NCBI GenBank assembly: GCA_951230915.1
Contig: OX579637.1
Location: 29,636,001-29,700,000, forward strand
DNA from: Antitrichia curtipendula
Lineage: Eukaryota > Streptophyta > Bryopsida > Hypnales > Leucodontaceae
DNA length: 64,000 nucleotides
Reading direction: 5' to 3'
Positions within the stretch are counted from its first letter, which is position 1. Each line of letters starts with the position of its first letter. The notes under the pieces were generated by a model. It ran no database searches. It was not told the DNA's origin and saw only the letters and a program-made list of their open reading frames with translations. The translations under genes were made by a program, and so were the position numbers. Positions 1 to 64,000 of the stretch are shown here, one piece after another.

Positions 1-569
1 CGTTTTCAGGCTCGTTCAGAACGTGCTTCTCAGGACTGTCGTCTACCATAATAGTATTGCCAATAGTAAACTTTGAGTTCTGAGCATCGAACAATTTGTC
101 TAGAGGTTTGAGGAACATGTCTTTGTCAGTTTCCTTCACTTTCAAAGTTGTGATGTTTCCTCGCGGACCCCTACACTTCAGATTGTCGCAAAACTCTTGC
201 CCAAGGATACTCCATGGTGACTCTAATCCTCTAAATAGGTACTTGCATATGAATTTTGTTGTAGAAGTCATCATGGAACTCCAAACAGAAATGTATGCAA
301 CTGTGGCTAATTGTCGGAAGGATTTCCTCGCACTGAGGATGAACATATACAGCTTTTGAACCAATAGATACTGGAAAAACGCTAGAATGTGGCTCCGAGA
401 GATCATTGTAGACTGTGCCCTTAGGAAGATTTTTCTTTTCCTTAGATACACAAAGGATCCCATTCAGGTCTAAAATGACATTGAGCCACCTTCTTCTCGG
501 CCTGGAAGCGAGCGGAGAAACGATAGGCTCATGTGTTGCACCTATACGTATTTCTAAAAGATCGTTCCT
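1..569 (-). pseudogene. FCP1/NLI-type HAD phosphatase-like gene, copy A (3' part outside window)
   Basis: The gene reads leftward and leaves the window before its stop. The main exon opens after an acceptor (TTTTAACAG) at 570-572. Seen in order: WLNVILDLNGILC (HAD motif I region), VYVHPQCEEIL, then after a one-base frame slip near 318-325 SVWSSMM, MFLKPLDKLF, and TIMVDDSPEKHVLNEP close to the edge (motif IV, the DDSP box). FCP1/SCP phosphatases remove phosphate from phosphoserine, classically on the RNA polymerase II tail. They use a DxDx[T/V] nucleophile motif. Here the second Asp is Asn (DLNG), so normal catalysis is doubtful. The DLNG form recurs in copies B and D. The frame slip makes this copy probably non-functional unless it is a sequencing error. 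Family call is firm; function is not. Confidence 0.72.
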
Positions 570-730
570 CTGTTAAAATCAAGGCAGAGAAATACGCCAA
601 CAGTTGTTAGTAAACATTTGAACACAAAATAGAAACACAAATGAAGGGACTCAAACAGTAGAAGATCCAAGTCACAAGAACAAATATCTCAATAGATGCA
701 CATTAAAATAAAGAAAAGATGACCACTTAC

Positions 731-1020
731 GATTTCCTCAGACGTAGGACTTTGTAAAGATTCTTTAATGCATGCATTATTTGCTGGAGGCGGTATATAA
801 ACCTCCATGAGAACATCATCTGGAATATTCACATCAACCTCCATATCCTCTTGCAATTGGACTCCTTGAAGTGACACTTCCAAGTTAGGGTCGATTCTTC
901 CACCAGAATTTGGATGGTTTGATCTTGGAACACATGAAGGGCTCTTTGGGAAGGACACATTCCAGGGATCACTAGTAGAAGGTGGAAGATGTTGGGGCAC
1001 TATGTCCTCATTAAAAGAAC
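731..1020 (-). CDS. Upstream exon of copy A FCP1-like gene, acidic/proline-rich
   Basis: This open segment is bounded by an acceptor (AATTTGCAG at 1021-1029) and a donor (GAAATC then GTAAGTGG at 730), with a 161-base intron to the phosphatase exon. It encodes a low-complexity stretch rich in Pro, Ser, Asp and Glu (NEDIVPQHLPPSTSDPW, DMEVDVNIPDDVLMEVYIP) with no recognised domain. Its place, directly 5' of the HAD exon on the same strand, suggests an N-terminal disordered extension of that protein. The matching exon in copies B and D is shorter and different in sequence. The initiator codon was not found. Confidence 0.45.
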
Positions 1021-1585
1021 CTGCAAATTATTACAAGTGGATAATGAGTAGTTTCCAAAACAAATGTAGATTTACACTTCAAATCTTATGAAAATATATT
1101 ATGTTCACAATCTAATGCACATAAGTGTGGATTCATATCAAACATCACCAAACAAGAGTCGCACTTATAATTTATGTACATGTAACTATGGATTTACATT
1201 TATAATATGAATGAAAAAAATCCAGTATTCATATTTACATACACTTAAGTAGTTAAGTATGAATTCACAATTAAAATCTTGAAAAGAAAAAATGTAATAC
1301 TCACAAATTTTAAAAGGTGAAATTGGATTTTACATATAAAAGCAAGCGAACAAAAGATGGAATACTTTTGCAATTCTATACACATACATTTTGAAAATAA
1401 TTAAAAATCATGAAAAAACGATTGCAATATTTACAACTTCATATTTGTAAATGCAATCTTCAAAATTACATTCAACAATACAAAACAATCATGTAAAAGT
1501 AAAAAAAATCATACTTAAAAAAACAAAAATAGCGCAACTTCAAAACATCCCAAATCATTACAGTGAGAGTTCACTGAGATGAACC
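1021..1585. other. AT-rich non-coding stretch between two arm-1 genes of copy A
   Basis: Very AT-rich with short A and T runs and no open frame that continues a neighbour. It separates the 3' end of the ParB/methylase-like gene from the FCP1-like gene and probably holds a 3' UTR and an intron or promoter. No clear 21-bp palindrome was seen in it. Confidence 0.4.
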
Positions 1586-2365
1586 TTAGGGATCATTGAC
1601 TTCCTCATTTCCAACCCCTGAACTCATTGCAGGAGTCTGCAGGTCATCTGATTGCAGCAGCGCCTTGGAAGGACTATGCAATGTTGGATCCAGTTCCATG
1701 GATGTCCTAGGAAGAATATGAGCTCCACTACCTGAAGATACTGATACCTAGTTCTCTGACGACACATGAGGGGCCGGCTCACTCATCTCAATAGTTGGAG
1801 GGGAAGAGTTTCCAGAAGGTAGAGTTCCCTTGATGATAGTCATCAGCTGAGCATATTCAATCCTTGAACGCTTCCTCTCCTCAAATTGTTCCTCCTCGTA
1901 CTTCTGCATCCTTTCATGCATCATTTTCATATAATCCTTCATAGTAAGATCTTCTGTTTCATCCAACTTCCTCTTCCCTCGATCACGCTCTAAAAAAGGG
2001 GAAGGAGAAGTGAACGATGAACCACAACGTTCACTTGCTGGTGGATTCATAGGGGCGACTGTTCCAGCATGTGGAGTGCCAAACTCTTGGAACGCAGGAG
2101 GATTGATCATATGGAGTTCATCACCTTCTCCTTGGTCAATCATGTCGTGCTCCGAATCTTGAGCAACCAATTGAATACGATCTCTCTTGCCCCTACCGGA
2201 TGACGAGGTGTCATTATCGACCGTCTTTGGATACTTCTCTTCATCAACATAGTACCCTGATTGAAGGAAATCCGCCTTGTCCAAGTCCACAGACAATTGC
2301 GAGAGGTCATTAAAGGATTTTGTCTCGTCAGAATCCCCAATGATATAATTTATCAGCGAATTCAT
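1586..2365 (-). CDS. Exon 3 of the ParB/methyltransferase-like gene, copy A
   Basis: The exon starts after acceptor TTCTTCCAG with ATGAATTCG, aligned with exon 3 of copies B (54821) and D (63772): an MxSL start and an LD..DF motif (LDKADFLQSGYYVDEE) some 30-40 codons in. It then has basic and acidic disordered sequence and a charged, probably coiled-coil helix (MKMMHERMQKYEEEQFEERKR). A TAG at 1748-1750 interrupts the frame, but the frame stays open for another 54 codons (LPRTSMELDPTLHSPSK) to TAA at 1586-1588. Copies B and D also have a TAG after their coiled coil and then an acidic C-terminus. No domain is recognised. The coiled coil suggests oligomerisation (inference). Confidence 0.55.
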
Positions 2366-2439
2366 CTGGAAGAAGATGAAAAAATAGTTAGAATAACATA
2401 TTTTAGATAATAAACTCCAAGAACAAACAAACATGTCAA

Positions 2440-2460
2440 TTCACCTTGAATGGAGGTGAA
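2440..2460. repeat. A-type 21-bp palindrome in intron 2 of copy A
   Basis: TTCACCT, seven spacer bases, AGGTGAA: a perfect 7-7-7 inverted repeat lying inside intron 2 (2366-2485). The same intron of copy B carries two TTATCTT-type palindromes and that of copy C two TTCAAGT-type ones. Confidence 0.85.
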
Positions 2461-2485
2461 TACTTAGAAAGAACAACATACCCAC

Positions 2486-3848
2486 CCACGCCGCACAGAT
2501 GATTTTTCCACCCCCGCATATTGTAAAGACCGCATCTCCGGGATTGCAAAATAAAGCCAAAATGCTTATGTAGAACTCCATCCGTAATTCATTCTCATAG
2601 ATTCGGTATTGCATTTCATTGTAAGCTCCCGAGGTAAGGAATTCATGCGTTTCCGGAGCCCTGAATTTTGTGGGCAAGGAGTTGCATTTTGCCTTGTGGT
2701 TCTTCTTAATGAGGAACATGATGTGGACATTCGCTTCGACTTTCTTCTTGTTCAACTCAAGATCCTCAAGTCGCTCGTACTTCGCCGGCATGTACTCTGC
2801 GTGATGAAGGACATAATTATCTGTAAATACGGAATGGTAAAAATGGTGTATGAGACTGGAGGCGGTCTTCTTATCTCCAGATAACCACACCCACATAGGG
2901 ATATCAAGAATTGCAGGATCGGTTAGCCCCATCAGCAACATCAAGAAAGAATAAAAATACGGAGTTGCCATCCCTACAGCCTCCTTGTTGTTTGGAAAAA
3001 TTCTGAAGTCCATGAATCCCATCTTTATACGGTCGACATCCAAATGATCCCAATCACCTCTGGCCCACTTCGCTAAGTCGTCTGTGTTCTCGTTGAATGG
3101 ACGGTAGAATGCTTGACCGGTGGGAATTGTAAATCTTCCTTTATTTCTCAAGAAGACCTTCAAAAATTCCTCGGCATAGGGTGACAATTCTCCAATGCTC
3201 TTGTTGATGTTACACAAAAGCTTCGATGCAGTGAAGAATGTCTCAGATGGACCTGTGATGAGGACATGCATGGCAGCGTCCGTGATCTTGTAATCCTCTT
3301 TGAATTTCTTCCACATGTCCTTCTTAGGCATCTCCCGTCGTGGTTAACAAATCAAGTTTGGGCTTCATATCATTGAGCTGCACCTTTACAATTTGCTTTC
3401 TTTTGCGCCTCTCACACCACTGTCGATAGGTACAGCAGTTTGGTACAACCTTCTTCAGCTTCTTGAATGTCACCTTTGGATAATCCTCCATTTTCTTGTT
3501 CTTCTTCTCTGGTCGGTCAGGCTTCTTCAATAGATGCTCTGCAAGTCGCTTGAGGCTTGCGTTGGAAAGGTTGCCAAGCCATTTAAAGAACTCTTTATTG
3601 ATGATGCCATCCTTCTCCAGAACCCAACCCTTGGTGTTCTTGAACAAAGTTTTTGACTCCGGATCGATCAAGTCTCCCATTGAGGCAGCGGAAATGAGTT
3701 CAAAGTATAACTCATAGACATCTGTTGGAGCAATAATAATTTTGAGCACGTTTATAATGTCAACCTTCACGGGCTTACCAGACTTGGTTCTCTGTTGCTT
3801 GTTAATGTCAATCATACCAAACCGCAGTTGGCAAGCAGCGTCAAATTT
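2486..3848 (-). pseudogene. Exon 2: degenerate DNA-methyltransferase-like region, copy A
   Basis: Exon 2 runs from acceptor TTGAGTGTAG to a donor at TGG|GTGGGT. The join from exon 1 is phase 0 and both frames match copy B. A one-base frameshift near 3330-3345 splits it. Towards its end, ENELRMEFYISIL followed by FCNPGD and VFTICGGGKIICAAW has the layout of the KPxEL helix plus motif I (GDxVLDPFxGSGTT) of beta-class N4/N6 DNA methyltransferases, and VHIMFLIKKN resembles the strand before it. The catalytic [DNS]PP[YFW] is absent: the aligned place reads LITGPSETFF here and LLMATPNSFF in copy B. I infer a methyltransferase-derived fold with lost catalytic and cofactor residues. A chance resemblance is possible. 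Confidence 0.5.
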
Positions 3849-3893
3849 CTACACTCAAAGATAATGTAAGCAAGTTAGTCATTGAATAGAAAA

Positions 3894-3914
3894 ATCACCT
3901 TGGATGGAGGTGAA
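3894..3914. repeat. A-type palindrome in intron 1 of copy A
   Basis: A 21-bp site with half-sites ATCACCT and AGGTGAA lies in the 182-base intron 1 (3849-4030). One base of the left half-site departs from the consensus. Confidence 0.7.
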
Positions 3915-4030
3915 TTATGAACTAAAAAACTTCATTCTGCAAGTTTTAAAAATAGACAGATGACCTCCTAACTAATATGTATTAGAAAGAGTTTACATGA
4001 ATAATATCAAACTACTTTCCTATGATATAC

Positions 4031-5470
4031 CTTCCAATTTTCGGCGTTGTTGCCTTTGGATTGTGACTTTGATCTTGAAACTGATTGTCCCGCTTCGGAC
4101 GCTTGTTTCGGAGGAGTTGGTTCTTCCATCCTTAACAACACTCCACGAGCACCAATAATATTAGTTGCCCAGGTAGGGTTATATCTGTCGAAGTGATTCA
4201 CTCGATTATAGTAAGATGAAATTCGGCGTAGAATGGAGTGGTCCTTGCTCCAGACAATGAAGCATGACCATTTTTCAAACTTCTCCATGATCTTGGATGC
4301 AGATGCCTCCGTCTTCATCTTCTTCGATGCCTCGACACTGTGCTGGCCATTGATCATGTAGAACTTGCAATCTTTTATATCATTCCAATCCTTTGGCATT
4401 TCCTCCAATCCGATAAGCATAGCACAAAGGGCTTGCTTTCGATCTTTGTCAGGCATCTCCATCAAATAATGCATGGTATGATCAATGCCGGACGGCTCTA
4501 GACTGCGACAGTTCATGTCAAGGAGAGCGCCAATCAACTGATCAATTGAAATCTCTTCAACTTTATCACTACCAAAACAATATGCTCCTTGGCATTCAGA
4601 CCAATAACTATCATAGATCTTCAAGGACTCCTCGTAATTCGCTTTTCCAGAGTCTTTATCCTTGGGTATAAACTTGAAATGCTTTGGTATGTTTGTAAGG
4701 ACTGAGAGTGAGCTAGACTCGGGATCTTGGTCATCCGCTTCAGCTGTTGTAGTATTCCACGTCTTCATTGGCGTACTAGCACGTACCGTTCTTGAAGTAC
4801 TAGCTCGACGTTTTTGATTTTCACTTCTGCTTGTCTCAGGGGTGAGATTTAGGCGGGACTGCTGGCTCCCGACCACGCCACTTGACTCTCGAGACAAATG
4901 TTGAGGGGTCATGTTCTTGTAACTAGTCCGTAATGTTGTTGTCTCAATTTGAAAAGAGACTAACAGTTGCTTCAGTCGAGTAGCCAGAATTGCTGAAGGC
5001 AGCGGTCCTCCATCCTTATTCATCCACCTTCCTTTCTGGATTTGTGCTTCAAGCTCCTTATAGAGGCCTTTGTACTGGGAGTTCATGAGAGACGTACAAC
5101 ATTCATGAATACTGAATGGCGTCTCTTGAGGATTGACGGCATAAGTGTACTTGTATTCTTCCGGCACGTCTGGATCGTTCTTGATCAAGCACGTGACCAA
5201 AATCATTCCTGGAGGACCTTTGGCAATATCAACAACTTCTTCATAGTGAGAAATTGGAAGTGTGGCGTCAGGCCCATTTTTGAATTTCTTCATGAACCCA
5301 ACGTTTTGAGTCATTGGATAAAGAATGACGCTCCAGAACTCAACGCTCTCTGGTTCTTTTAGTTTCTAATAATCCCCGTTGTCAGCCTCATCACCAAATT
5401 CTTCAACCAAGTCTTCGGATACTTCATATTGATCGAAGTAAAAGTCAAGTTTTTTTTTATGTTCATCCAT
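4031..5470 (-). CDS. Exon 1: ParB/DGQHR-like region of the arm-1 gene, copy A
   Basis: I start it at ATG 5470 (MDEHKKKLDFYFDQYEVSED), because the frame upstream of the first uninterrupted Met (5314) is clearly coding-like. A TAG at 5366-5368 interrupts it after 34 codons. The exon ends at donor GGAAG|GTATAT. It has an N-terminal globular part, a Ser/Thr/Arg-rich linker, then a region conserved in copy B: DW.DIKD.K.Y.INGQH, followed by an aliphatic strand FIVWS and N-H...PTW. YMINGQHSVEASKK resembles the GxxR/DGQHR box of ParB/sulfiredoxin-like folds, which in bacteria and phages are often fused upstream of DNA methylases. That matches the exon that follows. The Arg of the classical box is replaced (GQHS here, GQHN in B). 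The assignment is inferred from motif and context, not certain. Confidence 0.5.
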
Positions 5471-5636
5471 ATTTGTAGTCAATCATACAAGAAGAATTCA
5501 ATTAGAAAAGATATTCAACTTGAGACCCAAATGTTCTTGTTCATGAAAGTAATAGTAATCTAATTATCGTTGGCGCCTAAATGAACAATATAATGTAATT
5601 CAATTAATTAACATCAGAAATTAGAAATAGATATAG

Positions 5637-7331
5637 TTCACCTCGAATGGAGCTAGCAGCTATTCACCTCGAATCAAGGTGATTTGAATTGTGGATACTA
5701 CTTTTACAAGAGGACATGGCAGCCATTGATTCACTTCCACTCAAGGTGATTTGAGTGTTGGAATACTAATTCTACAAGAAGAGCAAGCGTCCATTTATTC
5801 ACCTCGAATGAAGGTGATTTAAATTTTAAGATACTTCTTCTACAAGAAAACCACGAGGCCACTGATTCACCTCCACTCAAGGTGAATTGAGTTTGGAATA
5901 CTATTTCTATGAGCAAGAGATAGCGTTATTTGATTCACCTCGAATCAAGGTGATTTGAGTTTGGAATACAATTCTACAAGAAAGACAAAGTAGCCATTGA
6001 GTGATTCACCTCCACTCAAGGTGAACTTAGTTTGGGATACTATTTCTACGAGGAAGACAAAGTGGCCTTTGATTCACCTTGAATCAAGGTGATTTGAATT
6101 TGGAATACAACTTCTACAAAAAGACAAAGTGGCCATTGATTGATTCACCTCAGTTCAAGGTGAATTGAGTTTGTGATATTACTTCTATACGGAAGAGATA
6201 GTGGCCTTTGATTCACCTCGAATCAAGAAGATTTGAGTTTGGATTACTACTTCTACATGATGACAAAGTGGCCATTGATTGATTCACCTCCACTCAAGGT
6301 GAATTGTATTTGGAATACTACATCTACAAGAGAGACAAAGCGTTCTTTGATTCACCTCAAATCAAGGTGATTTGATTTTGGATTACTACTTCTACAACAA
6401 GACAAAGTGGCCATTGATTGATTCACCTCCACTCAAGGTGAATTGAGTTTGGAATACTACATCTACAAGAAAGACAAAGCGTTCTTTGATTCACCTTGAA
6501 TCAAGGTGATTTGAGTTTGAAGTACAACTTCTACAACAAGACAAAGTGGCCTTTGATTCACCTCAACTCAAGGTGAATTGAGTTTGGGATACGACTTCTA
6601 CAAAAAAGACTATGCGGCCTTTGATTCACCTCGAATCAAGGTGATTTGAGTTTGGAATACTACTTTTACAAGAAGACAACGCGGCCTTTGATTCACCTTG
6701 AATCAAGGTGATTTGAGTTTGGAATACAACTTCTACAACAAGACAAAGTGGCCTTTGATTCACCTCCACTCAAGGTGAATTGAGTTTGGGATACGACTTC
6801 TACAAGAAAGACAAAGCGGCCTTTGATTCACCTCGAATCAAGGTGATTTGAATTTGGAATACTACTTTTACAAGAAGACAACGCGGCCTTTGATTCACCT
6901 CGAATCAAGGTGATTTGAGTTTGGAATACAACTTCTACAACAAGACAAAGTGACCTTTGATTCACCTCAACTCAAGGTGAATTGAGTTTGGGATACGACT
7001 TCTACAAGAAAGACTATGCGGCCTTTGATTCACCTTGATTCAAGGTGATTTGAGTTTGGAATACTACTTTTACAAGAAGACTATGCGGCCTTTGATTCAC
7101 CTTGATTCAAGGTGATTTGAGTTTGGAATACTACTTTTACAAGAAGACAAAGCGGCCTTTGATTCACCTTGAATCAAGGTGATTTGAGTTTGGAATACAA
7201 CTTCTACAACAAGACAAAGTGGCCTTTGATTCACCTCGAATCAAGGTGAATTGAGTTTGGGATACTAGTTCTATAAGAAAGATTAAAAGGCCTTTGATTC
7301 ACCTCGAGTCAAGGTGATTCGAGTTTGGAAT
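5637..7331. repeat. Array of about 25 A-type palindromes, ~68 bp period, upstream of copy A arm 1
   Basis: Each unit has one 21-bp site (TTCACCT-N7-AGGTGAA or the variant ending AGGTGAT) followed by about 47 bp of shared sequence (GAGTTTGG.ATAC.ACTTCTAC.A.AAGAC). Two subtypes alternate, with spacers CGAATCA and CCACTCA, giving a partly dimeric higher-order pattern. Palindrome starts go from 5660 to 7300 at steps of 65-74 bp, with an extra partial site at 5637. The array lies immediately 5' of the minus-strand arm-1 gene, in its promoter or a 5' UTR intron. Confidence 0.92.
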
Positions 7332-7825
7332 ACTTGTTCTAGATATAGAATAGAAGAAGGGAAAAATCATTTTATGTAAGAGAAAGAATAACATCCATTA
7401 AAATCGCTCACCTCTAACTTCACAAATGAATGTATATAGCCAAAATGCCACGGAAGTCTTCCAGAAATTTGGATGTCGTACACGCTGCAAACAATCAAAC
7501 CACATGTTGAAGTGAGATTGACATTCCTCAAAAAGTAGTGACACCTCCACAACGTTACGATAGTTATAGCCTCAAGAACTGAAAGCACTGGAAAGCTAAT
7601 AATTAGAACTACTCATTGGAACCTAATTCTGAACTCTTGTTTTGAAACTGCTCATTTGAATTCTGGCTAAGGAGCTCACAAAAAAATAACGATGACTCAA
7701 CAGCCTGTAAAGGTCACAGTTAATCAAAAATGAATCAAAGATGACAACAAAGCTCACAGAGAATCAACAATGACTGCAAAGGCAACATTGTATACTCACC
7801 GTCCTAAACCCTTAAATGTTCACTA
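7332..7825. other. Unassigned non-coding sequence
   Basis: Small open frames occur on both strands but none resembles another copy or a known family. I see no repeat or RNA gene. Confidence 0.4.
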
Positions 7826-8366
7826 TGATTCTTTCAAAATTGATAAAGAACCTCAGGAATCATTCAAATTGCACAATCAGTTCAAAATTCAGAAACATGT
7901 CGAAGAACGAGCTTCCGCCAGCTCGAAATTCATCAACATCCTGACAGGAAGATCACTGGATCGATGCAGCCAAACACAAACATCCTCGATCACTGGAACC
8001 CTAAATCAGGAAATCACTAATCATTTGGTTTCAAAATTCATAAAGCACCTCGGGAATCATTCAAATTGCACAATCAATTCAAAATTCAGAAACATGTCAA
8101 AGAACGACCTTCCTCCAGCTCAAAATTCATGAACATCTTGATCAGTTGATCACTGGATCAATGCAGCCAAAGACAAACATCCTCGATCACTGGAACCCTA
8201 AACCAAGAAATCACCGATCATTTGGTTTCAAAATTCATAAAGCACCTCGGGAATCATTCAAATTGCACAATCAGTTCAAAATTCAGAAACATGTCAAAGA
8301 ACGACCTTCCTCCAGCTCGAAATTCATGAACATCCTGATCAGTCGATCACTGGATCAATGCAGCCA
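7826..8366. repeat. 197-bp tandem repeat, about 2.75 copies
   Basis: GATCACTGGAT with its flanks recurs at 7951, 8148 and 8345, an exact 197-bp spacing, and the surrounding sequence (CATTCAAATTGCACAATCA, AAATTCAGAAACATG) is near identical between copies. Short degenerate pieces with CACCGATC and GATGCAGCCTAGAAATC follow to about 8500. The small open frames here are by-products of the repeat. Confidence 0.85.
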
Positions 8367-9949
8367 AACAAATCACCGATCATTTGAAAACAACCGATCA
8401 CTGCAAACCTAGAAATCACCGATCGATGCAGCCTAGAAATCACCCATCGATGCAGCCTAGAAATTTCGAAGTATGGAAACAACCGATCACTGCAAACCCT
8501 CGAAAGTAAGACCGGCAAACCATATAAGCTGGAAACCAAATCCACGGCCGAATCAAAGACAGTGAAGCCAAATCCAGAACCCCAACAACTCAGTCGTCAC
8601 TATTCAAACAAGATGCAGGTGCTGAAAGATGTAGTGCTAGTTACGTTGGTACTAGATTTGAATTTTGTGTTCAGATTCTCGTTGGTGAGATTATTGAGTA
8701 TTGATTGAATGTACGATTACGAGTCATGTACATACTGAGGTTCAAACAGCCGGCCGATGAGATTGTGGTGACAAGTGACGGCATGCCTAGAAACAGGTGC
8801 AAATCCAAAACCAGTATGACAACCAGCATCACAAAACTTTGCTGCAGTAGCGACTTGCTCTTACAAGCTAGCACTTCCTACCGCAAATACTGAGTACGTA
8901 AGTCAAAACAATGAATTTCTACGGGACTCACAATCTAAAACTGCATCGCTCGAAATTCACCCCAACCAGAGATCTTGACGTCCACGCCCACCACGATCAA
9001 GTCCAAAAAGCAACCTACTGAGACTCAAACAAAGCCGACAGAGCCTACAAGAGCAAACCAAGAGAAAGCAAAGCAATAAGAATGACAAAGTTTTGGGAAA
9101 TCACCTGGCTGCTTGCGCTCCACGACGTGCTTGTAGGGACTTCCGACGCTGCAGGAGCCCTCACAGAAATCAGTAGCGGCAGGCGCAGCTTTACGAGCCC
9201 AAATTGTCCGGTCCTCCTTGGTCTTCTCTGCGACAGGGAACAAGGCCAAAAATGGCAGTACTCATGCAGGTTTCTCCTACTGCAAATCTAGCTAGAAGGA
9301 TACTACAAACCTCAACACCCGCGATGAAAAACGAAACTACACAACTACGCCCAGCCAACGCAAGAGAACTCCAACAAAAATCTCGGTACGCGCCCGCCCG
9401 CAGGAACAAGACAAGCACATCAATATTCACTGCAAGATTTTGACAGTGCGGTATTCTCTGAACCACGACGAAGGCAAAGCCCGGGAAAGCAAACCCCAGA
9501 AACCCTAGGAGCCATCGACGATAACGAGGATCAACCTCAATTGATACCCGGACCCAGTACATATACTCGGACCATTCCCGACCCAAACCGTGACCTCAGC
9601 GATCACAAAGATCACGAAATATTTATTTTCTTAATTTTCCTTGAAAGACAATAAGAAATGACATCCAACCCAAGTTGTTTCATATTATTTGGAAGTTTGT
9701 GGAATTAGGTAAGAAATTTTGAAGTTGAAATGCCATACGGCTCTAAAAGCGACCACCTCCTAGAATGTACAGTTTCTGTACATTTTGGTACATTAAAGAA
9801 AGCAAAATGTATCTTTGTGTCATGTTTGGTTCAAAATTCTTAATCATAGTGCAAGCTTCCTCCCTTAGTGGACAACAAACATACACTTTAAACGTTTAAC
9901 GCCAAACTGGTGATAACCAATAAATCATGCTTTTCGGTACTTTGTGACA
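8367..9949. other. Non-coding; GC-richer segment 8950-9600, possible promoter region of copy A arm 1
   Basis: Overlapping short frames on both strands have no family signature. The 8950-9600 part is GC-richer than its surroundings. Comparable GC-richer parts lie upstream of the other arms (15585-16110, 43620-43870, 49830-50500). That parallel suggests first exons or promoters, but no transcript signal is visible. Confidence 0.3.
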
Positions 9950-10765
9950 TCATCTACTTTTAAAAAATTCATACCTCAAAACAGGCTGTTTGTTTTGTTT
10001 TATTTTGTTTGTTTATTTGTCACGTTGAATTCTCCCGGACCGTGCATCCCCCGGGGGCGTGCTTTGTATTGTCAGAAAGCCTTTGACCAGGAGGGGTGCA
10101 CGGGCTTTGTTTCGTGGCGTTTGGACTTATGGTGCAAAAGTTTAAGAATTTCAAAAAAATTATGGATCAAAAAATTACTAAATTATGCTAAATTAAAAAA
10201 AACTTGAACTGTGTATCAAATTATGATGTTCTTGGTAGCACTAAAAAGCCCTCGACAAGGATGGCTTGGTTTTGTGGTGTTTGGATCTACGAAGGAAAAA
10301 TTATTGAATTTCAAAGTTCTTTTCTAATTAAAAAATTAAAAAATTACCTTTTGGGTGTGGCAACAACATAGGGCACACTTTGCTTTGTGGAGTTTGGACC
10401 TAGGGTGGTAAAATTATGGACTTCTGAGTTATTTTTGGTTTTAAATATAGCTTTTACTTTTGTTTTTATTGTGCCAGCGGCATAAGTCCATACCTTAAGT
10501 TTGGCTGTTTGTTTTGATTGTTTTGTTTTGTTTGTTTGTTTGTTAGATTGAGATCTTCCGGACTGTGTGTTCCCTAAAGGCGTGCTTGGTATTGTCAAAA
10601 AGTCCTTGGCTAGGAGGGGTGCACGGGCTGCGTTTTGTGGCATTTGGACCTGCAATGTGAAAGTTATTGAATTTCGAAGTATTTATTGAATAAAAAAAAT
10701 AAAGAAACATTGTTACTTTTATTTTTTAGATTGTGGCAATGGCTAAGGACACACTAGTATATATA
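9950..10765 (-). repeat. Composite repeat block, left copy (inverted relative to 14100-15125)
   Basis: The block is built of repeated subunits with a T/G-rich TTTGTTTGTTTG tract, a GAGATCT/GACCGTGCATCCC-like stretch, AGGAGGGGTGCACGGGC, GTTTTGTGGCRTTTGGACC and AAAGTTATTGAATTTC. It ends inward in GACACACTAGT at about 10755-10765. The same modules recur in reverse orientation at 14100-15125 and, in part, at 46915-47150. No protein is encoded. Confidence 0.7.
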
Positions 10766-13700
10766 TATGTATACTCAATTCAATGTGAATGATTTTAATC
10801 ATTGTATTCAAAATGTTGTGCAACGGTGCTCATTTAATCCCTAAATGCCCAAGGCACCCAAATCTGGTGTTTGCAAAACTTTGAAGTTAAATAAAACCTA
10901 ACCAAGTTGTTATTTTTAGTAGTTTATATTTTTTTAAAGTTCTTCTTGAAGTCTAATTTTAGTACCAAAAATCCAATCTTGAAAATAAATGATAGTGATT
11001 TTTCTATTCAAGTTTCTGTACTAGGGTACCCATTGCAATCTTGACTTCCCGGAGTGTTGAGAGCTCTCGGAAATGAGCCTCAAATACACTAGATCTTGGA
11101 AAAAAAATCACATTCAAAATTCATTTAAGAAAATTGTGGAGTAGATTTTAAGAAGCCATAAATTGATTGGGGTTATAGAAGTTAGGCCCTTAACCTCATA
11201 TTTTTTTTATCACCAACTTTTTAGATTTGACTCATGTAAAGAAGATTGAAATATTTTTGTAATTTTAGCACCCTCGTGGTCAAACAGTATAATCTTTCAC
11301 TCCATAAGTGATATTGTTGTATTTTCTTTTCCTATGAGATCTCTAACATGCCTAGTTTGAATTTATACGGGTACAATTCCAAAGAATTTGATACAACTTT
11401 TCAAAATGTTGGCATTTTGTTCAATTTAGAGCAAAATCCAGGAAGCCCAAAACAGGCCTTGGGCATTTAGGGGTTAAAATCTTCATTTTATAGTGATTAG
11501 GGCTTGTAGAAATAAGCCTCAGATGCACTACAATTGCAAGAAAAAATGACTAGAAATCATTTAAAAAAATTGTAGAGTACATTTTGAAAAGACAAGAACT
11601 GGTTTGAATTATGTATAATATGTTTTTCATAGGGATATTTTTTTGGTGAGAATTTTGACATGTGACAAGAAGATAGGAAGACTTGAAATCATTTTCACAT
11701 AAAAAAAAATTCAAAATAATTTAGAACTTTGTTTTTTATACAAAGTATCTTTAACTGCATAGAAAGATTTGATTTAAAAGATTTTGGGACGAAACCTAGA
11801 CATGCTACACTGTACTATGTTCTCAACAGTTTTGAATTTTAAATTCAAAAAGAGATGTTGAACGTGAATATTATAGAATTATTTGAATAATTCTATTAAA
11901 TTTTTTTTAATAATTCTATTGAAAAAAATTGGTTAACGTAGTGCTTGATCTAATTACCGGTACCTAAATGTGATGTATACATCACATTTTCCAAATTATG
12001 TTTCATTGTCATGTTGAAGCAAATACTCCATATGAAATACCACGATCAAGGAAAAAATGAACTCTTCAGTACTTGACTGTAAGATGGAATTTAAATACAC
12101 TAATTGCAACAATGACATTTTTTTAGCTAGCAACCCTACCCACATGCAACTTCTTTTCTTACAAAAATGTAAAAGTGGAGTTCAATAAAGAACCATGAGG
12201 TTTTTTTTGAAGAAGATGATGAGATTGCTTGATAAATAAAACATTTCTTAACTTTTTCATCAATAGTCCAAAATTAATGGGATGAATGAAGTTCTTTAAT
12301 ACCCACAATAGTACAGAGTATTTTTGATGAGAAAGGTAAACTTCTCAATTTATAATTTTAGTTTTTGTGATTATTTTGGGTGACCAGATCCATAATCGAT
12401 TCTCTTAGCGAGGCATACCTTCAGGTAGAAAGCACTCATTGTAATAAAAAGGCTATAAGATCCCAACAAATTAATAGGAGACAATTTTGGCATAACTATT
12501 GCTTTTTTTAAAGAATCTTTGTTCTAATTATTGGGTATGCCTTAAAACATGAAATTTTTTGGTAGTGCTTTGTTTTTTACTTACGGCTATTCGACTTAAT
12601 ACAACAGGAAATAATGATGTTAAGTTTCTAAGTCTGAATAAATTAAACAAAAATGTAGTTGTAAGCACTCATTCAATCATCCATATTAATGGTTCTTCAA
12701 TTCATCCAATTGAGGGGTATTTCAGATGAATAAGCAACAATTTCTGTTAGAATATTCCAATAAGAATCTGCATGAGCACCTCAAGAACATCCAATACTAG
12801 CTCCTATTACGATGGTTTGAACCTATATATCTCCCTCAGTCATATACATTTAGAATAGGAAAAAATCAAATGCAAACTTTTCATGGCCTCTTGTACATAT
12901 TTATATTAGACATTTGTTGGCGGTAATGACTGCTGGGTAGAACCTCATTTTCAAAAAGTTTAAGAATGTCTACTGCATGTTTTATTGTTATGAATGTGTT
13001 TATTACTTAGTTTCCAGAAATTGAAAACATTGCCTAACACTGTCTATCTCTTTGAAGTGTTCTATTCAAACAATTAGTATGCATAATTAAGGATAATTTT
13101 TTTTGCACATTATACTAGTTGAACTCTAGTAACCTAATGTACTCTTTCAACATACGAAGTTATAAAAAATATGAATTGAATTTTCAATTGTTCTAAATTA
13201 TTGAATTACTTAGTTTGAATTTATAGACTTCTCAACCTTGATATAAATTTTAATACTACAAAATTGCAGTCTTCATTTTTTTCTCTTATGACCAATTAAA
13301 TTAATGTTATATTTTATGCTAAAAATATCCTATTAAAAAACTTAGAATCATGATTAGTAATGTACGTATTGGATAAATTGAATACAAAATAGTCCCCAAA
13401 AAATTAAATTGTTTTTGTAAATTCCAATGTATTAAAAAACCCAGCTTGAGTCATATTTTTATCTTTAGCTTTTATCTAATCTTACAGTTTGGAAATAATT
13501 AAATATTAAATAAAGATGAGCCACCCTTTATCTTCACTTACAATATTAGTCTCATTACACTGGAAAGGCATAGATATAAATATATACTTAAAATAGTTAC
13601 TTTGATGTATTGAAAAGTACAAATCAGTACCACTAACTTTGTGCGCTCTACTTTAACTAAAGAAATTAATTGACTCACAAGCAAATATAAGCATGTCATT

Positions 13701-14099
13701 TCTATATGGTTTGAGACTTATTACAACGTAATATTCTAACATCACAAAGGATAAAGTAAAGAGTATTCATTGTAAAATTTAATGAATCTCTTGCCGTGTG
13801 TGGTAAGTTTTCATTTACAGTATGAAATGTTCTTTTATGCATGATTTTTGGCTAGTTAGCTGACTAGTTTCACTAAGAAAAAACTTTAATTTACTTTATT
13901 CAAAATGATCAAATCACTATTACTTTTTAAAACTAATATTGAATTTCACCTAAGTATGTATCACTTACTCTTGATATTTATTCCAGTCAATAAATATCAC
14001 TTTAGTGTGATCCAAGTATCACATGAGTATTGAGCAAGTAGTTTGCTTCTTTTCTAGAATAATTCTTCCAAAATTGCTCTGAGTGCCCTTCTTTAGTTT
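10766..14099. other. 3.3-kb AT-rich core between inverted repeat blocks
   Basis: There is no open frame of note on either strand. The sequence is strongly AT-rich with homopolymer runs. It is either the inside of a non-autonomous element whose arms are the two flanking blocks, or older sequence between two separate insertions. Confidence 0.4.
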
Positions 14100-15125
14100 T
14101 AACTAGTGTAGCCCTGTGTCGTTGCCACAGCCTAAACAAAAAGAAGAGTCATTTTTAATACCAAAAATAACTGAATACGCTCAAATTTTTCTACTGTAGC
14201 TTAAAATGCCACAAAACAAAGCTTATGCACCCCTCCTTGTCAAGGGCTTTCCAATAGTACAAAGAATGTGACAAATTGACACACGGTTCAATAGATACAT
14301 AATTTAGCACAATTTAGTAGTTTTTAAGATCCCAAAATAACTTAAAAATACACAACTTTCAAACCATAGGTCCAAACACGAGAAAAGAAAGTCCTTGCAC
14401 CTCTCCTCTCCAAGAGCTTTTAGACGGTACCAAGAATGCGACCAAAATCAAAGTAAAAGTATTTTCCTAAATTTTTGACCCAAAGTAAAAGTCACTTTTA
14501 AAACCAAAGAAAAATAAAAAATCTATAACTTCTTCCCCGTAGGTCCAAACGCCAGAAAACAAAGTTTTAGCACCCCTCCATGCCCAGGGCTTTTCAACAG
14601 TACCAACAACGTAACAAATTGACACACACTTCACTGGATACATAATTTAGTATAATTTAGTAGTTTTTAAGAATCCAAAAGAATTCATAAATCCATTACT
14701 TCCCCACCGTGAGTCTAAACCCCACAAAACCGGTGCCGGTGCACCCCTCCACGCTGAGGAATTTCTGACGGTACAAAGCATAGCATTGGGGGATGCATGG
14801 TCTGGGAGATCTCAACGTGGCATACAAGCAAAACAAACAAACAAACAAATTTAAAGTATGGATAGATACTACGTTGCCTTGTGTTGTTGCTACATTCAAA
14901 GTAAAAGCAAAACTAATTTTCTAATTTTATATTTTATATATACTTTGAATTTCAATATTTTTCACACCGTATGTGCAAGTGCCACAAAACAAAGCCCATG
15001 CATCCCTTGTCATAGAGTGCTTTCAAATGGTACCATAAACGGAATCGATGGAAACAAGATCCTTGAGATTTCACTATAACAAACAAACAAACCTAACCCA
15101 AACAAAACAAAACTAGTAGCCTCTT
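14100..15125 (+). repeat. Composite repeat block, right copy
   Basis: It begins ACTAGTGTAGCCCTGTG then GTTGCCACA and carries several subunits with ATGCCACAAAACAAAGC, GCACCCCTCC and ACAAACAAACAAACAAA. These are reverse complements of the left block modules. The inward end ACTAGTGT mirrors ACACTAGT at 10757-10764. Confidence 0.7.
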
Positions 15126-16799
15126 TTATGGTATGGATAGAGCGTTATTGCTCCAAAGTTTGCTAGCAATTCGAATTGTCATCTACTTTGGGAAGAAGAA
15201 TATATGGCAAACAAATCCATATGAAGATAATTTCATCAATTTCCATTGATAATTTGCTCCAAATGTATTACCCAATGTAAGATTATCGGACCCTTCATTT
15301 GAGCACTAGATCCAATTTCATTGGATGTGTTTTAAATAGCCGAATGCAATGAGGTTGGGTGGGATGAGCTATGCAAAGGGTAGGCCTTGGCCATGTCAGG
15401 TGCATAATGTGCGGATTATCGGATCCTGCTAAAAGTATGTTCACGTGGATCTGACTCCTAAACTTCGTATTCCTGAAATTCTCTGGGAGGACTGTTTTCA
15501 TAAATGCAAGTAGGTGAATGTGACCTTTTCCCACTCTGTCGCCTACTTGCAAGCTTAGAGGCAGTGGAATAAAGTGACGGCAACATGAATGCCTTCAAAG
15601 TACTAAATGGATTTAGATTTTGCAAGTGGAGAAGGACCTGTCATTCTTCCGTTGTAAGCACTCTAGATTCAAGGAGAACCGTTTCAGCTTTGGAAACGCA
15701 CTTCCCTCCCAAAATTTCCCGCCTCAGTGACTATTGTTGCGTCCATTCCAAATTTTTTGACGAAGTTTGTTTGTCTGCTCTTGTGAGGTCTCTTTGCTCT
15801 AGCGCCTGAGGTGTGCGAATATTGTTGCTTATGAGTGTTTGCGATTCAACTTTTCAAGACTGGAGGGCAAGTGGACGAGTCGTAGCAAGTGGGCAACTTT
15901 TTGAAGTCGTGCTGCGGCGCTCACTACAAGGTTCATAACGTGTTCAGCTTGCGGTCGAAGGAGTCAGACAATTTCCATGGAGGTATGACGTATCCCTTTG
16001 TTTTGAATTTGATCCTCATTGTGCCGTGCAATATGCTTTTCTTTTCTTACTTGTGCGGACTCCACAGAAATGTTGGCCTGCATCATTCATCCTGTCAACG
16101 GTTGTGATTTTGGTTTGTAATTCGTAATCATGATGTAACTCTGTTAGTTTTCTTCAATTCAGTGCAAGTGTATGTTCAGTTGAGGAAAAATTCGGTAGCA
16201 ATTGCATTAGGAAAAGCTATGTCCAATTCTTAAATTTCTCGTTTAGAATTTTTTTTTTCTTCGTTGATTTTCAATTGGTGCGGCTTTAGGTTTTAGGTGT
16301 TTGCTTTGTTATTGTAGTATAGTAGTGCCATCTGAGATAGCAGAGGTAATACTAGTGGTATCCTAAACCTAAAAAAGTAGGATCGAAAGTAGAATTGCTT
16401 TGCATGCGCTGCGTTGTTCAATTGAATTCCATTTGTCTTTCGGTTTTCTGAATTGCAATGTAGAATGTGTGAGGCAATTCACCACAGATGTAGCTTGAAT
16501 AGCAAAAATTGTGCAATCGTAAGGGACAATTCTGTCTTCAGTCATAGTTCTTGTCTCAGGTTGGTCTCATTTGTTGTCACTTGTACTTGTTCAAATGTCT
16601 TTGTATAAGAGAGATTTCAAGCAATTGACCAAATTTTTGGAACTTCTGTGTTCACTGCTCTATTATGAACTCTGAAGATTATACGGAGGAGTTCTGGAAG
16701 GCATGCGTCTACATTGAAATTGATGTTTTCAGTTGTCTTATTGATTGATAATTGCAAGCAAATACCCCATTATGATTCTTGTTATTAGTCTTGTTGTTT
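15126..16799. other. 5' region of the DUF7869-type gene, copy A
   Basis: A GC-richer part at 15585-16110 is followed by T-rich DNA. A good donor, CATGGAG|GTATGACG, is at 15983, and an acceptor, TTTTTGTCAAATAG, ends at 18348 just before the DUF7869 start. A 5' UTR intron of about 2.4 kb holding palindrome array A2 is possible. No coding sequence is supported. Confidence 0.35.
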
Positions 16800-18240
16800 G
16801 GAGGTGAATATCATTGGATCATAGTTATGAATTCATCACCGTTTGAGGTGAATATCTATGACATATTGTTTCCAATTCACCTCCACTCGAGGTGAATATC
16901 ACTTGAACAAAGTTATGAATTCATCACAGTTCAAGGTGAATATCTTTTACACATTGCTTCTAATTCACCTCCAGTCGAGGTGAATATCACTTGAACATAG
17001 TTATGAATTAATCACCGTTCCAGGTGAATATCTTTGACACATTGTTTTCAATTCACCTCCACTCGAGGTGAATATCACTTGAACATAGTTATGAATCATC
17101 ACCGTTCTTGGTGTTTACTTATGACACAATGTTCCCAATTCACCTCCACTCGAGGTGAATATCACTTGAACAAAGTTATGAATTCATCACAGTTCAAGGT
17201 GAATATCACTTGAACAAGGTTATGAATTCATCACAGTTCAAGGTGAATATCTTTGACGCATTGCTTTCAATTCACCTCCACTCGAGGTGAATACCACGCA
17301 AATATAGGGTTTTTATTCCCTACCCAAACCCTAAATATCATATATACATTGTATTTAATTTTCCTTTATTGAGTATGAATATTACTTTTATATGCCTGCA
17401 AGTGTACGTCCAGTATAGTTCAATATCACTTGTAGATATTAGTCAGACTACCTACATTTCAGGTGGATAGTTTGTCAGGTCACCTCCACTCGAGGTGATT
17501 ATCAGGTGGATACTTTGTCAGTCCACCTCAAATCGAGGTTTATATCAATTGGACGATTTTTCAATTCTCCTTAACTCAAGGTGAAAAGCACTTCTAAAAT
17601 GTACTCAGGTTGCTTCCGTTTGTCAAGAATTCATCTTTTGTGTGGTTTGTAATTGCCCTCCAAATTGTCCTTCAAATTACTCGGGAATATGTTTTTTCAA
17701 TGAACTAAACTATATATGGGTCTGAAACTATGTTGATGTAACAATCAATGAGACAGAGTAGATTTACTTAAATTCAATCTCGGTATATAAAAAAAGGTCA
17801 TTTCGTCAATCACCTCTACTCGAGGTGAATATCAATTATAGATTTTGATCAACTTACCTGTATTTGCAAATTCTACATCTTGTATAGGGCTTGTAATTCA
17901 CCTCCCAAGAAGGTGAATGTTACTTGAAGACAGTTCTTATTTATTTGTTGGTTTTGTTGAAAACAAATAGGTCATTTTATAAATCACCTACATTCCATTT
18001 GAATATCACACCCTAATGAAAGTCGGCTCTCCAATATTAGAGCTGAAACTTTTTGGTGGAAGTTCTTGATTTACCTTTATTTGAGGTGAATATGAGCTGA
18101 ATATTATTTTCAACTAATTGTGCTTGAAGTGAAGACGACATGATCAAATTGTTTAATTTTGTTAGACTGTTGATAGGATAGCACTTTTAGGAAGTATCTA
18201 TTTCACCTTTACTCACCTTTATTGTAAGTGAGTTATTGTG
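16800..18240. repeat. A-type palindrome array A2 upstream of the DUF7869-type gene
   Basis: Perfect sites TTCACCT-CCACTCG-AGGTGAA with slight variants start near 16876, 16965, 17050, 17140 and 17272, set in a repeat of about 88-90 bp (AATATCACTTGAACATAGTTATG). Half-type copies (CACCGTTCAAGGTGAATATC) lie between them. Looser sites follow near 17478, 17520, 17566, 17808, 17898 and 18070. The half-site is that of the copy A arm-1 array, about 10 kb away and on the other arm. Confidence 0.88.
17326..17334 (+). promoter_or_regulatory. Telo-box-like motif
   Basis: AAACCCTAA is a known plant promoter element. A near match (reverse strand) lies at about 50298-50306 upstream of copy B arm 1. Nine bases can occur by chance. 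Confidence 0.3.
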
Positions 18241-18383
18241 ACTACTAGTCTTTCACTCTTTCTTACAACTTATGGAGTATATCGTTGACTTGTTTCAAAA
18301 AGAAAACTCTATGCCAGTACAACACTTATATTTGTTTTTGTCAAATAGGCTAATGACATCGCCTTTCATATGATGAATAGATC

Positions 18384-21224
18384 ATGGACCCAACAAGTGT
18401 TATCGAAGCAGAGGATTACTATTCAGATGACAATGTTCAAATTCAGCCAGGGGAGGAATTGGACATTCTTGAATGCAAAGGTGTTCCACGAAGTCTTTGG
18501 AACACAAAGTTAGTAACACTTTTCAATGAGGGTGGTCTTGCAATAGCCGAAGGGATTTGCCACAGTGTAAGCTCCGAGCTTGTAGTTGGTGCTACAGGTG
18601 CACTTGGCGATTCTTATGTTGCCGTCCAGATCTCGAAGACCTTGGATGCCGATCATGTTCCAGATGAATGGAGGTTTTCTGTCCGTGCGTGGCCGATTGA
18701 GAACGTGTTCTATAATGGTACAAGTCTTCGGAATCACGAGCTTCGTTACAATTTCAATTGTCGTCAAGTAGCTCTTTTGGGTCCTCCGTCAACACGGAGC
18801 ACACGGTATACGAGTACAGTGAGGAACCCGCCAAGAGAGACATGTGTGAAGGCCAAAGGTCTTCTCACTCAAGACTCCATAAATAGTGTTTTAAGCAACA
18901 CTTGTTGTGTCAACAATTGCGTTCAACCGTTTTCTAGAGACAAGATTAGAGCTTTTCGAGAGCGTATGTATCGTGACACATCGTATAAATTTCGATATCA
19001 CATGAAGCTTGATGTTCATAGACAAGTTCATCGTGATACGCAAGGAAAGAGGGTGGTCACCGTGGAGGGTATAGATGTTTGTCTGTCTGCTTGGAGGCAC
19101 ATTGCTGGAGTATCAGAAGCAACTTTTCATCGCTTTCAAGGATATGCGGACCATGGTTTCAATGCCCAGCCCCACGGAAATACGGGTCTGTGGAAGCCTC
19201 GAAAGCACACCAAGCAAGCCACTGCCACTTTGAGGTGCATTCTAGAGAAGAACGCTGATCACATGCCTCACCGTACTCGGACGCTGAAGTCGGGCGAGAA
19301 GGTAGTCTCCATGATTCTTCCGGCTACTTGGAAATGGAAGGAAGCCATTCCTCAAATTAACTCTGTGAACACGGTCTTTGGATTGAAGGAAGTATCTACA
19401 TCCAATTTGAGCAAAATCAGGAAGGTGAACTTCTCAGAGTTTGACGCCAAGAAACCTGGAGACAATTTTGCACGTTGTTCCACATGTGATAGATACCATT
19501 CACTTAGGAGAAGTGCACCTGCTGGGTCTCAATCAGCTTTAACATGGGCCAAGAAGTTAGATTTGCATTTGGTTGTTGCTAGGGCGCACAGGGAATTGTA
19601 TTATGCAAATCGTTACAGGTCAAGTTCCTACCCACATGAGTGCTTGACGATCATCCATGATAAAATGGATCATGCAAAGACCGCTTCCCCCGTTTTCTCC
19701 CACAAACACAAGGCTATTGATGGTCTGATCAAGTTGCCTGTATCCGTAACCGGTATGATAGCCCACGGTCATGGTGATGTCCGTTATGCCCATTATGGCT
19801 TAGACATCTTCTCTCATGATTCTAACTACACAGTCGGCACCTTTGCTAAGTTGTTGCAAGATTTGGAGTTGCCCCCAAAGTATTCTTCTAGGGAATTGTT
19901 TGTTGGCTCCAAGTCAGCTCCTCTTTTCGATGCAATTCTACAAGGAGATCACATTTGCAAAACATCTCTTCGACCAGCTCCAGAGATCCCAATTTTAGGG
20001 CTGTCACTCCCTCCGATTTTAAATGTTCAGATGGACAATGCTACTGGTGACAATAAGAATAGATTTGTGTTTTGCTTCTGGTCCCTTCTTGTTGCCAAAT
20101 TTTTTTTCCGGGAAGTGTATGTGAATTTCATGCTCGTGGGACATACTCACGATGACATCGATGCATTGTTTGGGAGGTGGAGCATGTTGCTGAAGAAGGA
20201 AAACTTTCCCACCATTCCTTCACTCATGAAGTCCTTCATGGACGTAGAATCGATTCCTACAATTCCCCATCTTGTAGAAGAAGTGCCTGATTTTAAGGCT
20301 TTCATTCAGGGGTTCATCATGGAGGGAGACGAGTCACTTGTTGGGCACACCAAGGCTCAACAATTCAAGTTATACCTGGGATCAAATGACTGTCCAGTCA
20401 TGAAATACAAGCTTCTGTGCACGGATGTAGACTGGCTGCCTAAAGAAGGTGGAGGTATTAAATTATGGCAAGAAGACTCTGAAGGTCGGAGTTTGTGGCC
20501 GCGTGGAGAGCCAGTCCCCGTTTTCTCACGCCCCATGAGAGGTATTGATGACATATTCAAGGGTTTAATGGGATTCATCAATTATTGGGAGAAATTGTCC
20601 AACGAAGACCAAACTGGAGAGTACAGAAGACGGTATGAGCACTTAATATACTACTGGCGAGCAGTGAAAGCAGTGTTGCATGAACCAATTGAACCTCCAT
20701 GTTCTTTGAAAGATGGCTTTTGGCCATCCACTCGTATTGTACTGACGATCGAAGATCAGTTTGAAGATAATGGTGAGATTCGGGAAGAGTTTGCAGAGGA
20801 TGACATCTATGTTGGGCAATTACGCGATCGCCCACAACAATCCTTTCGGGTAATGTGTGATGTCTATGCAGGATACTTTCTTGCTATTCGTCCCGCGGAT
20901 GGCGATGCAAAGCCCGTTTGGATTGCAAGAGCCTTGTCTGATCCTAATAGCAACCCCGAAGAACCGAATTCTGTGCTCATTCAGTATTTCAAGCCCACAT
21001 CAAGAAACCAAAACATTCAAGAATTCTATACTGGTTGGGATTCTGCAGGAGGATTACGGTGGAAGGTTGATGAAGCTCTCCATCCCATTTGGGAGCATAC
21101 AGATTCTTTGATGACTGCATGGAAGTCACAGATCAAGAAGGACATGACTCAATGTAGGCTGAAGATTCCGGCTGCTCAAATTGAAGTGATTCACGATAGT
21201 CTAGCTGCCTTGAATTCCACTTGA
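18384..21224 (+). CDS. DUF7869-type protein, intact, copy A (putative transposase-like)
   Basis: A single 946-codon frame ending in TGA. The start is supported by copy B, whose protein also begins MD(P/T) after an intron acceptor. Residues ~1-150 form an N-terminal domain. CCVNNC at 174-179 and CSTC at 365-368 are possible zinc ligands, and a helix-turn-helix-like VCLSAWRHIAGVSEATFHRF lies at ~232-251. Three acidic motifs follow: IIHDKMDHAKT (D426, D429), VQMDNATGDNKN (D551) and VGHTHDDIDALFGRWS (D590-D593). DN[A/G] after a hydrophobic strand is typical of the second catalytic Asp in RNase H-fold transposases. I infer a DDD-type active site. The family is annotated only as a domain of unknown function, so this is not established. 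All motifs are complete, so this is the one apparently functional copy here. Confidence 0.8.
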   Translation: MDPTSVIEAEDYYSDDNVQIQPGEELDILECKGVPRSLWNTKLVTLFNEGGLAIAEGICHSVSSELVVGATGALGDSYVAVQISKTLDADHVPDEWRFSVRAWPIENVFYNGTSLRNHELRYNFNCRQVALLGPPSTRSTRYTSTVRNPPRETCVKAKGLLTQDSINSVLSNTCCVNNCVQPFSRDKIRAFRERMYRDTSYKFRYHMKLDVHRQVHRDTQGKRVVTVEGIDVCLSAWRHIAGVSEATFHRFQGYADHGFNAQPHGNTGLWKPRKHTKQATATLRCILEKNADHMPHRTRTLKSGEKVVSMILPATWKWKEAIPQINSVNTVFGLKEVSTSNLSKIRKVNFSEFDAKKPGDNFARCSTCDRYHSLRRSAPAGSQSALTWAKKLDLHLVVARAHRELYYANRYRSSSYPHECLTIIHDKMDHAKTASPVFSHKHKAIDGLIKLPVSVTGMIAHGHGDVRYAHYGLDIFSHDSNYTVGTFAKLLQDLELPPKYSSRELFVGSKSAPLFDAILQGDHICKTSLRPAPEIPILGLSLPPILNVQMDNATGDNKNRFVFCFWSLLVAKFFFREVYVNFMLVGHTHDDIDALFGRWSMLLKKENFPTIPSLMKSFMDVESIPTIPHLVEEVPDFKAFIQGFIMEGDESLVGHTKAQQFKLYLGSNDCPVMKYKLLCTDVDWLPKEGGGIKLWQEDSEGRSLWPRGEPVPVFSRPMRGIDDIFKGLMGFINYWEKLSNEDQTGEYRRRYEHLIYYWRAVKAVLHEPIEPPCSLKDGFWPSTRIVLTIEDQFEDNGEIREEFAEDDIYVGQLRDRPQQSFRVMCDVYAGYFLAIRPADGDAKPVWIARALSDPNSNPEEPNSVLIQYFKPTSRNQNIQEFYTGWDSAGGLRWKVDEALHPIWEHTDSLMTAWKSQIKKDMTQCRLKIPAAQIEVIHDSLAALNST

Positions 21225-22900
21225 GTATAAATATTACTCTACTCAGTTCATTCTATAGTAATACTTTGCTTTTATATTGTGTAGGTAATACTTCTGTTTT
21301 TCTTATAGAATTTTGTATTGTGCGTCATACAAGAGACGTAATATATTTATGTGTTAAGTGTTTTTATACTATAGATTTGCTTTACCTAAGCAATAGAAAT
21401 TCCATGTCGCGTGGTATATATTCAACTAGTATAAGTTTGTATGTTTTGATTTAATTTTATGGATTTCCATTGAAATCACGGTTCCAAGTGCATTAATTGC
21501 TTTTATAAAGCAATTGCATTTATATTTGATATGAATATATTTTAATATTGCATTCTACCTTTACATGTCTCTATGATTGCCTTTAATATCTTTCTAAATT
21601 AACTATAGAAAATGCATTTCAATATCTGAAAGAATTCTCAAAAAATGGTAGTGGGTATTACTACTTTTTATTTTGTTAACGTTTTAAGCACTTGTCACAT
21701 TCTTGGATAGGGGCTTCTATGTTGTTACAACTTTCTTGCTTGCCTGGCCCACTTAGCAGCACCAAGTCCATGTATATTTCATAGCTGCTCATCCAAACTC
21801 AACGAGAATTGAACTTAGACCGCTTGAATGAGATAAACATTCCTGTACAACCCACTTCGGACCTCATGACTTGGTGTTCAATAGATGGTATGATCTTCAC
21901 ATATATAAATTGAACACAATTATTACATAGAATTGTATTATTTTTAAAGAGCTACTAAGTACAATAAACTCTCATTTTAATAGAAGTTATACTTTACAAC
22001 TAATAGCTTAGTGCTTATCACTCTAAATTTGCTAAACTCAAAATTCAGTTTTTGGACGTCTATATGGATACTGTTATTTTGAGAGGGGCCGACTCTCTCA
22101 AAATATTGAATATAGTGTTCTACGTGCTTATTTTCCATCCGATCGGATTATCCTACGGTAGTCCTTATCCGCACAACAACCACAAGCAATGGTCCTAACC
22201 AATATACCACTCTCTGGTCCAATGATAACACTCTGATTCCTAGGAACCGGAAACCAGAAGGAGTGTCATTATCCTGTGCCTCTTCTAGATTCCGCTTCCG
22301 GATCCTTAAACTAGTAACTGGATACGAAGTTTAGCCTCTATAACAGAGAGTTCTGCAATTTGCAATTAAAGAAGGCTGCGTGAATTCCTACCCTTCAAGT
22401 TTTATAGTGTCAGAAGCTCCACTAAAAGAAAAACAACAAAAGACATAAAAAAATGGGACTTCAGTTTCTCTTCACAACTAATCTAGAAGCTAATCCAGAC
22501 TTAGCAGGTCACTCAGGAGACCCTTACAATCCCCACATCACTACAACGACAGATTTCCCCGACCCAAGTCCCTAAACGGAGACGCTACTCCCGGAAACTG
22601 GATACAAGAAACATCCGGGGACTTCTTGTATTCTCTAAAACCTGCAAACATAGCTACCCGCACTAAACAATGGTTCAAGCATTGCCGGCATACCAACCCA
22701 ATGTCATGACTTTTTAGACCAACACTTAGGAAGTGGAAATCAAAATACTTTGCAATGGAAAATGAAAAGAACACAAGCGCAAAACTTATTCAGCCTTGCC
22801 TGCCCAAGATTGAAGCTAACTTCAATCCGTCTAAATACTAAACACAAGGAAAACCCTAAAGGTCCCTTGAAAATCCTAAACTAAGGACTAGAGAATGACA
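21225..22900. other. 3' flank of DUF7869 copy A and unassigned DNA
   Basis: 21225-22080 is AT-rich and may contain the 3' UTR and the right end of element copy A. From about 22080 the composition becomes more balanced and CCGGA-rich, as in the gag-like region that follows. No coding sequence or terminal repeat was found. Confidence 0.35.
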
Positions 22901-23117
22901 CGCGTCATTCCCTATCCACTAACAATTGACTTTACTAACTTGCGGCGGATTCCGAAAAAAGTGGATCTCAGATCCGAAAAATCCGGATTTGATTGTCCAG
23001 GTTCATCCGACCAGAAAGCTACTAGAAAGCTGCTTTCTCCTATTTTTTGTCCTACTTTTTTAGCCGCTTGGATGGCGTTGGTATGGCTTTTGTGGTGCCC
23101 TTCTTTGCTGGTTGCTG

Positions 23118-24133
23118 TCAACTTGTTGAGGGCTTAGAGACGCGTGGCGCCTTACCCTTGGAAGGGGTCGGTCCCTTTCCTTTACCTTTCCCTAGTGTAG
23201 GTTCCGGTTCCGGTTCCAAATCCTTTTCTTCATGTCCAGACTCATCGCTTGAGTCGAACTCACTGGCCTCCTTCTCAGTGGTCTTCGGTGACTCATCCTC
23301 CTTTGAATACACGTCAATAGATGAAGATGGCTCCAACCTCTGTTTGGAGTGGACTTGCGCTTTGCCGAAGTCCCTTTGGGAGACAACCCGGATGGTACAC
23401 TCTATGGGGTTCCTCCTTCCGGTTTCTCACTCGGACTGCGGATCTGGGATCCAGGTGAAAATCCTTTTCCGGTTTCTGATGGTGTCCGCAACTTCGATCG
23501 GCTGCTCGGCGTAGTCTTCTCCTCCACTCCTCTTTTGCCCTTCCGGTCAGCAGAACTTGGTGAGGCATGTGACTTACCCGGTACCAATTTCTCCAGCTTG
23601 TAACCGGATTCTGATATAACTTCCCGTAATTCAAAGAGAGTTTTCTCCATCTTCTTATGATAATCTACCAAGACTGATACGATCTTGGGTCCTATCTGAG
23701 ATCCCTCCTTTAGGACTCTAGAATCAAAAAGTTTAGCCTTGTTTACCAAATCTCTCGGATGTCCTAAGAAACTCCGGATTCGCTTAAGGGTATCAACAGA
23801 TTCGGCTGAGACTCTTCTACCCTCATCCTCTACTTTCTTCTCCAACTTCCCCTGGAGCTCTGCTACCTGACCGGTTAGACTGTTTATCCGGTCCTTCATT
23901 TGCCGGCTCCCCTCTTTGTCACTCATTACTTGATCCCGGATGCCTTTCAACTCCTCAATGACAACCCCAAGAGGGTCATCCTTCTTCGCCCATATCGGAT
24001 CCTTACTGGTTCCCTCTCCTATTTCTTTCTTTACTTTCTTCCGGGCAACCTCAGGTTCCGGTTCTGGCTCCTCTCGTGATGCTTCCTTTTCCACTTCCGG
24101 TTCTGGTTCCGGAATAATATCATACAACATCAT
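23118..24133 (-). pseudogene. Gag-like repeat gene, second half, copy 1
   Basis: The frame extends upstream to an acceptor-like CTATGAG|CATAATGAAC near 24190. It encodes Glu/Pro repeats (EPEPEVEKEASREEPEPEPE), a long charged coiled coil (~60-170) containing NKAKLFDSRVLKEG, and a Ser/Pro/Lys tail. TAG at 23402-23404 interrupts it, but coding-like sequence continues (SPKGTSAKRKSTPN). After one more frame change it goes on (SSSIDVYSKEDESPKT, HEEKDLEPEPEP) to TGA at 23118. Copies 2 and 3 share KLF(D)ERVLEEKKLxGSxMVW. I do not recognise the family. Repetition and the two-part layout suggest a repeat-borne gag-like protein. Confidence 0.45.
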
Positions 24134-24229
24134 GACCTCTGCTTTCTTATATATGGTACTCTCTTTTCCTCTCAGTAGTTCATTATGCTCATAGAGATGG
24201 AAGAGGAAGGGAGAGAGAGCTGATGGCTT

Positions 24230-24740
24230 TTATTTACCTACTACTATCACCATCCTGTTCACTACATCTCTCATGGCTGACTCCCATGACACCTTCCGGT
24301 CTCCGGTTAAGGCCCCAAAGATCGTGTTAGCCAAGGTCACCATGACCCTGGTTGGTCTGTCCAGATTCAAAAGCGGGACTAAGAATTCTAACACTCTCTT
24401 ATGTGTCAGGTTCGAACAATCCGTTACTGCAAATCCGTCCTTGGGGTTGACAAGGTTGCAGAACTTACCATTTGCAAACTTGTCCGACCTTGCCGCCATG
24501 CCTTCTCCTTCCTTCGGAAACTTGTACACCTCTCCCCATACCCCATACCTGGTCCGCAAGCAGCTCCAACACCATCTCCTCATTCCTCAAACTCCAAGGC
24601 TTCTTCATCAACCCCTCACACCCGATCTGGATCAGATCCTCCTTCAAAAGTGCTCTCTCCTTCATGCTTGTAGATAATCCTGACGTTACTGACCGGAGAG
24701 CGACCGAGAGTGGTTCATCGCTAACCTCTACCTTCACCAT
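24230..24740 (-). pseudogene. Gag-like repeat gene, first half, copy 1
   Basis: Starts MVKVEVSDEPLSVALRSV and continues through DLIQIGCEGLMKKPWSLRNE. It changes frame near 24530-24580 relative to copy 3, then gives KFANGKFCNLVNPKDGFAV and TLANTIFGALTGDRKVSWE. The block NPK(D/N)G(F/Y)A(V/M) ... PxxVxxTLxNTIFxALxxDRKV is shared with copies 2 and 3. The frame slip makes it broken here. There is no known domain, no zinc knuckle, and no protease or reverse transcriptase nearby. Confidence 0.45.
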
Positions 24741-25740
24741 GGTACTTTAAGATCTAAACTAGGTAGTCAGACTTCCGTCCAAGAAAATGACAATCACTCA
24801 CGGCTCCTTCTCGCTCGAGATAGCTCCTTCATAAGACTGCTCCGCACCCAAGAAGATGGCAGTCAGACTTCCATCCCACAGGAACCGGAATCGTAAAACA
24901 CTAACACTCTTCAGATTAGTTGATCAGTCACTAAGAAACACACTCAGAAGACAGACTACACCGGATAGGAAAGAGAGGATGACTAGGGTTTGAACAGGAT
25001 CCTTCTTCTTTGTTTCCCCGTCCGGTTTTTCCTACCGTTAAAGTGACCGTTCCCCGCTTTACTTCGAAAGTATTTCCGTTCAACGGTCCTCCGCATCTTC
25101 CGGTAGTGTTTGTTGGTTGTCGGTTAGGATTTCTGATATTGGTTTGGCCATACCCGGATACCTGGGAATCCTGTTTAGGATTTCTCATTGGTTTCCGGTT
25201 TTCGATCTAAGATGGAAATAATCAAGATCCGTCTTAACTATTTTATCTCATTAAAGAGATGCAATGGTTGCTAATCTAGAAATCTAACAAATTCTCTAAT
25301 CTATCCTTGTGGGCGCAAGATTACCCACCCTCGGTAATTGGGCGAACACCGACCAGGTTCTATGCCTTTATCCACCTTTTAAATATAGGGGGGTGTTGTG
25401 AGCGCGGTCCACTGTGCCTTCCAAGCAATAGATCTTTTTGTGCTAACGTTTTCTGAGTGTTGTGAATGGCAGCAAATACTACTAAAATTGCATGGGTAAC
25501 TAATAAGCTGACTGTGATGAGCAAAGGTGATTGGTAATTCCTAACTCCCTAACTGTCTATCCTATGTATAAGGTTGGCTGGGTAGTTGGCGTCATTTCTA
25601 ACGACCCTAACTACGTGAGCGGGGAACCTTTACGTTCCTTCCATGAGTGTTGAAGACTATTTTTGGAAATTTGACACTTCTCTCGGAAGTTTCAATCCTA
25701 CGGCTAACCCTAAGTTTAATCTTTTCCTCTAATTCTTAAC
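24741..25740. other. Unassigned sequence upstream of gag-like copy 1
   Basis: Moderately GC-rich, with a run rich in CCGGTTT-type motifs around 25010-25210, then AT-rich. No supported gene. It may be the 5' region or terminal part of the repeat that carries the gag-like gene. Confidence 0.35.
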
Positions 25741-25958
25741 TTCTAAATATAACTCTAGATTTTTACTCCTAAATTTAACTCCAAATTTTTACTCCTAAAT
25801 GTAACTCCAAATTTTTACTCCTAAATGTAACTCCAAATTTTTACTCCTAATATTTAACTCTAGATTTTTACTCCTAAATGTAACTCCAAATTTTTACTCC
25901 TAAATGTAACTCCAAATTTTTACTCCTAATATTTAACTCTAGATTTTTACTCCAGACT
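25741..25958. repeat. 26-bp minisatellite
   Basis: About eight copies of a 26-bp unit (TAACTCCAAATTTTTACTCC plus TAAATG). Every third unit or so reads TTTAACTCTAGATT instead, giving a higher-order pattern. Confidence 0.85.
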
Positions 25959-28900
25959 TATCCTGGGTCACTATTCACTTGAACGGCTAATTAAGGGAAA
26001 AATCAATGCTAATAAGGAGAAGCACCAAGTTTTGATTCAAGGACTTACCTCGTAACTACCGGTGTTGGAAATGCACTCGTCCGCATCCGCACGCCCATTT
26101 CCATACTCCATGGTGGTCCTTGGGTCGTGGGAATTTTTCCCCAAGTTTATCGCTTATGTTATAAAAATTATGGATCTCGTGTGATCTAACCTCTTTCTTT
26201 CCCTTCCTCCTTCTTTCCTTCTCCTTTTCTTTCCCTTTCTCTCTTTCTACACTAACACTATTCCACCTAAGCTTTGATGGGTGTCTTACAACTATAGATT
26301 CAAACCCCAAGAAGTTTTAATGTCCCTCCTAACCTCTTACACAACCTTGTCTTCGTATCATCCTAATCCTACCTCCTAATGGTCACTATGAATTCTCGAG
26401 ATTTTCCTTCTAACACCTATTTAGCTAAGCCTAGGGCACTATTTATTGTCTCTCTCCCCCTTCTCCTATTTAATTCTATGACTCACTAACCTCCCTCCAT
26501 TGTGTGTAGGTGTGATTTTGGTGAGAGTTGAAAGTTGTTTGATGCAGGTATGGAGGTGCGACTTATCATTTCTTTCTCCTTTCCCCTATTCTCCTTTCTT
26601 TTTTTTCCTTGATTTCAACCCCTTAACTTCCCCCTAGTCCCCACTAATTCCAACTTTCTTTTCTCTCCCAAGTCTTCACCCAAGCCCTGGACTCCCTGGA
26701 CCAACGTTGCCCAAACCCCCAGCGACTGCTCCCGACCCTCAGCAACTTGCCCAGATCCCCCTTGCGACCTGCCCAGACCCCCCAACGACTCACCCGACTC
26801 TCCATGCGACCTGATGGAACCCCCAACGATCTTCCCAACTCCCCAGCAACTGAATCTATTTTTTTTTGGGTTCCTTAAGGGAACCCACCCAAGCAATTTT
26901 AAATCGGATTTTTGGTAAACTCTCTCCGGTTTTTGGTGTAGTTTCTTGTTTTACGGACGCCGACTTACAAGAGGTGGGGTGACTCTTAAACTTAGACTTA
27001 ATCTCGGACGCTAAACCTTGGACTTTTCCGAGAACGTCTCGGACTCTAGACTTTGGAATTAACGTACAAAGAAGTTCAAAGCTTCGCTGTAGAATTGGTT
27101 TTAACACCAACTTTAGGACTTACGATACCCCTGCGTTCAAAGCTCCGCCGTCTAAGGCTTGTTTTTAACACGTACTTTAGGACTGGGACTGGTTACAGGT
27201 TCAAGGCTTCGCCGCTCTCCGGGGGGTGGGGCCCACTCACAACCAACAACGGAAAAGACAACTCTGGTTAGGACTCACTACGAGGGCACACATGCACACA
27301 AGGTCAATGATCACGGGTAAAATATCATATACTAAAGGCCCCCCAAAGCGGCATCGCCAAGGTACGGTGGGGGGTGACTTTAGGATTAGTACAAGGCATA
27401 CGAAGTCACACAAGTATAGGAAAGACCCGTTCAACTCACAACAAGGATACAAGGTTACACCAAAGATAGAAAGACTTCCGAATAACAACAAGAGTATACA
27501 CAAACACACATAAAGTGTGTACAAGACAAGGTAGAAGGACCCCCAAGGACCTTCAAAGCTTGAAATATAACAACAAAAGGAGCCAAAAGTGCTCCAAAAA
27601 CACCGTAGAGGTTTCTTGGCTAAAACGCCAAAAATCCCAACATAAGTTGGATCCACGGACCCAAAACAAGAATTGGGGGTGTTCTTGAGAGAAAAAAAGG
27701 GACCTTAAATAGGTTTCCAAGGCCCCACCTCTTCCTCAAGAGTTCTAAAGTAACCTTATCAACTTGGATTTTCATCCTCATCTTCAAAGATTTTCATCCT
27801 AATCCCTAAAAAACTACTTTTACCTATCTACGCTGGACCAACCTCCTAACTTTTGGAGATTAACTCCAATCGTCAAACAGATTGCGCCATTGGCTCCAGA
27901 TTGCCGTGTTTAGTCCAAGAGTCTGCAAACCCCCCGTACCGAGGACAAAAAACCATCGTAGGCTAATTTAGTTTAAAAACTAAATCGTGGTAAAATCCTA
28001 GATCTTGGGGGTCTCCTATTTTGAGAAATGTAAATAGCTTAGGGTCTCCGGTAGGTGTGAGGGAGTCGGAAAAGACTCTTGGATGACTTTGTTTCACCAT
28101 CGTATGGTCCCGGAATGCTGGTCAACGCGTCGGGGACCCCGCCACGTGATTAATTCTCGAGGAATCTCGCCGGTTCGAGTACTTGCTACTATCGGAATGT
28201 CGCAAAACTTCACGGAGCGCATTATTAACATAAAACAAGCTAGTCTAATTTTTAGTGAGATTTTCTGGCAACCTGGGTAATTTCCATGAAATTCCCGTTG
28301 GAGGTTACCAAGGTTGACCACCCGCAAAAGGTTCTTCTGCAAGTTGGAAGATGACGGGATTTTTCACATGACCTCTCATGGGGTCACATGAAAGATGTGC
28401 AGGTGCGTTTCCGTACCTGGCACAATTGGTCAGTGGAGATGAATTGGCCATCTCCTTGAGTTATCGATGGTGCGGGAATCTTTTGCAGATAGAGGAATCT
28501 TGACAAATCGATTTTGTCGTTGGACTCCTGGCATGGGATTTACCCTAGGACACCATCCTTGGGCTGTAGATTCCTCCACGGGCTCGGTCTTGCGTTAGTG
28601 GCTCCTGCATGCTAATAATCGGGGTTTTGGGGAATCTCTAAACTCAACTCTAGGACCCGACCTAGTGGCCTTGTTGTCGATCCCTTGGACCGACTAAGCC
28701 ATGAATTGCCACATTCATGGTGGGATTTAGCCCTTTTGGGCCTATGTGACTTGAACCCTACAAATCTAACCGTTTTGTTCTTTCTACCTATTTTTGGGCC
28801 CGGTTTGGTGGGATTCTAAGTCTAAACACAAATCTAGACCAAATACTATAATGGGTATGTTACAACCCTATTTTGATTCTACACTCTTTTTATGGCTTTT

Positions 28901-29039
28901 TGTATATTTTTCTTAACTTTAAATTGCAAATTTCCAAAAAAATATTTCTACGAGTCCCAAGTGACAAATTGGGAGCTGACAATCCTACAAACAACGAAAA
29001 AAATATAGAAATAAAATGTCTTTAACTTAAATCTATGAC
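25959..29039. other. 3-kb stretch without a supported gene
   Basis: Includes a CT-rich tract (26180-26260), C/A-rich low-complexity sequence (26640-26850) and GC-balanced DNA to 28860. The longer open frames (e.g. 27237-27656 minus) are hydrophobic, low in complexity and unlike any other copy. I regard them as chance. It is probably fragments of older mobile elements. Confidence 0.4.
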
Positions 29040-29451
29040 AAAGTAATAGATTTTGGTATTCCGGGTTCCCACACCGGATCCGTTCCCGTCCTATCCTACA
29101 TTTATAAAACTATCCTACCTACAAGGCAACCCCACGCCCCAGCGAAGGACTTTTAGGCTCCGATTCCAGTTGATCAAAGACATCTTCCAAGTTCCTATTC
29201 CGAACCCCGGTTGTAGTATTTGGTAGATCAGATCTGGGTGAAGAATCCAAGTTGATTGGAGCGGTCTAGGAAGGTTGACTCCTCTTCGACTGGGCAGTCT
29301 GATCCTTTCCTTCCCTCGTTTCTGTTCCATCTGAAAATGACTCCAGCATGGAGATATCTGAAAGGTGGATCCTCATGGATCCGATCAGCTTCTGCGCGCA
29401 TTTCTCCATCTGGTTGGTTGCCTCCCGCGCCTTGACCACCGACGCCTCTAC

Positions 29452-30130
29452 CTACTTGGAGAAGTTCGTCATGATCCAAACCATCCGGGAACCGAATAGT
29501 TTCTTATCCTCCAAGACCTTGACAGCAGCGGTTTTGATTTCATCAAAAGTAGCCTTCACCGCTTCCGCTACCTTCTGCGTTTCATCCGCCATTTCTGGTG
29601 TGGCGGCCATGTCTTCCTTGAAGGTGGAAACTTCCGCCTTCAACATGTCGACTTCTTCTTGAAGTCGCCGGATCTCGGCTTCCTGCTTCCGGATCTCGGC
29701 CGGATTGGTGATGTAATCTGCCACCTTCTCCGGTAACTCGCTGTCCGGAGACGCATGCACCAGCTTTCCGATCTTGGAAAGTGTTCACTTCTTGACCTTC
29801 CAATCTCCTCATATATTGCAGAGGATTTTGATCAAATGCTCGAACGGATCTTTGGAATCCGTCTTCTCAATGCTTGGCTTCTATACTTCTGGTCCCTTGT
29901 CCGGAGTAGATTTGTCCCCGTGCGGCGATCCTCTTCCGTGAGGAGATGTGGTCTTGTGCCGTTTGTTCGGCCTCTCAGTCTCTTCCTCCTCTTCTTCTTC
30001 CGTCTTGGATCTGGTTCCTTCCTTGACCTTGTCATCTGATTCCGACTCTCCGTACTACAGGAGAGTTTTTGAGTCTACCACTTCTTCTCCTCCGTATCCG
30101 TCAGGAGTTGGTGATGCTGGTAAAGGTGGA
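29452..30130 (-). pseudogene. Gag-like repeat gene, second half, copy 2
   Basis: The acceptor TTTACCAG near 30112 is followed by a disrupted acidic region, then HASPDSELPEKVADYI and a coiled coil (EAEIRRLQEEVDMLKAEVS) to NFSK. TAG at 29452-29454 stands where copy 3 has Gln (FEQVE). The frame continues beyond it with VKAREATNQMEKCAQKL. Confidence 0.45.
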
Positions 30131-30212
30131 AGAGGTAGGAACACAAAGATATCGACCTACTCCTTCCGATCTTTGTAGCGAGCTGGGACACCAGATCGAA
30201 CAGGATCCGGGC

Positions 30213-30740
30213 CTAGTCGACTTTCCGGTCTCCGCTCAGGGCACCAAAAATCGTATTGCCAAGGGTTATCGTCACCCTTGTCAGCTTCTTCAGATGCAGG
30301 ATTGGGATGAGGAATTGGAGCAGGTTACGATGCCGGTCGTCTATGCAATCCTCCATTGCGTATCCATCCTTCGGGTTTGCTGGTCCTTGGAACTTGCCCC
30401 AGATGTACTTGTCCTTTTGGTTGGCCATCCTTTGACCCCCTAACCAAAAACTGTACACCGCTCTCCATATTTCTTCCGTCCAGTTTGCCGGAACACCTCG
30501 GAATGTGCTGTCAAACTAATTTGACAACTTTCCGAGTATCTCGTTCACTATTTGTTCATCTCTACATCCCCAGAGTTTATCTAAAAACCCGTGGCATTCC
30601 ATTCTGGTGAGATCCGCTTTGAGTTGCTCCATCTCTTCTTCCATGGAAAGGAGGACCGGAATCACCTTCCGGAGCTTAACCAAAGTTGTGGCAGAATTTG
30701 ACATCCCCACTCTGTGCTTTCGGAGCTGCGACATGGACAC
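30213..30740 (-). pseudogene. Gag-like repeat gene, first half, copy 2
   Basis: Reads MSMSQLRKHRVGMSNSATT, then MECHGFLDKLWGCRDEQ and EEIWRAVYSFWLG, NPKDGYAMED, TLGNTIFGALSGDRKVD. Two in-frame TAG codons fall where copy 3 has Gln (LSNQFD; 30516-30518) and Trp (VEWARI; 30213-30215). Otherwise the frame is uninterrupted, indicating recent decay by point mutation. Confidence 0.5.
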
Positions 30741-31646
30741 AAACTAGATCAAGCCGGATTCTTTCCGATTCTACCTCACCCACTTCTAGCTGCACGTCTT
30801 GTTCTCACTTGCTCTCTCCGATCTCAACCGGAAACCCACACAAACTGGCGCATGCACGGAAATCTACCCTGTAGCACATTTTTAACACGCGTCCGTCTTC
30901 CGTACACTCACAAACCCGTAGAAAACCAAAACGCCGAGCTGAAAACAAGGAGCGCAAAGAAAATACTCTCACCAAACAGAGTTTGGAAAAGGGGCGCAAC
31001 TGGAATGGTCCAGGTCTTATATATTCTCGAGACCCAAGACTAGTCATTATAACTTTTTCCGGTCTGGTCCCCAACATTCCGGTCTAACCCTAATCCGATC
31101 CTTGATCACTTTGGATACGGTTCTGGTCCTAAGTACTGGTACGTGGACTGGATCAAATCCAAATGTTCCATTACTTTAATACCCTTGTTTATTTTTAGTC
31201 TTCTCTTGTTTTTAAACTGAATTCGGATACTAATTGCTAGTTTCCGTTCCATCTTCTAGGTAAACAAAAAGAAACCAAAAATTCTAGTTGCGACAACTAC
31301 TGGACTGGATCCCAAGTCTAGATCCGTTCCCGTCTTATCCTATACTTACCAAAAATAATTCCTACCTACTCTGCAATCCCCACTTCAACGTAGGATTTTT
31401 GGGCGCCGTTTCTAATTCCTCGAAGTCATCAGTCAAGTTCCTGTTCCGCTCCCCGGCTAGAGGATTCGGGGTGTCCAACCTTGGCAATGAATCCAGAATA
31501 ATTGTCTAGGTCTATGTAGGTTGACTTTTCTTCGGCCAGAGAGTCTGATCCTTACCTTCCTTCGGATCAATCCCATCCGGATATGACTCCGGTAGTGAGA
31601 TATCCAAAAGATGGATTCCCTTGGAGTACATGGATCCGGTCAACTT

Positions 31647-32431
31647 CTAGCTGCACTCTTCCATCCGGTTTGCTGCCTCTCGTGCTTTCATTATTGTCAC
31701 CTCCACTTGCTCGAAAAAATTGGTCAAGATCCAAACCATTTGGGAACCGGATAGTTTCTTCTCCTCAAGTACTCTCTCGTCAAATAGCTTTGCCTTGACG
31801 ATGGCTGTTCCGATTTCAATGAAAGTGGCCTTCACCGCCTCCGCTACCTTTTGAGTCTCTTCCGCCATCTCTCGAATAGCGGCCATGTCTTCCTTGGAGG
31901 TAAAAATCTCTGCCTTCAACATGTTGACCTCCTCCTGAAGTTGGCAAATCTCTGCTTCCTGCTCCTAGTCTCGGCCGGATTGGTGATGCAATCCGCCACC
32001 TTCGCCGGTAGCTCGCTGTCCAGAGACGCATCCACCAGCTTCCCTATCTTGGAGAGGGTTCTTCTCTTGATCTCCCAATCCGCTCTCACATTGAAGGGGA
32101 TGGAGATCAATTGGTCGAATGGATCATTGGGATTCATTTCCCCGGAGACCGCCTTCTCAACTTCTGGTCCCTTGTTCGGAGCAGACTTGTTGCCAGGAGG
32201 TGTTCCTCTTCCGTGAGGAGGCGTCATCTTCAGCCGCTTGGCCTGCGGCCTCTTGAGCTCTCCCTCATCTTCCTCTTCCATCTCTTGGTCAGATCCAGAT
32301 CCGTCCTTAGCTTTGTCATCCGTCTTTGACTCTCCGTACTTTAGGAGAACTTCTTGAGTCCTCCATAGTTTTTCCTCTATATCAGTGGGGAGTTGGTTGT
32401 GTTGGTAAACATGGAAGAAGTAGGGACACAA
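31647..32431 (-). pseudogene. Gag-like repeat gene, second half, copy 3
   Basis: Contains an acidic segment (SDQEMEEEDEGELKRPQAKRLK), then DASLDSELPAKVADCITNP. After a frame slip near 31960 a coiled coil continues with KLFDERVLEEKKLSGSQMVW to MEECS. TAG at 31647-31649 stands where copy 2 has Gln (CAQKL). The acceptor present in copy 2 (TTTACCAG) reads TTTACCAA here, so splicing at that point would fail. Confidence 0.45.
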
Positions 32432-32467
32432 AGGAGTGGGCCTACTTCTTCCAATCCTGGTAACAAG

Positions 32468-33142
32468 CTAGGACACCAGATTGAAAAGGATCCGGGCCCA
32501 TTCCACTTTTCGGTCCCTGCTCAGCGCTCTGAAAATGGTGTTACCGAGGGTTATTGTCACCTTTGTTGGCTTCTCCGGGTGGAGGATTGGAATCAAGAAC
32601 TGGAGAAGGTTCCGGTGGCGGTTATCTATAAAATCTTCAACCGCATATCCGTTCTTTGGGTTCACTGCTCCCCTGAACTTCCCCCGGATGAACTTGTCCT
32701 TCCGGCTTGCCATCCCAAGACTTCCTAACCGGAAACTGTAAACCGCTCTCCACATCTCTTCCGTCCAGCAGGTTGGAAGTCCCCTAATGGTGTTGTCAAA
32801 CTGATTTGACAACTTACCCAGTAATTCTCTCACCATCTGTTTCTCTCTAAATCCCCAAGGTTTATCTATCAACCCTGGGCAACCCATCACGGTGAGGTCC
32901 ACCATGAGCTAATTCTTCTCCTGCTTTTTGGAGGGGATGATCGGAATCACCTTCCGGAGCTTAACCCCAACTGCGGAGGAACTAGACGGCCCCGATCTAC
33001 TCTTGCAAAGCTGCGGCATTGATACAGACTTTACTAGCTGAATCCTTTCCGATACTACCTCACCTTCTCCTAGCCGCACATCCCATTCCTCACTTTCTCT
33101 CTTTGATCTCAACCGGAAAACCACATGAACCCTTGCAGGCAC
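32468..33142 (-). pseudogene. Gag-like repeat gene, first half, copy 3 (best preserved)
   Basis: Starts in VVFRLRSKRESEEWDVRLGE-like sequence, then SMPQLCKSRSGPSSSSAVG. A TAG at 32909-32911 stands where copy 2 has Gln (MEQLK). After it a 145-codon frame covers the conserved core: VMGCPGLIDKPWGFREKQMV, GLPTCWTEEMWRAVYSF, NPKNGYAVED, LLQFLIPILHPEKPT and TLGNTIFRALSRDRKVEW. The alpha-helical, aromatic-rich core could be a capsid-like domain (inference only). Confidence 0.5.
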
Positions 33143-33589
33143 AAAAGTCTAATCCTGCAGCACACTCTAACACACTCACACCCTTCGCACACTCGCACAC
33201 TCACAGAAAATCAAGGCGCTGAGGAGAAAATGTGGTACACGCGGAGAAACGTCTCACCAAATGGAGTTTGGAAAAGGGACGCAACTAGAAAGGTCCAACC
33301 TTTATATAGTCTCAGGACCCAGACTGGTCATCATGACTTTTTTTGGTTCGGCCTTTAGCATTCCGGTTCAACCCTAATCTGATCCTCAACAACTCCGGAT
33401 ACGATTCTGCTCCTAAGTACTGATATTTGGACCGGATCAGTTCCAGCTTATTTATTACTTCATTACTCTTGTTTATTTTTAGTTTTCTCCTGTCTTTAAG
33501 TCAAGTCCAGATTCTAATTACTAGTTTTTGTTCCAACTTTTAGGTAAACAAAAAAAAAAAAAAAATTCAAGTTGCGACAGCCTTCCAGA

Positions 33590-34408
33590 AAAAAAATGAT
33601 ATTACAAAGGTCACAAATGAGCTCCTTCTTGCGGGTCTAAGGGAAATTCTTTTTTTGCAAGTGAAGCAGCTTACAAATAAGAATAAAAGCGCAAAAGACT
33701 TGTCACCTTTTGCTATAGAATTTTTTGAGGTCTTTCTCAAAAGCAAAGGCAAATTCAAGAGCCAAAGGCAAGGGCATATTTCAAACCCAACAACGTGGTA
33801 GACAATGAGCTATCTAATTGGACCACAGGGATTTGGGACACTAGAATGAAAGAGTACCTAAAGCTAGTAGTGATGGACTTCGAAAACATCTCGGGATTCA
33901 TCAATAAGGGGACTATATCCCTAAGATCTCCATACTTTGACGACTTTCTTTATATGATGAAGAAGCTCACTGATCCCGACAATACCAACCCTAAAGCTTA
34001 GTTGTACATTTGCGGTGACAAAAAGACCGATAATGCCTTAAAGACAAAAATCAGACGTGGAGTTCTTGAGGCGATTTATACAATGCATTTTGTTGAATAC
34101 AAGCCACCCATGGTAGAACAATTGGAAGATCTTGCAACAAGCTCAACTTGCACAAAAACACCATTATATCTTATTTTTTATCATAAAAAAAGGGTCCATG
34201 ATTATGTTGAAGACCATTCCAAGAAAATTCATGGTACCAAAATTCTTGAAATGGGAAGAGCCGGGCCTGTACACTGAGCTTTAGTACTAGATGTTTGATA
34301 CCAAACATCAAATGGAGTTCTACCTAACCATCTTAAAACCTCTTTTGCAACAAAAGAGAAGATGTTATATTGATCTTTGTTAGAAGCAAATTTGTTTGCC
34401 TAGCATGA
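33590..34408 (+). pseudogene. Methyltransferase-like exon 2, decayed copy C
   Basis: Matches exon 2 of copy A in order: VTNELLLAGLREILF (A: HVLITGPSETFF), DLSPFAIEFFEVFLKSKGKF, NPKA-stop-LYICGDKKTD (A: PMWVWLSGDKKTA) and KHQMEFYLTILKPLL, then KFVCLA at a donor GTAAGC. TAG at 33999-34001 stands where A and B have Trp. TAG at 34282-34284 falls where A has Gln. A further TAG and frame slips follow. Exon 1 is missing: the sequence upstream is the gag-like tandem unit, so this copy is truncated at 33.58 kb. Confidence 0.6.
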
Positions 34409-34436
34409 GTAAGCCTCCTAACCTGTCAGATTGCAA

Positions 34437-34504
34437 TTCAAGTAGATTCAAGTTGAATGAAAAGATGTGTGCATTGGTGTTCTTTCAAGTAGTTTCAACT
34501 TGAA
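34437..34504. repeat. Two C-type 21-bp palindromes in intron 2 of copy C
   Basis: TTCAAGT-N7-AGTTGAA at 34437-34457 and TTCAAGT-N7-ACTTGAA at 34484-34504 share the 7-7-7 layout of A and B sites with a different half-site. They lie in the intron that carries A sites in copy A and B sites in copy B. Confidence 0.75.
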
Positions 34505-34631
34505 TGTAATAGTAAGACTCAAGCTTCTATTGTCTTTCCTTTTTCCTATGAGTATTTGATATTCAAAACAATTCTACTTGATTCCTATTTTGTTGTTGTT
34601 TCCTAACTCCTGTTGAATTTGGTTAAACAAA

Positions 34632-35040
34632 TGGGTGGGACAGATCACTTTGACATTGAAGACGGAAACTTCAATGATAAGTTTCAAGACTTGGTTGTAG
34701 TCTATGAAAATCTTGACAATGATGATTTTCTAGATTTCAGCTACTTTGTAGATGAATAGGGCCACCCATTGAAAAGGATGAAGGAGGCTTTGAGCTCTAG
34801 AAAGAAGAAGGAGTCCACTCTTGTGGAAGAAGATGAATCCAAAGAGGAAATAGAAGAAGAGGCTCATAGAAGGAATCTCCAAAGAAGGAGACAAAGGTGT
34901 AGATACTACTGAGGATGCTTATAGAGGATCAAGCAGAGAACAAGAAGCAAAGGCAAGAAGACAGGGCAAACATTAAGACCTTCATGACAGATGTTGTGAG
35001 GGAGTTTTTGTTAGCATGGCATCATTGAATTTGACACCAA
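34632..35040 (+). pseudogene. Exon 3 of the arm-1 gene, decayed copy C
   Basis: MGGTDHFDIEDGNFND leads to LDNDDFLDFSYFVDE, which aligns with LDKADFLQSGYYVDEE of copy A. A TAG at 34756-34758 stands where A has Glu. A basic/acidic coiled coil follows (KKKESTLVEEDESKEEIEEE, then after a slip QAENKKQRQEDRANIKTFM). A short acidic frame at 35107-35319 may be the C-terminal remnant. Confidence 0.5.
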
Positions 35041-35360
35041 TTATAATGAGATTTTCTGGACCTGCTCAGAACAAGTAGCTCCTCTTAAATAGATACTTAG
35101 CCTCACTTGTTAGTAGATAGCACAAAACAAGTGCCTCAAGTGCCCACGATATTGTTGCAGATCCCCATGATGTTGAAGAGGACCCTTGATGCACAAATGT
35201 CGTATTTTACAGAGATGGAGATGGTGCAACAGAACATGTCATTGGAGCAATCTCCAGTTGAGAGTCTTATAGAGCCGATTCAGGAGGAAAGTTTGGCACT
35301 CCATGGACCTTATGAATGAAGATAGACCAGTTTGTTCTTGGTGACCTATCTTGCCTCTTG

Positions 35361-35381
35361 TTCAACTTGACTTGAGTTGAA
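35361..35381. repeat. C-type 21-bp palindrome 3' of arm-1 gene copy C
   Basis: TTCAACT-N7-AGTTGAA, a perfect 7-7-7 site, lies between the decayed arm-1 gene and the FCP1-like gene of copy C. Confidence 0.75.
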
Positions 35382-36229
35382 CCTCCTTCCAAATTTTCAA
35401 TCCATTATCTGAATTTGCTGCACACTTACAAATAGATAGGTGGTCGAACACTAATACTTTGTACAGATTGTAAAATTGTTTTTCTTTGTGAGATATTTTG
35501 TATATAAAAATATGCTTATAAGAAACTTCTTTTGTACAATTTCTATAGTCACAAGCTTCTATAGTGTCCAAAATGTTTTGCCCTATATCTCTTCTACTAC
35601 TATCAAGTTTCCTCTTGCGTCTAGTTTGCATCGTGTTTGCACAGAGACATCATTATTTTTAGACGTAGATGCAATGCGTCTTTTTGTAACTAGTGTAGAA
35701 GTGACCAAGGGCAATGTTTTGGAGGCTACAAAGGACGAGGCGGGAGACAATATTCCAGACACAAGGCGCTTGTGCACATGCACATCCCCCCTTCAGAAAC
35801 ATTGTCTGGTATACGCGTTGCTTCTCCGGTTCCTTTAGAGACAGATCCCATGAGTACTCTTCTTGATATTGTAGTGCTGATTTAGATTGCAATGCATAGC
35901 CCATGGCTTTTTTTTCCTTTTACATATAGATTAGTTTTTATTTCTTTTTTAGTGCTCAAATTGTAGTGGACAATATAGAAGTTTAATTGTCTGCACATTT
36001 TGCTTTAATTAAAGCCATACTTGTTATATTGTGACTTTTTGCAATTTTTTAAGACAGAATGCTAGTTATTGAAAAATTCATATAAAAAAAATTGTGACTG
36101 AAACAAAAAATAAATAATGCTAAAATAATGATTTTATTATGAAATTCTAAAATTTGGTATTGTTATCTATTTATAAAAAATACTAGTAAAGAGATAAAGT
36201 GGTTTATCTTCAAATAGAGAATAAAAATG
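35382..36229. other. AT-rich stretch between copy C genes
   Basis: Short overlapping frames on both strands around 35476-35838 have no family resemblance. The rest is A/T-rich. No gene supported. Confidence 0.35.
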
Positions 36230-37080
36230 AGATTACGAAAAGTCTCAATATGACGAATATGACTTTAATTCATGAACATGGTAGCAATGAGGCTTGCATT
36301 CCGAGAAGTGAGAGGGAGGACCAAGTCCTTCCATTCATGTCTAGGCTGACACCAAAACAATACAATGTTGTCCCGAATCTGAATGGAATATTTTACACCT
36401 GTGATGATAAGAGGTACTATATGAGAAAAAAAAGATACAACGAGTTTAATGGAATTTTTGGTGACTTAGAAATGTTCTAATCAGTGTTAAGAAAGTCACA
36501 ATTTGACCTCACCATTTAATTGTTCTCTACGAGTTATTGAAGATTGTAACCTTCATGGTGTGAAGTTCCATGAAGAGGTCCACAATCATGTAAGTGTGCA
36601 AGAAACTATTCAAGGGCTTAGACCCCTATCCCCTTGCATATCTTTGGACAAGAGCAATGCAATATATTGAGGTGCAAAAGTAGGCAAGAAAAGCTGGTCA
36701 ACTAGAAGGTCAAGGAAATAGACATGGATTTGTACCTTAAACCTTTGGAAAAATATATTTAGATGACTAATTTTGTATTCACGAGTGAAAATACAATTAT
36801 AGTCAATGACAATCCTACAAAGCATATAACTAATCACCCAAAAAATGTGATTATCATTGAAACATGGTTGTATGAGGGCTACAAAGCAATAGATGGGATC
36901 CTTGTTGATCATCTTCTTCCTTATGTTAAATGTTTGCATGCATCCAAGCCAACAAAATTGTACCCATTTGGGAGAGATAATTTTTTGGGGATTTTTCATT
37001 TGTTTTACAATGAAGACAACAACAAGTTTGAAGAGCTTATGGAGGTAGTGAAGTACTCCAACAGGGTTTTCCTTGCGTAA
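36230..37080 (+). pseudogene. FCP1-like phosphatase gene, decayed copy C
   Basis: The start of the domain reads NVVPNLNGIFYTCDDKRYY, so even the nucleophile Asp (DLNG in A) is lost. The middle is scrambled, then KVKEIDMDLYLKPLEKYI, a TAG just before 36764, and FTSENTIIVNDNPTKHITN, where DDSP has become NDNP. It is closest to copy A (KVKETDKDMFLKPLDK, TIMVDDSPEKHVLNE). Clearly inactive. Confidence 0.6.
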
Positions 37081-37504
37081 AAATATAAAAATCCTAACCA
37101 TACATTGTTGTTCTTGGAATCTGAAAGCCCCCAATATAGGAGCGTTAAAGTAGATGGCTTCTGAGTTTTGTACTTGCACGTATTAGAATCACTGTAACAC
37201 ATACTCATAGGTATTCGGTCTGATTGCAATGTCTTTATATTTCCATACTAGTGGTGTTGAATATGCTCTATACACACTATCCAACATGTGTAGTGATCAA
37301 ATGTATATCTTTCTTTTTTGGTGTCTCTTTGGAATTTTGTATCTCGCCAAGTGGTGTTTTGACAACAGTTTCTATGTTTGTCCCCAGTCCTTTTTGCGTA
37401 ATGCTTCATTCCATGAAATGATCTGTAGCAACAAGTGTGTTGCTTCTACTTATTCCTTCTTTGACTATGGATAATTTGTCATATTGCAAAGCGAATTCAG
37501 GCAC

Positions 37505-37650
37505 ATTATGTTATCTGCAGCCACAGCATAGTCAACATTGGATTTTTTTATGAATTCTGTTGATGACGGGGTGATCGATAGTCCTCCAAATGGAAGGAAG
37601 CACCCTCCCCTTGTTTCCTCCCTTTCTCCACTTAAATATCTTCCTTGAGC
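37505..37650 (+). pseudogene. Tail-gene fragment, copy C
   Basis: DDGVIDSPPNGRKHPP matches EEGVIDSPPTRGSLRTP of copy D and EEGVVDSPPS of copy B, in the same place, 3' of the FCP1-like gene. Only this short piece is recognisable. Confidence 0.5.
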
Positions 37651-38547
37651 AACTGCATCCTTCGATTGCATAGAGATGAATGCTTTTACATAAAAAAAGC
37701 TCTATGACAAAGAAATGGGTGTGGTAGCCACCCTTGAGGTATGAGATCACTTCTCTACATTCATCAATTTAGTATGTTTTCAATATTCATCTATGTAATG
37801 TTTATTAAAAACATCTGTCTAATGTATATTTTTATTTTCTTACATAGGGCAATGACATACTGGCAAAGTACATTGTCATCCATGATAGTGGTTTGCAAGA
37901 TTTAGCGCCTCTTAATTCCAATCATCAAGCACAAACTATATCATATAATGTCCTTTGGCATACACCGCCTTGAGGCAATTCACTAGGCATAGGGAGGCAC
38001 TAATCTAATCACATAATGGTAATCCCATGCCGATTCATTCAAGTTGTCATACATGGGATGCTTGAAAGTAGAGGTCCTTGAAAAAAGAACTGCGAGAGAT
38101 GGTAGGACAAAGATCCACAAGTAGTAGCAAATATAGTGGAGGGCCAGAGTTATTGAAGGCAATAGAGGTACTGAAGAGTAGGTCGCACTTGTGGTATATA
38201 GATTTCAAATCACAATGAAGATTTCTTTTTATTGTAGTAGAATTGAAGAACTTAAATACTATAAATGAGTGATATAGAATTATGAAATCTTCTTAGTGTG
38301 TTCCTATTATATAGCAAAGAATTAGAGTTAAATTGTTAGTATCATAGTGAATCATAAATTGTTGCAATCCTAATATTGAAGTACATCTTTGTAGGCTCTT
38401 AGTAACAAGAGTCTACGGTATTCATAGAAAGAAGGTGACAACAATGAATATGATGTTTTTTGTTTACTTCTCCTGGCACAGAGCATCTGCCGACCCATTT
38501 TTCTTGAGCTATTCTCCTTGAATGACTTTAGTCTTTAGTCTTGAGTG
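37651..38547. other. Non-coding DNA between convergent fragments C and E
   Basis: No supported coding sequence. It lies between two tail-to-tail arm-1 remnants and should hold their 3' ends, but I found no clear inverted repeat here. Confidence 0.3.
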
Positions 38548-39119
38548 CTATGAAGGCACCTCAACCAAGGTAGAAAGACGTCCACAAGGAATGTCTCTTT
38601 TGGACCATTTCCAAGTGTCTGGAAGAAACACATTCTTGCTTTTGTTCATGACATGCTTAGAGGGGTTGTAATCCACTACAATAGTATCTTTAGACATAAA
38701 ATTTCCTCGCGAACCATTGAACAAAGTGCTCAAGTTTTTAAGGAACAAATCCTTATACCCAGCTCTTTGAAAATGGTAATTTTTCTAGAGTCATCCCTGT
38801 ACTTGAGCGTCGTGCAGGAGTCTTAGGCAAATACAAAAAATGGCCTATCTAGACCATCAAACAGATGATTGACCATTCATTCCATGTTGTGCATAACTAT
38901 AGTGCTCCATACTAAAACACAAGCTATCTCTCCTAAATCATGTAAAAACTGTGAACAATTCGGCCAAATAAAAAGTTTTCTAGATCCTAGAATCGTAGGG
39001 GTTGTGGTCGTATTTCCTTGTGGAGGTTCTCCGATGTGACTATACCACCCTTTGAACTCTACATCTGTTGTCGCACACAAAATCTCGTTTACAAGGCCAT
39101 ATTCATTAAAACAAGACAA
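38548..39119 (-). pseudogene. FCP1-like phosphatase fragment E
   Basis: In order on the minus strand: GLVNEILCATTDVEFK (decayed motif I, no Asp), SRKLFIWPNCSQFLHDLGE, VLVWSTIVMHNME, then across a frame slip RKITIFKELGYKDLFLKNLS and DTIVVDYNPSKHVMNKSKNV (DDSP reads DYNP). It resembles copies A and C rather than B and D. It sits just 3' of the broken DUF7869-type gene and tail-to-tail with copy C. No arm-1 gene precedes it. Confidence 0.6.
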
Positions 39120-39682
39120 TTTGGATTCTCATTTTATTCATGAATCTAATTTTAGTATACAGAAGAGTTTATTAAATTGAGAGTATTCAATAAATTGAGA
39201 ATGCAATCTACCAAAAAGATTATGAATTCCTGTCATTTTCAAGAATTTGCTTGATACTTTCATAGGTAGGGACTTTGAAACAAGGGCTTCAAGATTTGAA
39301 TTTGGACCATCTATATTAAATACTTAACTAAAAGAATAAAGTGAATGCTTTGGCATTTGCATAGGTAGAAAAGTCCAAAATATCTCATCATAGAATACAT
39401 CTAATATAAACCTGAATAGTATAAAACAAATTGTATGGAGAATATAAATACAATGAAGTTGCAAAGTATGCAATACAATACAATGCTTGCAATAAAATAA
39501 GAAATATATTATTATATAACAACATGCATAACATCCAATTCTAAAATAATAGAAAAAACTATCAAATATTAAAACTGCTCACAATTTTTTTTTCATTTTT
39601 CTTTTTTCATTTAAAATTTAATAAACACCTTAGCAACTCCTAAAACTTATAATAACTTCCTATGCCTACAAACTAATCATCT
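39120..39682. other. AT-rich 3' flank of DUF7869 copy B
   Basis: No open frame and no repeat recognised. Probably the 3' UTR and the end of element copy B. Confidence 0.35.
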
Positions 39683-42519
39683 TCACTCTAAAGATGTATC
39701 ATTGTTTTTTCCAAGCACATAAGCTTCTACCAATGCCTTGATAATAGCAATTTGATATTTGGAAATTTTGATTTTAGGATTAGAACTCCCTTCCCTTGTA
39801 CGTGCCTTCCAAGCAGTCATGATACAGTTTGTATGCGTCCAACTCAAAGAGATATCGGTGTCCTCGCACCAAGAATTTCCTTATTTTGTATCCCACCCAA
39901 CATATGTGTCTTCATTAGTGTGATGAAATGATGTAGGCGTCCAATATTGTAGCTGAATGGAATTGACATGCCCTGGATCCGGATTTGGATTGGTAAGTGC
40001 CTGCGCCAGCCAAAATGGACAAAGGTCACCATCAGTTGGTCGTACCGCAACTAAATAACCCGCATACACATCACAGCCAACACGAAATGAAGGACGTGGA
40101 CGGTCACGCCTACGACCAACAAAGGGGGCATCTTCCGCAAACTCCTCATGCATTTTACCATCGTCGAGGTATTGGTCTTCTACCTCCTCGTCAATTCGAG
40201 AATTTGGTCAAAATCCATCTCGTAGTGTCTCACGCACCACAAGCGGTGCATTGAGAGCGCTTCTCACACCTTCCCAATATTTCCGCATTGGCTCATTCTT
40301 CCTTTGGAACTCTCCAGACAAGTCTTGATTAGCCATTGCCCCCCATAATACAATGTACCCATCTAAACCCTTACAAATCTCATCAAAGCAATGCATGTGT
40401 TGAGATGCCAAAGGTAAAGACTACCGCTTGGTACTTTAGGGCCCCCATCTGTTGTCTCTTTCCACAAGCGAATTCCTCCACCTTCTTTTGGCAACCAATT
40501 CACATCCGTACAAAAGGATCTTGTATTGCATTAAGGGCCACTAGTTGGAATCCTTGTAAAACTTGAACTGTTGTGCTTGAAAATCACCTTGGAGAGAATC
40601 ATCGCCCGTACTCAAGTATCCTTCAACAAATCGCTTGAAGTCTGGAACCTCTTCAATGAGGTGAAGAATTACGGGTTGGGTTTCACAATCCATGAAGGAC
40701 TTCATCAACCTTGGAAGTGTGGGGTAGTCATTAGTCTTCAATTTTGTGCTCCACCGACCAAATAGAGCATCAATATCCTCATGAGTGTGTCCAACAATGA
40801 GGAAATTGATATAAATCTTTTGAAAAACAATTCTGTAGACAAGAAGAGAACAAAATGCAAAAATCCAACAATTTTTATAGTCACTTGAAGCATTGTCAAG
40901 TTGAAGAGTCAATGTTGTAGGAAGAGATTTAGCTTCAACCACCTCTTCAAGGGTAGATTGAAGGGAATCCGTACAAATCTTTGAGCCTGCTAATAAAGCC
41001 TCTATTAGTTGAGAACGGTGAGATCCTACAAAAAGTTCACGAGATGAATGCTTAGGTTGGGACTCCACATCTCGCAATAGTTTTGCAATGGACCCAATAG
41101 TATGGTTGGAGTCCATGGGGAAGATGTCCAAGCCGTAGTATGCATATTGCACATCTCCATGTCCATGAGCGATCATGCCCGTAACAGCGACAAGCATCTT
41201 CATGTAAGAATCGTTTCCCTTGCTCTTATGAAAGAAATGGAGAGAAGCCGTCTTTAAGTGATCCATCTTGTCATGGATTATGGTCAACATCTTTTCAGGA
41301 TACATCTCAGTTATTCCTCGGTTCCCATAATACAGGTCCATGTGAGCCTTTTGTCCCGCAAGGTGCACTTCTAATTGCTTGACCCAAATGGCTTGAACCC
41401 TTGACCCTGGTGTGCAAGCATTTTTTAATTGTTTATACCGATCGCAATACCCACAACAAGCAAAACTGTCACCTCGAGCCTTTGGAGCATACTCTGGAAA
41501 AGATTGTCAGCGGATGTTGTTCAATCCATTAGTCGAAATATGTTGCAATTGAAATGCCGAATTCACGTTGTTGATCTCGGGCAACTTGTCTTTCCAATGA
41601 AATCCAGATGGTAGGACCATGGAAGGGACTTTTTCTCCAGACTTGAGGGTTCTCGTTTTGTGTGGCATTGCATTGGCTTCATTCTCCACCAACAATCAAA
41701 GAGTAGCTGTAGCTTGCAGAGTGTGTGTCCGAGGCTTCTTCATCCCCAGGTTACCATAATGCTCAGGCTTGTCCTGCTTCATGGCTTTTTCCTTATATCT
41801 GTAATATGTAGCCTTGGATACTCCATGAATGTGGTACCAAGCAACGGGACGAACTTCGTCTTTTGTCAAAGTGATCATATCCCTTCCATATTCATCAACG
41901 TGGTTTTGGCCATGGACGTCAAGCATACGCGACTTTCGACTGTATACTCCACCATCAACATACATAAGAAATCAAATGACTTCAATTTGCCCTCTCAAAA
42001 ATGGTTGTACACAATTCTTGCTGCAACACTTTTTGCTTGAAACCTCAGCGATTGACTATGGGGTAAGAAGGACTTCTTTTGGGGGAGAGTACAAGGTTCT
42101 TTCCGCACCCGCGAACTCTTATAGGAGCAAACTCCGGTTCGAACACGCCGTTTGGATCCGTTGACAGCGGTTCTATAGAGATAAGTTTGCTCGTGATCAT
42201 ACAAACTAGCACCATTCAAGTACACCCTGGAAATGTGCCAAGAATGCATTGACCACATCCGCTCCGAAGGAAAATCTTCCTCACACAAACACTCTACAAT
42301 ATGAATTGCAACCTGGTCATCACCAAGTGGCTCCCCATTCATGCCGATGACAAGATCCGCATCAACATTGTGGCAAATCCCTTTAGCCACTTCTACCCCC
42401 GCTTCATTTTTGACAAACTTGGTGAACCATGAAGCACAAGGGATCCCTTCACAAGGTGCAACACCTGGTGGCAAAGTTGGAACTGAAGCTGTGAACTCGT
42501 TGGCATCAGGAGTATCCAT
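39683..42519 (-). pseudogene. DUF7869-type gene, broken, copy B
   Basis: Start MDTPDANEFTASV at 42519 follows an acceptor TTGCTTGCAG, so a 5' UTR intron is likely. The whole copy A protein can be followed: GICHNVDADLVIG, KNCVQPF, VAWYHIHGVSKATYYRY (HTH-like), RTLKSGEKVPSMVLP, GYCDRYKQL, IIHDKMDHLKTAS, LQLDNASSDYKN, VGHTHEDIDALFGRWS, and a C-terminus ending in TGA at 39683-39685. All three acidic motifs survive (DYKN for DNKN). In-frame TGA codons stand where A has Arg or Lys, a TAG lies near 40541, and frameshifts occur near 41980 and 40430. Identity to A is moderate, so the copies are old. Confidence 0.8.
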
Positions 42520-42681
42520 TCTGCAAGCAACAAGGCAAGAATTAGATTTTAATAGTGGGATACATCCTTGGAAGAAGAAAATTGAGCTATTAATTGAAAA
42601 TAAATATGTTTTAGAAAGATCCAAAACATTAGATGTAAGCCTACAGATTAGTGAAAATGAAGTAATGAATTGAAGTAGAAA

Positions 42682-43335
42682 TTATCATCGAATCGAAGAT
42701 AAGGAATTCAACAGCCAATACAAGTCCTTTGTGAACATTCTGTATATGGATTCAACATGTTATGTAGAGATTCTTATTAGCGTAAAATTTCTAAGAACAT
42801 CCAAGTAATTTAATTTATCTTTGAATCGAAGATAAATCTGAGTACCAATAACAGATAGTTTTTTCTCAGAAGAGTCATTCATTCGAACTAATACCAATAA
42901 CAGATACTTTTACAGTTTTTTCTCAGAAGAGTCATTCATTCGAACTAATACCAATAACAGATACTTTTACAGTTTTTTCTCAGAAGAGTCATTCATTCGA
43001 ACTGATTTTCAATGTATAAACATTGATGAAATTATCTTCGGCTCGAAGATAGACAAGCCGGAAATCTAAAGTCATACATGCCAAGAAATTCTAGGAATTG
43101 AATTTCATCTTTTCGAAGTCAATTTTTTGTACAAAATGAGATTTCTAAGAATGAATATCTTAGTAACACATTTATCATTGAGTCGAAGATAACTATTTAC
43201 ACTCAAAAATATCTATAGTACTTCCTTTTTGTCCCTTTTTACTCATTATTATTGTAATCTAAAGAGATTTATCTTCAAGTCGATGATAATTTGAGTAGTC
43301 ATTCCTAATCTATGTTATCCTTGACTCCAAGATGA
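42682..43335. repeat. B-type palindrome array upstream of DUF7869 copy B
   Basis: Six 21-bp sites of the form TTATC[AT]T-N7-[AR]AGATAA start at 42682, 42815, 43032, 43172, 43269 and 43315 (the last two slightly degraded). Spacers are CGAATCG, TGAATCG, CGGCTCG and the like. They occupy the same place as the A-type array of copy A: directly 5' of the DUF7869-type gene. Confidence 0.85.
42845..43007. repeat. 57-bp tandem repeat inside the B array
   Basis: CCAATAACAGATA...TTTTTTCTCAGAAGAGTC with ATTCATTCGAACT recurs at 42845, 42894 and 42951. Two full 57-bp units are identical as far as I can see. The first lacks 8 bp (ACTTTTACAG region). Confidence 0.8.
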
Positions 43336-45025
43336 TGACTTAGCGCTTCCATTTGAACAACTCTCTTCCGTTATTTATGGCAAAAAAAATGGTGAGTAGT
43401 GCACACTCCAAAATCTGCATTACCGATGGCCATTTTGCAATTCCAGTGCTCTGCACTCAAAACAACCACTTGTAAACGATTGGTGGCAATCATATCACTA
43501 TATCTTTGTAAAACAATACGACTGAAGACCTTCAACTTCCAGTGACTGAATCATTGATATGAAACCGAAAATGTATAAAATACAAACAAAACACAAAGAC
43601 CTCCTCACTTATGTGAACCCAAGCGATCCTAAACCGCCGTCAAGCCACCAGTTTCTTCAATACAGATAGAGAAAACAATGTTCACACAAGGCGTCGTAGT
43701 AATGTTCGCAAGAAAAGAAGGAGGATTGGAGGAGAGAAAGAGTGGAAACCAAGATGGGCGACAGGGAGAATTCATGAGAGAGAGACAATGGAGCATTTGG
43801 TGTGATAAATTGAGCGGGAAATTCGAATTGTTTGAAATCCAGGGGAGAAAGATCTCCTTGCTTTAGGGGACGTTGACATTCTAGTCGCCCGTTTTATGTT
43901 AGTAAAGTAGAATTTGACATTCCATTTCATTAAATGAAATGAAATCTAACATTCCGCCAACCCTCTTTATTTTAAAAAAGGTCAAATTTTACTTGACGGG
44001 AATATTGCAATCCGTCATTTCTTTAGGGATGACAAATTCGTTTTTTTATAGGGTTGCCGACTTTAGTATTTTGCCAATTCGGGAATCTGATTTGGAGATT
44101 TAGTCAGCCTTTTTATAAAAATAGCAAAACCAAATTTCCTGTTTTTGTTGCCGTTCATGGTAGGTGGCAACACCATCATGAATTAACTCCGCGTTTGCAA
44201 AGAGAATTTTAATGATACAAACAATTTTTAATAGGACTCTTAGGATTTAGAGTCAATTCAAAAGTGCTCAAGAAATTCAACTAATTTTTACAAACATTGG
44301 GGGAGAATATTTAGAATTTCACTAAATTTTTCAGTGAAGAAACTGAAATAAGTAAAACCTTATATTTATTGCTTATAACGTTGTAGAAATAAGCATACTT
44401 TATAGAAGTAGCCGTAGTCAAAATATGATCTTCTATTGGTTCTGAACATAATTGTTTATTAGATGGAATAAAAATAAATTAACGTGGCATTTTTATTATG
44501 TACATCATAAATTTTAAATATTTCTTCATGACAAAAAAAACAATAGATTGTTTTACATCATAGGAAATATTCTTTTGTAGCATTGTTTGTTCCGATTCGG
44601 ATTTTAAAATTATTTCATTATGAACATGTTTGTAAGCATTTGCTTGTTATGAGGACAATAAATCATCTACATTGCTTTTTAATATAACTACCTTAAACCG
44701 TACATGTTTGCAAAGTTGTGAAGAAGCCTCCTTGTACTTTGGAATATAATGAAATGGAATTGAAGATTTACATTTACAGCAATCTTCAATCCTTGTTTTC
44801 AAAATTCTATCTGGCCTAAACAATATGAATCCTTGAAAGTTTTTTTTTGGCAAAGCAAAATAAAATTAGACAATGATAGTACACTTGAATATATCAATAC
44901 AATAGGGTTTAGGGATGACTGAACTTTTATTTTTGCTTAAAGTCTCCTTGAGTTGAATTGTTGACTCCAAAATTATTCAACATAATACTCTTTTATTAAA
45001 TAAGACTTGTATTTCTAAAGTCAGC
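43336..45025. other. Spacer of copy B, left part
   Basis: A GC-richer segment at 43620-43870 (possible first exon or promoter of the DUF7869-type gene) is followed by AT-rich DNA. The short frame at 43678-43866 has no family match. Confidence 0.3.
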
Positions 45026-45975
45026 AAACTTATGACCATTCATTGTTTGAAATAAAATTAATGATAGTAAATTTAAATATATTTACATAATAGAACTTCA
45101 AATTAGTACAAAAAAAGAAATTGAATAACTATGGTTAAATTAACTTCTATGGTTTAGAATTAGACATATATATTTGTCAATAAAATTTGTTTAAGGTTTT
45201 GCAATTATTAATTCAAATTTTTATCAAATTATTTTCAAGGTATAAAGAAAAATATAAAGAAAAATAAATGTCATTTACCATAATAGATTAAAAATGGAAC
45301 TACCTTGAATACTAGTATTCAAACTGAACTATTTGTTTTTCACCTTCAGTTAAACAAGTTTATGATGAAAGAAAATAATCTTTTATTACATGAATTGATG
45401 GAATCAATTAATTTTCATTACCTTTGAATAAAGTCATAATTTTTTCTAGAAACACTACATTAAAATAAAGGATGTTAACTTTATTTAAGTAAAACGCCTA
45501 GTACAAAATTATGACCATTCATTGCTTTCAATTGTTTGAAAGAAAATTAATGATAGTAAATCTAAATATATTTACATAATAGAACTTCAAATTAGTACAA
45601 AATAATAATAATTGAATAACTAATAAAAGTTAAATATACTTCTATGGTTTACAATTAGAAACATATATTTGTCAATAAAATTTGTTAAAGTTTTGCAGTT
45701 ATTAATTCAAATTTTTATCAAATAATTTTCAAGGTATAAGGAGATATATAAAAAGAATAAATGTCACTTACCATAATAGATTAAAAATGGAACTACCTTG
45801 GATACTACCCAAATTGAACTACTAATTTGTTTTTGACCTTAGACAAGTTTATGATGAAAGAAACAAATCTTTATAAGAATTAATGGAATCAATAAATTTT
45901 CATTACCTTTGGATAAACTGAGAATTTCTTTTAAGAATACTACATTAAATGGATGTTTAAGTTAAACGCTTACAA
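45026..45975. repeat. Direct repeat, two copies of about 470 bp
   Basis: TTATGACCATTCATTG at 45029 recurs near 45510. From AAAATTAATGATAGTAAAT onward the two copies stay closely similar through CATAATAGATTAAAAATGG and TTTTCATTACCTTTG, with small indels. AT-rich, non-coding. Confidence 0.8.
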
Positions 45976-46914
45976 ATATTTAGCTTAGTAAATTTCTACA
46001 TGCTTTTCAACGTTGATTACTTGAAAATCCTCTAAAAAAAATATGAGTGTTGCAAATTTGTTAAAGAATTGAATGCTCAAAACAAATAGTACAGTAGGCA
46101 ACTCAATTATAACTTCCTTTTACGTCTTGGAATAAAATCTCATTCATTTGTTAGAATACTTTCAAAGATCAAACACAAATTTAGAACACATCAAGAAGTA
46201 ATTGCACAAAGAGGTTGAATTTTCCACTCCAACAAGGTTATTCCTTTTTATCTCTAAATATTTATGAAAAAGGGTTTACCATTTCCCAAAAATTGATTTT
46301 AATTATACATATAAGACATTTTCAAATCCATATTTGAAATAACATTACCTACTGGGTATTCAAAGATTCTTGTCTTTACTTTATTTGTAGTAAACTGTTT
46401 AACCCCAACTAAAAGTTCCATTGTCCCTTCATGAATGGACATAGACTCTTTTTCTTTAATTTGTTAGGCCAAAAGAATGTTTAAAGAAGTGAAAACTAAA
46501 TGTTTTCAAAAAAAATTCCTATGCTCTCAATTCCATTGTTTATCATATGAAATTAGAAATTTAAAATCAGTTAGTAAAGCAAATATTTAAAGTTAAAAAG
46601 GTTCAAATTCAGAAAATGTAGTTGGCCATGAGTAAATGAATGAACCAGAAACTTAGTTACTTTCACTTCAAATGCAAATATATTGCAATCTATACAGTCA
46701 AAGTTTAGGAAACTTCTTCCACATAATTATTATTAAAACTAACGTATTGCAAAACATAATTAGAAGATATAGTTTAGTAAAAGAAATTTTTTTTTTGCTC
46801 TTTACTATAGGAATGGCAGTTTAGAGTGGTTTTTGATGGAAAAAGGCCTTGAATGGGACTTTAGAGGTCAATAGAATAAGTATTGACTGTATAAGATTCT
46901 AAAATCAATCATCT
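45976..46914. other. AT-rich spacer, nothing recognised
   Basis: No open frame above background, and no palindrome of type A, B or C seen. Confidence 0.4.
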
Positions 46915-47150
46915 ACTAGTGTGCGTGTGTGTTGTTGCCACAAGCAAAATGATAATAAAAGTAATTTTATAATTTTTAGATTCACATAAAAACTTTGAAA
47001 TTTTATAACTCTTGCATCATAGGTCTGAACGTCACAGAACAAAGCTCATGCACTTTTTTGCCGAGGACTTCCAAATAGTACCAAGCACATGAGCGGAGAA
47101 TACATGGTCCGAGAAATTTCACTACAACTAACAAAAAAAAAAAATGTGAA
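46915..47150 (+). repeat. Partial third copy of the composite repeat block
   Basis: Starts CTAGTGTGCGTGTGTGTTG then TTGCCACA, and continues with AGGTCTGAACGTCACAGAAC, AAAGCTCATGCAC and CATGGTCCGAGAAATTTCAC. Same orientation and same first bases (ACTAGTGT) as the block at 14100. Only one subunit is present. Confidence 0.65.
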
Positions 47151-48596
47151 AATATGGACCCAAATGTTTTTGGTAAATAACTAGGCTAGGAACCGAGCTA
47201 GGTTTAAAACCAAAGCAGGTCCCAAACCTAGCTAGTCCCTAAACCAAAGCAAGTCCCGAACCTAGCTAGATTTGGAACCTAGCAAGGTTCAAGAGCTGCG
47301 TTCGAGGGTCATTGAGCCCACGCACATGCCATTTTTTTGTGGCGGGTGCTGGCATTCCTTAGGATTGGAAGCCTAGCGCTTGGCGAAATTGGCCCTAGCA
47401 GAAATGAGCCCCGCCAGCGCCAGGGCCGGGTAAAACCCAGCCGGATGTTTGATCCCATGGTGGAGACATCGTATTGAATTTTTACTGTTTATTGTTTCCA
47501 TAATTTGCTCACAGGTGCCACACAATAATTTGAATTTAATGCTCGAAGCACAAGTGAAACCAGTTCACCAAGTTCCATTCAACTTCAGTGAAGGTATTCT
47601 TTGCAGTTTCTCTCCCTCTGCAAGTCCGTCTCTCTCCATGAATCTCCGTGAAAATTTGTGGTTGAACCCTGGGCCTTCAAGTTGCTGTAAATAATTGGCC
47701 AAATGGCACACTACTTTTTTTTTTTAATTTAAGGGAATCTGGAGTTAGGCTCCAATTGAGAAGTAAGTGGTTGAGATTAGGTGCCCTCAATTTTTTTTTT
47801 GGTGCAAAATTTGGCTCCAAAATAAGAATTAGTGTGAGTTATATGGCACCAAAACAAAACCCAAGAAATAACTCTGTCAATTTCAACTCTTACACTGGTG
47901 CAAAATAGGGCAGCGAAGTTTCAAAGAGTAATGCAACATGAATTTGGAAGATTGCAACTCATAAGTTGAAAAATCCCATTTTATAATTATACGGCAATAT
48001 CAAAATGATATTGCTACAAGTCTAAGGTTTGAAATGTTGTCTACAACAATATTGCAACCTCAAAGATTTCAATTTCCAAGAAATGCCAAGCAAAATCCAT
48101 GACAAGAAAACAACAACTACAAAAAAGATATCTAAAAAGATATAAACATCAAACCTATAAATCATAAAATATAGAACAATGTGAAGAGATCACTTGTCCC
48201 AACGCTATGCCATATCTCGTATCGGTAGTTATTTGCATTATTAACCCACTACATAAAGCACTTTTCATATGGAAAATTTTCCAATGTAAAAACCTTTTGT
48301 CCATGCATATGGCTACATGCTCTACTCATATTGTCAACTTTGGTGTATTTTAGGCAATGGTGAATGAAAAATTGTTGAATCAACATCAACAAAGATGGCG
48401 ACAAAAAGGCAAACTCCAAAAGTCATGATTGAGGTAGTAGCTGCAAGGGTGTAATCCAAAATTTGGATCAGGCTTTTCAGAAAAAAATTCCTCCAAATTT
48501 TTCCAAGGGCTTGGTGCACAAGATTATTTTTTGGTGCAATTAGTCTTTTTATCGCCTAAAAAACACACACTGAGGTGGCGTGCAATGCGAGCCCAA
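47151..48596. other. Spacer with a short AGGTTTAGAACC-type repeat
   Basis: 47190-47300 contains several copies of an AACCTAGCTAG/AACCAAAGCA motif. The rest has no recognised gene or repeat. Confidence 0.35.
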
Positions 48597-49674
48597 TCTG
48601 AGAGCAACCCCAGTGGGCTATTGAAAGAAGCTTGGGAACGGGGCCAACGGGGCCTTTAACGTGCTTTTGCCAAAAAACGGTCCCTAGTGTGGCCGTTGTA
48701 GCCAACGGCATTTTCTAGGGCTCTTTACATGAGAGCCCCTACTAGGCATTTTGGGTCGATTTGAAGAGCACGGAAATTGGCATGCAATAGCAAAAGTCTC
48801 CCCTTTTCAAGCCTTGTAACGTGTGCTAATTGATTGGAGCTCCTCTTTTGCATAAAATATCTTTTTTTAATTTAGAATCTTTTCTTCTTCTTCTTTTTAT
48901 ATTGTGGAAAGTCCATTTGAAGTTTGGCTTGCCGACATTGCATTGGGGTCATTTTTTTGTAAAAGTTGCAGGAACGGAATGAGGTCCGCCTCCCTGCACT
49001 TCAAAAGTTTGATAAGGTAGTGTGCTCTAAAAGCGCCCACCTTCTTCAAACCGACCCTATATTTAGGTATAAATTGAACTTCAAGTGGTCTTAATATGGA
49101 TCTGTGACAGACTTTAATGGACTAAAGATAAAGTGGGAACAACTTAAAGTGTGTTTAAAATCGCTTTAAAGGTTAAATGTGGATGGTTAAAGCATGTGGT
49201 TAGGTTCATTCTTAAATGTAGTGATAGGTGGACATTTAAGTATTTAAATAAGAAATTAACAAGCCAATTACTTTATTTGGAGAATGCAAAATCTGAAATT
49301 GATTGGATATAAGTATGGTCGCTTTAAGAACCCTTGCTTGTTACTTATTGCAAATCGCCATGATTATTCTTGGTTTCCTCATCTCCCTTTATAGGCCACA
49401 TTTGTGCTGATTTTGCTAGACCTATGGTCATAAATAGGTGCCTAGAACCAAAAACTTTGAAAAATCATAACAAATTCAATATTGCTTGGAAAGTTATGAA
49501 ACCACTTGTGTTAGATGCCGCATCCATTTATCTTTCTCTATAAAATATGCAAAAAATCTTAAGGTCTACAGAAGCATATGAAAAAGGTAGAACAACCAAT
49601 AAATGGTCCATTTTAGAGCATCCTACCTTACAGTAAGTTCTTCAGTGTTTCCACTAGACTTGCTCTGACAGCGA
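48597..49674. mobile_element. Candidate non-autonomous DNA transposon
   Basis: The left end reads AGAGCAACCCCAGTGGG. The right end, reverse-complemented, reads AGAGCAAGTCTAGTGGA. This imperfect 17-bp inverted repeat encloses about 1.1 kb with no coding capacity. Ends of this kind occur in plant hAT-like elements, but target-site duplication was not clear. Confidence 0.35.
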
Positions 49675-49704
49675 AGGTAACGGGATGGAGGCCCGCCAAA
49701 TTTC

Positions 49705-50280
49705 ATGCACCGACTTCAAACCCCCAGCCCTCACCGAGTTCCATGTGCAGCCGACGTCAAACCCCTAGCCCTCACCAAGTTCTGCGTGCAATCGACGTCA
49801 AACCCAGCCCTCACCGCAACTCTTGTGAGAAAGATTTTCTTTTGTCGGGCGGGCGGGCCTTTTGCGGACGGCCTTTTGATTTGTGCATTTGCCGATTTGT
49901 AAGGGCGAAAACTCCAGGGACATCGGGCCAAGAGCGGGCGCAGCTCCCTCTCATTTCCACCTTCTGTGAGCTCCGCGTTTTAGGTGATTTCTTGAGTTTT
50001 CTTGAGTTCTTTTTGCGGCGCTGTCCCCTCTCAGGTTCCAAGAATTGTTTGCTTAGTTCGCTCAGTTTCTACATCTGGTGAGGCTTGTGAGTGAATGCGG
50101 TTTCTTGTGAGGTTTTTGTGCAGTTTGTAGTGCGGTTTGTGATCAACTTTCTAGAGCGTTTTCTTGTGCGGTTTGTGGTGCGTTTTCTAGAGCGGTTCCT
50201 AGTGAGTTCCCTTGAGGCTTCTTGTGCAGTTTGTAGTGCATTTTCTAGAGCGTTTTCTAGTGAGTTTTCTTGTGAGGATT
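49705..50280. repeat. Short tandem repeats in the GC-rich 5' region of copy B arm 1
   Basis: 49705-49825 has 2-3 copies of a ~47-bp unit (GACGTCAAACCCCTAGCCC, TCACCAAGTTC). 50085-50280 has about three degenerate copies of a ~57-bp unit (TTCTTGTGCRGTTTGTRGTG, TTTTCTAGAGCG). The region is the likely promoter or first exon of arm 1 of copy B. The small frames here follow the repeat. Confidence 0.6.
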
Positions 50281-50760
50281 AGGGTGCGGCTTTGGGTTTA
50301 GGGTTCTGGTGAGGTTTTTGGTGAGGTTCCATATGAGAATGACAAAGAGAGAGTGTGTACAGAGTGTGTGAATGTTTGGTGATTTTCGAGGAATTATCTT
50401 CAGCTTCAGGATTTCTTTTGTGCCTCCTTCGCGATTTGCTCAAGTCTGCTGCAGTTTTCAAGTTTGCATCCATTGTACACGTACGTTTCCCTACCTCTTC
50501 AATTTTTCTCTACTGTTTGAAATAGAGTTGTTGTTTTTGGGTTAATGGTTTGCAGCTCCTGTGAACTTGTTTAGCTTCTAAAGATTTAGACCTACTTTGT
50601 TTTGCACTCTATTGATGTTGTAATGCTGTTAATTTGTTGTTATAATGCTGTTGTTCAGGTCTTAACCATTTTGTTTTTTTACATCTAAAGTTTCTAGTTA
50701 GTTCATCGGACACCAATCACCAAGTTAGGCAAATATACTAGCCGGAAAGAACAAAATAAC

Positions 50761-51380
50761 TATTTTCGACTTGAGGATATTTATCCTCGGCTCAAGGATA
50801 ATTACCTGAATCCGTAGTTAAGTACCAGGACATGAAGGTTATAATCTTGGAATCAAAGACGAAACACCAACTAGAACCACAAGGGAGCAACAAAAAATAA
50901 ATAAATTTCAAGCAGAACAAATACATCCGTCACACAAACATAAACAACAGATGTCACGGGCCATGCAAGTATTGAAACAACTCCAATCAATAGACAGGAG
51001 GCCAGAATCCCGTGAACAAAAACTAAGAGGTTGACGATTTAAACAAGTATCCTCGACACGAAGATAAATAGCATAGACTCACAATAAACATGCTAAGGAA
51101 TAAATAAATACACAGAAGCAGAGATCGTGAAGACGTCCAACCTAAGAACGTACACTACCAACAATGAGTATGATCTAATGGCAGGTCAAATATCTTCGAC
51201 CCGAAGATATTATAAGCCCCGTCCTTGAGTTGAATATAGTAGAAAACCAATCCCATAACATAGGTACAAAATTAAATAGCTAAAACTAAATCTAGCTTCA
51301 AGATCAGAGAGGCCCATTCTCGGTCACAATTTTCGTAGACATGAACATCTCCAATTGTCTTCGCCCCAAAGGTAATGACC
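50761..51380. repeat. B-type palindrome array upstream of copy B arm 1
   Basis: A perfect TTATCCT-N7-AGGATAA lies at 50781-50801, with an abutting weaker site at 50761 and further sites near 50844, 51049, 51190 and 51356 (e.g. ATATCTT-CGACCCG-AAGATAT). It is the counterpart of the 5637-7331 array of copy A. Confidence 0.8.
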
Positions 51381-51429
51381 AAAACATTTATACTAAACAA
51401 TAATTCTGCTGCTACAGATTCTAGTCGTC

Positions 51430-52831
51430 ATGGCATCAGAAGACAAGTACAACTACTCGGCCACCGATCACTTCCTTGAGCCCTTCTCGAAGTAGGAGCA
51501 GGAAGAACTATTCATCAGCAAGTTGTCGGAGATGTACGGGACCCTCTAGCAATTTAGGCCACTGGTGCAAACTAAACATTCGGGATAAAAGGGTCCAAGA
51601 ATTACGTCTACCTCCCCTACAAAATAGTAAACACCAATGCGTTCATGAACTAGAACCTGGATGAGAAGGTAATGCAAATCAAGAATCACCAAGGCCAGTT
51701 CATGGTTTTGACCTTGGAAGCGCAGAAGAATGAGGGACAAGTGATCCTTCACACACACTCCATTGTCATGCACGAGGAGGACAGTTAAGAGCTCCGCAAA
51801 CTTCCTCCATATCGTGAATCTGTTTGAGATGGCAGACGAACTAACCAGCCGCTACAGCCCTTAGACGAGGAAGGGATCCCTCGTCATGACAAGGCGACTG
51901 AACATCATCCTGCGGGACCTAGACAAGTATGCGATCCAGGCGTTTTGGGACGACAGAAGCTGGGCGCTGCAAAGGAAAGAGCCTGAAGAAGAGCCAATGT
52001 GCGTAGGGCGAGGGAAATCTACAAGCAGAGGTGGAAGTAGAAGAGATAGCCGAGGTAGTGGCCGCGGTCAGGTGCGTGTCGAGGTGCCAAAACGAAAGTC
52101 CACGGAGGCGGTTCCAAGCGAACCGAGAAGCAAGCATCCCAAGCCTACTACCAGCAGGCCAACGACACTAGGGAGTTCAGGATCAGCCCAGCCTCACAAA
52201 TGTGCAAGCTGGTAACAAGAATGATGCTCAGCCCATTAAAGACTTCGAGATCGCCGCAACGTATTAGAGAGACTTCAAAGAGCACCACACGGATTGTTTT
52301 ATCTTCGAGCCGAAGACATTCAGTATCTCCATCAATCAGTGCTTTTTGGCTAGAGCAAAGTACATCATCCGGAAGCTTGAGCCAAAGATTGTAGATGACA
52401 TGATACAAGAATTGGTGAACATCAGGCAACGGTAGACAATTTGCTTGACCTTCGTCGACAATAACTTTAAACTCCTACAGAAGAAGCCAAAGAAATGGGA
52501 AGATATCAAGGACGGAAAATATTATATCATTAACGGCCAGCACAATATTAGTGCAGCAAAGAAGCTGCAAGCAGGAGACTGTTGCGAAGAAAGGAAGATC
52601 TAGCTGCAGAACTGGGATGTGACAATTGTATATAGCTTGGACTCAGCGAAGCTCACGACGATCTCTAAGTGGTACAACGCCACAAATCACCTCGTGCATA
52701 GTCAGCCGACGTGGGAAACCCAAATCTCCCAGTGTCGGCTGGTGTGGCTATCAAACAAGCAACCTAGCAGTCAGAAAGGAGAGGCATCCGTTCGTAACAA
52801 CAAAGCAATGGACGACAAATTAGTGTTCTCG
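51430..52831 (+). pseudogene. Exon 1: ParB/DGQHR-like region, copy B
   Basis: Begins MASEDKYNYSATDHFLEPFSK after a probable acceptor TGCTGCTACAG. It carries seven in-frame TAG codons (51493, 51547, 51651, 51862, 52265, 52433, 52601), a TAA at 51786 and at least three frame slips, yet can be followed to a clean donor TTCTCG|GTGAGT. Conserved with copy A: a disordered Arg/Ser linker, WEDIKDGKYYIINGQHNISA, VTIVYSLDS, WYNATNH, QPTWET. A B-type palindrome at 52299-52319 lies within the coding sequence (FIFEPKTF). TAG 52433 aligns with Gln of copy A (DRKQAL). Clearly decayed in this exon, in contrast to exons 2 and 3. Confidence 0.6.
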
Positions 52832-53055
52832 GTGAGTATTCTTCTATTTATCTACAAGTCATAGATAATTGTAGGGTGTGTGCCAAGTAGATGGTCCAGT
52901 ACATTTATTTCAATGAACAGTTATCAGTCATGTATCCGAGTAGAGCATGTAATGAACTCATTATCCCCGAGTCAAGGATAGTCGCTCATATCAACACTAT
53001 GAAAACTCCAATCACCAAACACTAATAGGAGCTTTGAATGAAATGCTCATTGCAG

Positions 53056-54621
53056 AGATTCATACAAGGAGTGATGACCAAGCTCCAGAGTAATAACCCG
53101 AAGGTAGACGATGCCAAGGTCAAGCTCCTTTCAGACATTAAGAATGAAATAAGGATCGTGACGTTGCTCGACGCCGCGTACAAATTGTGGGAGGAGTTCA
53201 TCAAACTGTACATGCAAGGGGCACTGTTTGATCTAGTCACAAAAAGGCCATTCTATGAAGCAAAGGACTTCAACATCAAGAAATTCTACCTCAAAAGAGA
53301 ATTCTTCAAGCATATGGGTCACTTCTCAAACAAGGACTTGGAGGAGTACGTCCTACATCTGCTTGGAAGAACACCAGGCTGTATGAGAGACTACCCAAAA
53401 GTCTTTGTTGGCAAGACGAAGGTCTTGGTTGAGGACAACATGGCTTCAAGTGGCTGGGTGGAGCGGAGGAAGCGCAAGAAAACCATGCTCGATGAGCTTC
53501 AAGCTATCAACCGTTCCTACAGACTGAAGGACAAGAACGGTGATGTCAAAGACAATGTGTGGAGGGTGTTTAAGAAGGACCATTGCTTCACCTCAACATC
53601 GTGGGATTTTTTGCTCATGGCAACACCGAATAGCTTCTTCGTGAAGCGCCTTATGAACGAGGCGAAGAAGAAGATAGCAATAGACTTGAAGGGCAATGAT
53701 AAGTTCTCGACGGTCTACCCAATGTTCAATCAATTCATGCGATTGAAGAAGTCCCTCGATGTCAGGGATAGAGATGTCTATGTTCAAAGGCACTCATGTC
53801 TTCCACAAGCATTTTGTACAAGTCATGTATGGCCGTACTGCGACCGAAGGCCAGGGTTGTCTATTCGGACGTGACATGGGGTTTTTACGTCCGGATGTCC
53901 GTCAGCGTCAGTCCGGACGCATCGAGAAGGCGTCATGATCAAAAAATTTTTTTTTTTTCGAGGACGGTCATCCGTCCAAAAAAAAAATTTTTTTTTTTTT
54001 TTTTTTGATCCTGACAGACGTTGAAGTTGAATCCTGACATCCGTCCGGACATCCTGACGAACGGACAGGACACGACAGAGACAACCATTGGCTGTCATAG
54101 ACTTTCGGAAGCTCCCAAGGCTAGTGCCTGGATCTGAAGATCCAGCCCCAACAACTCCACTGCTCGTGTTCCTACAGAACTACATGACGTCAAAGCTGTC
54201 TAAGCCAGATGTGTGGTTGTGGATCATAGGTACCAACTATGATGCAGAGTCAGTCATCAGCTTTGCCAGGAAGCATATGAAGGACTTTGTCTTGAAGTTG
54301 TCTAAATATATTGCCTCTAAAGCCGAGCGACTGGACAACACCGCCAATTGGATGTCGACAACACCATCAATCAAGCTGCTCTTCCTCTTCAAGAAAGGCA
54401 AGGATGGCACTGGCAGGGGGATTGACTCTATGAAGGACCGGTATGTCACATGCGACACACTTTACTACACAGAGTGGTCGAAGAACACGAAGGCGAAGTA
54501 CAGGGTCCACAGTTGCGAGCTCCACATGGAGTTCTACCTAGACATACTTCAAAGCTTCTACGTCACCGGGGAGAACGTCATTAGTGTCTACCCAGGCGTG
54601 AAATTCATGATTGCTTGTAAG
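53056..54621 (+). pseudogene. Exon 2: degenerate methyltransferase-like region, copy B, split by an insertion
   Basis: Opens after acceptor CATTGCAG in phase 0 (RFIQGVMTKL) and ends at TGTAAG|GTAAGAG. It contains DYPKVFVGKTKVLV, RRKRKKTMLDEL, WDFLLMATPNSFF (place of the lost [DNS]PP[YFW] motif), DVWLWIIGTNYDAE, KLLFLFKKGK, CELHMEFYLDILQSF and GENVISVYPGVKFMIACK (motif-I-like). The only breaks are a frame change near 53770 and a foldback insertion at 53856-54085. Without them the exon is open from end to end, so it decayed recently. Confidence 0.55.
53856..54085. mobile_element. Small foldback element inserted in exon 2 of copy B
   Basis: Begins GTTGTCTATTCGGACGTGAC and ends GACACGACAGAGACAAC, so the ends are inverted repeats (GTTGTCT/AGACAAC). 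The inside holds further inverted GTCCGGAYGTC/GACATCCGTC motifs around a long A/T homopolymer. There is no coding capacity. Copy A has uninterrupted homologous protein sequence here, so this is an insertion. No clear target-site duplication was seen. Confidence 0.6.
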
Positions 54622-54646
54622 GTAAGAGAATTCATGCTGCCCTTAC

Positions 54647-54761
54647 TTATCTTTGCCTTGAGGATATTAATATCTAATTGATTTCTGCCAATAGTTAGTT
54701 GATGGCTATTCCATGGATGATTTCATTACATTTGCTATTGTTATCTTCGGCTCGAGGATAA
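54647..54761. repeat. Two B-type palindromes in intron 2 of copy B
   Basis: Sites at 54647-54667 (TTATCTT-TGCCTTG-AGGATAT) and 54741-54761 (TTATCTT-CGGCTCG-AGGATAA) lie in the 199-base intron 54622-54820. Intron 1 (52832-53055) has another near 52962. Confidence 0.85.
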
Positions 54762-54820
54762 CTACCACGTAATTCTATTATCCCATAATTGACATTTGAC
54801 AATTCACTTGTGATTTTCAG

Positions 54821-56251
54821 ATGTATAGTCTCTACCGCTACGCCCTTGCAGAGAGACATTCATTCCAAAAGTACCGAGAGATGGTGGAGAAGCACGAAAT
54901 GAGGTTGGACCTCAACGACTTCTTGCATGACAATTCGCCTTACCTTGCCAACTACGTGCGACCCCGTCTTTTTGGAACTCCAGAGTTCAATTTTGAGTCC
55001 TCGCCCTCAACGGAGGACAACCCAAATCATCCTATGGACTCCACGAATAATGATTCAACAGGGCCAAGGGAATTCGTTGGTGAGGACGTTGATGAAACCA
55101 TCTTCATCAATTAGTTTGGGTCGAACGAGAACCTTGTAAATAGGGGTAACATATCGATCCGCCTGGAGGACTTTCAAGTGCTGGATCGGGGACGAGCAGC
55201 TACTTTAGCATCAGCACATGCCACTGTTGCCAAAACAAGTACTCGGAAGGAAAAGGGCAAGAAGTCTGCGGAGGAGATCATATTGGCTATTGATCCAGAC
55301 AACATTCCAGACTTGTACTTCGATTTGGAAGACATCAATTACGGAATGGATATTGAAGTAGTTGGACCTTTAGGGGTAGGAAGTAGTAAGGACCAGTCAG
55401 ACCTGCCTACATTAAGATGCCTTTTAGACTTCGGTGTTTCTGCAATTCTTCCAGAAGTGATTCTTGTTACTGTGAAGATGGAAAAAATGGATTTTTGGAA
55501 GGAAAGGAATGAGAAGAAGGTTGCCAAGAGGGCAGAGGAAGCGCGTGAGAAGGAGAGGATGAAAGAGTTGGAGGCCGAGAATGTCAGACTAAGAGGCATT
55601 GAAGAGGAGAATGCGAGGCTCAAGAAGGAAGTGGAAGAAGAGATGAAGGCATTGCAGGCACTGAAAGCCTTGATCTCTTCTCAACAGGATCATCCCTTGA
55701 ACCTTGCCCTAGTCCTTCCCCAGGCGGAGAAAGTAGTGGAGGCTGTAGAATCACCCATGCTATTCTCCGGCTAGCAGTCCATCGCTCCTCCTGCCCTTGG
55801 TGATCTTCGTCCCGAAGATAACCTTGCCAATTTGCCTTCATTAGCCGATGATATGGTAGACCTTGCCCCAGGCATAAAGAACAAGGCTGCTCCTCTTCTT
55901 GCTGATGCTATTCAGTCCAATGTCCAAGAGGAGGCCCCACTGATTAGTCTTGGAGTAGAGCGCCTACAGCTTGGTGTGACTTATCCTCGACTTGAGGATA
56001 AGTCAGGCGAGCCATCTAACTTGCAATGTCAAGCTGGTGCAATATCAGAGACGCAAGAGGAGGATCTTAGAGTTCTAGATCCTGTCCCCCTTCCAAAGGC
56101 ACCATCGGTACATGAGTTGGTGGTAGAGCCACAAAATCCTCCGGATGACATAGATGAATCCGACTACTCAACAAATTTAGAGCAGGGCTACAACCTGACG
56201 CCTGGTCAAGTATGTCGTTCACCATCATTTGACCCTTACGATTTTTCTTGA
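54821..56251 (+). CDS. Exon 3 of the arm-1 gene, copy B: coiled coil and acidic tail, two in-frame TAGs
   Basis: Opens after acceptor TGATTTTCAG with MYSLYRYALAERHS and LDLNDFLHDNSPYLANY, matching copy D. One frame of 476 codons runs to TGA at 56249-56251, interrupted only by TAG at 55112-55114 and 55772-55774. A long coiled coil (MEKMDFWKERNEKKVAKRAE, VRLRGIEEENARLKKEVEEE) is followed by an acidic C-terminus ending SFDPYDFS (copy D: SLDPYDYS). Two B-type palindromes are read as protein (GDLRPEDN at 55801, YPRLEDK at 55981). Whether the TAGs are decay or are tolerated cannot be settled from sequence. Confidence 0.6.
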
Positions 56252-56574
56252 TCATATGAGAGCTATGCCATGTGATGGATTTTTATTTTGCCTCCACTAT
56301 GCTGTCTAGTCTTAGTGAGAGACGCTTATGTTGATTCATTCTGATTGATAGGATGAAGTGGACAGTCTCTGATTGTGTGGCATGGACGTACTGGCCTTCT
56401 GTAATTGCATTCTGTAGCTTAGTGTAAATACCCAAACGCTGTGTAGGTGGGACTCGTACAAATCGAATAGTAATCAGCAACGCTGTTAGCTGGATGTATT
56501 TGAGTTTATTCTAAAATATATATACTGGATACAATTTGTCATCGGGTATTGTATCTAATAATATTATTTTTACC
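56252..56574. other. Spacer between arm-1 gene and FCP1-like gene, copy B
   Basis: Contains no coding continuation. Expected to hold the 3' UTR of the arm-1 gene and the promoter of the next gene. Confidence 0.4.
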
Positions 56575-57625
56575 ATGTCTGAGCTCAGCGCAAAAAACTT
56601 AAATGTATACCGCGTCCCATGGCTCTCCGACAATCTCTTAATGGAGGTGTTATGCAATCGCGTAGTGGGATCCAATGTTGTTCCCCATTTGTGTAGTTCA
56701 CCAGATTCCGCATTTATACAGGTAACTATATCTCTTTCTTGTTTTGTTTGATTAGGTAGTAGCGAGGGGGCGTAGAGAGACTGTACTGCGCACTGTTTCC
56801 ACGTTAGTTACCCAACCACGGCAAAAGTGGTTGAACGTCATGTTTGATTTGAACCGCATATTGTGTGAGAGCGATGGTCAGAGGCCTTACTTGAAAAAAG
56901 ACTATTATGAAGTGCATGATAATATTTTCTCCAATCAAGTTCCCACTATCATTAAGTCAAAGGCCATCTTCGTTCGTCCCAACGTCCGAGAATTCCTAGA
57001 CGAAGTCTGTAGGATCTTGAATCGCGTCGTAGTTTAGAGCTCGATGATGAAGAAGACGGTGGAGCCCCTCATGAGTTTCTTGTTCCAAAACTGTAGAGTG
57101 CCATTCAACATCCTAGGTCAAGACAAATGCAGGAGGGTAGAAATGTCGAAGGGGAATTTCCTTAAACAAGCAAGGAGCCCCTGGAAGTATTTGTTTCTCA
57201 AAGTCTTGCAAGAGCAGTTGTTTGTTGACCCTAATGACCCTGCGTCCTTTAACAGGGACAATACTATTCTCATTGACGACAATCCGCAAAAAGCCATCCT
57301 CAATGAGAACGGGAATGGGATATTCCTCGAGAGTTGGAGACACCTTGCTCGTGGGGACTAAGTCCTCATGGGCAGCCTCGCTCCTTGGTTGAGGCGACTC
57401 CATGAAGGCTGTCCAATCTGGCGCTTGCGCGAGTTCGTTGATGCAAACTGCATCAGTGTCCCTCCCATGTGCCCATCAGATGATAGAGCCGAATATATAT
57501 TGGGAGGGTTGAACGATTCCGCAATGAATTTGGGTTCACATTTTGTCCTATCCGGGTTGAATGTAGTGATTGAGCCAAAGAGCGTTAGTAGGAGGAGGAG
57601 ACTCAAGTTCTCCGTGTTCGGATGA
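56575..57625 (+). pseudogene. FCP1-like phosphatase gene, copy B, two stops
   Basis: Exon 1 (MSELSAKNLNVYRV, 56575-56721) is followed by a 34-base GT-AG intron (56722-56755) and exon 2 from 56756. Exon 2 has KWLNVMFDLNRILCE (motif I with Asn for the second Asp), AIFVRPNVREFLDEV, then TAG at 57035-57037 exactly where copy D has Trp (VVWSSM). It continues with TILIDDNPQKAILNENGNG (motif IV), TAA at 57359-57361 (copy D: Asn) and MGSLAPWLRRLHEGCP to TGA. The frame is otherwise intact and 60-70% alike to copy D by eye. It belongs to the B/D subfamily. Confidence 0.75.
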
Positions 57626-57960
57626 TTAGTGAACTTGTTGTACATTCTGTGAATATGGATTTTTTGTAAATATTATTTATTTATCATAGTAAAATTTTGA
57701 ATTATCATCTGAAACTTTGCTCAATCCTTGAAGGTACTGCGTTGTCTAATTACTAATATGTATGTAATGTTCTCCTTGCATGTTTATTTATGTTTGGGTT
57801 GATGATAGACTTTGCATAATAGTGTTATGTTTGAATCAAAGATAAATTGTACAAGAACTGTGTTATCTTTGGCTCAAGAATGATTTCAGGAAGTTATGAG
57901 TTATCTTCGGGTGGAGGATAAATTATCTTTGGGTCAAGGATAAATTTGGGGATTGCTTCA
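57626..57960. repeat. B-type palindrome cluster between FCP1-like and tail genes, copy B
   Basis: Three or four B-type sites lie at about 57832-57940 (TTATCTT-TGGCTCA-AGAATGA, TTATCTTCGGG...GAGGATAA, TTATCTT-TGGGTCA-AGGATAA). Copy D has two at the same relative place. Confidence 0.75.
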
Positions 57961-58900
57961 GGTTGAAGGATCTGTAGAGCACTTGCATCGACAAAGGTAG
58001 TGAATGACCAAGAGTCTCTTGTCAGAATCCGATGCGTCGTTGTTGATGATGTCGGGCTCCTTGGGAGGGAGCTGCATGCCATCTTTCTATTCAAGGTTGT
58101 ATGTTCCCGGTTCAGCTGCGAACGCGGCTTCGACGGCCATCGATTTCTCAAAGGAGAATATGGAGGAAGGTGTGGTGGACAGTCCTCCAAGTCAGGTACT
58201 GGCGAGGACACCAATTTGCTCACCCTCTCTTGTGAAGAGAACAACCTTAACACCGAGTCGACCGTGCTCTCAGTCACCAACTTTGCGTACCCCAAATATG
58301 CCACACAAGAAACTGTATGCGGATGATGATGGTGATACTAAGAAACGTCGCCTTGAGGATATAGTTCCTTCGTAGACAGCACCTTTGGATTCTCCTCTCC
58401 CAGGCGGAGAAATCTGTACAATATTTAAAAGAAGCTTTGGTGAAAGGAGGCAACAAGTTAGTGCTTCTATTTCAAGTGAGATCCCACGGCATGTAGAGAT
58501 CGGTGGCCCCGTTCGCTCCAAATCCATGGGAGGCGGAATTGCGCCTTCCAATGTACCTATTACCCCCCAAACCGTTATTCAACACTTTCCACGGTCAAAT
58601 TACACATGATCAACTACAATTGCTGATCAATACATAAGCATTGTCAATAGATCCTTTTCAAGGCCAAGTCCTCGAAGTTGCAGATCTCTTTCTAGCGATG
58701 GAATTTCTGGAGCCGAACGGAAGCGACGGAGAGAGTTGAAGGAACAGATTTTCATGGGGACCGGCTGTCCCATCCTCAGTGCGTGTGATCAACCCATGCC
58801 CTCTTGACATGTAGATATCCTTAGAGGGTTGGCCAAGTTAAATGTGGCTAACAGTGAGGCAGCAAAGAGCAATTCTTCTACCAAGAACAATAATGAGTAG
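57961..58900 (+). pseudogene. Ser/Pro-rich tail gene, copy B
   Basis: One frame follows copy D throughout: LQVEGSVEHLHRQR, SLLSESDASLLMM, STAIDFSKENMEEGVVDSPP, TPICSPSLVK, SQSPTLRTPNMPHKKLYAD, then SFSRPSPRSCRSLSSDG, GAERKRRRELKEQ and DILRGLAKL to TAG at 58898. Interruptions: adjacent TAG/TGA near 58000, TAG at 58373-58375, a TGA near 58607 (copy D: Gln) and a TGA at 58805-58807 shared with copy D. Ser-Pro and Thr-Pro sites plus a C-terminal basic patch suggest a phosphorylated nuclear protein. That would suit a partner of an FCP1-like phosphatase (inference). Family unknown. Confidence 0.5.
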
Positions 58901-58943
58901 AGTGATTATCATTTGAAAATCATTCATTCTACAAAAAAATATT

Positions 58944-59710
58944 ATTATTAATAGAATATTCATTCACAAACAATTTTTAACGTAGGCAAGTGCTTCATGT
59001 GCACGTGACCTCTATAGTTTTACACTCATACATTCAATCATTAGAATTATCGGAAATGTTCATATCACCTATTAGGTGAAGTATATAAACAAGCGACATT
59101 AATTGTTTGCAATGTAGATGGATTCTCAAGTAAATTCATGTCTTTCAATGTAAAGTGACTACTTGTTTATAAATGTCACATACTTCTTGACCAATCATGC
59201 GGATTTACATTATTCATCTCTTTATTGGTTGAAGGCCATATTCATTAAAATGAGACGAAATGGTCAATATGGGAACCTAAGTCCCTTCTTTTCAAAGATA
59301 AGTTGTTGGAGGCTAAGATAATTATGGACACCATTACCAACAATTAATCAAGAGTTTGCTATTTTAAAATGGTCACGAAGATAAATTTTTGTTTTATTTT
59401 GTCAAAGCTTAGAGCAATCACAAACTCACACAATGCAAAATGGAATTTGACATGGGTGGTCAAAAACTATGTAACATTTATAACAACTCAAGTGGTCAAT
59501 ATACGTTTTTTAACAAAAATCTACTTGAGATCCCATCTATATATGAACCAATTTATCTTGTTTATATATACTATAAAGCCTAGGAAATGAAATCATTCCC
59601 GTAACTCTAATGATTGAATATGATAGTGTAAAAATATGTAGGCCATGTGCACATGAAGCATTTGCCTTTTCTAAAAAATGTATGTGAATGAATATTCTAT
59701 TAATAGTAAT
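58944..59710. repeat. Inverted 3' flanks of copies B and D (tail-to-tail junction)
   Basis: 58944-59200 and the reverse complement of 59451-59710 are homologous: ATTAATAGAATATTCATTCA, TGCTTCATGTGCAC, TTCAATCATTAGA, TATATAAACAAG and CACATA.TT.TTGACCA occur in the same order. The 250 bp between the arms (59201-59450) is not shared. The outer ends of the homology near 59200 and 59451 are the best candidates here for element boundaries. Confidence 0.75.
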
Positions 59711-59755
59711 GGATGCTATACAAAATCCATTGCATTCCATGAGAGAACTAATCCG

Positions 59756-60720
59756 CTAGTCATCATTCTTGGTGGAAGAACAACTTTTTGTTGCCTCATT
59801 GGCTACCTCTACTGCTTTCAACTTGCTCAACCCTTTAAGGATATCCTCGCGTCAAGAAGGCCTTGGATCTTCACTTGCAGAAAGGACGCGGCCAAACATG
59901 CCCATCAGCATTAGTTCCTTCACTTCTCTTCGTTGCTTGCGTTCACTTCCGGCTGTGCCATCATTAGAAAGAGATCTGCAACTTCGACAAGGCGGCCTTG
60001 GAAATGGTCTATTGGTAGTACTTATGTACGGATCAACAGTTGTTGTTGATTGTATATAATTTGACCCTTGAAAGTTTTGAAGAGTTGTTCGGTGGAATAT
60101 AGGTACTCCAGAAGGCGAAGATCCACCTCCCACAGATTTCGAAGGAATGGAGCCAATAATCTTTGCAATGCGCGGGACTTGACTTGCATTGCATGCACCT
60201 AATGGGACCTTCCTCTTGCAACCTCCTCATGTTGAATCTGTATTGTAATCATCACCCTGTAGAGGGTGATATGCAACCGCTGCAGGTGATTTTAGTCCAT
60301 CCTCAAGGCAAGGATCCACCGCCTAGTGTTCTTCATCTACATATAGTTTCTTGTGTGGGGTGTTTGAAGTCCGTAGCGTTGGCGATTGCGAGCGCAATCG
60401 ATTAGGAATGAAGTCACTTTTCTTCACAAGTGAAGGCGAGCAAATCGGGGTCCTCAATGATCCTCTAGTGGGTGGGCTGTCGATCACGCCTTCCTCCACA
60501 TTCCCCTTTGAGAAGTCGATGGCTGCGGAAGCCGCGTCAGTTGCAGAGCCGAGAAGAGAAGGCCTAGGATAAGAAAACGGCAAGAAGCTCCCTCCAACCG
60601 ACTCGGATTTCCTAGACATGGGTGCATCCGATTTAGACAACAAGCTCCTAGTGGTGAGCGGTTGTCTCTGCTGCAACAGGTGCATTACGGACCCTCCGAC
60701 TTGAAGAAAATGGAGAGTAC
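59756..60720 (-). pseudogene. Ser/Pro-rich tail gene, copy D
   Basis: Aligned with copy B throughout: LQVGGSVMHLLQQRQPLTTR, SLLSKSDAPMSRKSESVGGS, AAIDFSKGNVEEGVIDSPP, SQSPTLRTSNTPHKKLYVDE. After TAG at 60323-60325 the frame stays open (AVDPCLEDGLKSPAAVAYHP), with TGA near 60226. Then VGGGSSPSGVPIFHRTT, PPCRSCRSLSNDGTAGSERK, TGA at 59852-59854 at the position it has in copy B, and REDILKGLSKL to TAG at 59756. Both copies keep the frame across shared stops. Role unknown. Confidence 0.5.
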
Positions 60721-61010
60721 ATAACCCTTACACAATTTATCCTTGGTCCAAAGATAACAAACTACTTGCATAGTTAATATCTTTAATTCATTTTTAAGAC
60801 AAAGCCTCCACAACTATTCTCCAACCAAAAACAACAAGATCTCAAAGACCAGAACTTATCCTTGACCCAAAGATAACTCAACATAGACAAAACATAGAAT
60901 CAAAATGAAACTTCAAAATTTTACTAATACACATGAATGAAATTTACATAATAATTTGTATTCACAATATGTACAACGCTTTCTACGATCGACGAGTATA
61001 TGCAGAAGTA
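60721..61010. repeat. B-type palindromes between tail and FCP1-like genes, copy D
   Basis: TTATCCT-TGGTCCA-AAGATAA near 60738 and TTATCCT-TGACCCA-AAGATAA near 60858. Same relative position as the cluster at 57832-57940 in copy B. Confidence 0.8.
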
Positions 61011-62033
61011 CTATTTCTTCCTACGTCTCTTCGGCTCAATCACTAGTTTCATCCCCGGCAAGACAAAACGGGACCCAAAATTATTGGCGGACTCCTTCAT
61101 GCCGTTTACCACTCTGTATGCAAGATGGGACTCAGAAGACAAGGGGGGCACGCCAATGCGGTTCGCATCAACAAACTCGTGCAAGCGACCAAGTGGACAT
61201 TCCTCATGAAGTCGTCTCAACCACGGAACCAAACTGCCCAACAATACATTGTCTCCACGCCTTTCATGATTCCAACTCTCAAGGAATATCGCATTCCTGT
61301 TCTCATTGAGGACGCTCTTTTGCGGAGAGTCATCAATGAGAAGAGTATTGTCCTTGCTAAAGGACGTTGGATCATCCGGGTCTAGGAACAATTGATCTTC
61401 AAGCACTTTGAGAAGCAGGTACTTCCAAGGGCTCCCAGTCTGTTTAAGGTATTGCCCCTTGGACACTTCTATTGTCTTGCACTGTTCTTGGCCTAGGATA
61501 TCGAAAGACGCCTTGTTGTTTTGGAACAAGATACCAGCGACAGGTTCCACAATCTTCTTCAACATGGAGCTCCAGACTACAATGCAATTCGTGATCCTAG
61601 AAAGCTCGTCGAAAAATTCTTTCATGTTGGGACGAACGAAGACGGTCTTGAGCTCAATGATAGTGGGGATTCGGTTGGAAAATATATTCTTGTGCACTGT
61701 GTGATGCCGTTGTTTCAAAAATGACTTGTGAAACAAGCACTCACACAGTACTCCGTTCAAATCAAATACAACGTTCAACCACTTCTGCCACGGTTGAGGA
61801 ACTAGCGTGGACACACTCCGCGGCACTCTCTCTCTCCGCTTCCTTGCTACTTACTAATCAAACAAAACAGAAAAGATATGTAGTTACCTGTTGAAATGTG
61901 GAATCAGGTGACTCATAAAACGGCAAACAATACTTAACCCCACTAAGCGACTGTAGAACCCCTCCAGTAAGAGGTAGTTTGAGTGGGAACGGTCGAAGTA
62001 CACTCATATTTTTTTGGCGCTGAGCACAAACAT
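61011..62033 (-). CDS. FCP1-like phosphatase gene, copy D (best preserved)
   Basis: Exon 2 (61853-61011) is open over about 270 codons to TAG. It has KWLNVVFDLNGVLCE (motif I, Asn for the second Asp), TVFVRPNMKEFFDELSRI, CIVVWSSMLKK, TLLIDDSPQKSVLNENRNA (motif IV), a Trp-rich segment and a basic C-terminus (EPKRRRKK). Length fits an SCP-type domain. Exon 1 (62033-61890, MFVLSAKK then SPDSTFQQ) has a one-base slip, and a 36-base GT-AG intron (61889-61854) follows. Exon 2 begins with TAA where copy B has GTA, so the 5' end may be damaged or a different start used. Loss of the general acid/base Asp argues for a pseudophosphatase or altered chemistry. Confidence 0.72.
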
Positions 62034-62341
62034 GGTCAAAATGAATCCATTAGACACGAAATTCACCGAAGAATAGTGCCCCGTATATTTATTTCTCAAG
62101 TAATTAAGGTACATCCGGTCTACCGGTTTTGATGAGTTACTATCCAATTTGGTTACAGTATTCACTACACTTTGCTTGAATATGTACACTATCCTACAAG
62201 ACGAAGTTACAGAGAGCAGTTTGTCGACGCCAAACAATCAGAGACTGTCCATTTCCTCCTGTCAATCAGAATGAATCGACATAAGAGATCCCTCATGAGA
62301 AACCCACAAGACGAACATCCATTACATTCCAATGGACAGAC
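62034..62341. other. Spacer between arm-1 gene and FCP1-like gene, copy D
   Basis: Counterpart of 56252-56574 in copy B. No coding sequence. GAGACTGTCCATTTCCTCCT near 62235 resembles the reverse complement of the copy B spacer. Confidence 0.4.
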
Positions 62342-63772
62342 TCATGAATAATCGTAGGGATCTAAAGATGCTGGAGATTGTACCTGACCGAGATTGATGT
62401 TGGCCGTTTCTTCGTCTATGTAACCCCCATAGTCCAAACTCTCCTCTTCATCAGGCGGGTTCTCGAATTCAACCACCATATTGTGGTTCGGAGAGGCAAT
62501 GGCAAGCGGTACTGGATCCGCCGGAATCTCACCTTCCTCTTGCGTCTCCGGCACTGACTCCCCTTGGAGTTTGACATCAGCGAGCCGACTTAAGTTATCC
62601 TCGCATCGAAGATAACCCGATTCAGCTTCACGTCTTGCTAGTCCGGTTGTAGAGGACGGGATCTCGTCATGCCCCTCTTCCTCCCGTTGAACATCTGGTA
62701 GTTCTGGCTCAACACGCGTGGGTCCAGTACTGTCCTCATCCAAGGTAGGATGAGTGACAACATTATCTTCGACGCGAAGATCCTTTGGGGTCTCAGCCGA
62801 GGTTGTTCGCTGAACACAAGCCCGAGGTGAAGCAGCATTATCCTTGCCTCGAGGATAATGCTAGATGTTGGCCAAAATCGACTTCTGAACGGAGCCCTGT
62901 GGAGATCCAGAACTCATTTGCTAAATGGATCGAGAGACTGACGGATCCTGCGTCATTGTCTTGAGAGAGACATTCTTTTTCCTGAGTTTCTCTAGTTCCG
63001 CCTTCAGCATCTCCTTTTCCAATTGCTGCTCTGTCCATCTGGCTTCTTCTTCTGCCCTCTTCAGGGCCTTCCTCTCCGCATGCTCCTTCCAGAAGTCTTT
63101 GTTCTCTTGCTTCATCGAAAGCAAAACTGTTTGACCCTGAACTGGATGCACAACAGACTCCGCAGCAAGCTTAGGTCGCACCTCCAAAGCTGATTCCACT
63201 TTATTGTTGGCACTTGAGGGCCCCCCTTTGTCAACCTCCGCATCCCCGTAGTCAATGTCATTCAAATCCGAGTAGGACTCCTCGAGTTCACTCAGATTGT
63301 GTATGGCCACTGTCCCCTCAATGGGCATCTTGTTCTTCTTCCTCGTCTTCTTCTCTGCCACAGCCATCACCTCCACCTGCTCTGAGCCCCTTGCCTCTTT
63401 CTCAACATCTGGCGGGGTCAATTCAGGCAACTGATTCATCACCTAGACACCGGTTATAATAACCTCCAAGTCGTCGCCGCCGACCATATCCGTGTTCGTC
63501 CCGAACTCATTTATCCCGAGTTCCAAGGCACCACCGTGACCACCTAAGTCGGCTTCCCTCTCTGCAATTTCGATGGGATCCGCTAAGGACGGCGTGGACT
63601 CAGAATCTAGTTCCGGAGATGACAGGTTGCTTGGACGTTCATAACCTAGAAGGTATGGCGAATTCTCATGGTAGAAGTCCTTGATGTCCAGGGAACTTCC
63701 GTACTTTGCCATCTCCCAATGCTTCTCGGATAGATGTCGCTCGGTAATCCCATAGTAATAGAGGCCATACAT
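62342..63772 (-). CDS. Exon 3 of the arm-1 gene, copy D: three in-frame TAGs
   Basis: Opens after acceptor GTCCTGCAG with MYGLYYYGITERHLSE and LDIKDFYHENSPYLLGYERP. One frame of about 476 codons runs to TGA at 62342-62344, broken only by TAG at 63443, 62921 and 62861. It contains KKTRKKNKMP, a coiled coil (MKQENKDFWKEHAERKALKR, LEKEMLKAELEKLRKKN) and an acidic tail (PPDEEESLDYGGYIDEE, SLDPYDYS). B-type palindromes at 62595, 62763 and 62838 are read through (YLRCEDN, YPRGKDN). The first two TAGs fall in the same two inter-domain regions as those of copy B. Confidence 0.6.
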
Positions 63773-64000
63773 CTGCAGGACCACAAAGACAAGTTAGTAC
63801 CCAATTCACAATTTGAATTGCAGATACAAACTCTAGAACAGCTATCTTTGAGTCGAGGATAAATGTTCAACAGTCTATAAACAAGACTTGATGTACAAAA
63901 TCGATTAAGAGGCCCAGATTGGTATTAAAATCCTATTCAAGAACTAATGCTAGCTGTTGATCTAGGATGGTTATCCTCGAGCCGAAGATAACCATCGAAC
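63773..64000. repeat. Intron 2 of copy D with two B-type palindromes
   Basis: Sites at 63842-63862 (CTATCTT-TGAGTCG-AGGATAA) and 63971-63991 (TTATCCT-CGAGCCG-AAGATAA) lie in the intron 5' of exon 3. The upstream exon lies beyond the window. Confidence 0.8.

Follow-up and report, generated by a model that had tools for sequence, protein, structure and literature searches.

The 21-bp palindromes found in the 64,000-nucleotide stretch of moss DNA analysed here (the window) belong to ~24-kb DNA transposons of the moss genome, in which a NIF-like phosphatase gene follows a ParB-like gene (arm 1), and in which arm 1 and a divergently oriented DUF7869 gene are each preceded by palindromic sites. Judging from sequence comparisons, we regard it as about evenly balanced whether these palindromes are self-recognition sites of giant TIR transposons, which would be read by a dimeric element-encoded protein, most likely that of arm 1, doing a job like that of the VANC anti-silencing proteins.

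Palindromic sites and the elements that carry them

An earlier note on this DNA had described about 60 sites consisting of a 7-bp half-site, a 7-bp spacer and a second 7-bp half-site. Scanning the window for a half-site followed by seven bases and its reverse complement indeed returned 60 sites at ≤1 mismatch, far above the chance level obtained from 20 shuffles within 500-base blocks. These comprise 34 TTCACCT sites (16 exact; shuffle mean 0.0), 22 TTATCYT sites (11 exact; 0.2) and four TTCAAST sites (three exact; 0.15). The spacer is fixed at 7 bp, with lengths of 4–6 and 8–10 bp yielding 0–2 sites in the window at ≤1 mismatch. Genome-wide, the exact pattern TTCACCTCNANTCRAGGTGAA was matched 2379 times forward and 179 times in reverse, TTATCYTCGNNYCGARGATAA 737 and 750 times with many sites matched on both strands, and TTTAACTCGNNNCGAGTTAAA at 243 sites, every one on both strands; backward-read controls of all three patterns gave 0 matches genome-wide.

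The proposed specificity of the half-site for the copy was borne out sharply at ≤1 mismatch: five copies of element A hold 26–40 TTCACCT sites each and no TTATCYT site, while D and B hold 27 and 15 TTATCYT sites, respectively, and no TTCACCT site; B also has one TTCAAST site. The CGANTCG-like spacer noted previously is chiefly a feature of B, of D and of the additional classes described below, whereas in A it often reads CCACTCA. Agreement at the spacer ends CG..CG, which were unused in selection, amounts to 0.79–0.84 across the regions of D as compared to only 0.35–0.73 in A. At the Y position of TTATCYT, the two halves of a palindrome differ from each other in 23 of the 60 exact sites versus 29.9 expected under independence, which is a weak effect.

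Table 1. Features of elements A, B and D and of scrap C, in window coordinates.
Feature	Position	Strand	Basis or remark
Element A, in-window part	1..22119	.	five copies compared by blastn
Whole element A	-1807 to 22119 (G000:C5:29634193-29658119)		23.9 kb; TIR AACACCATATTCATTAATTTGAGAG, target duplication CTAC (4 bp)
A, NIF-like (CTD) phosphatase gene, in-window part	1..521	-	tblastn with D NIF-like ORF, E 4.7e-24; match runs on to about -91
A, arm-1 gene	1748..5470	-	ORFs, sequence, other copies, Ceratodon homologue P0106
A, arm-1 exons	~4031-5470 (ParB-like); ~2486-3848; ~1748-2365 (last)		splice sites by eye
A, site TTCACCT-N7-AGGTGAA, last arm-1 intron	2440..2460	.	
A, site in arm-1 intron 1	3894..3914	.	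1 mismatch
A, array 1	5663..7318	.	25 sites at ≤3 mismatches, 23 at ≤1; unit ~67 bp
A, array 2, TTCACCT sites	16832..18090	.	44/88-bp units; flanks unrelated to array 1
A, DUF7869 gene	18381..21224	+	one ORF, 947 aa; Pfam 6.7e-40
Scrap C, remnant resembling arm-1 exon	33583..34190	+	tblastn
Scrap C, three exact TTCAAST sites	34437..35381 (34437, 34484, 35361)	.	
B, candidate left TIR (AAGGCCATATTCATTAAAACAAGAC)	39093..39117	+	
B, DUF7869 gene, broken	39740..42462	-	tblastn, 42–47% to A
B, six TTATCYT sites 5′ of DUF7869 gene	42682..43335	.	≤1 mismatch
B, TTATCYT sites 5′ of arm 1	50394..52319	.	mostly 1–2 mismatches
B, arm-1 gene	52295..56251	+	ParB-like exon match 52295-52777, then further ORFs to 56251
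B, NIF-like phosphatase gene	56759..57601	+	61% to NIF-like ORF of D
D, left TIR (AAGGCCATATTCATTAAAATGAGAC)	59232..59256	+	
D, TTATCYT sites, in-window part	60737..63991	.	
D, NIF-like phosphatase gene	61014..61850	-	Pfam NIF 1.3e-15
D, arm-1 gene, C-terminal part	62345..64000	-	matches run on to 66638
D, DUF7869 gene, broken	76782-79403	+	outside window

Element A is a TIR DNA transposon of the cut-and-paste type, as matching TIRs and 4-bp target duplications (CTAC, TCAA, CTAA, CTAA and CATG) were found in all five copies. Its arm-1 gene carries one in-frame stop and one frame break in the window copy; in other copies the arm-1 exons are open (491 aa and 468 aa). Homologues of arm 1 and DUF7869 in Ceratodon purpureus, KC19_3G000200 and KC19_3G000300, bear neighbouring locus tags. 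For the DUF7869 protein of A, a predicted model and fold search hint at a transposase-like fold, the VIA rows covering mainly residues 366–626 and barely the N-terminal part. DUF7869 is the sole Pfam match of this gene at E≤0.1, and none of the 20 ORFs compared with Pfam matched a transposase family. The DUF7869 gene at 39740–42462 was assigned to B because of the sites adjoining it; a search for the right end of B found none, and its arm-1 side has only two sites at ≤1 mismatch. Element D extends beyond the window to about 80241 or 80440, and its exact TIR occurs 55+55 times in the genome. That copies A–D are unrelated units was rejected, since B and D share their class and have proteins closer to each other (34–50% identity in four arm-1 ORF pairs, 61% for the NIF-like proteins) than either has to A.

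Regarding placement, the arrays described 5′ of both arm genes were confirmed, and all six elements compared have sites 5′ of both genes. The arm-1 introns, likewise proposed as site locations, hold one site each in A; these two lie outside the stretch beginning at 5637 for which the pattern had originally been reported. Single intron sites also occur in D and in three newly fetched elements, in the latter with 1–2 mismatches. Some sites of B and D fall into coding sequence, such as those at 55801 and 55981 within an arm-1 ORF of B.

Half-site class follows the DUF7869 phylogeny

Fourteen further DUF7869 loci were chosen from protein listings so as to cover a range of identities and to have an open frame; at two of them, of the 70% clade on C1, the absence of a nearby TTCACCT array had already been seen before the choice. 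The 7-7-7 layout was strong at nine loci, weak at two (L033, L038), degenerate at two and absent from one, that is, sites are lost or degraded at 3/14 loci. Two new half-sites emerged, TTYAACT and TTYAGST; the class names TTYAAST and TTYAGST were introduced once L032–L037 had been inspected. Scrap C tentatively fits the TTYAAST class by its sites.

As anticipated in the earlier note, half-site class tracks the DUF7869 tree: three changes suffice for 16 tips, and 4 of 20,000 shuffles required as few, in a test that omits the site-less L041, keeps one of four A copies and scores the degenerate L042 and L043 as TTATCYT. Class is also correlated with DUF7869 divergence (Mantel r 0.85, 0/5000), and TTATCYT sites lie within 3 kb at all four loci on C1:0–14.8 Mb with ≥78% identity to the B protein. 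Linkage of class to phylogeny is expected from co-inheritance alone. Both arms carry one and the same class in 6/6 elements (4/720 permutations), namely A, B and D, known from the window, L033 and L037, whose arm-1 side was retrieved after the DUF7869 side, and an element on C8, for which both were retrieved together. Thus, no recombinants with arms of differing class were seen among the six. The sites are not general to all DUF7869 genes, since the distant lineage L053–L055 showed none in ~1.9 kb upstream (0/3).

The TTATCYT listing is complete for C1:0–14.8 Mb and comprises 16 clusters, of which five were set aside (four adjoining DUF7869 matches, plus 1033024–1046544) and 11 were read. All 11 isolated loci proved to be miniature elements of 253–378 bp with the same or related TIRs, which retain TIRs and sites and lack the genes, 10 of them with clean 4-bp target duplications; the TIRs of three (L056, L057, L061) have diverged, showing 4–7 mismatches to the D TIR. 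A random scatter of isolated palindromes through unrelated genes was therefore rejected for TTATCYT in this region. Both findings that the earlier note had named as speaking against its proposal, a class unlinked to phylogeny and random scatter, were looked for and not encountered at these loci. Conversely, 6/6 short elements retrieved by TIR alone contain intact half-sites, 42 bp inside the TIR, and short tandem forms exist for the TTTAACT class as well (two read). Within the palindromes of miniature elements, variation is greatest in the spacer, and a count of 1/28 variable columns for the half-sites as compared to 27/164 (Fisher p 0.086) is suggestive, and only suggestive, of half-site conservation.

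Two loci stand apart. Cluster 1033024–1046544 has sites over 13.5 kb and no DUF7869 match in the scored list, and the one isolated TTCACCT locus read, L064, contains several diverged, unexplained sites with no A-type TIR within 750 bp.

Candidate readers of the sites

Branch-specific tags that agree between the two halves of an element and recur in its tiny derivatives suggest that each branch encodes its own tag-recognising protein. In such a scenario, each subunit of a dimeric element protein would read one 7-bp half-site (TT-n4-T) across the fixed 7-bp spacer, and the n4 letters read would differ between branches of the family. The protein would thereby mark its own element, at both promoter regions and in the arm-1 introns, as well as its own miniature derivatives. 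Its likeliest job would be to keep the noncoding DNA of the element active and accessible against silencing. The recognition code tracked by a protein of the unit, as originally proposed, is partly supported, by class following the DUF7869 tree, by the agreement of the arms and by the miniature nature of the 11 isolated TTATCYT loci, any particular protein being a candidate reader.

The likeliest reader would be the arm-1 protein, with its ParB-like exon and later exons. Arm 1 is weakly favoured over DUF7869 because a DUF7869 lineage exists that lacks sites and because arm 1 diverges faster in elements paired by position: identities to A are 41 versus 70% (C5:11.86 Mb), 40 versus 70% (C1:52.7 Mb) and 33 versus 66% (C8:25.39 Mb) for arm 1 and DUF7869, respectively. 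Exon-1 homologues of arm 1 share the motif NGQHxVEAS, and Pfam reports DUF6551 at E 0.06, under the cut-off; by motif and sub-threshold match, the exon appears weakly similar to ParB proteins of ParB-parS systems. A G-rich stretch of exon 3, NPGDAVFTICGGGKIICAAW, has what we take to be a likeness to methyltransferases; a methyltransferase-like fold is not claimed, the model having a pLDDT of 40. A bolder version, which we consider rather unlikely, supposes a ParB-like protein of prokaryotic origin that may once have been a fusion of ParB and methyltransferase. It would read the branch-specific 21-bp dyads, spread from them over the element and protect full as well as miniature copies against being silenced. 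The half-site's four variable letters would then switch in discrete steps with the protein, amounting to a parS-like self/non-self system in eukaryotic transposons.

The CpG observed/expected ratio of the A arrays is 0.48–0.50, below that of the whole element A (0.62) and near that of the flank (0.53), and among the 27 sites of D spacer CpGs have turned to TG or CA five times on the left and eight times on the right. Together with the variable spacers of miniature elements, this CpG depletion and loss speaks against the sites being lastingly hypomethylated.

Alternatively, the DUF7869 transposase itself could read the palindromes, for instance by means of helices near its N-terminus, and use them as accessory sites when the transposition complex assembles, comparable to internal activating sites or the subterminal repeats of Spm. 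We hold this to be somewhat unlikely, as in the window copy of A ~4.2 and ~4.0 kb separate the nearest sites (≤2 mismatches) from the ends, which is far for end assembly (~1.5 kb at the left end in D), as sites also reside in introns and ORFs, and as one DUF7869 lineage manages without them (3/3). This counter-evidence is softened by the finding that A and D agree at 20/25 TIR positions and 5/7 half-site positions, so that the rates of the two kinds of site are not clearly different. The location 5′ of both genes in every element compared would also suit operators of an autoregulator, be it repressor or activator, acting on the two divergent promoters without taking part in silencing or mobility. 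This is quite doubtful given that gene-less miniature elements keep the sites, that introns and ORFs hold them, and that up to ~25 sites per array exceed an operator's need. A host moss protein, from a factor family of differing specificities exploited by the elements, could be imagined for TTATCC, which is GGATAA on the other strand and resembles the plant I-box/MYB-related site; with four clade-tied classes and arms agreeing in 6/6 elements, one factor per clade would be needed, making this option very unlikely. Finally, the arrays are tandem repeats, yet a neutral by-product, spread by slippage and inherited with the element, is hardly credible in view of near-chance identity (0.26–0.37) between the flanks of different regions of one element, the single intron sites of A, D and the three newly fetched elements, and the fixed spacer.

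Comparison with known systems

Self-recognition by an element-encoded protein has its closest parallel in VANDAL21 and VANDAL6 of Arabidopsis with their VANC anti-silencing proteins (PMC5735166, PMC10398659). The parallel, already drawn in the earlier note, fits on anatomy: in the available parts of these papers, as in the moss, short family-specific motifs are packed densely into tandemly repeated noncoding DNA, in upstream regions and introns, and differ between relatives, and accessory genes accompany the transposase, the accessory protein having highly variable regions (PMC5735166, PMC10398659). By the same parts, the VANDAL motif measures 9 bp and has one orientation, whereas the moss palindrome spans 21 bp, its spacer being of fixed length. 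Instead of a MULE-type transposase, the moss elements have DUF7869 as the probable transposase, along with TIRs and 4-bp duplications; their arm 1 is ParB-like, their miniature elements carry sites, and their anti-silencing is putative. Should the reader protein be confirmed, the moss elements would represent a second, apparently independent transposon lineage that labels itself with a DNA word specific to the family, here in mosses and alongside another kind of transposase. With at least four pairs of protein and site in one fixed geometry, they would form a natural series in which two questions could be put to a direct test: how the specificity of DNA binding changes, and how protection is shared or lost between transposons and the miniature elements parasitic on them.

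CACTA/Spm elements, which possess a TnpA protein and subterminal repeats, likewise combine an element-encoded protein with repeated short motifs. However, the moss elements have AACAYC.../AAGGCC... TIRs and 4-bp duplications rather than a CACTA TIR and 3-bp duplications, and the sites of full-length A are internal. TnpA activation is linked to demethylation in the part of PMC10398659 available. ParB-parS systems are similar in that arrays of dyad sites lie near a ParB-like exon, and differ in their partition context, shorter site and the weak similarity of the exon. In fungal DNA transposons with TET/JBP genes, going by the accessible part of PMC12730594, a carried gene may also act on the element's own epigenetic state, there as an enzyme and in the moss as a proposed sequence-specific binder.

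Half-site classes in the window and the genome

An earlier note had described about 60 palindromes of 21 bp, in which two 7-bp half-sites flank a 7-bp spacer. Scanning with up to one mismatch recovered 60 such sites in the window (C5:29636001-29700000), as compared to ~0.35 expected from shuffles (0.0+0.2+0.15, summed over the three half-site classes), and the excess was seen only at spacer 7. Across the 400-Mb genome, each of the three class patterns searched yielded hundreds to thousands of exact matches, whereas the same patterns read backwards as a control yielded zero. The proposed copy specificity was likewise borne out at ≤1 mismatch: TTCACCT sites number 26-40 in each of the five copies of element A, where TTATCYT is absent, while the reverse applies to D and B, with 27 and 15 TTATCYT sites, respectively, and no TTCACCT sites.

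Within one element, the flanks of sites in introns/genes, in array 1 and in array 2 are unrelated to one another (0.26-0.37), and the half-sites are the same. This half-site agreement owes part to site selection, which does not apply to the agreement of spacer ends, amounting to 0.79-0.84 across regions in D and only 0.35-0.73 in A. Half-site class also matches between the two arms, carrying the ParB-like (arm 1) and the DUF7869 gene, in 6/6 elements, B being weak on its arm-1 side. For three elements the arm-1 side was additionally retrieved; their arm-1 upstream region and intron 1, the latter with sites carrying 1-2 mismatches, have the class of the DUF7869 side.

Half-site class and the DUF7869 tree

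The genome is moss-like: the DUF7869 protein of A shares 72% identity with a Ceratodon purpureus protein and 63% with one of Physcomitrium patens. Fourteen additional DUF7869 loci were drawn from protein listings. TTYAACT marks the 70% clade, named by identity to the A protein (L032, L037, weaker in L033), TTYAGST the 66% clade (L034, L035, L036) and TTATCYT the B/D clade (L039, L040, L044, L045, weaker in L038); sites are degenerate in L042 and L043, and L041 has no palindromic sites. That class should track DUF7869 phylogeny, as the note had proposed, agrees with these data: the four classes need three changes on the tree, as few occurring in 4 of 20,000 trials with shuffled labels. Half-sites also differ more the further apart the proteins are (correlation r 0.85). 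Half-site change is not clock-like, since clear B/D members keep one half-site down to 59% identity (53% if degenerate L042 is included), whereas three half-sites are spread over the A, 70% and 66% clades, whose identity is 50-68%.

Isolated TTATCYT loci on C1:0-14.8 Mb are miniature elements

Random scattering of palindromes through unrelated genes, which would have spoken against the note, was not what we found for TTATCYT on C1:0-14.8 Mb, where the listing is complete. All 11 isolated loci, away from DUF7869 matches and large site clusters, are elements of 253-256 bp (one of 378 bp) whose TIRs resemble, or are related to, the D TIRs; 10/11 have clean 4-bp duplications. An exact-TIR search of the same range returned 8 places, of which two are apparent full-element ends. 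The other six are miniature elements, with palindromes 42 bp inward of the TIR in every case; in two, an altered spacer had concealed the sites from the exact-pattern search. Among these six, differing comparisons amount to 1.2% in half-sites, 11.9% in spacers and 6.9% in the rest; counted by columns, half-sites versus rest is not significant (p 0.086). Short tandem forms exist in the TTTAACT class too, one of two read having a right end that resembles the A TIR. At L064 (C1:47.63 Mb), a TTCACCT-like cluster contains several diverged sites, and within 750 bp no TIR of the A type can be recognised.

Predicted reader and neighbouring features

As the palindromes are symmetric, have a fixed spacer and recur in introns, in the two arms and in derivatives that carry no gene, the simplest reading is that they would bind a dimer of a factor belonging to the element. 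We lean towards arm 1 over DUF7869 as the predicted reader, on grounds that are leanings, not proof: one DUF7869 lineage lacks sites, the sites lie ~4 kb from the ends in full-length A (1.5 kb in D), and arm 1 diverges faster than DUF7869 when elements are paired by position. The siteless lineage (L053-L055), a distant one, resides in the same genome, has open frames of up to ~1070 aa and shows no palindromes at its three loci in the ~1.9 kb upstream examined. The A arrays are depleted in CpG (0.48-0.50, versus 0.62 in the whole element and 0.53 in the flank) and the spacer CpGs have decayed, both of which count against lasting hypomethylation.

By analogy, VANC/VANDAL comes closest among known systems: its motifs, according to PMC5735166 and PMC10398659, occur as tandem repeats within upstream regions and introns and vary between relatives, features that the moss sites share. 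DUF7869 was nowhere mentioned by name in the 5.39 million papers searched, and, judged by titles and abstract openings, searches covering giant transposons of mosses, new superfamilies, and ParB in connection with transposons brought up no description of the element.

Features in and around the window
Feature	Position	Strand	Remark
NIF/CTD-phosphatase-like gene, D	61014-61850		downstream of arm 1
NIF/CTD-phosphatase-like gene, B	56759-57601		downstream of arm 1
NIF/CTD-phosphatase-like gene, A	1-521		downstream of arm 1
Palindromes within last arm-1 ORF of B and D	55801-55821, 55981-56001, 62595-62615, 62763-62783		
Arm-1 scrap L010	-5302 to -4235		left of element A
Related ORF	23405-24229	minus	between A and C
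Related ORF	29665-30182	minus	between A and C
Related ORF	31919-32467	minus	between A and C
197-bp tandem repeat	7832-8370		central part of A; 2.7 copies, 92% matches

Three of the four in-ORF palindromes encode a repeated peptide, LR-x-EDN; the arm-1 protein seems shaped by the DNA site here. The phosphatase-like gene may be of host type and have been captured by the transposon. TTCAAST-like sites with one mismatch lie in L010 at -4817 and -4744. Two of the three minus-strand ORFs are 57-63% alike, and the group is probably another mobile element. An arm-1 exon is recorded under an uncultured Leptolyngbya bin (P0115), perhaps as moss DNA inside a metagenome bin.
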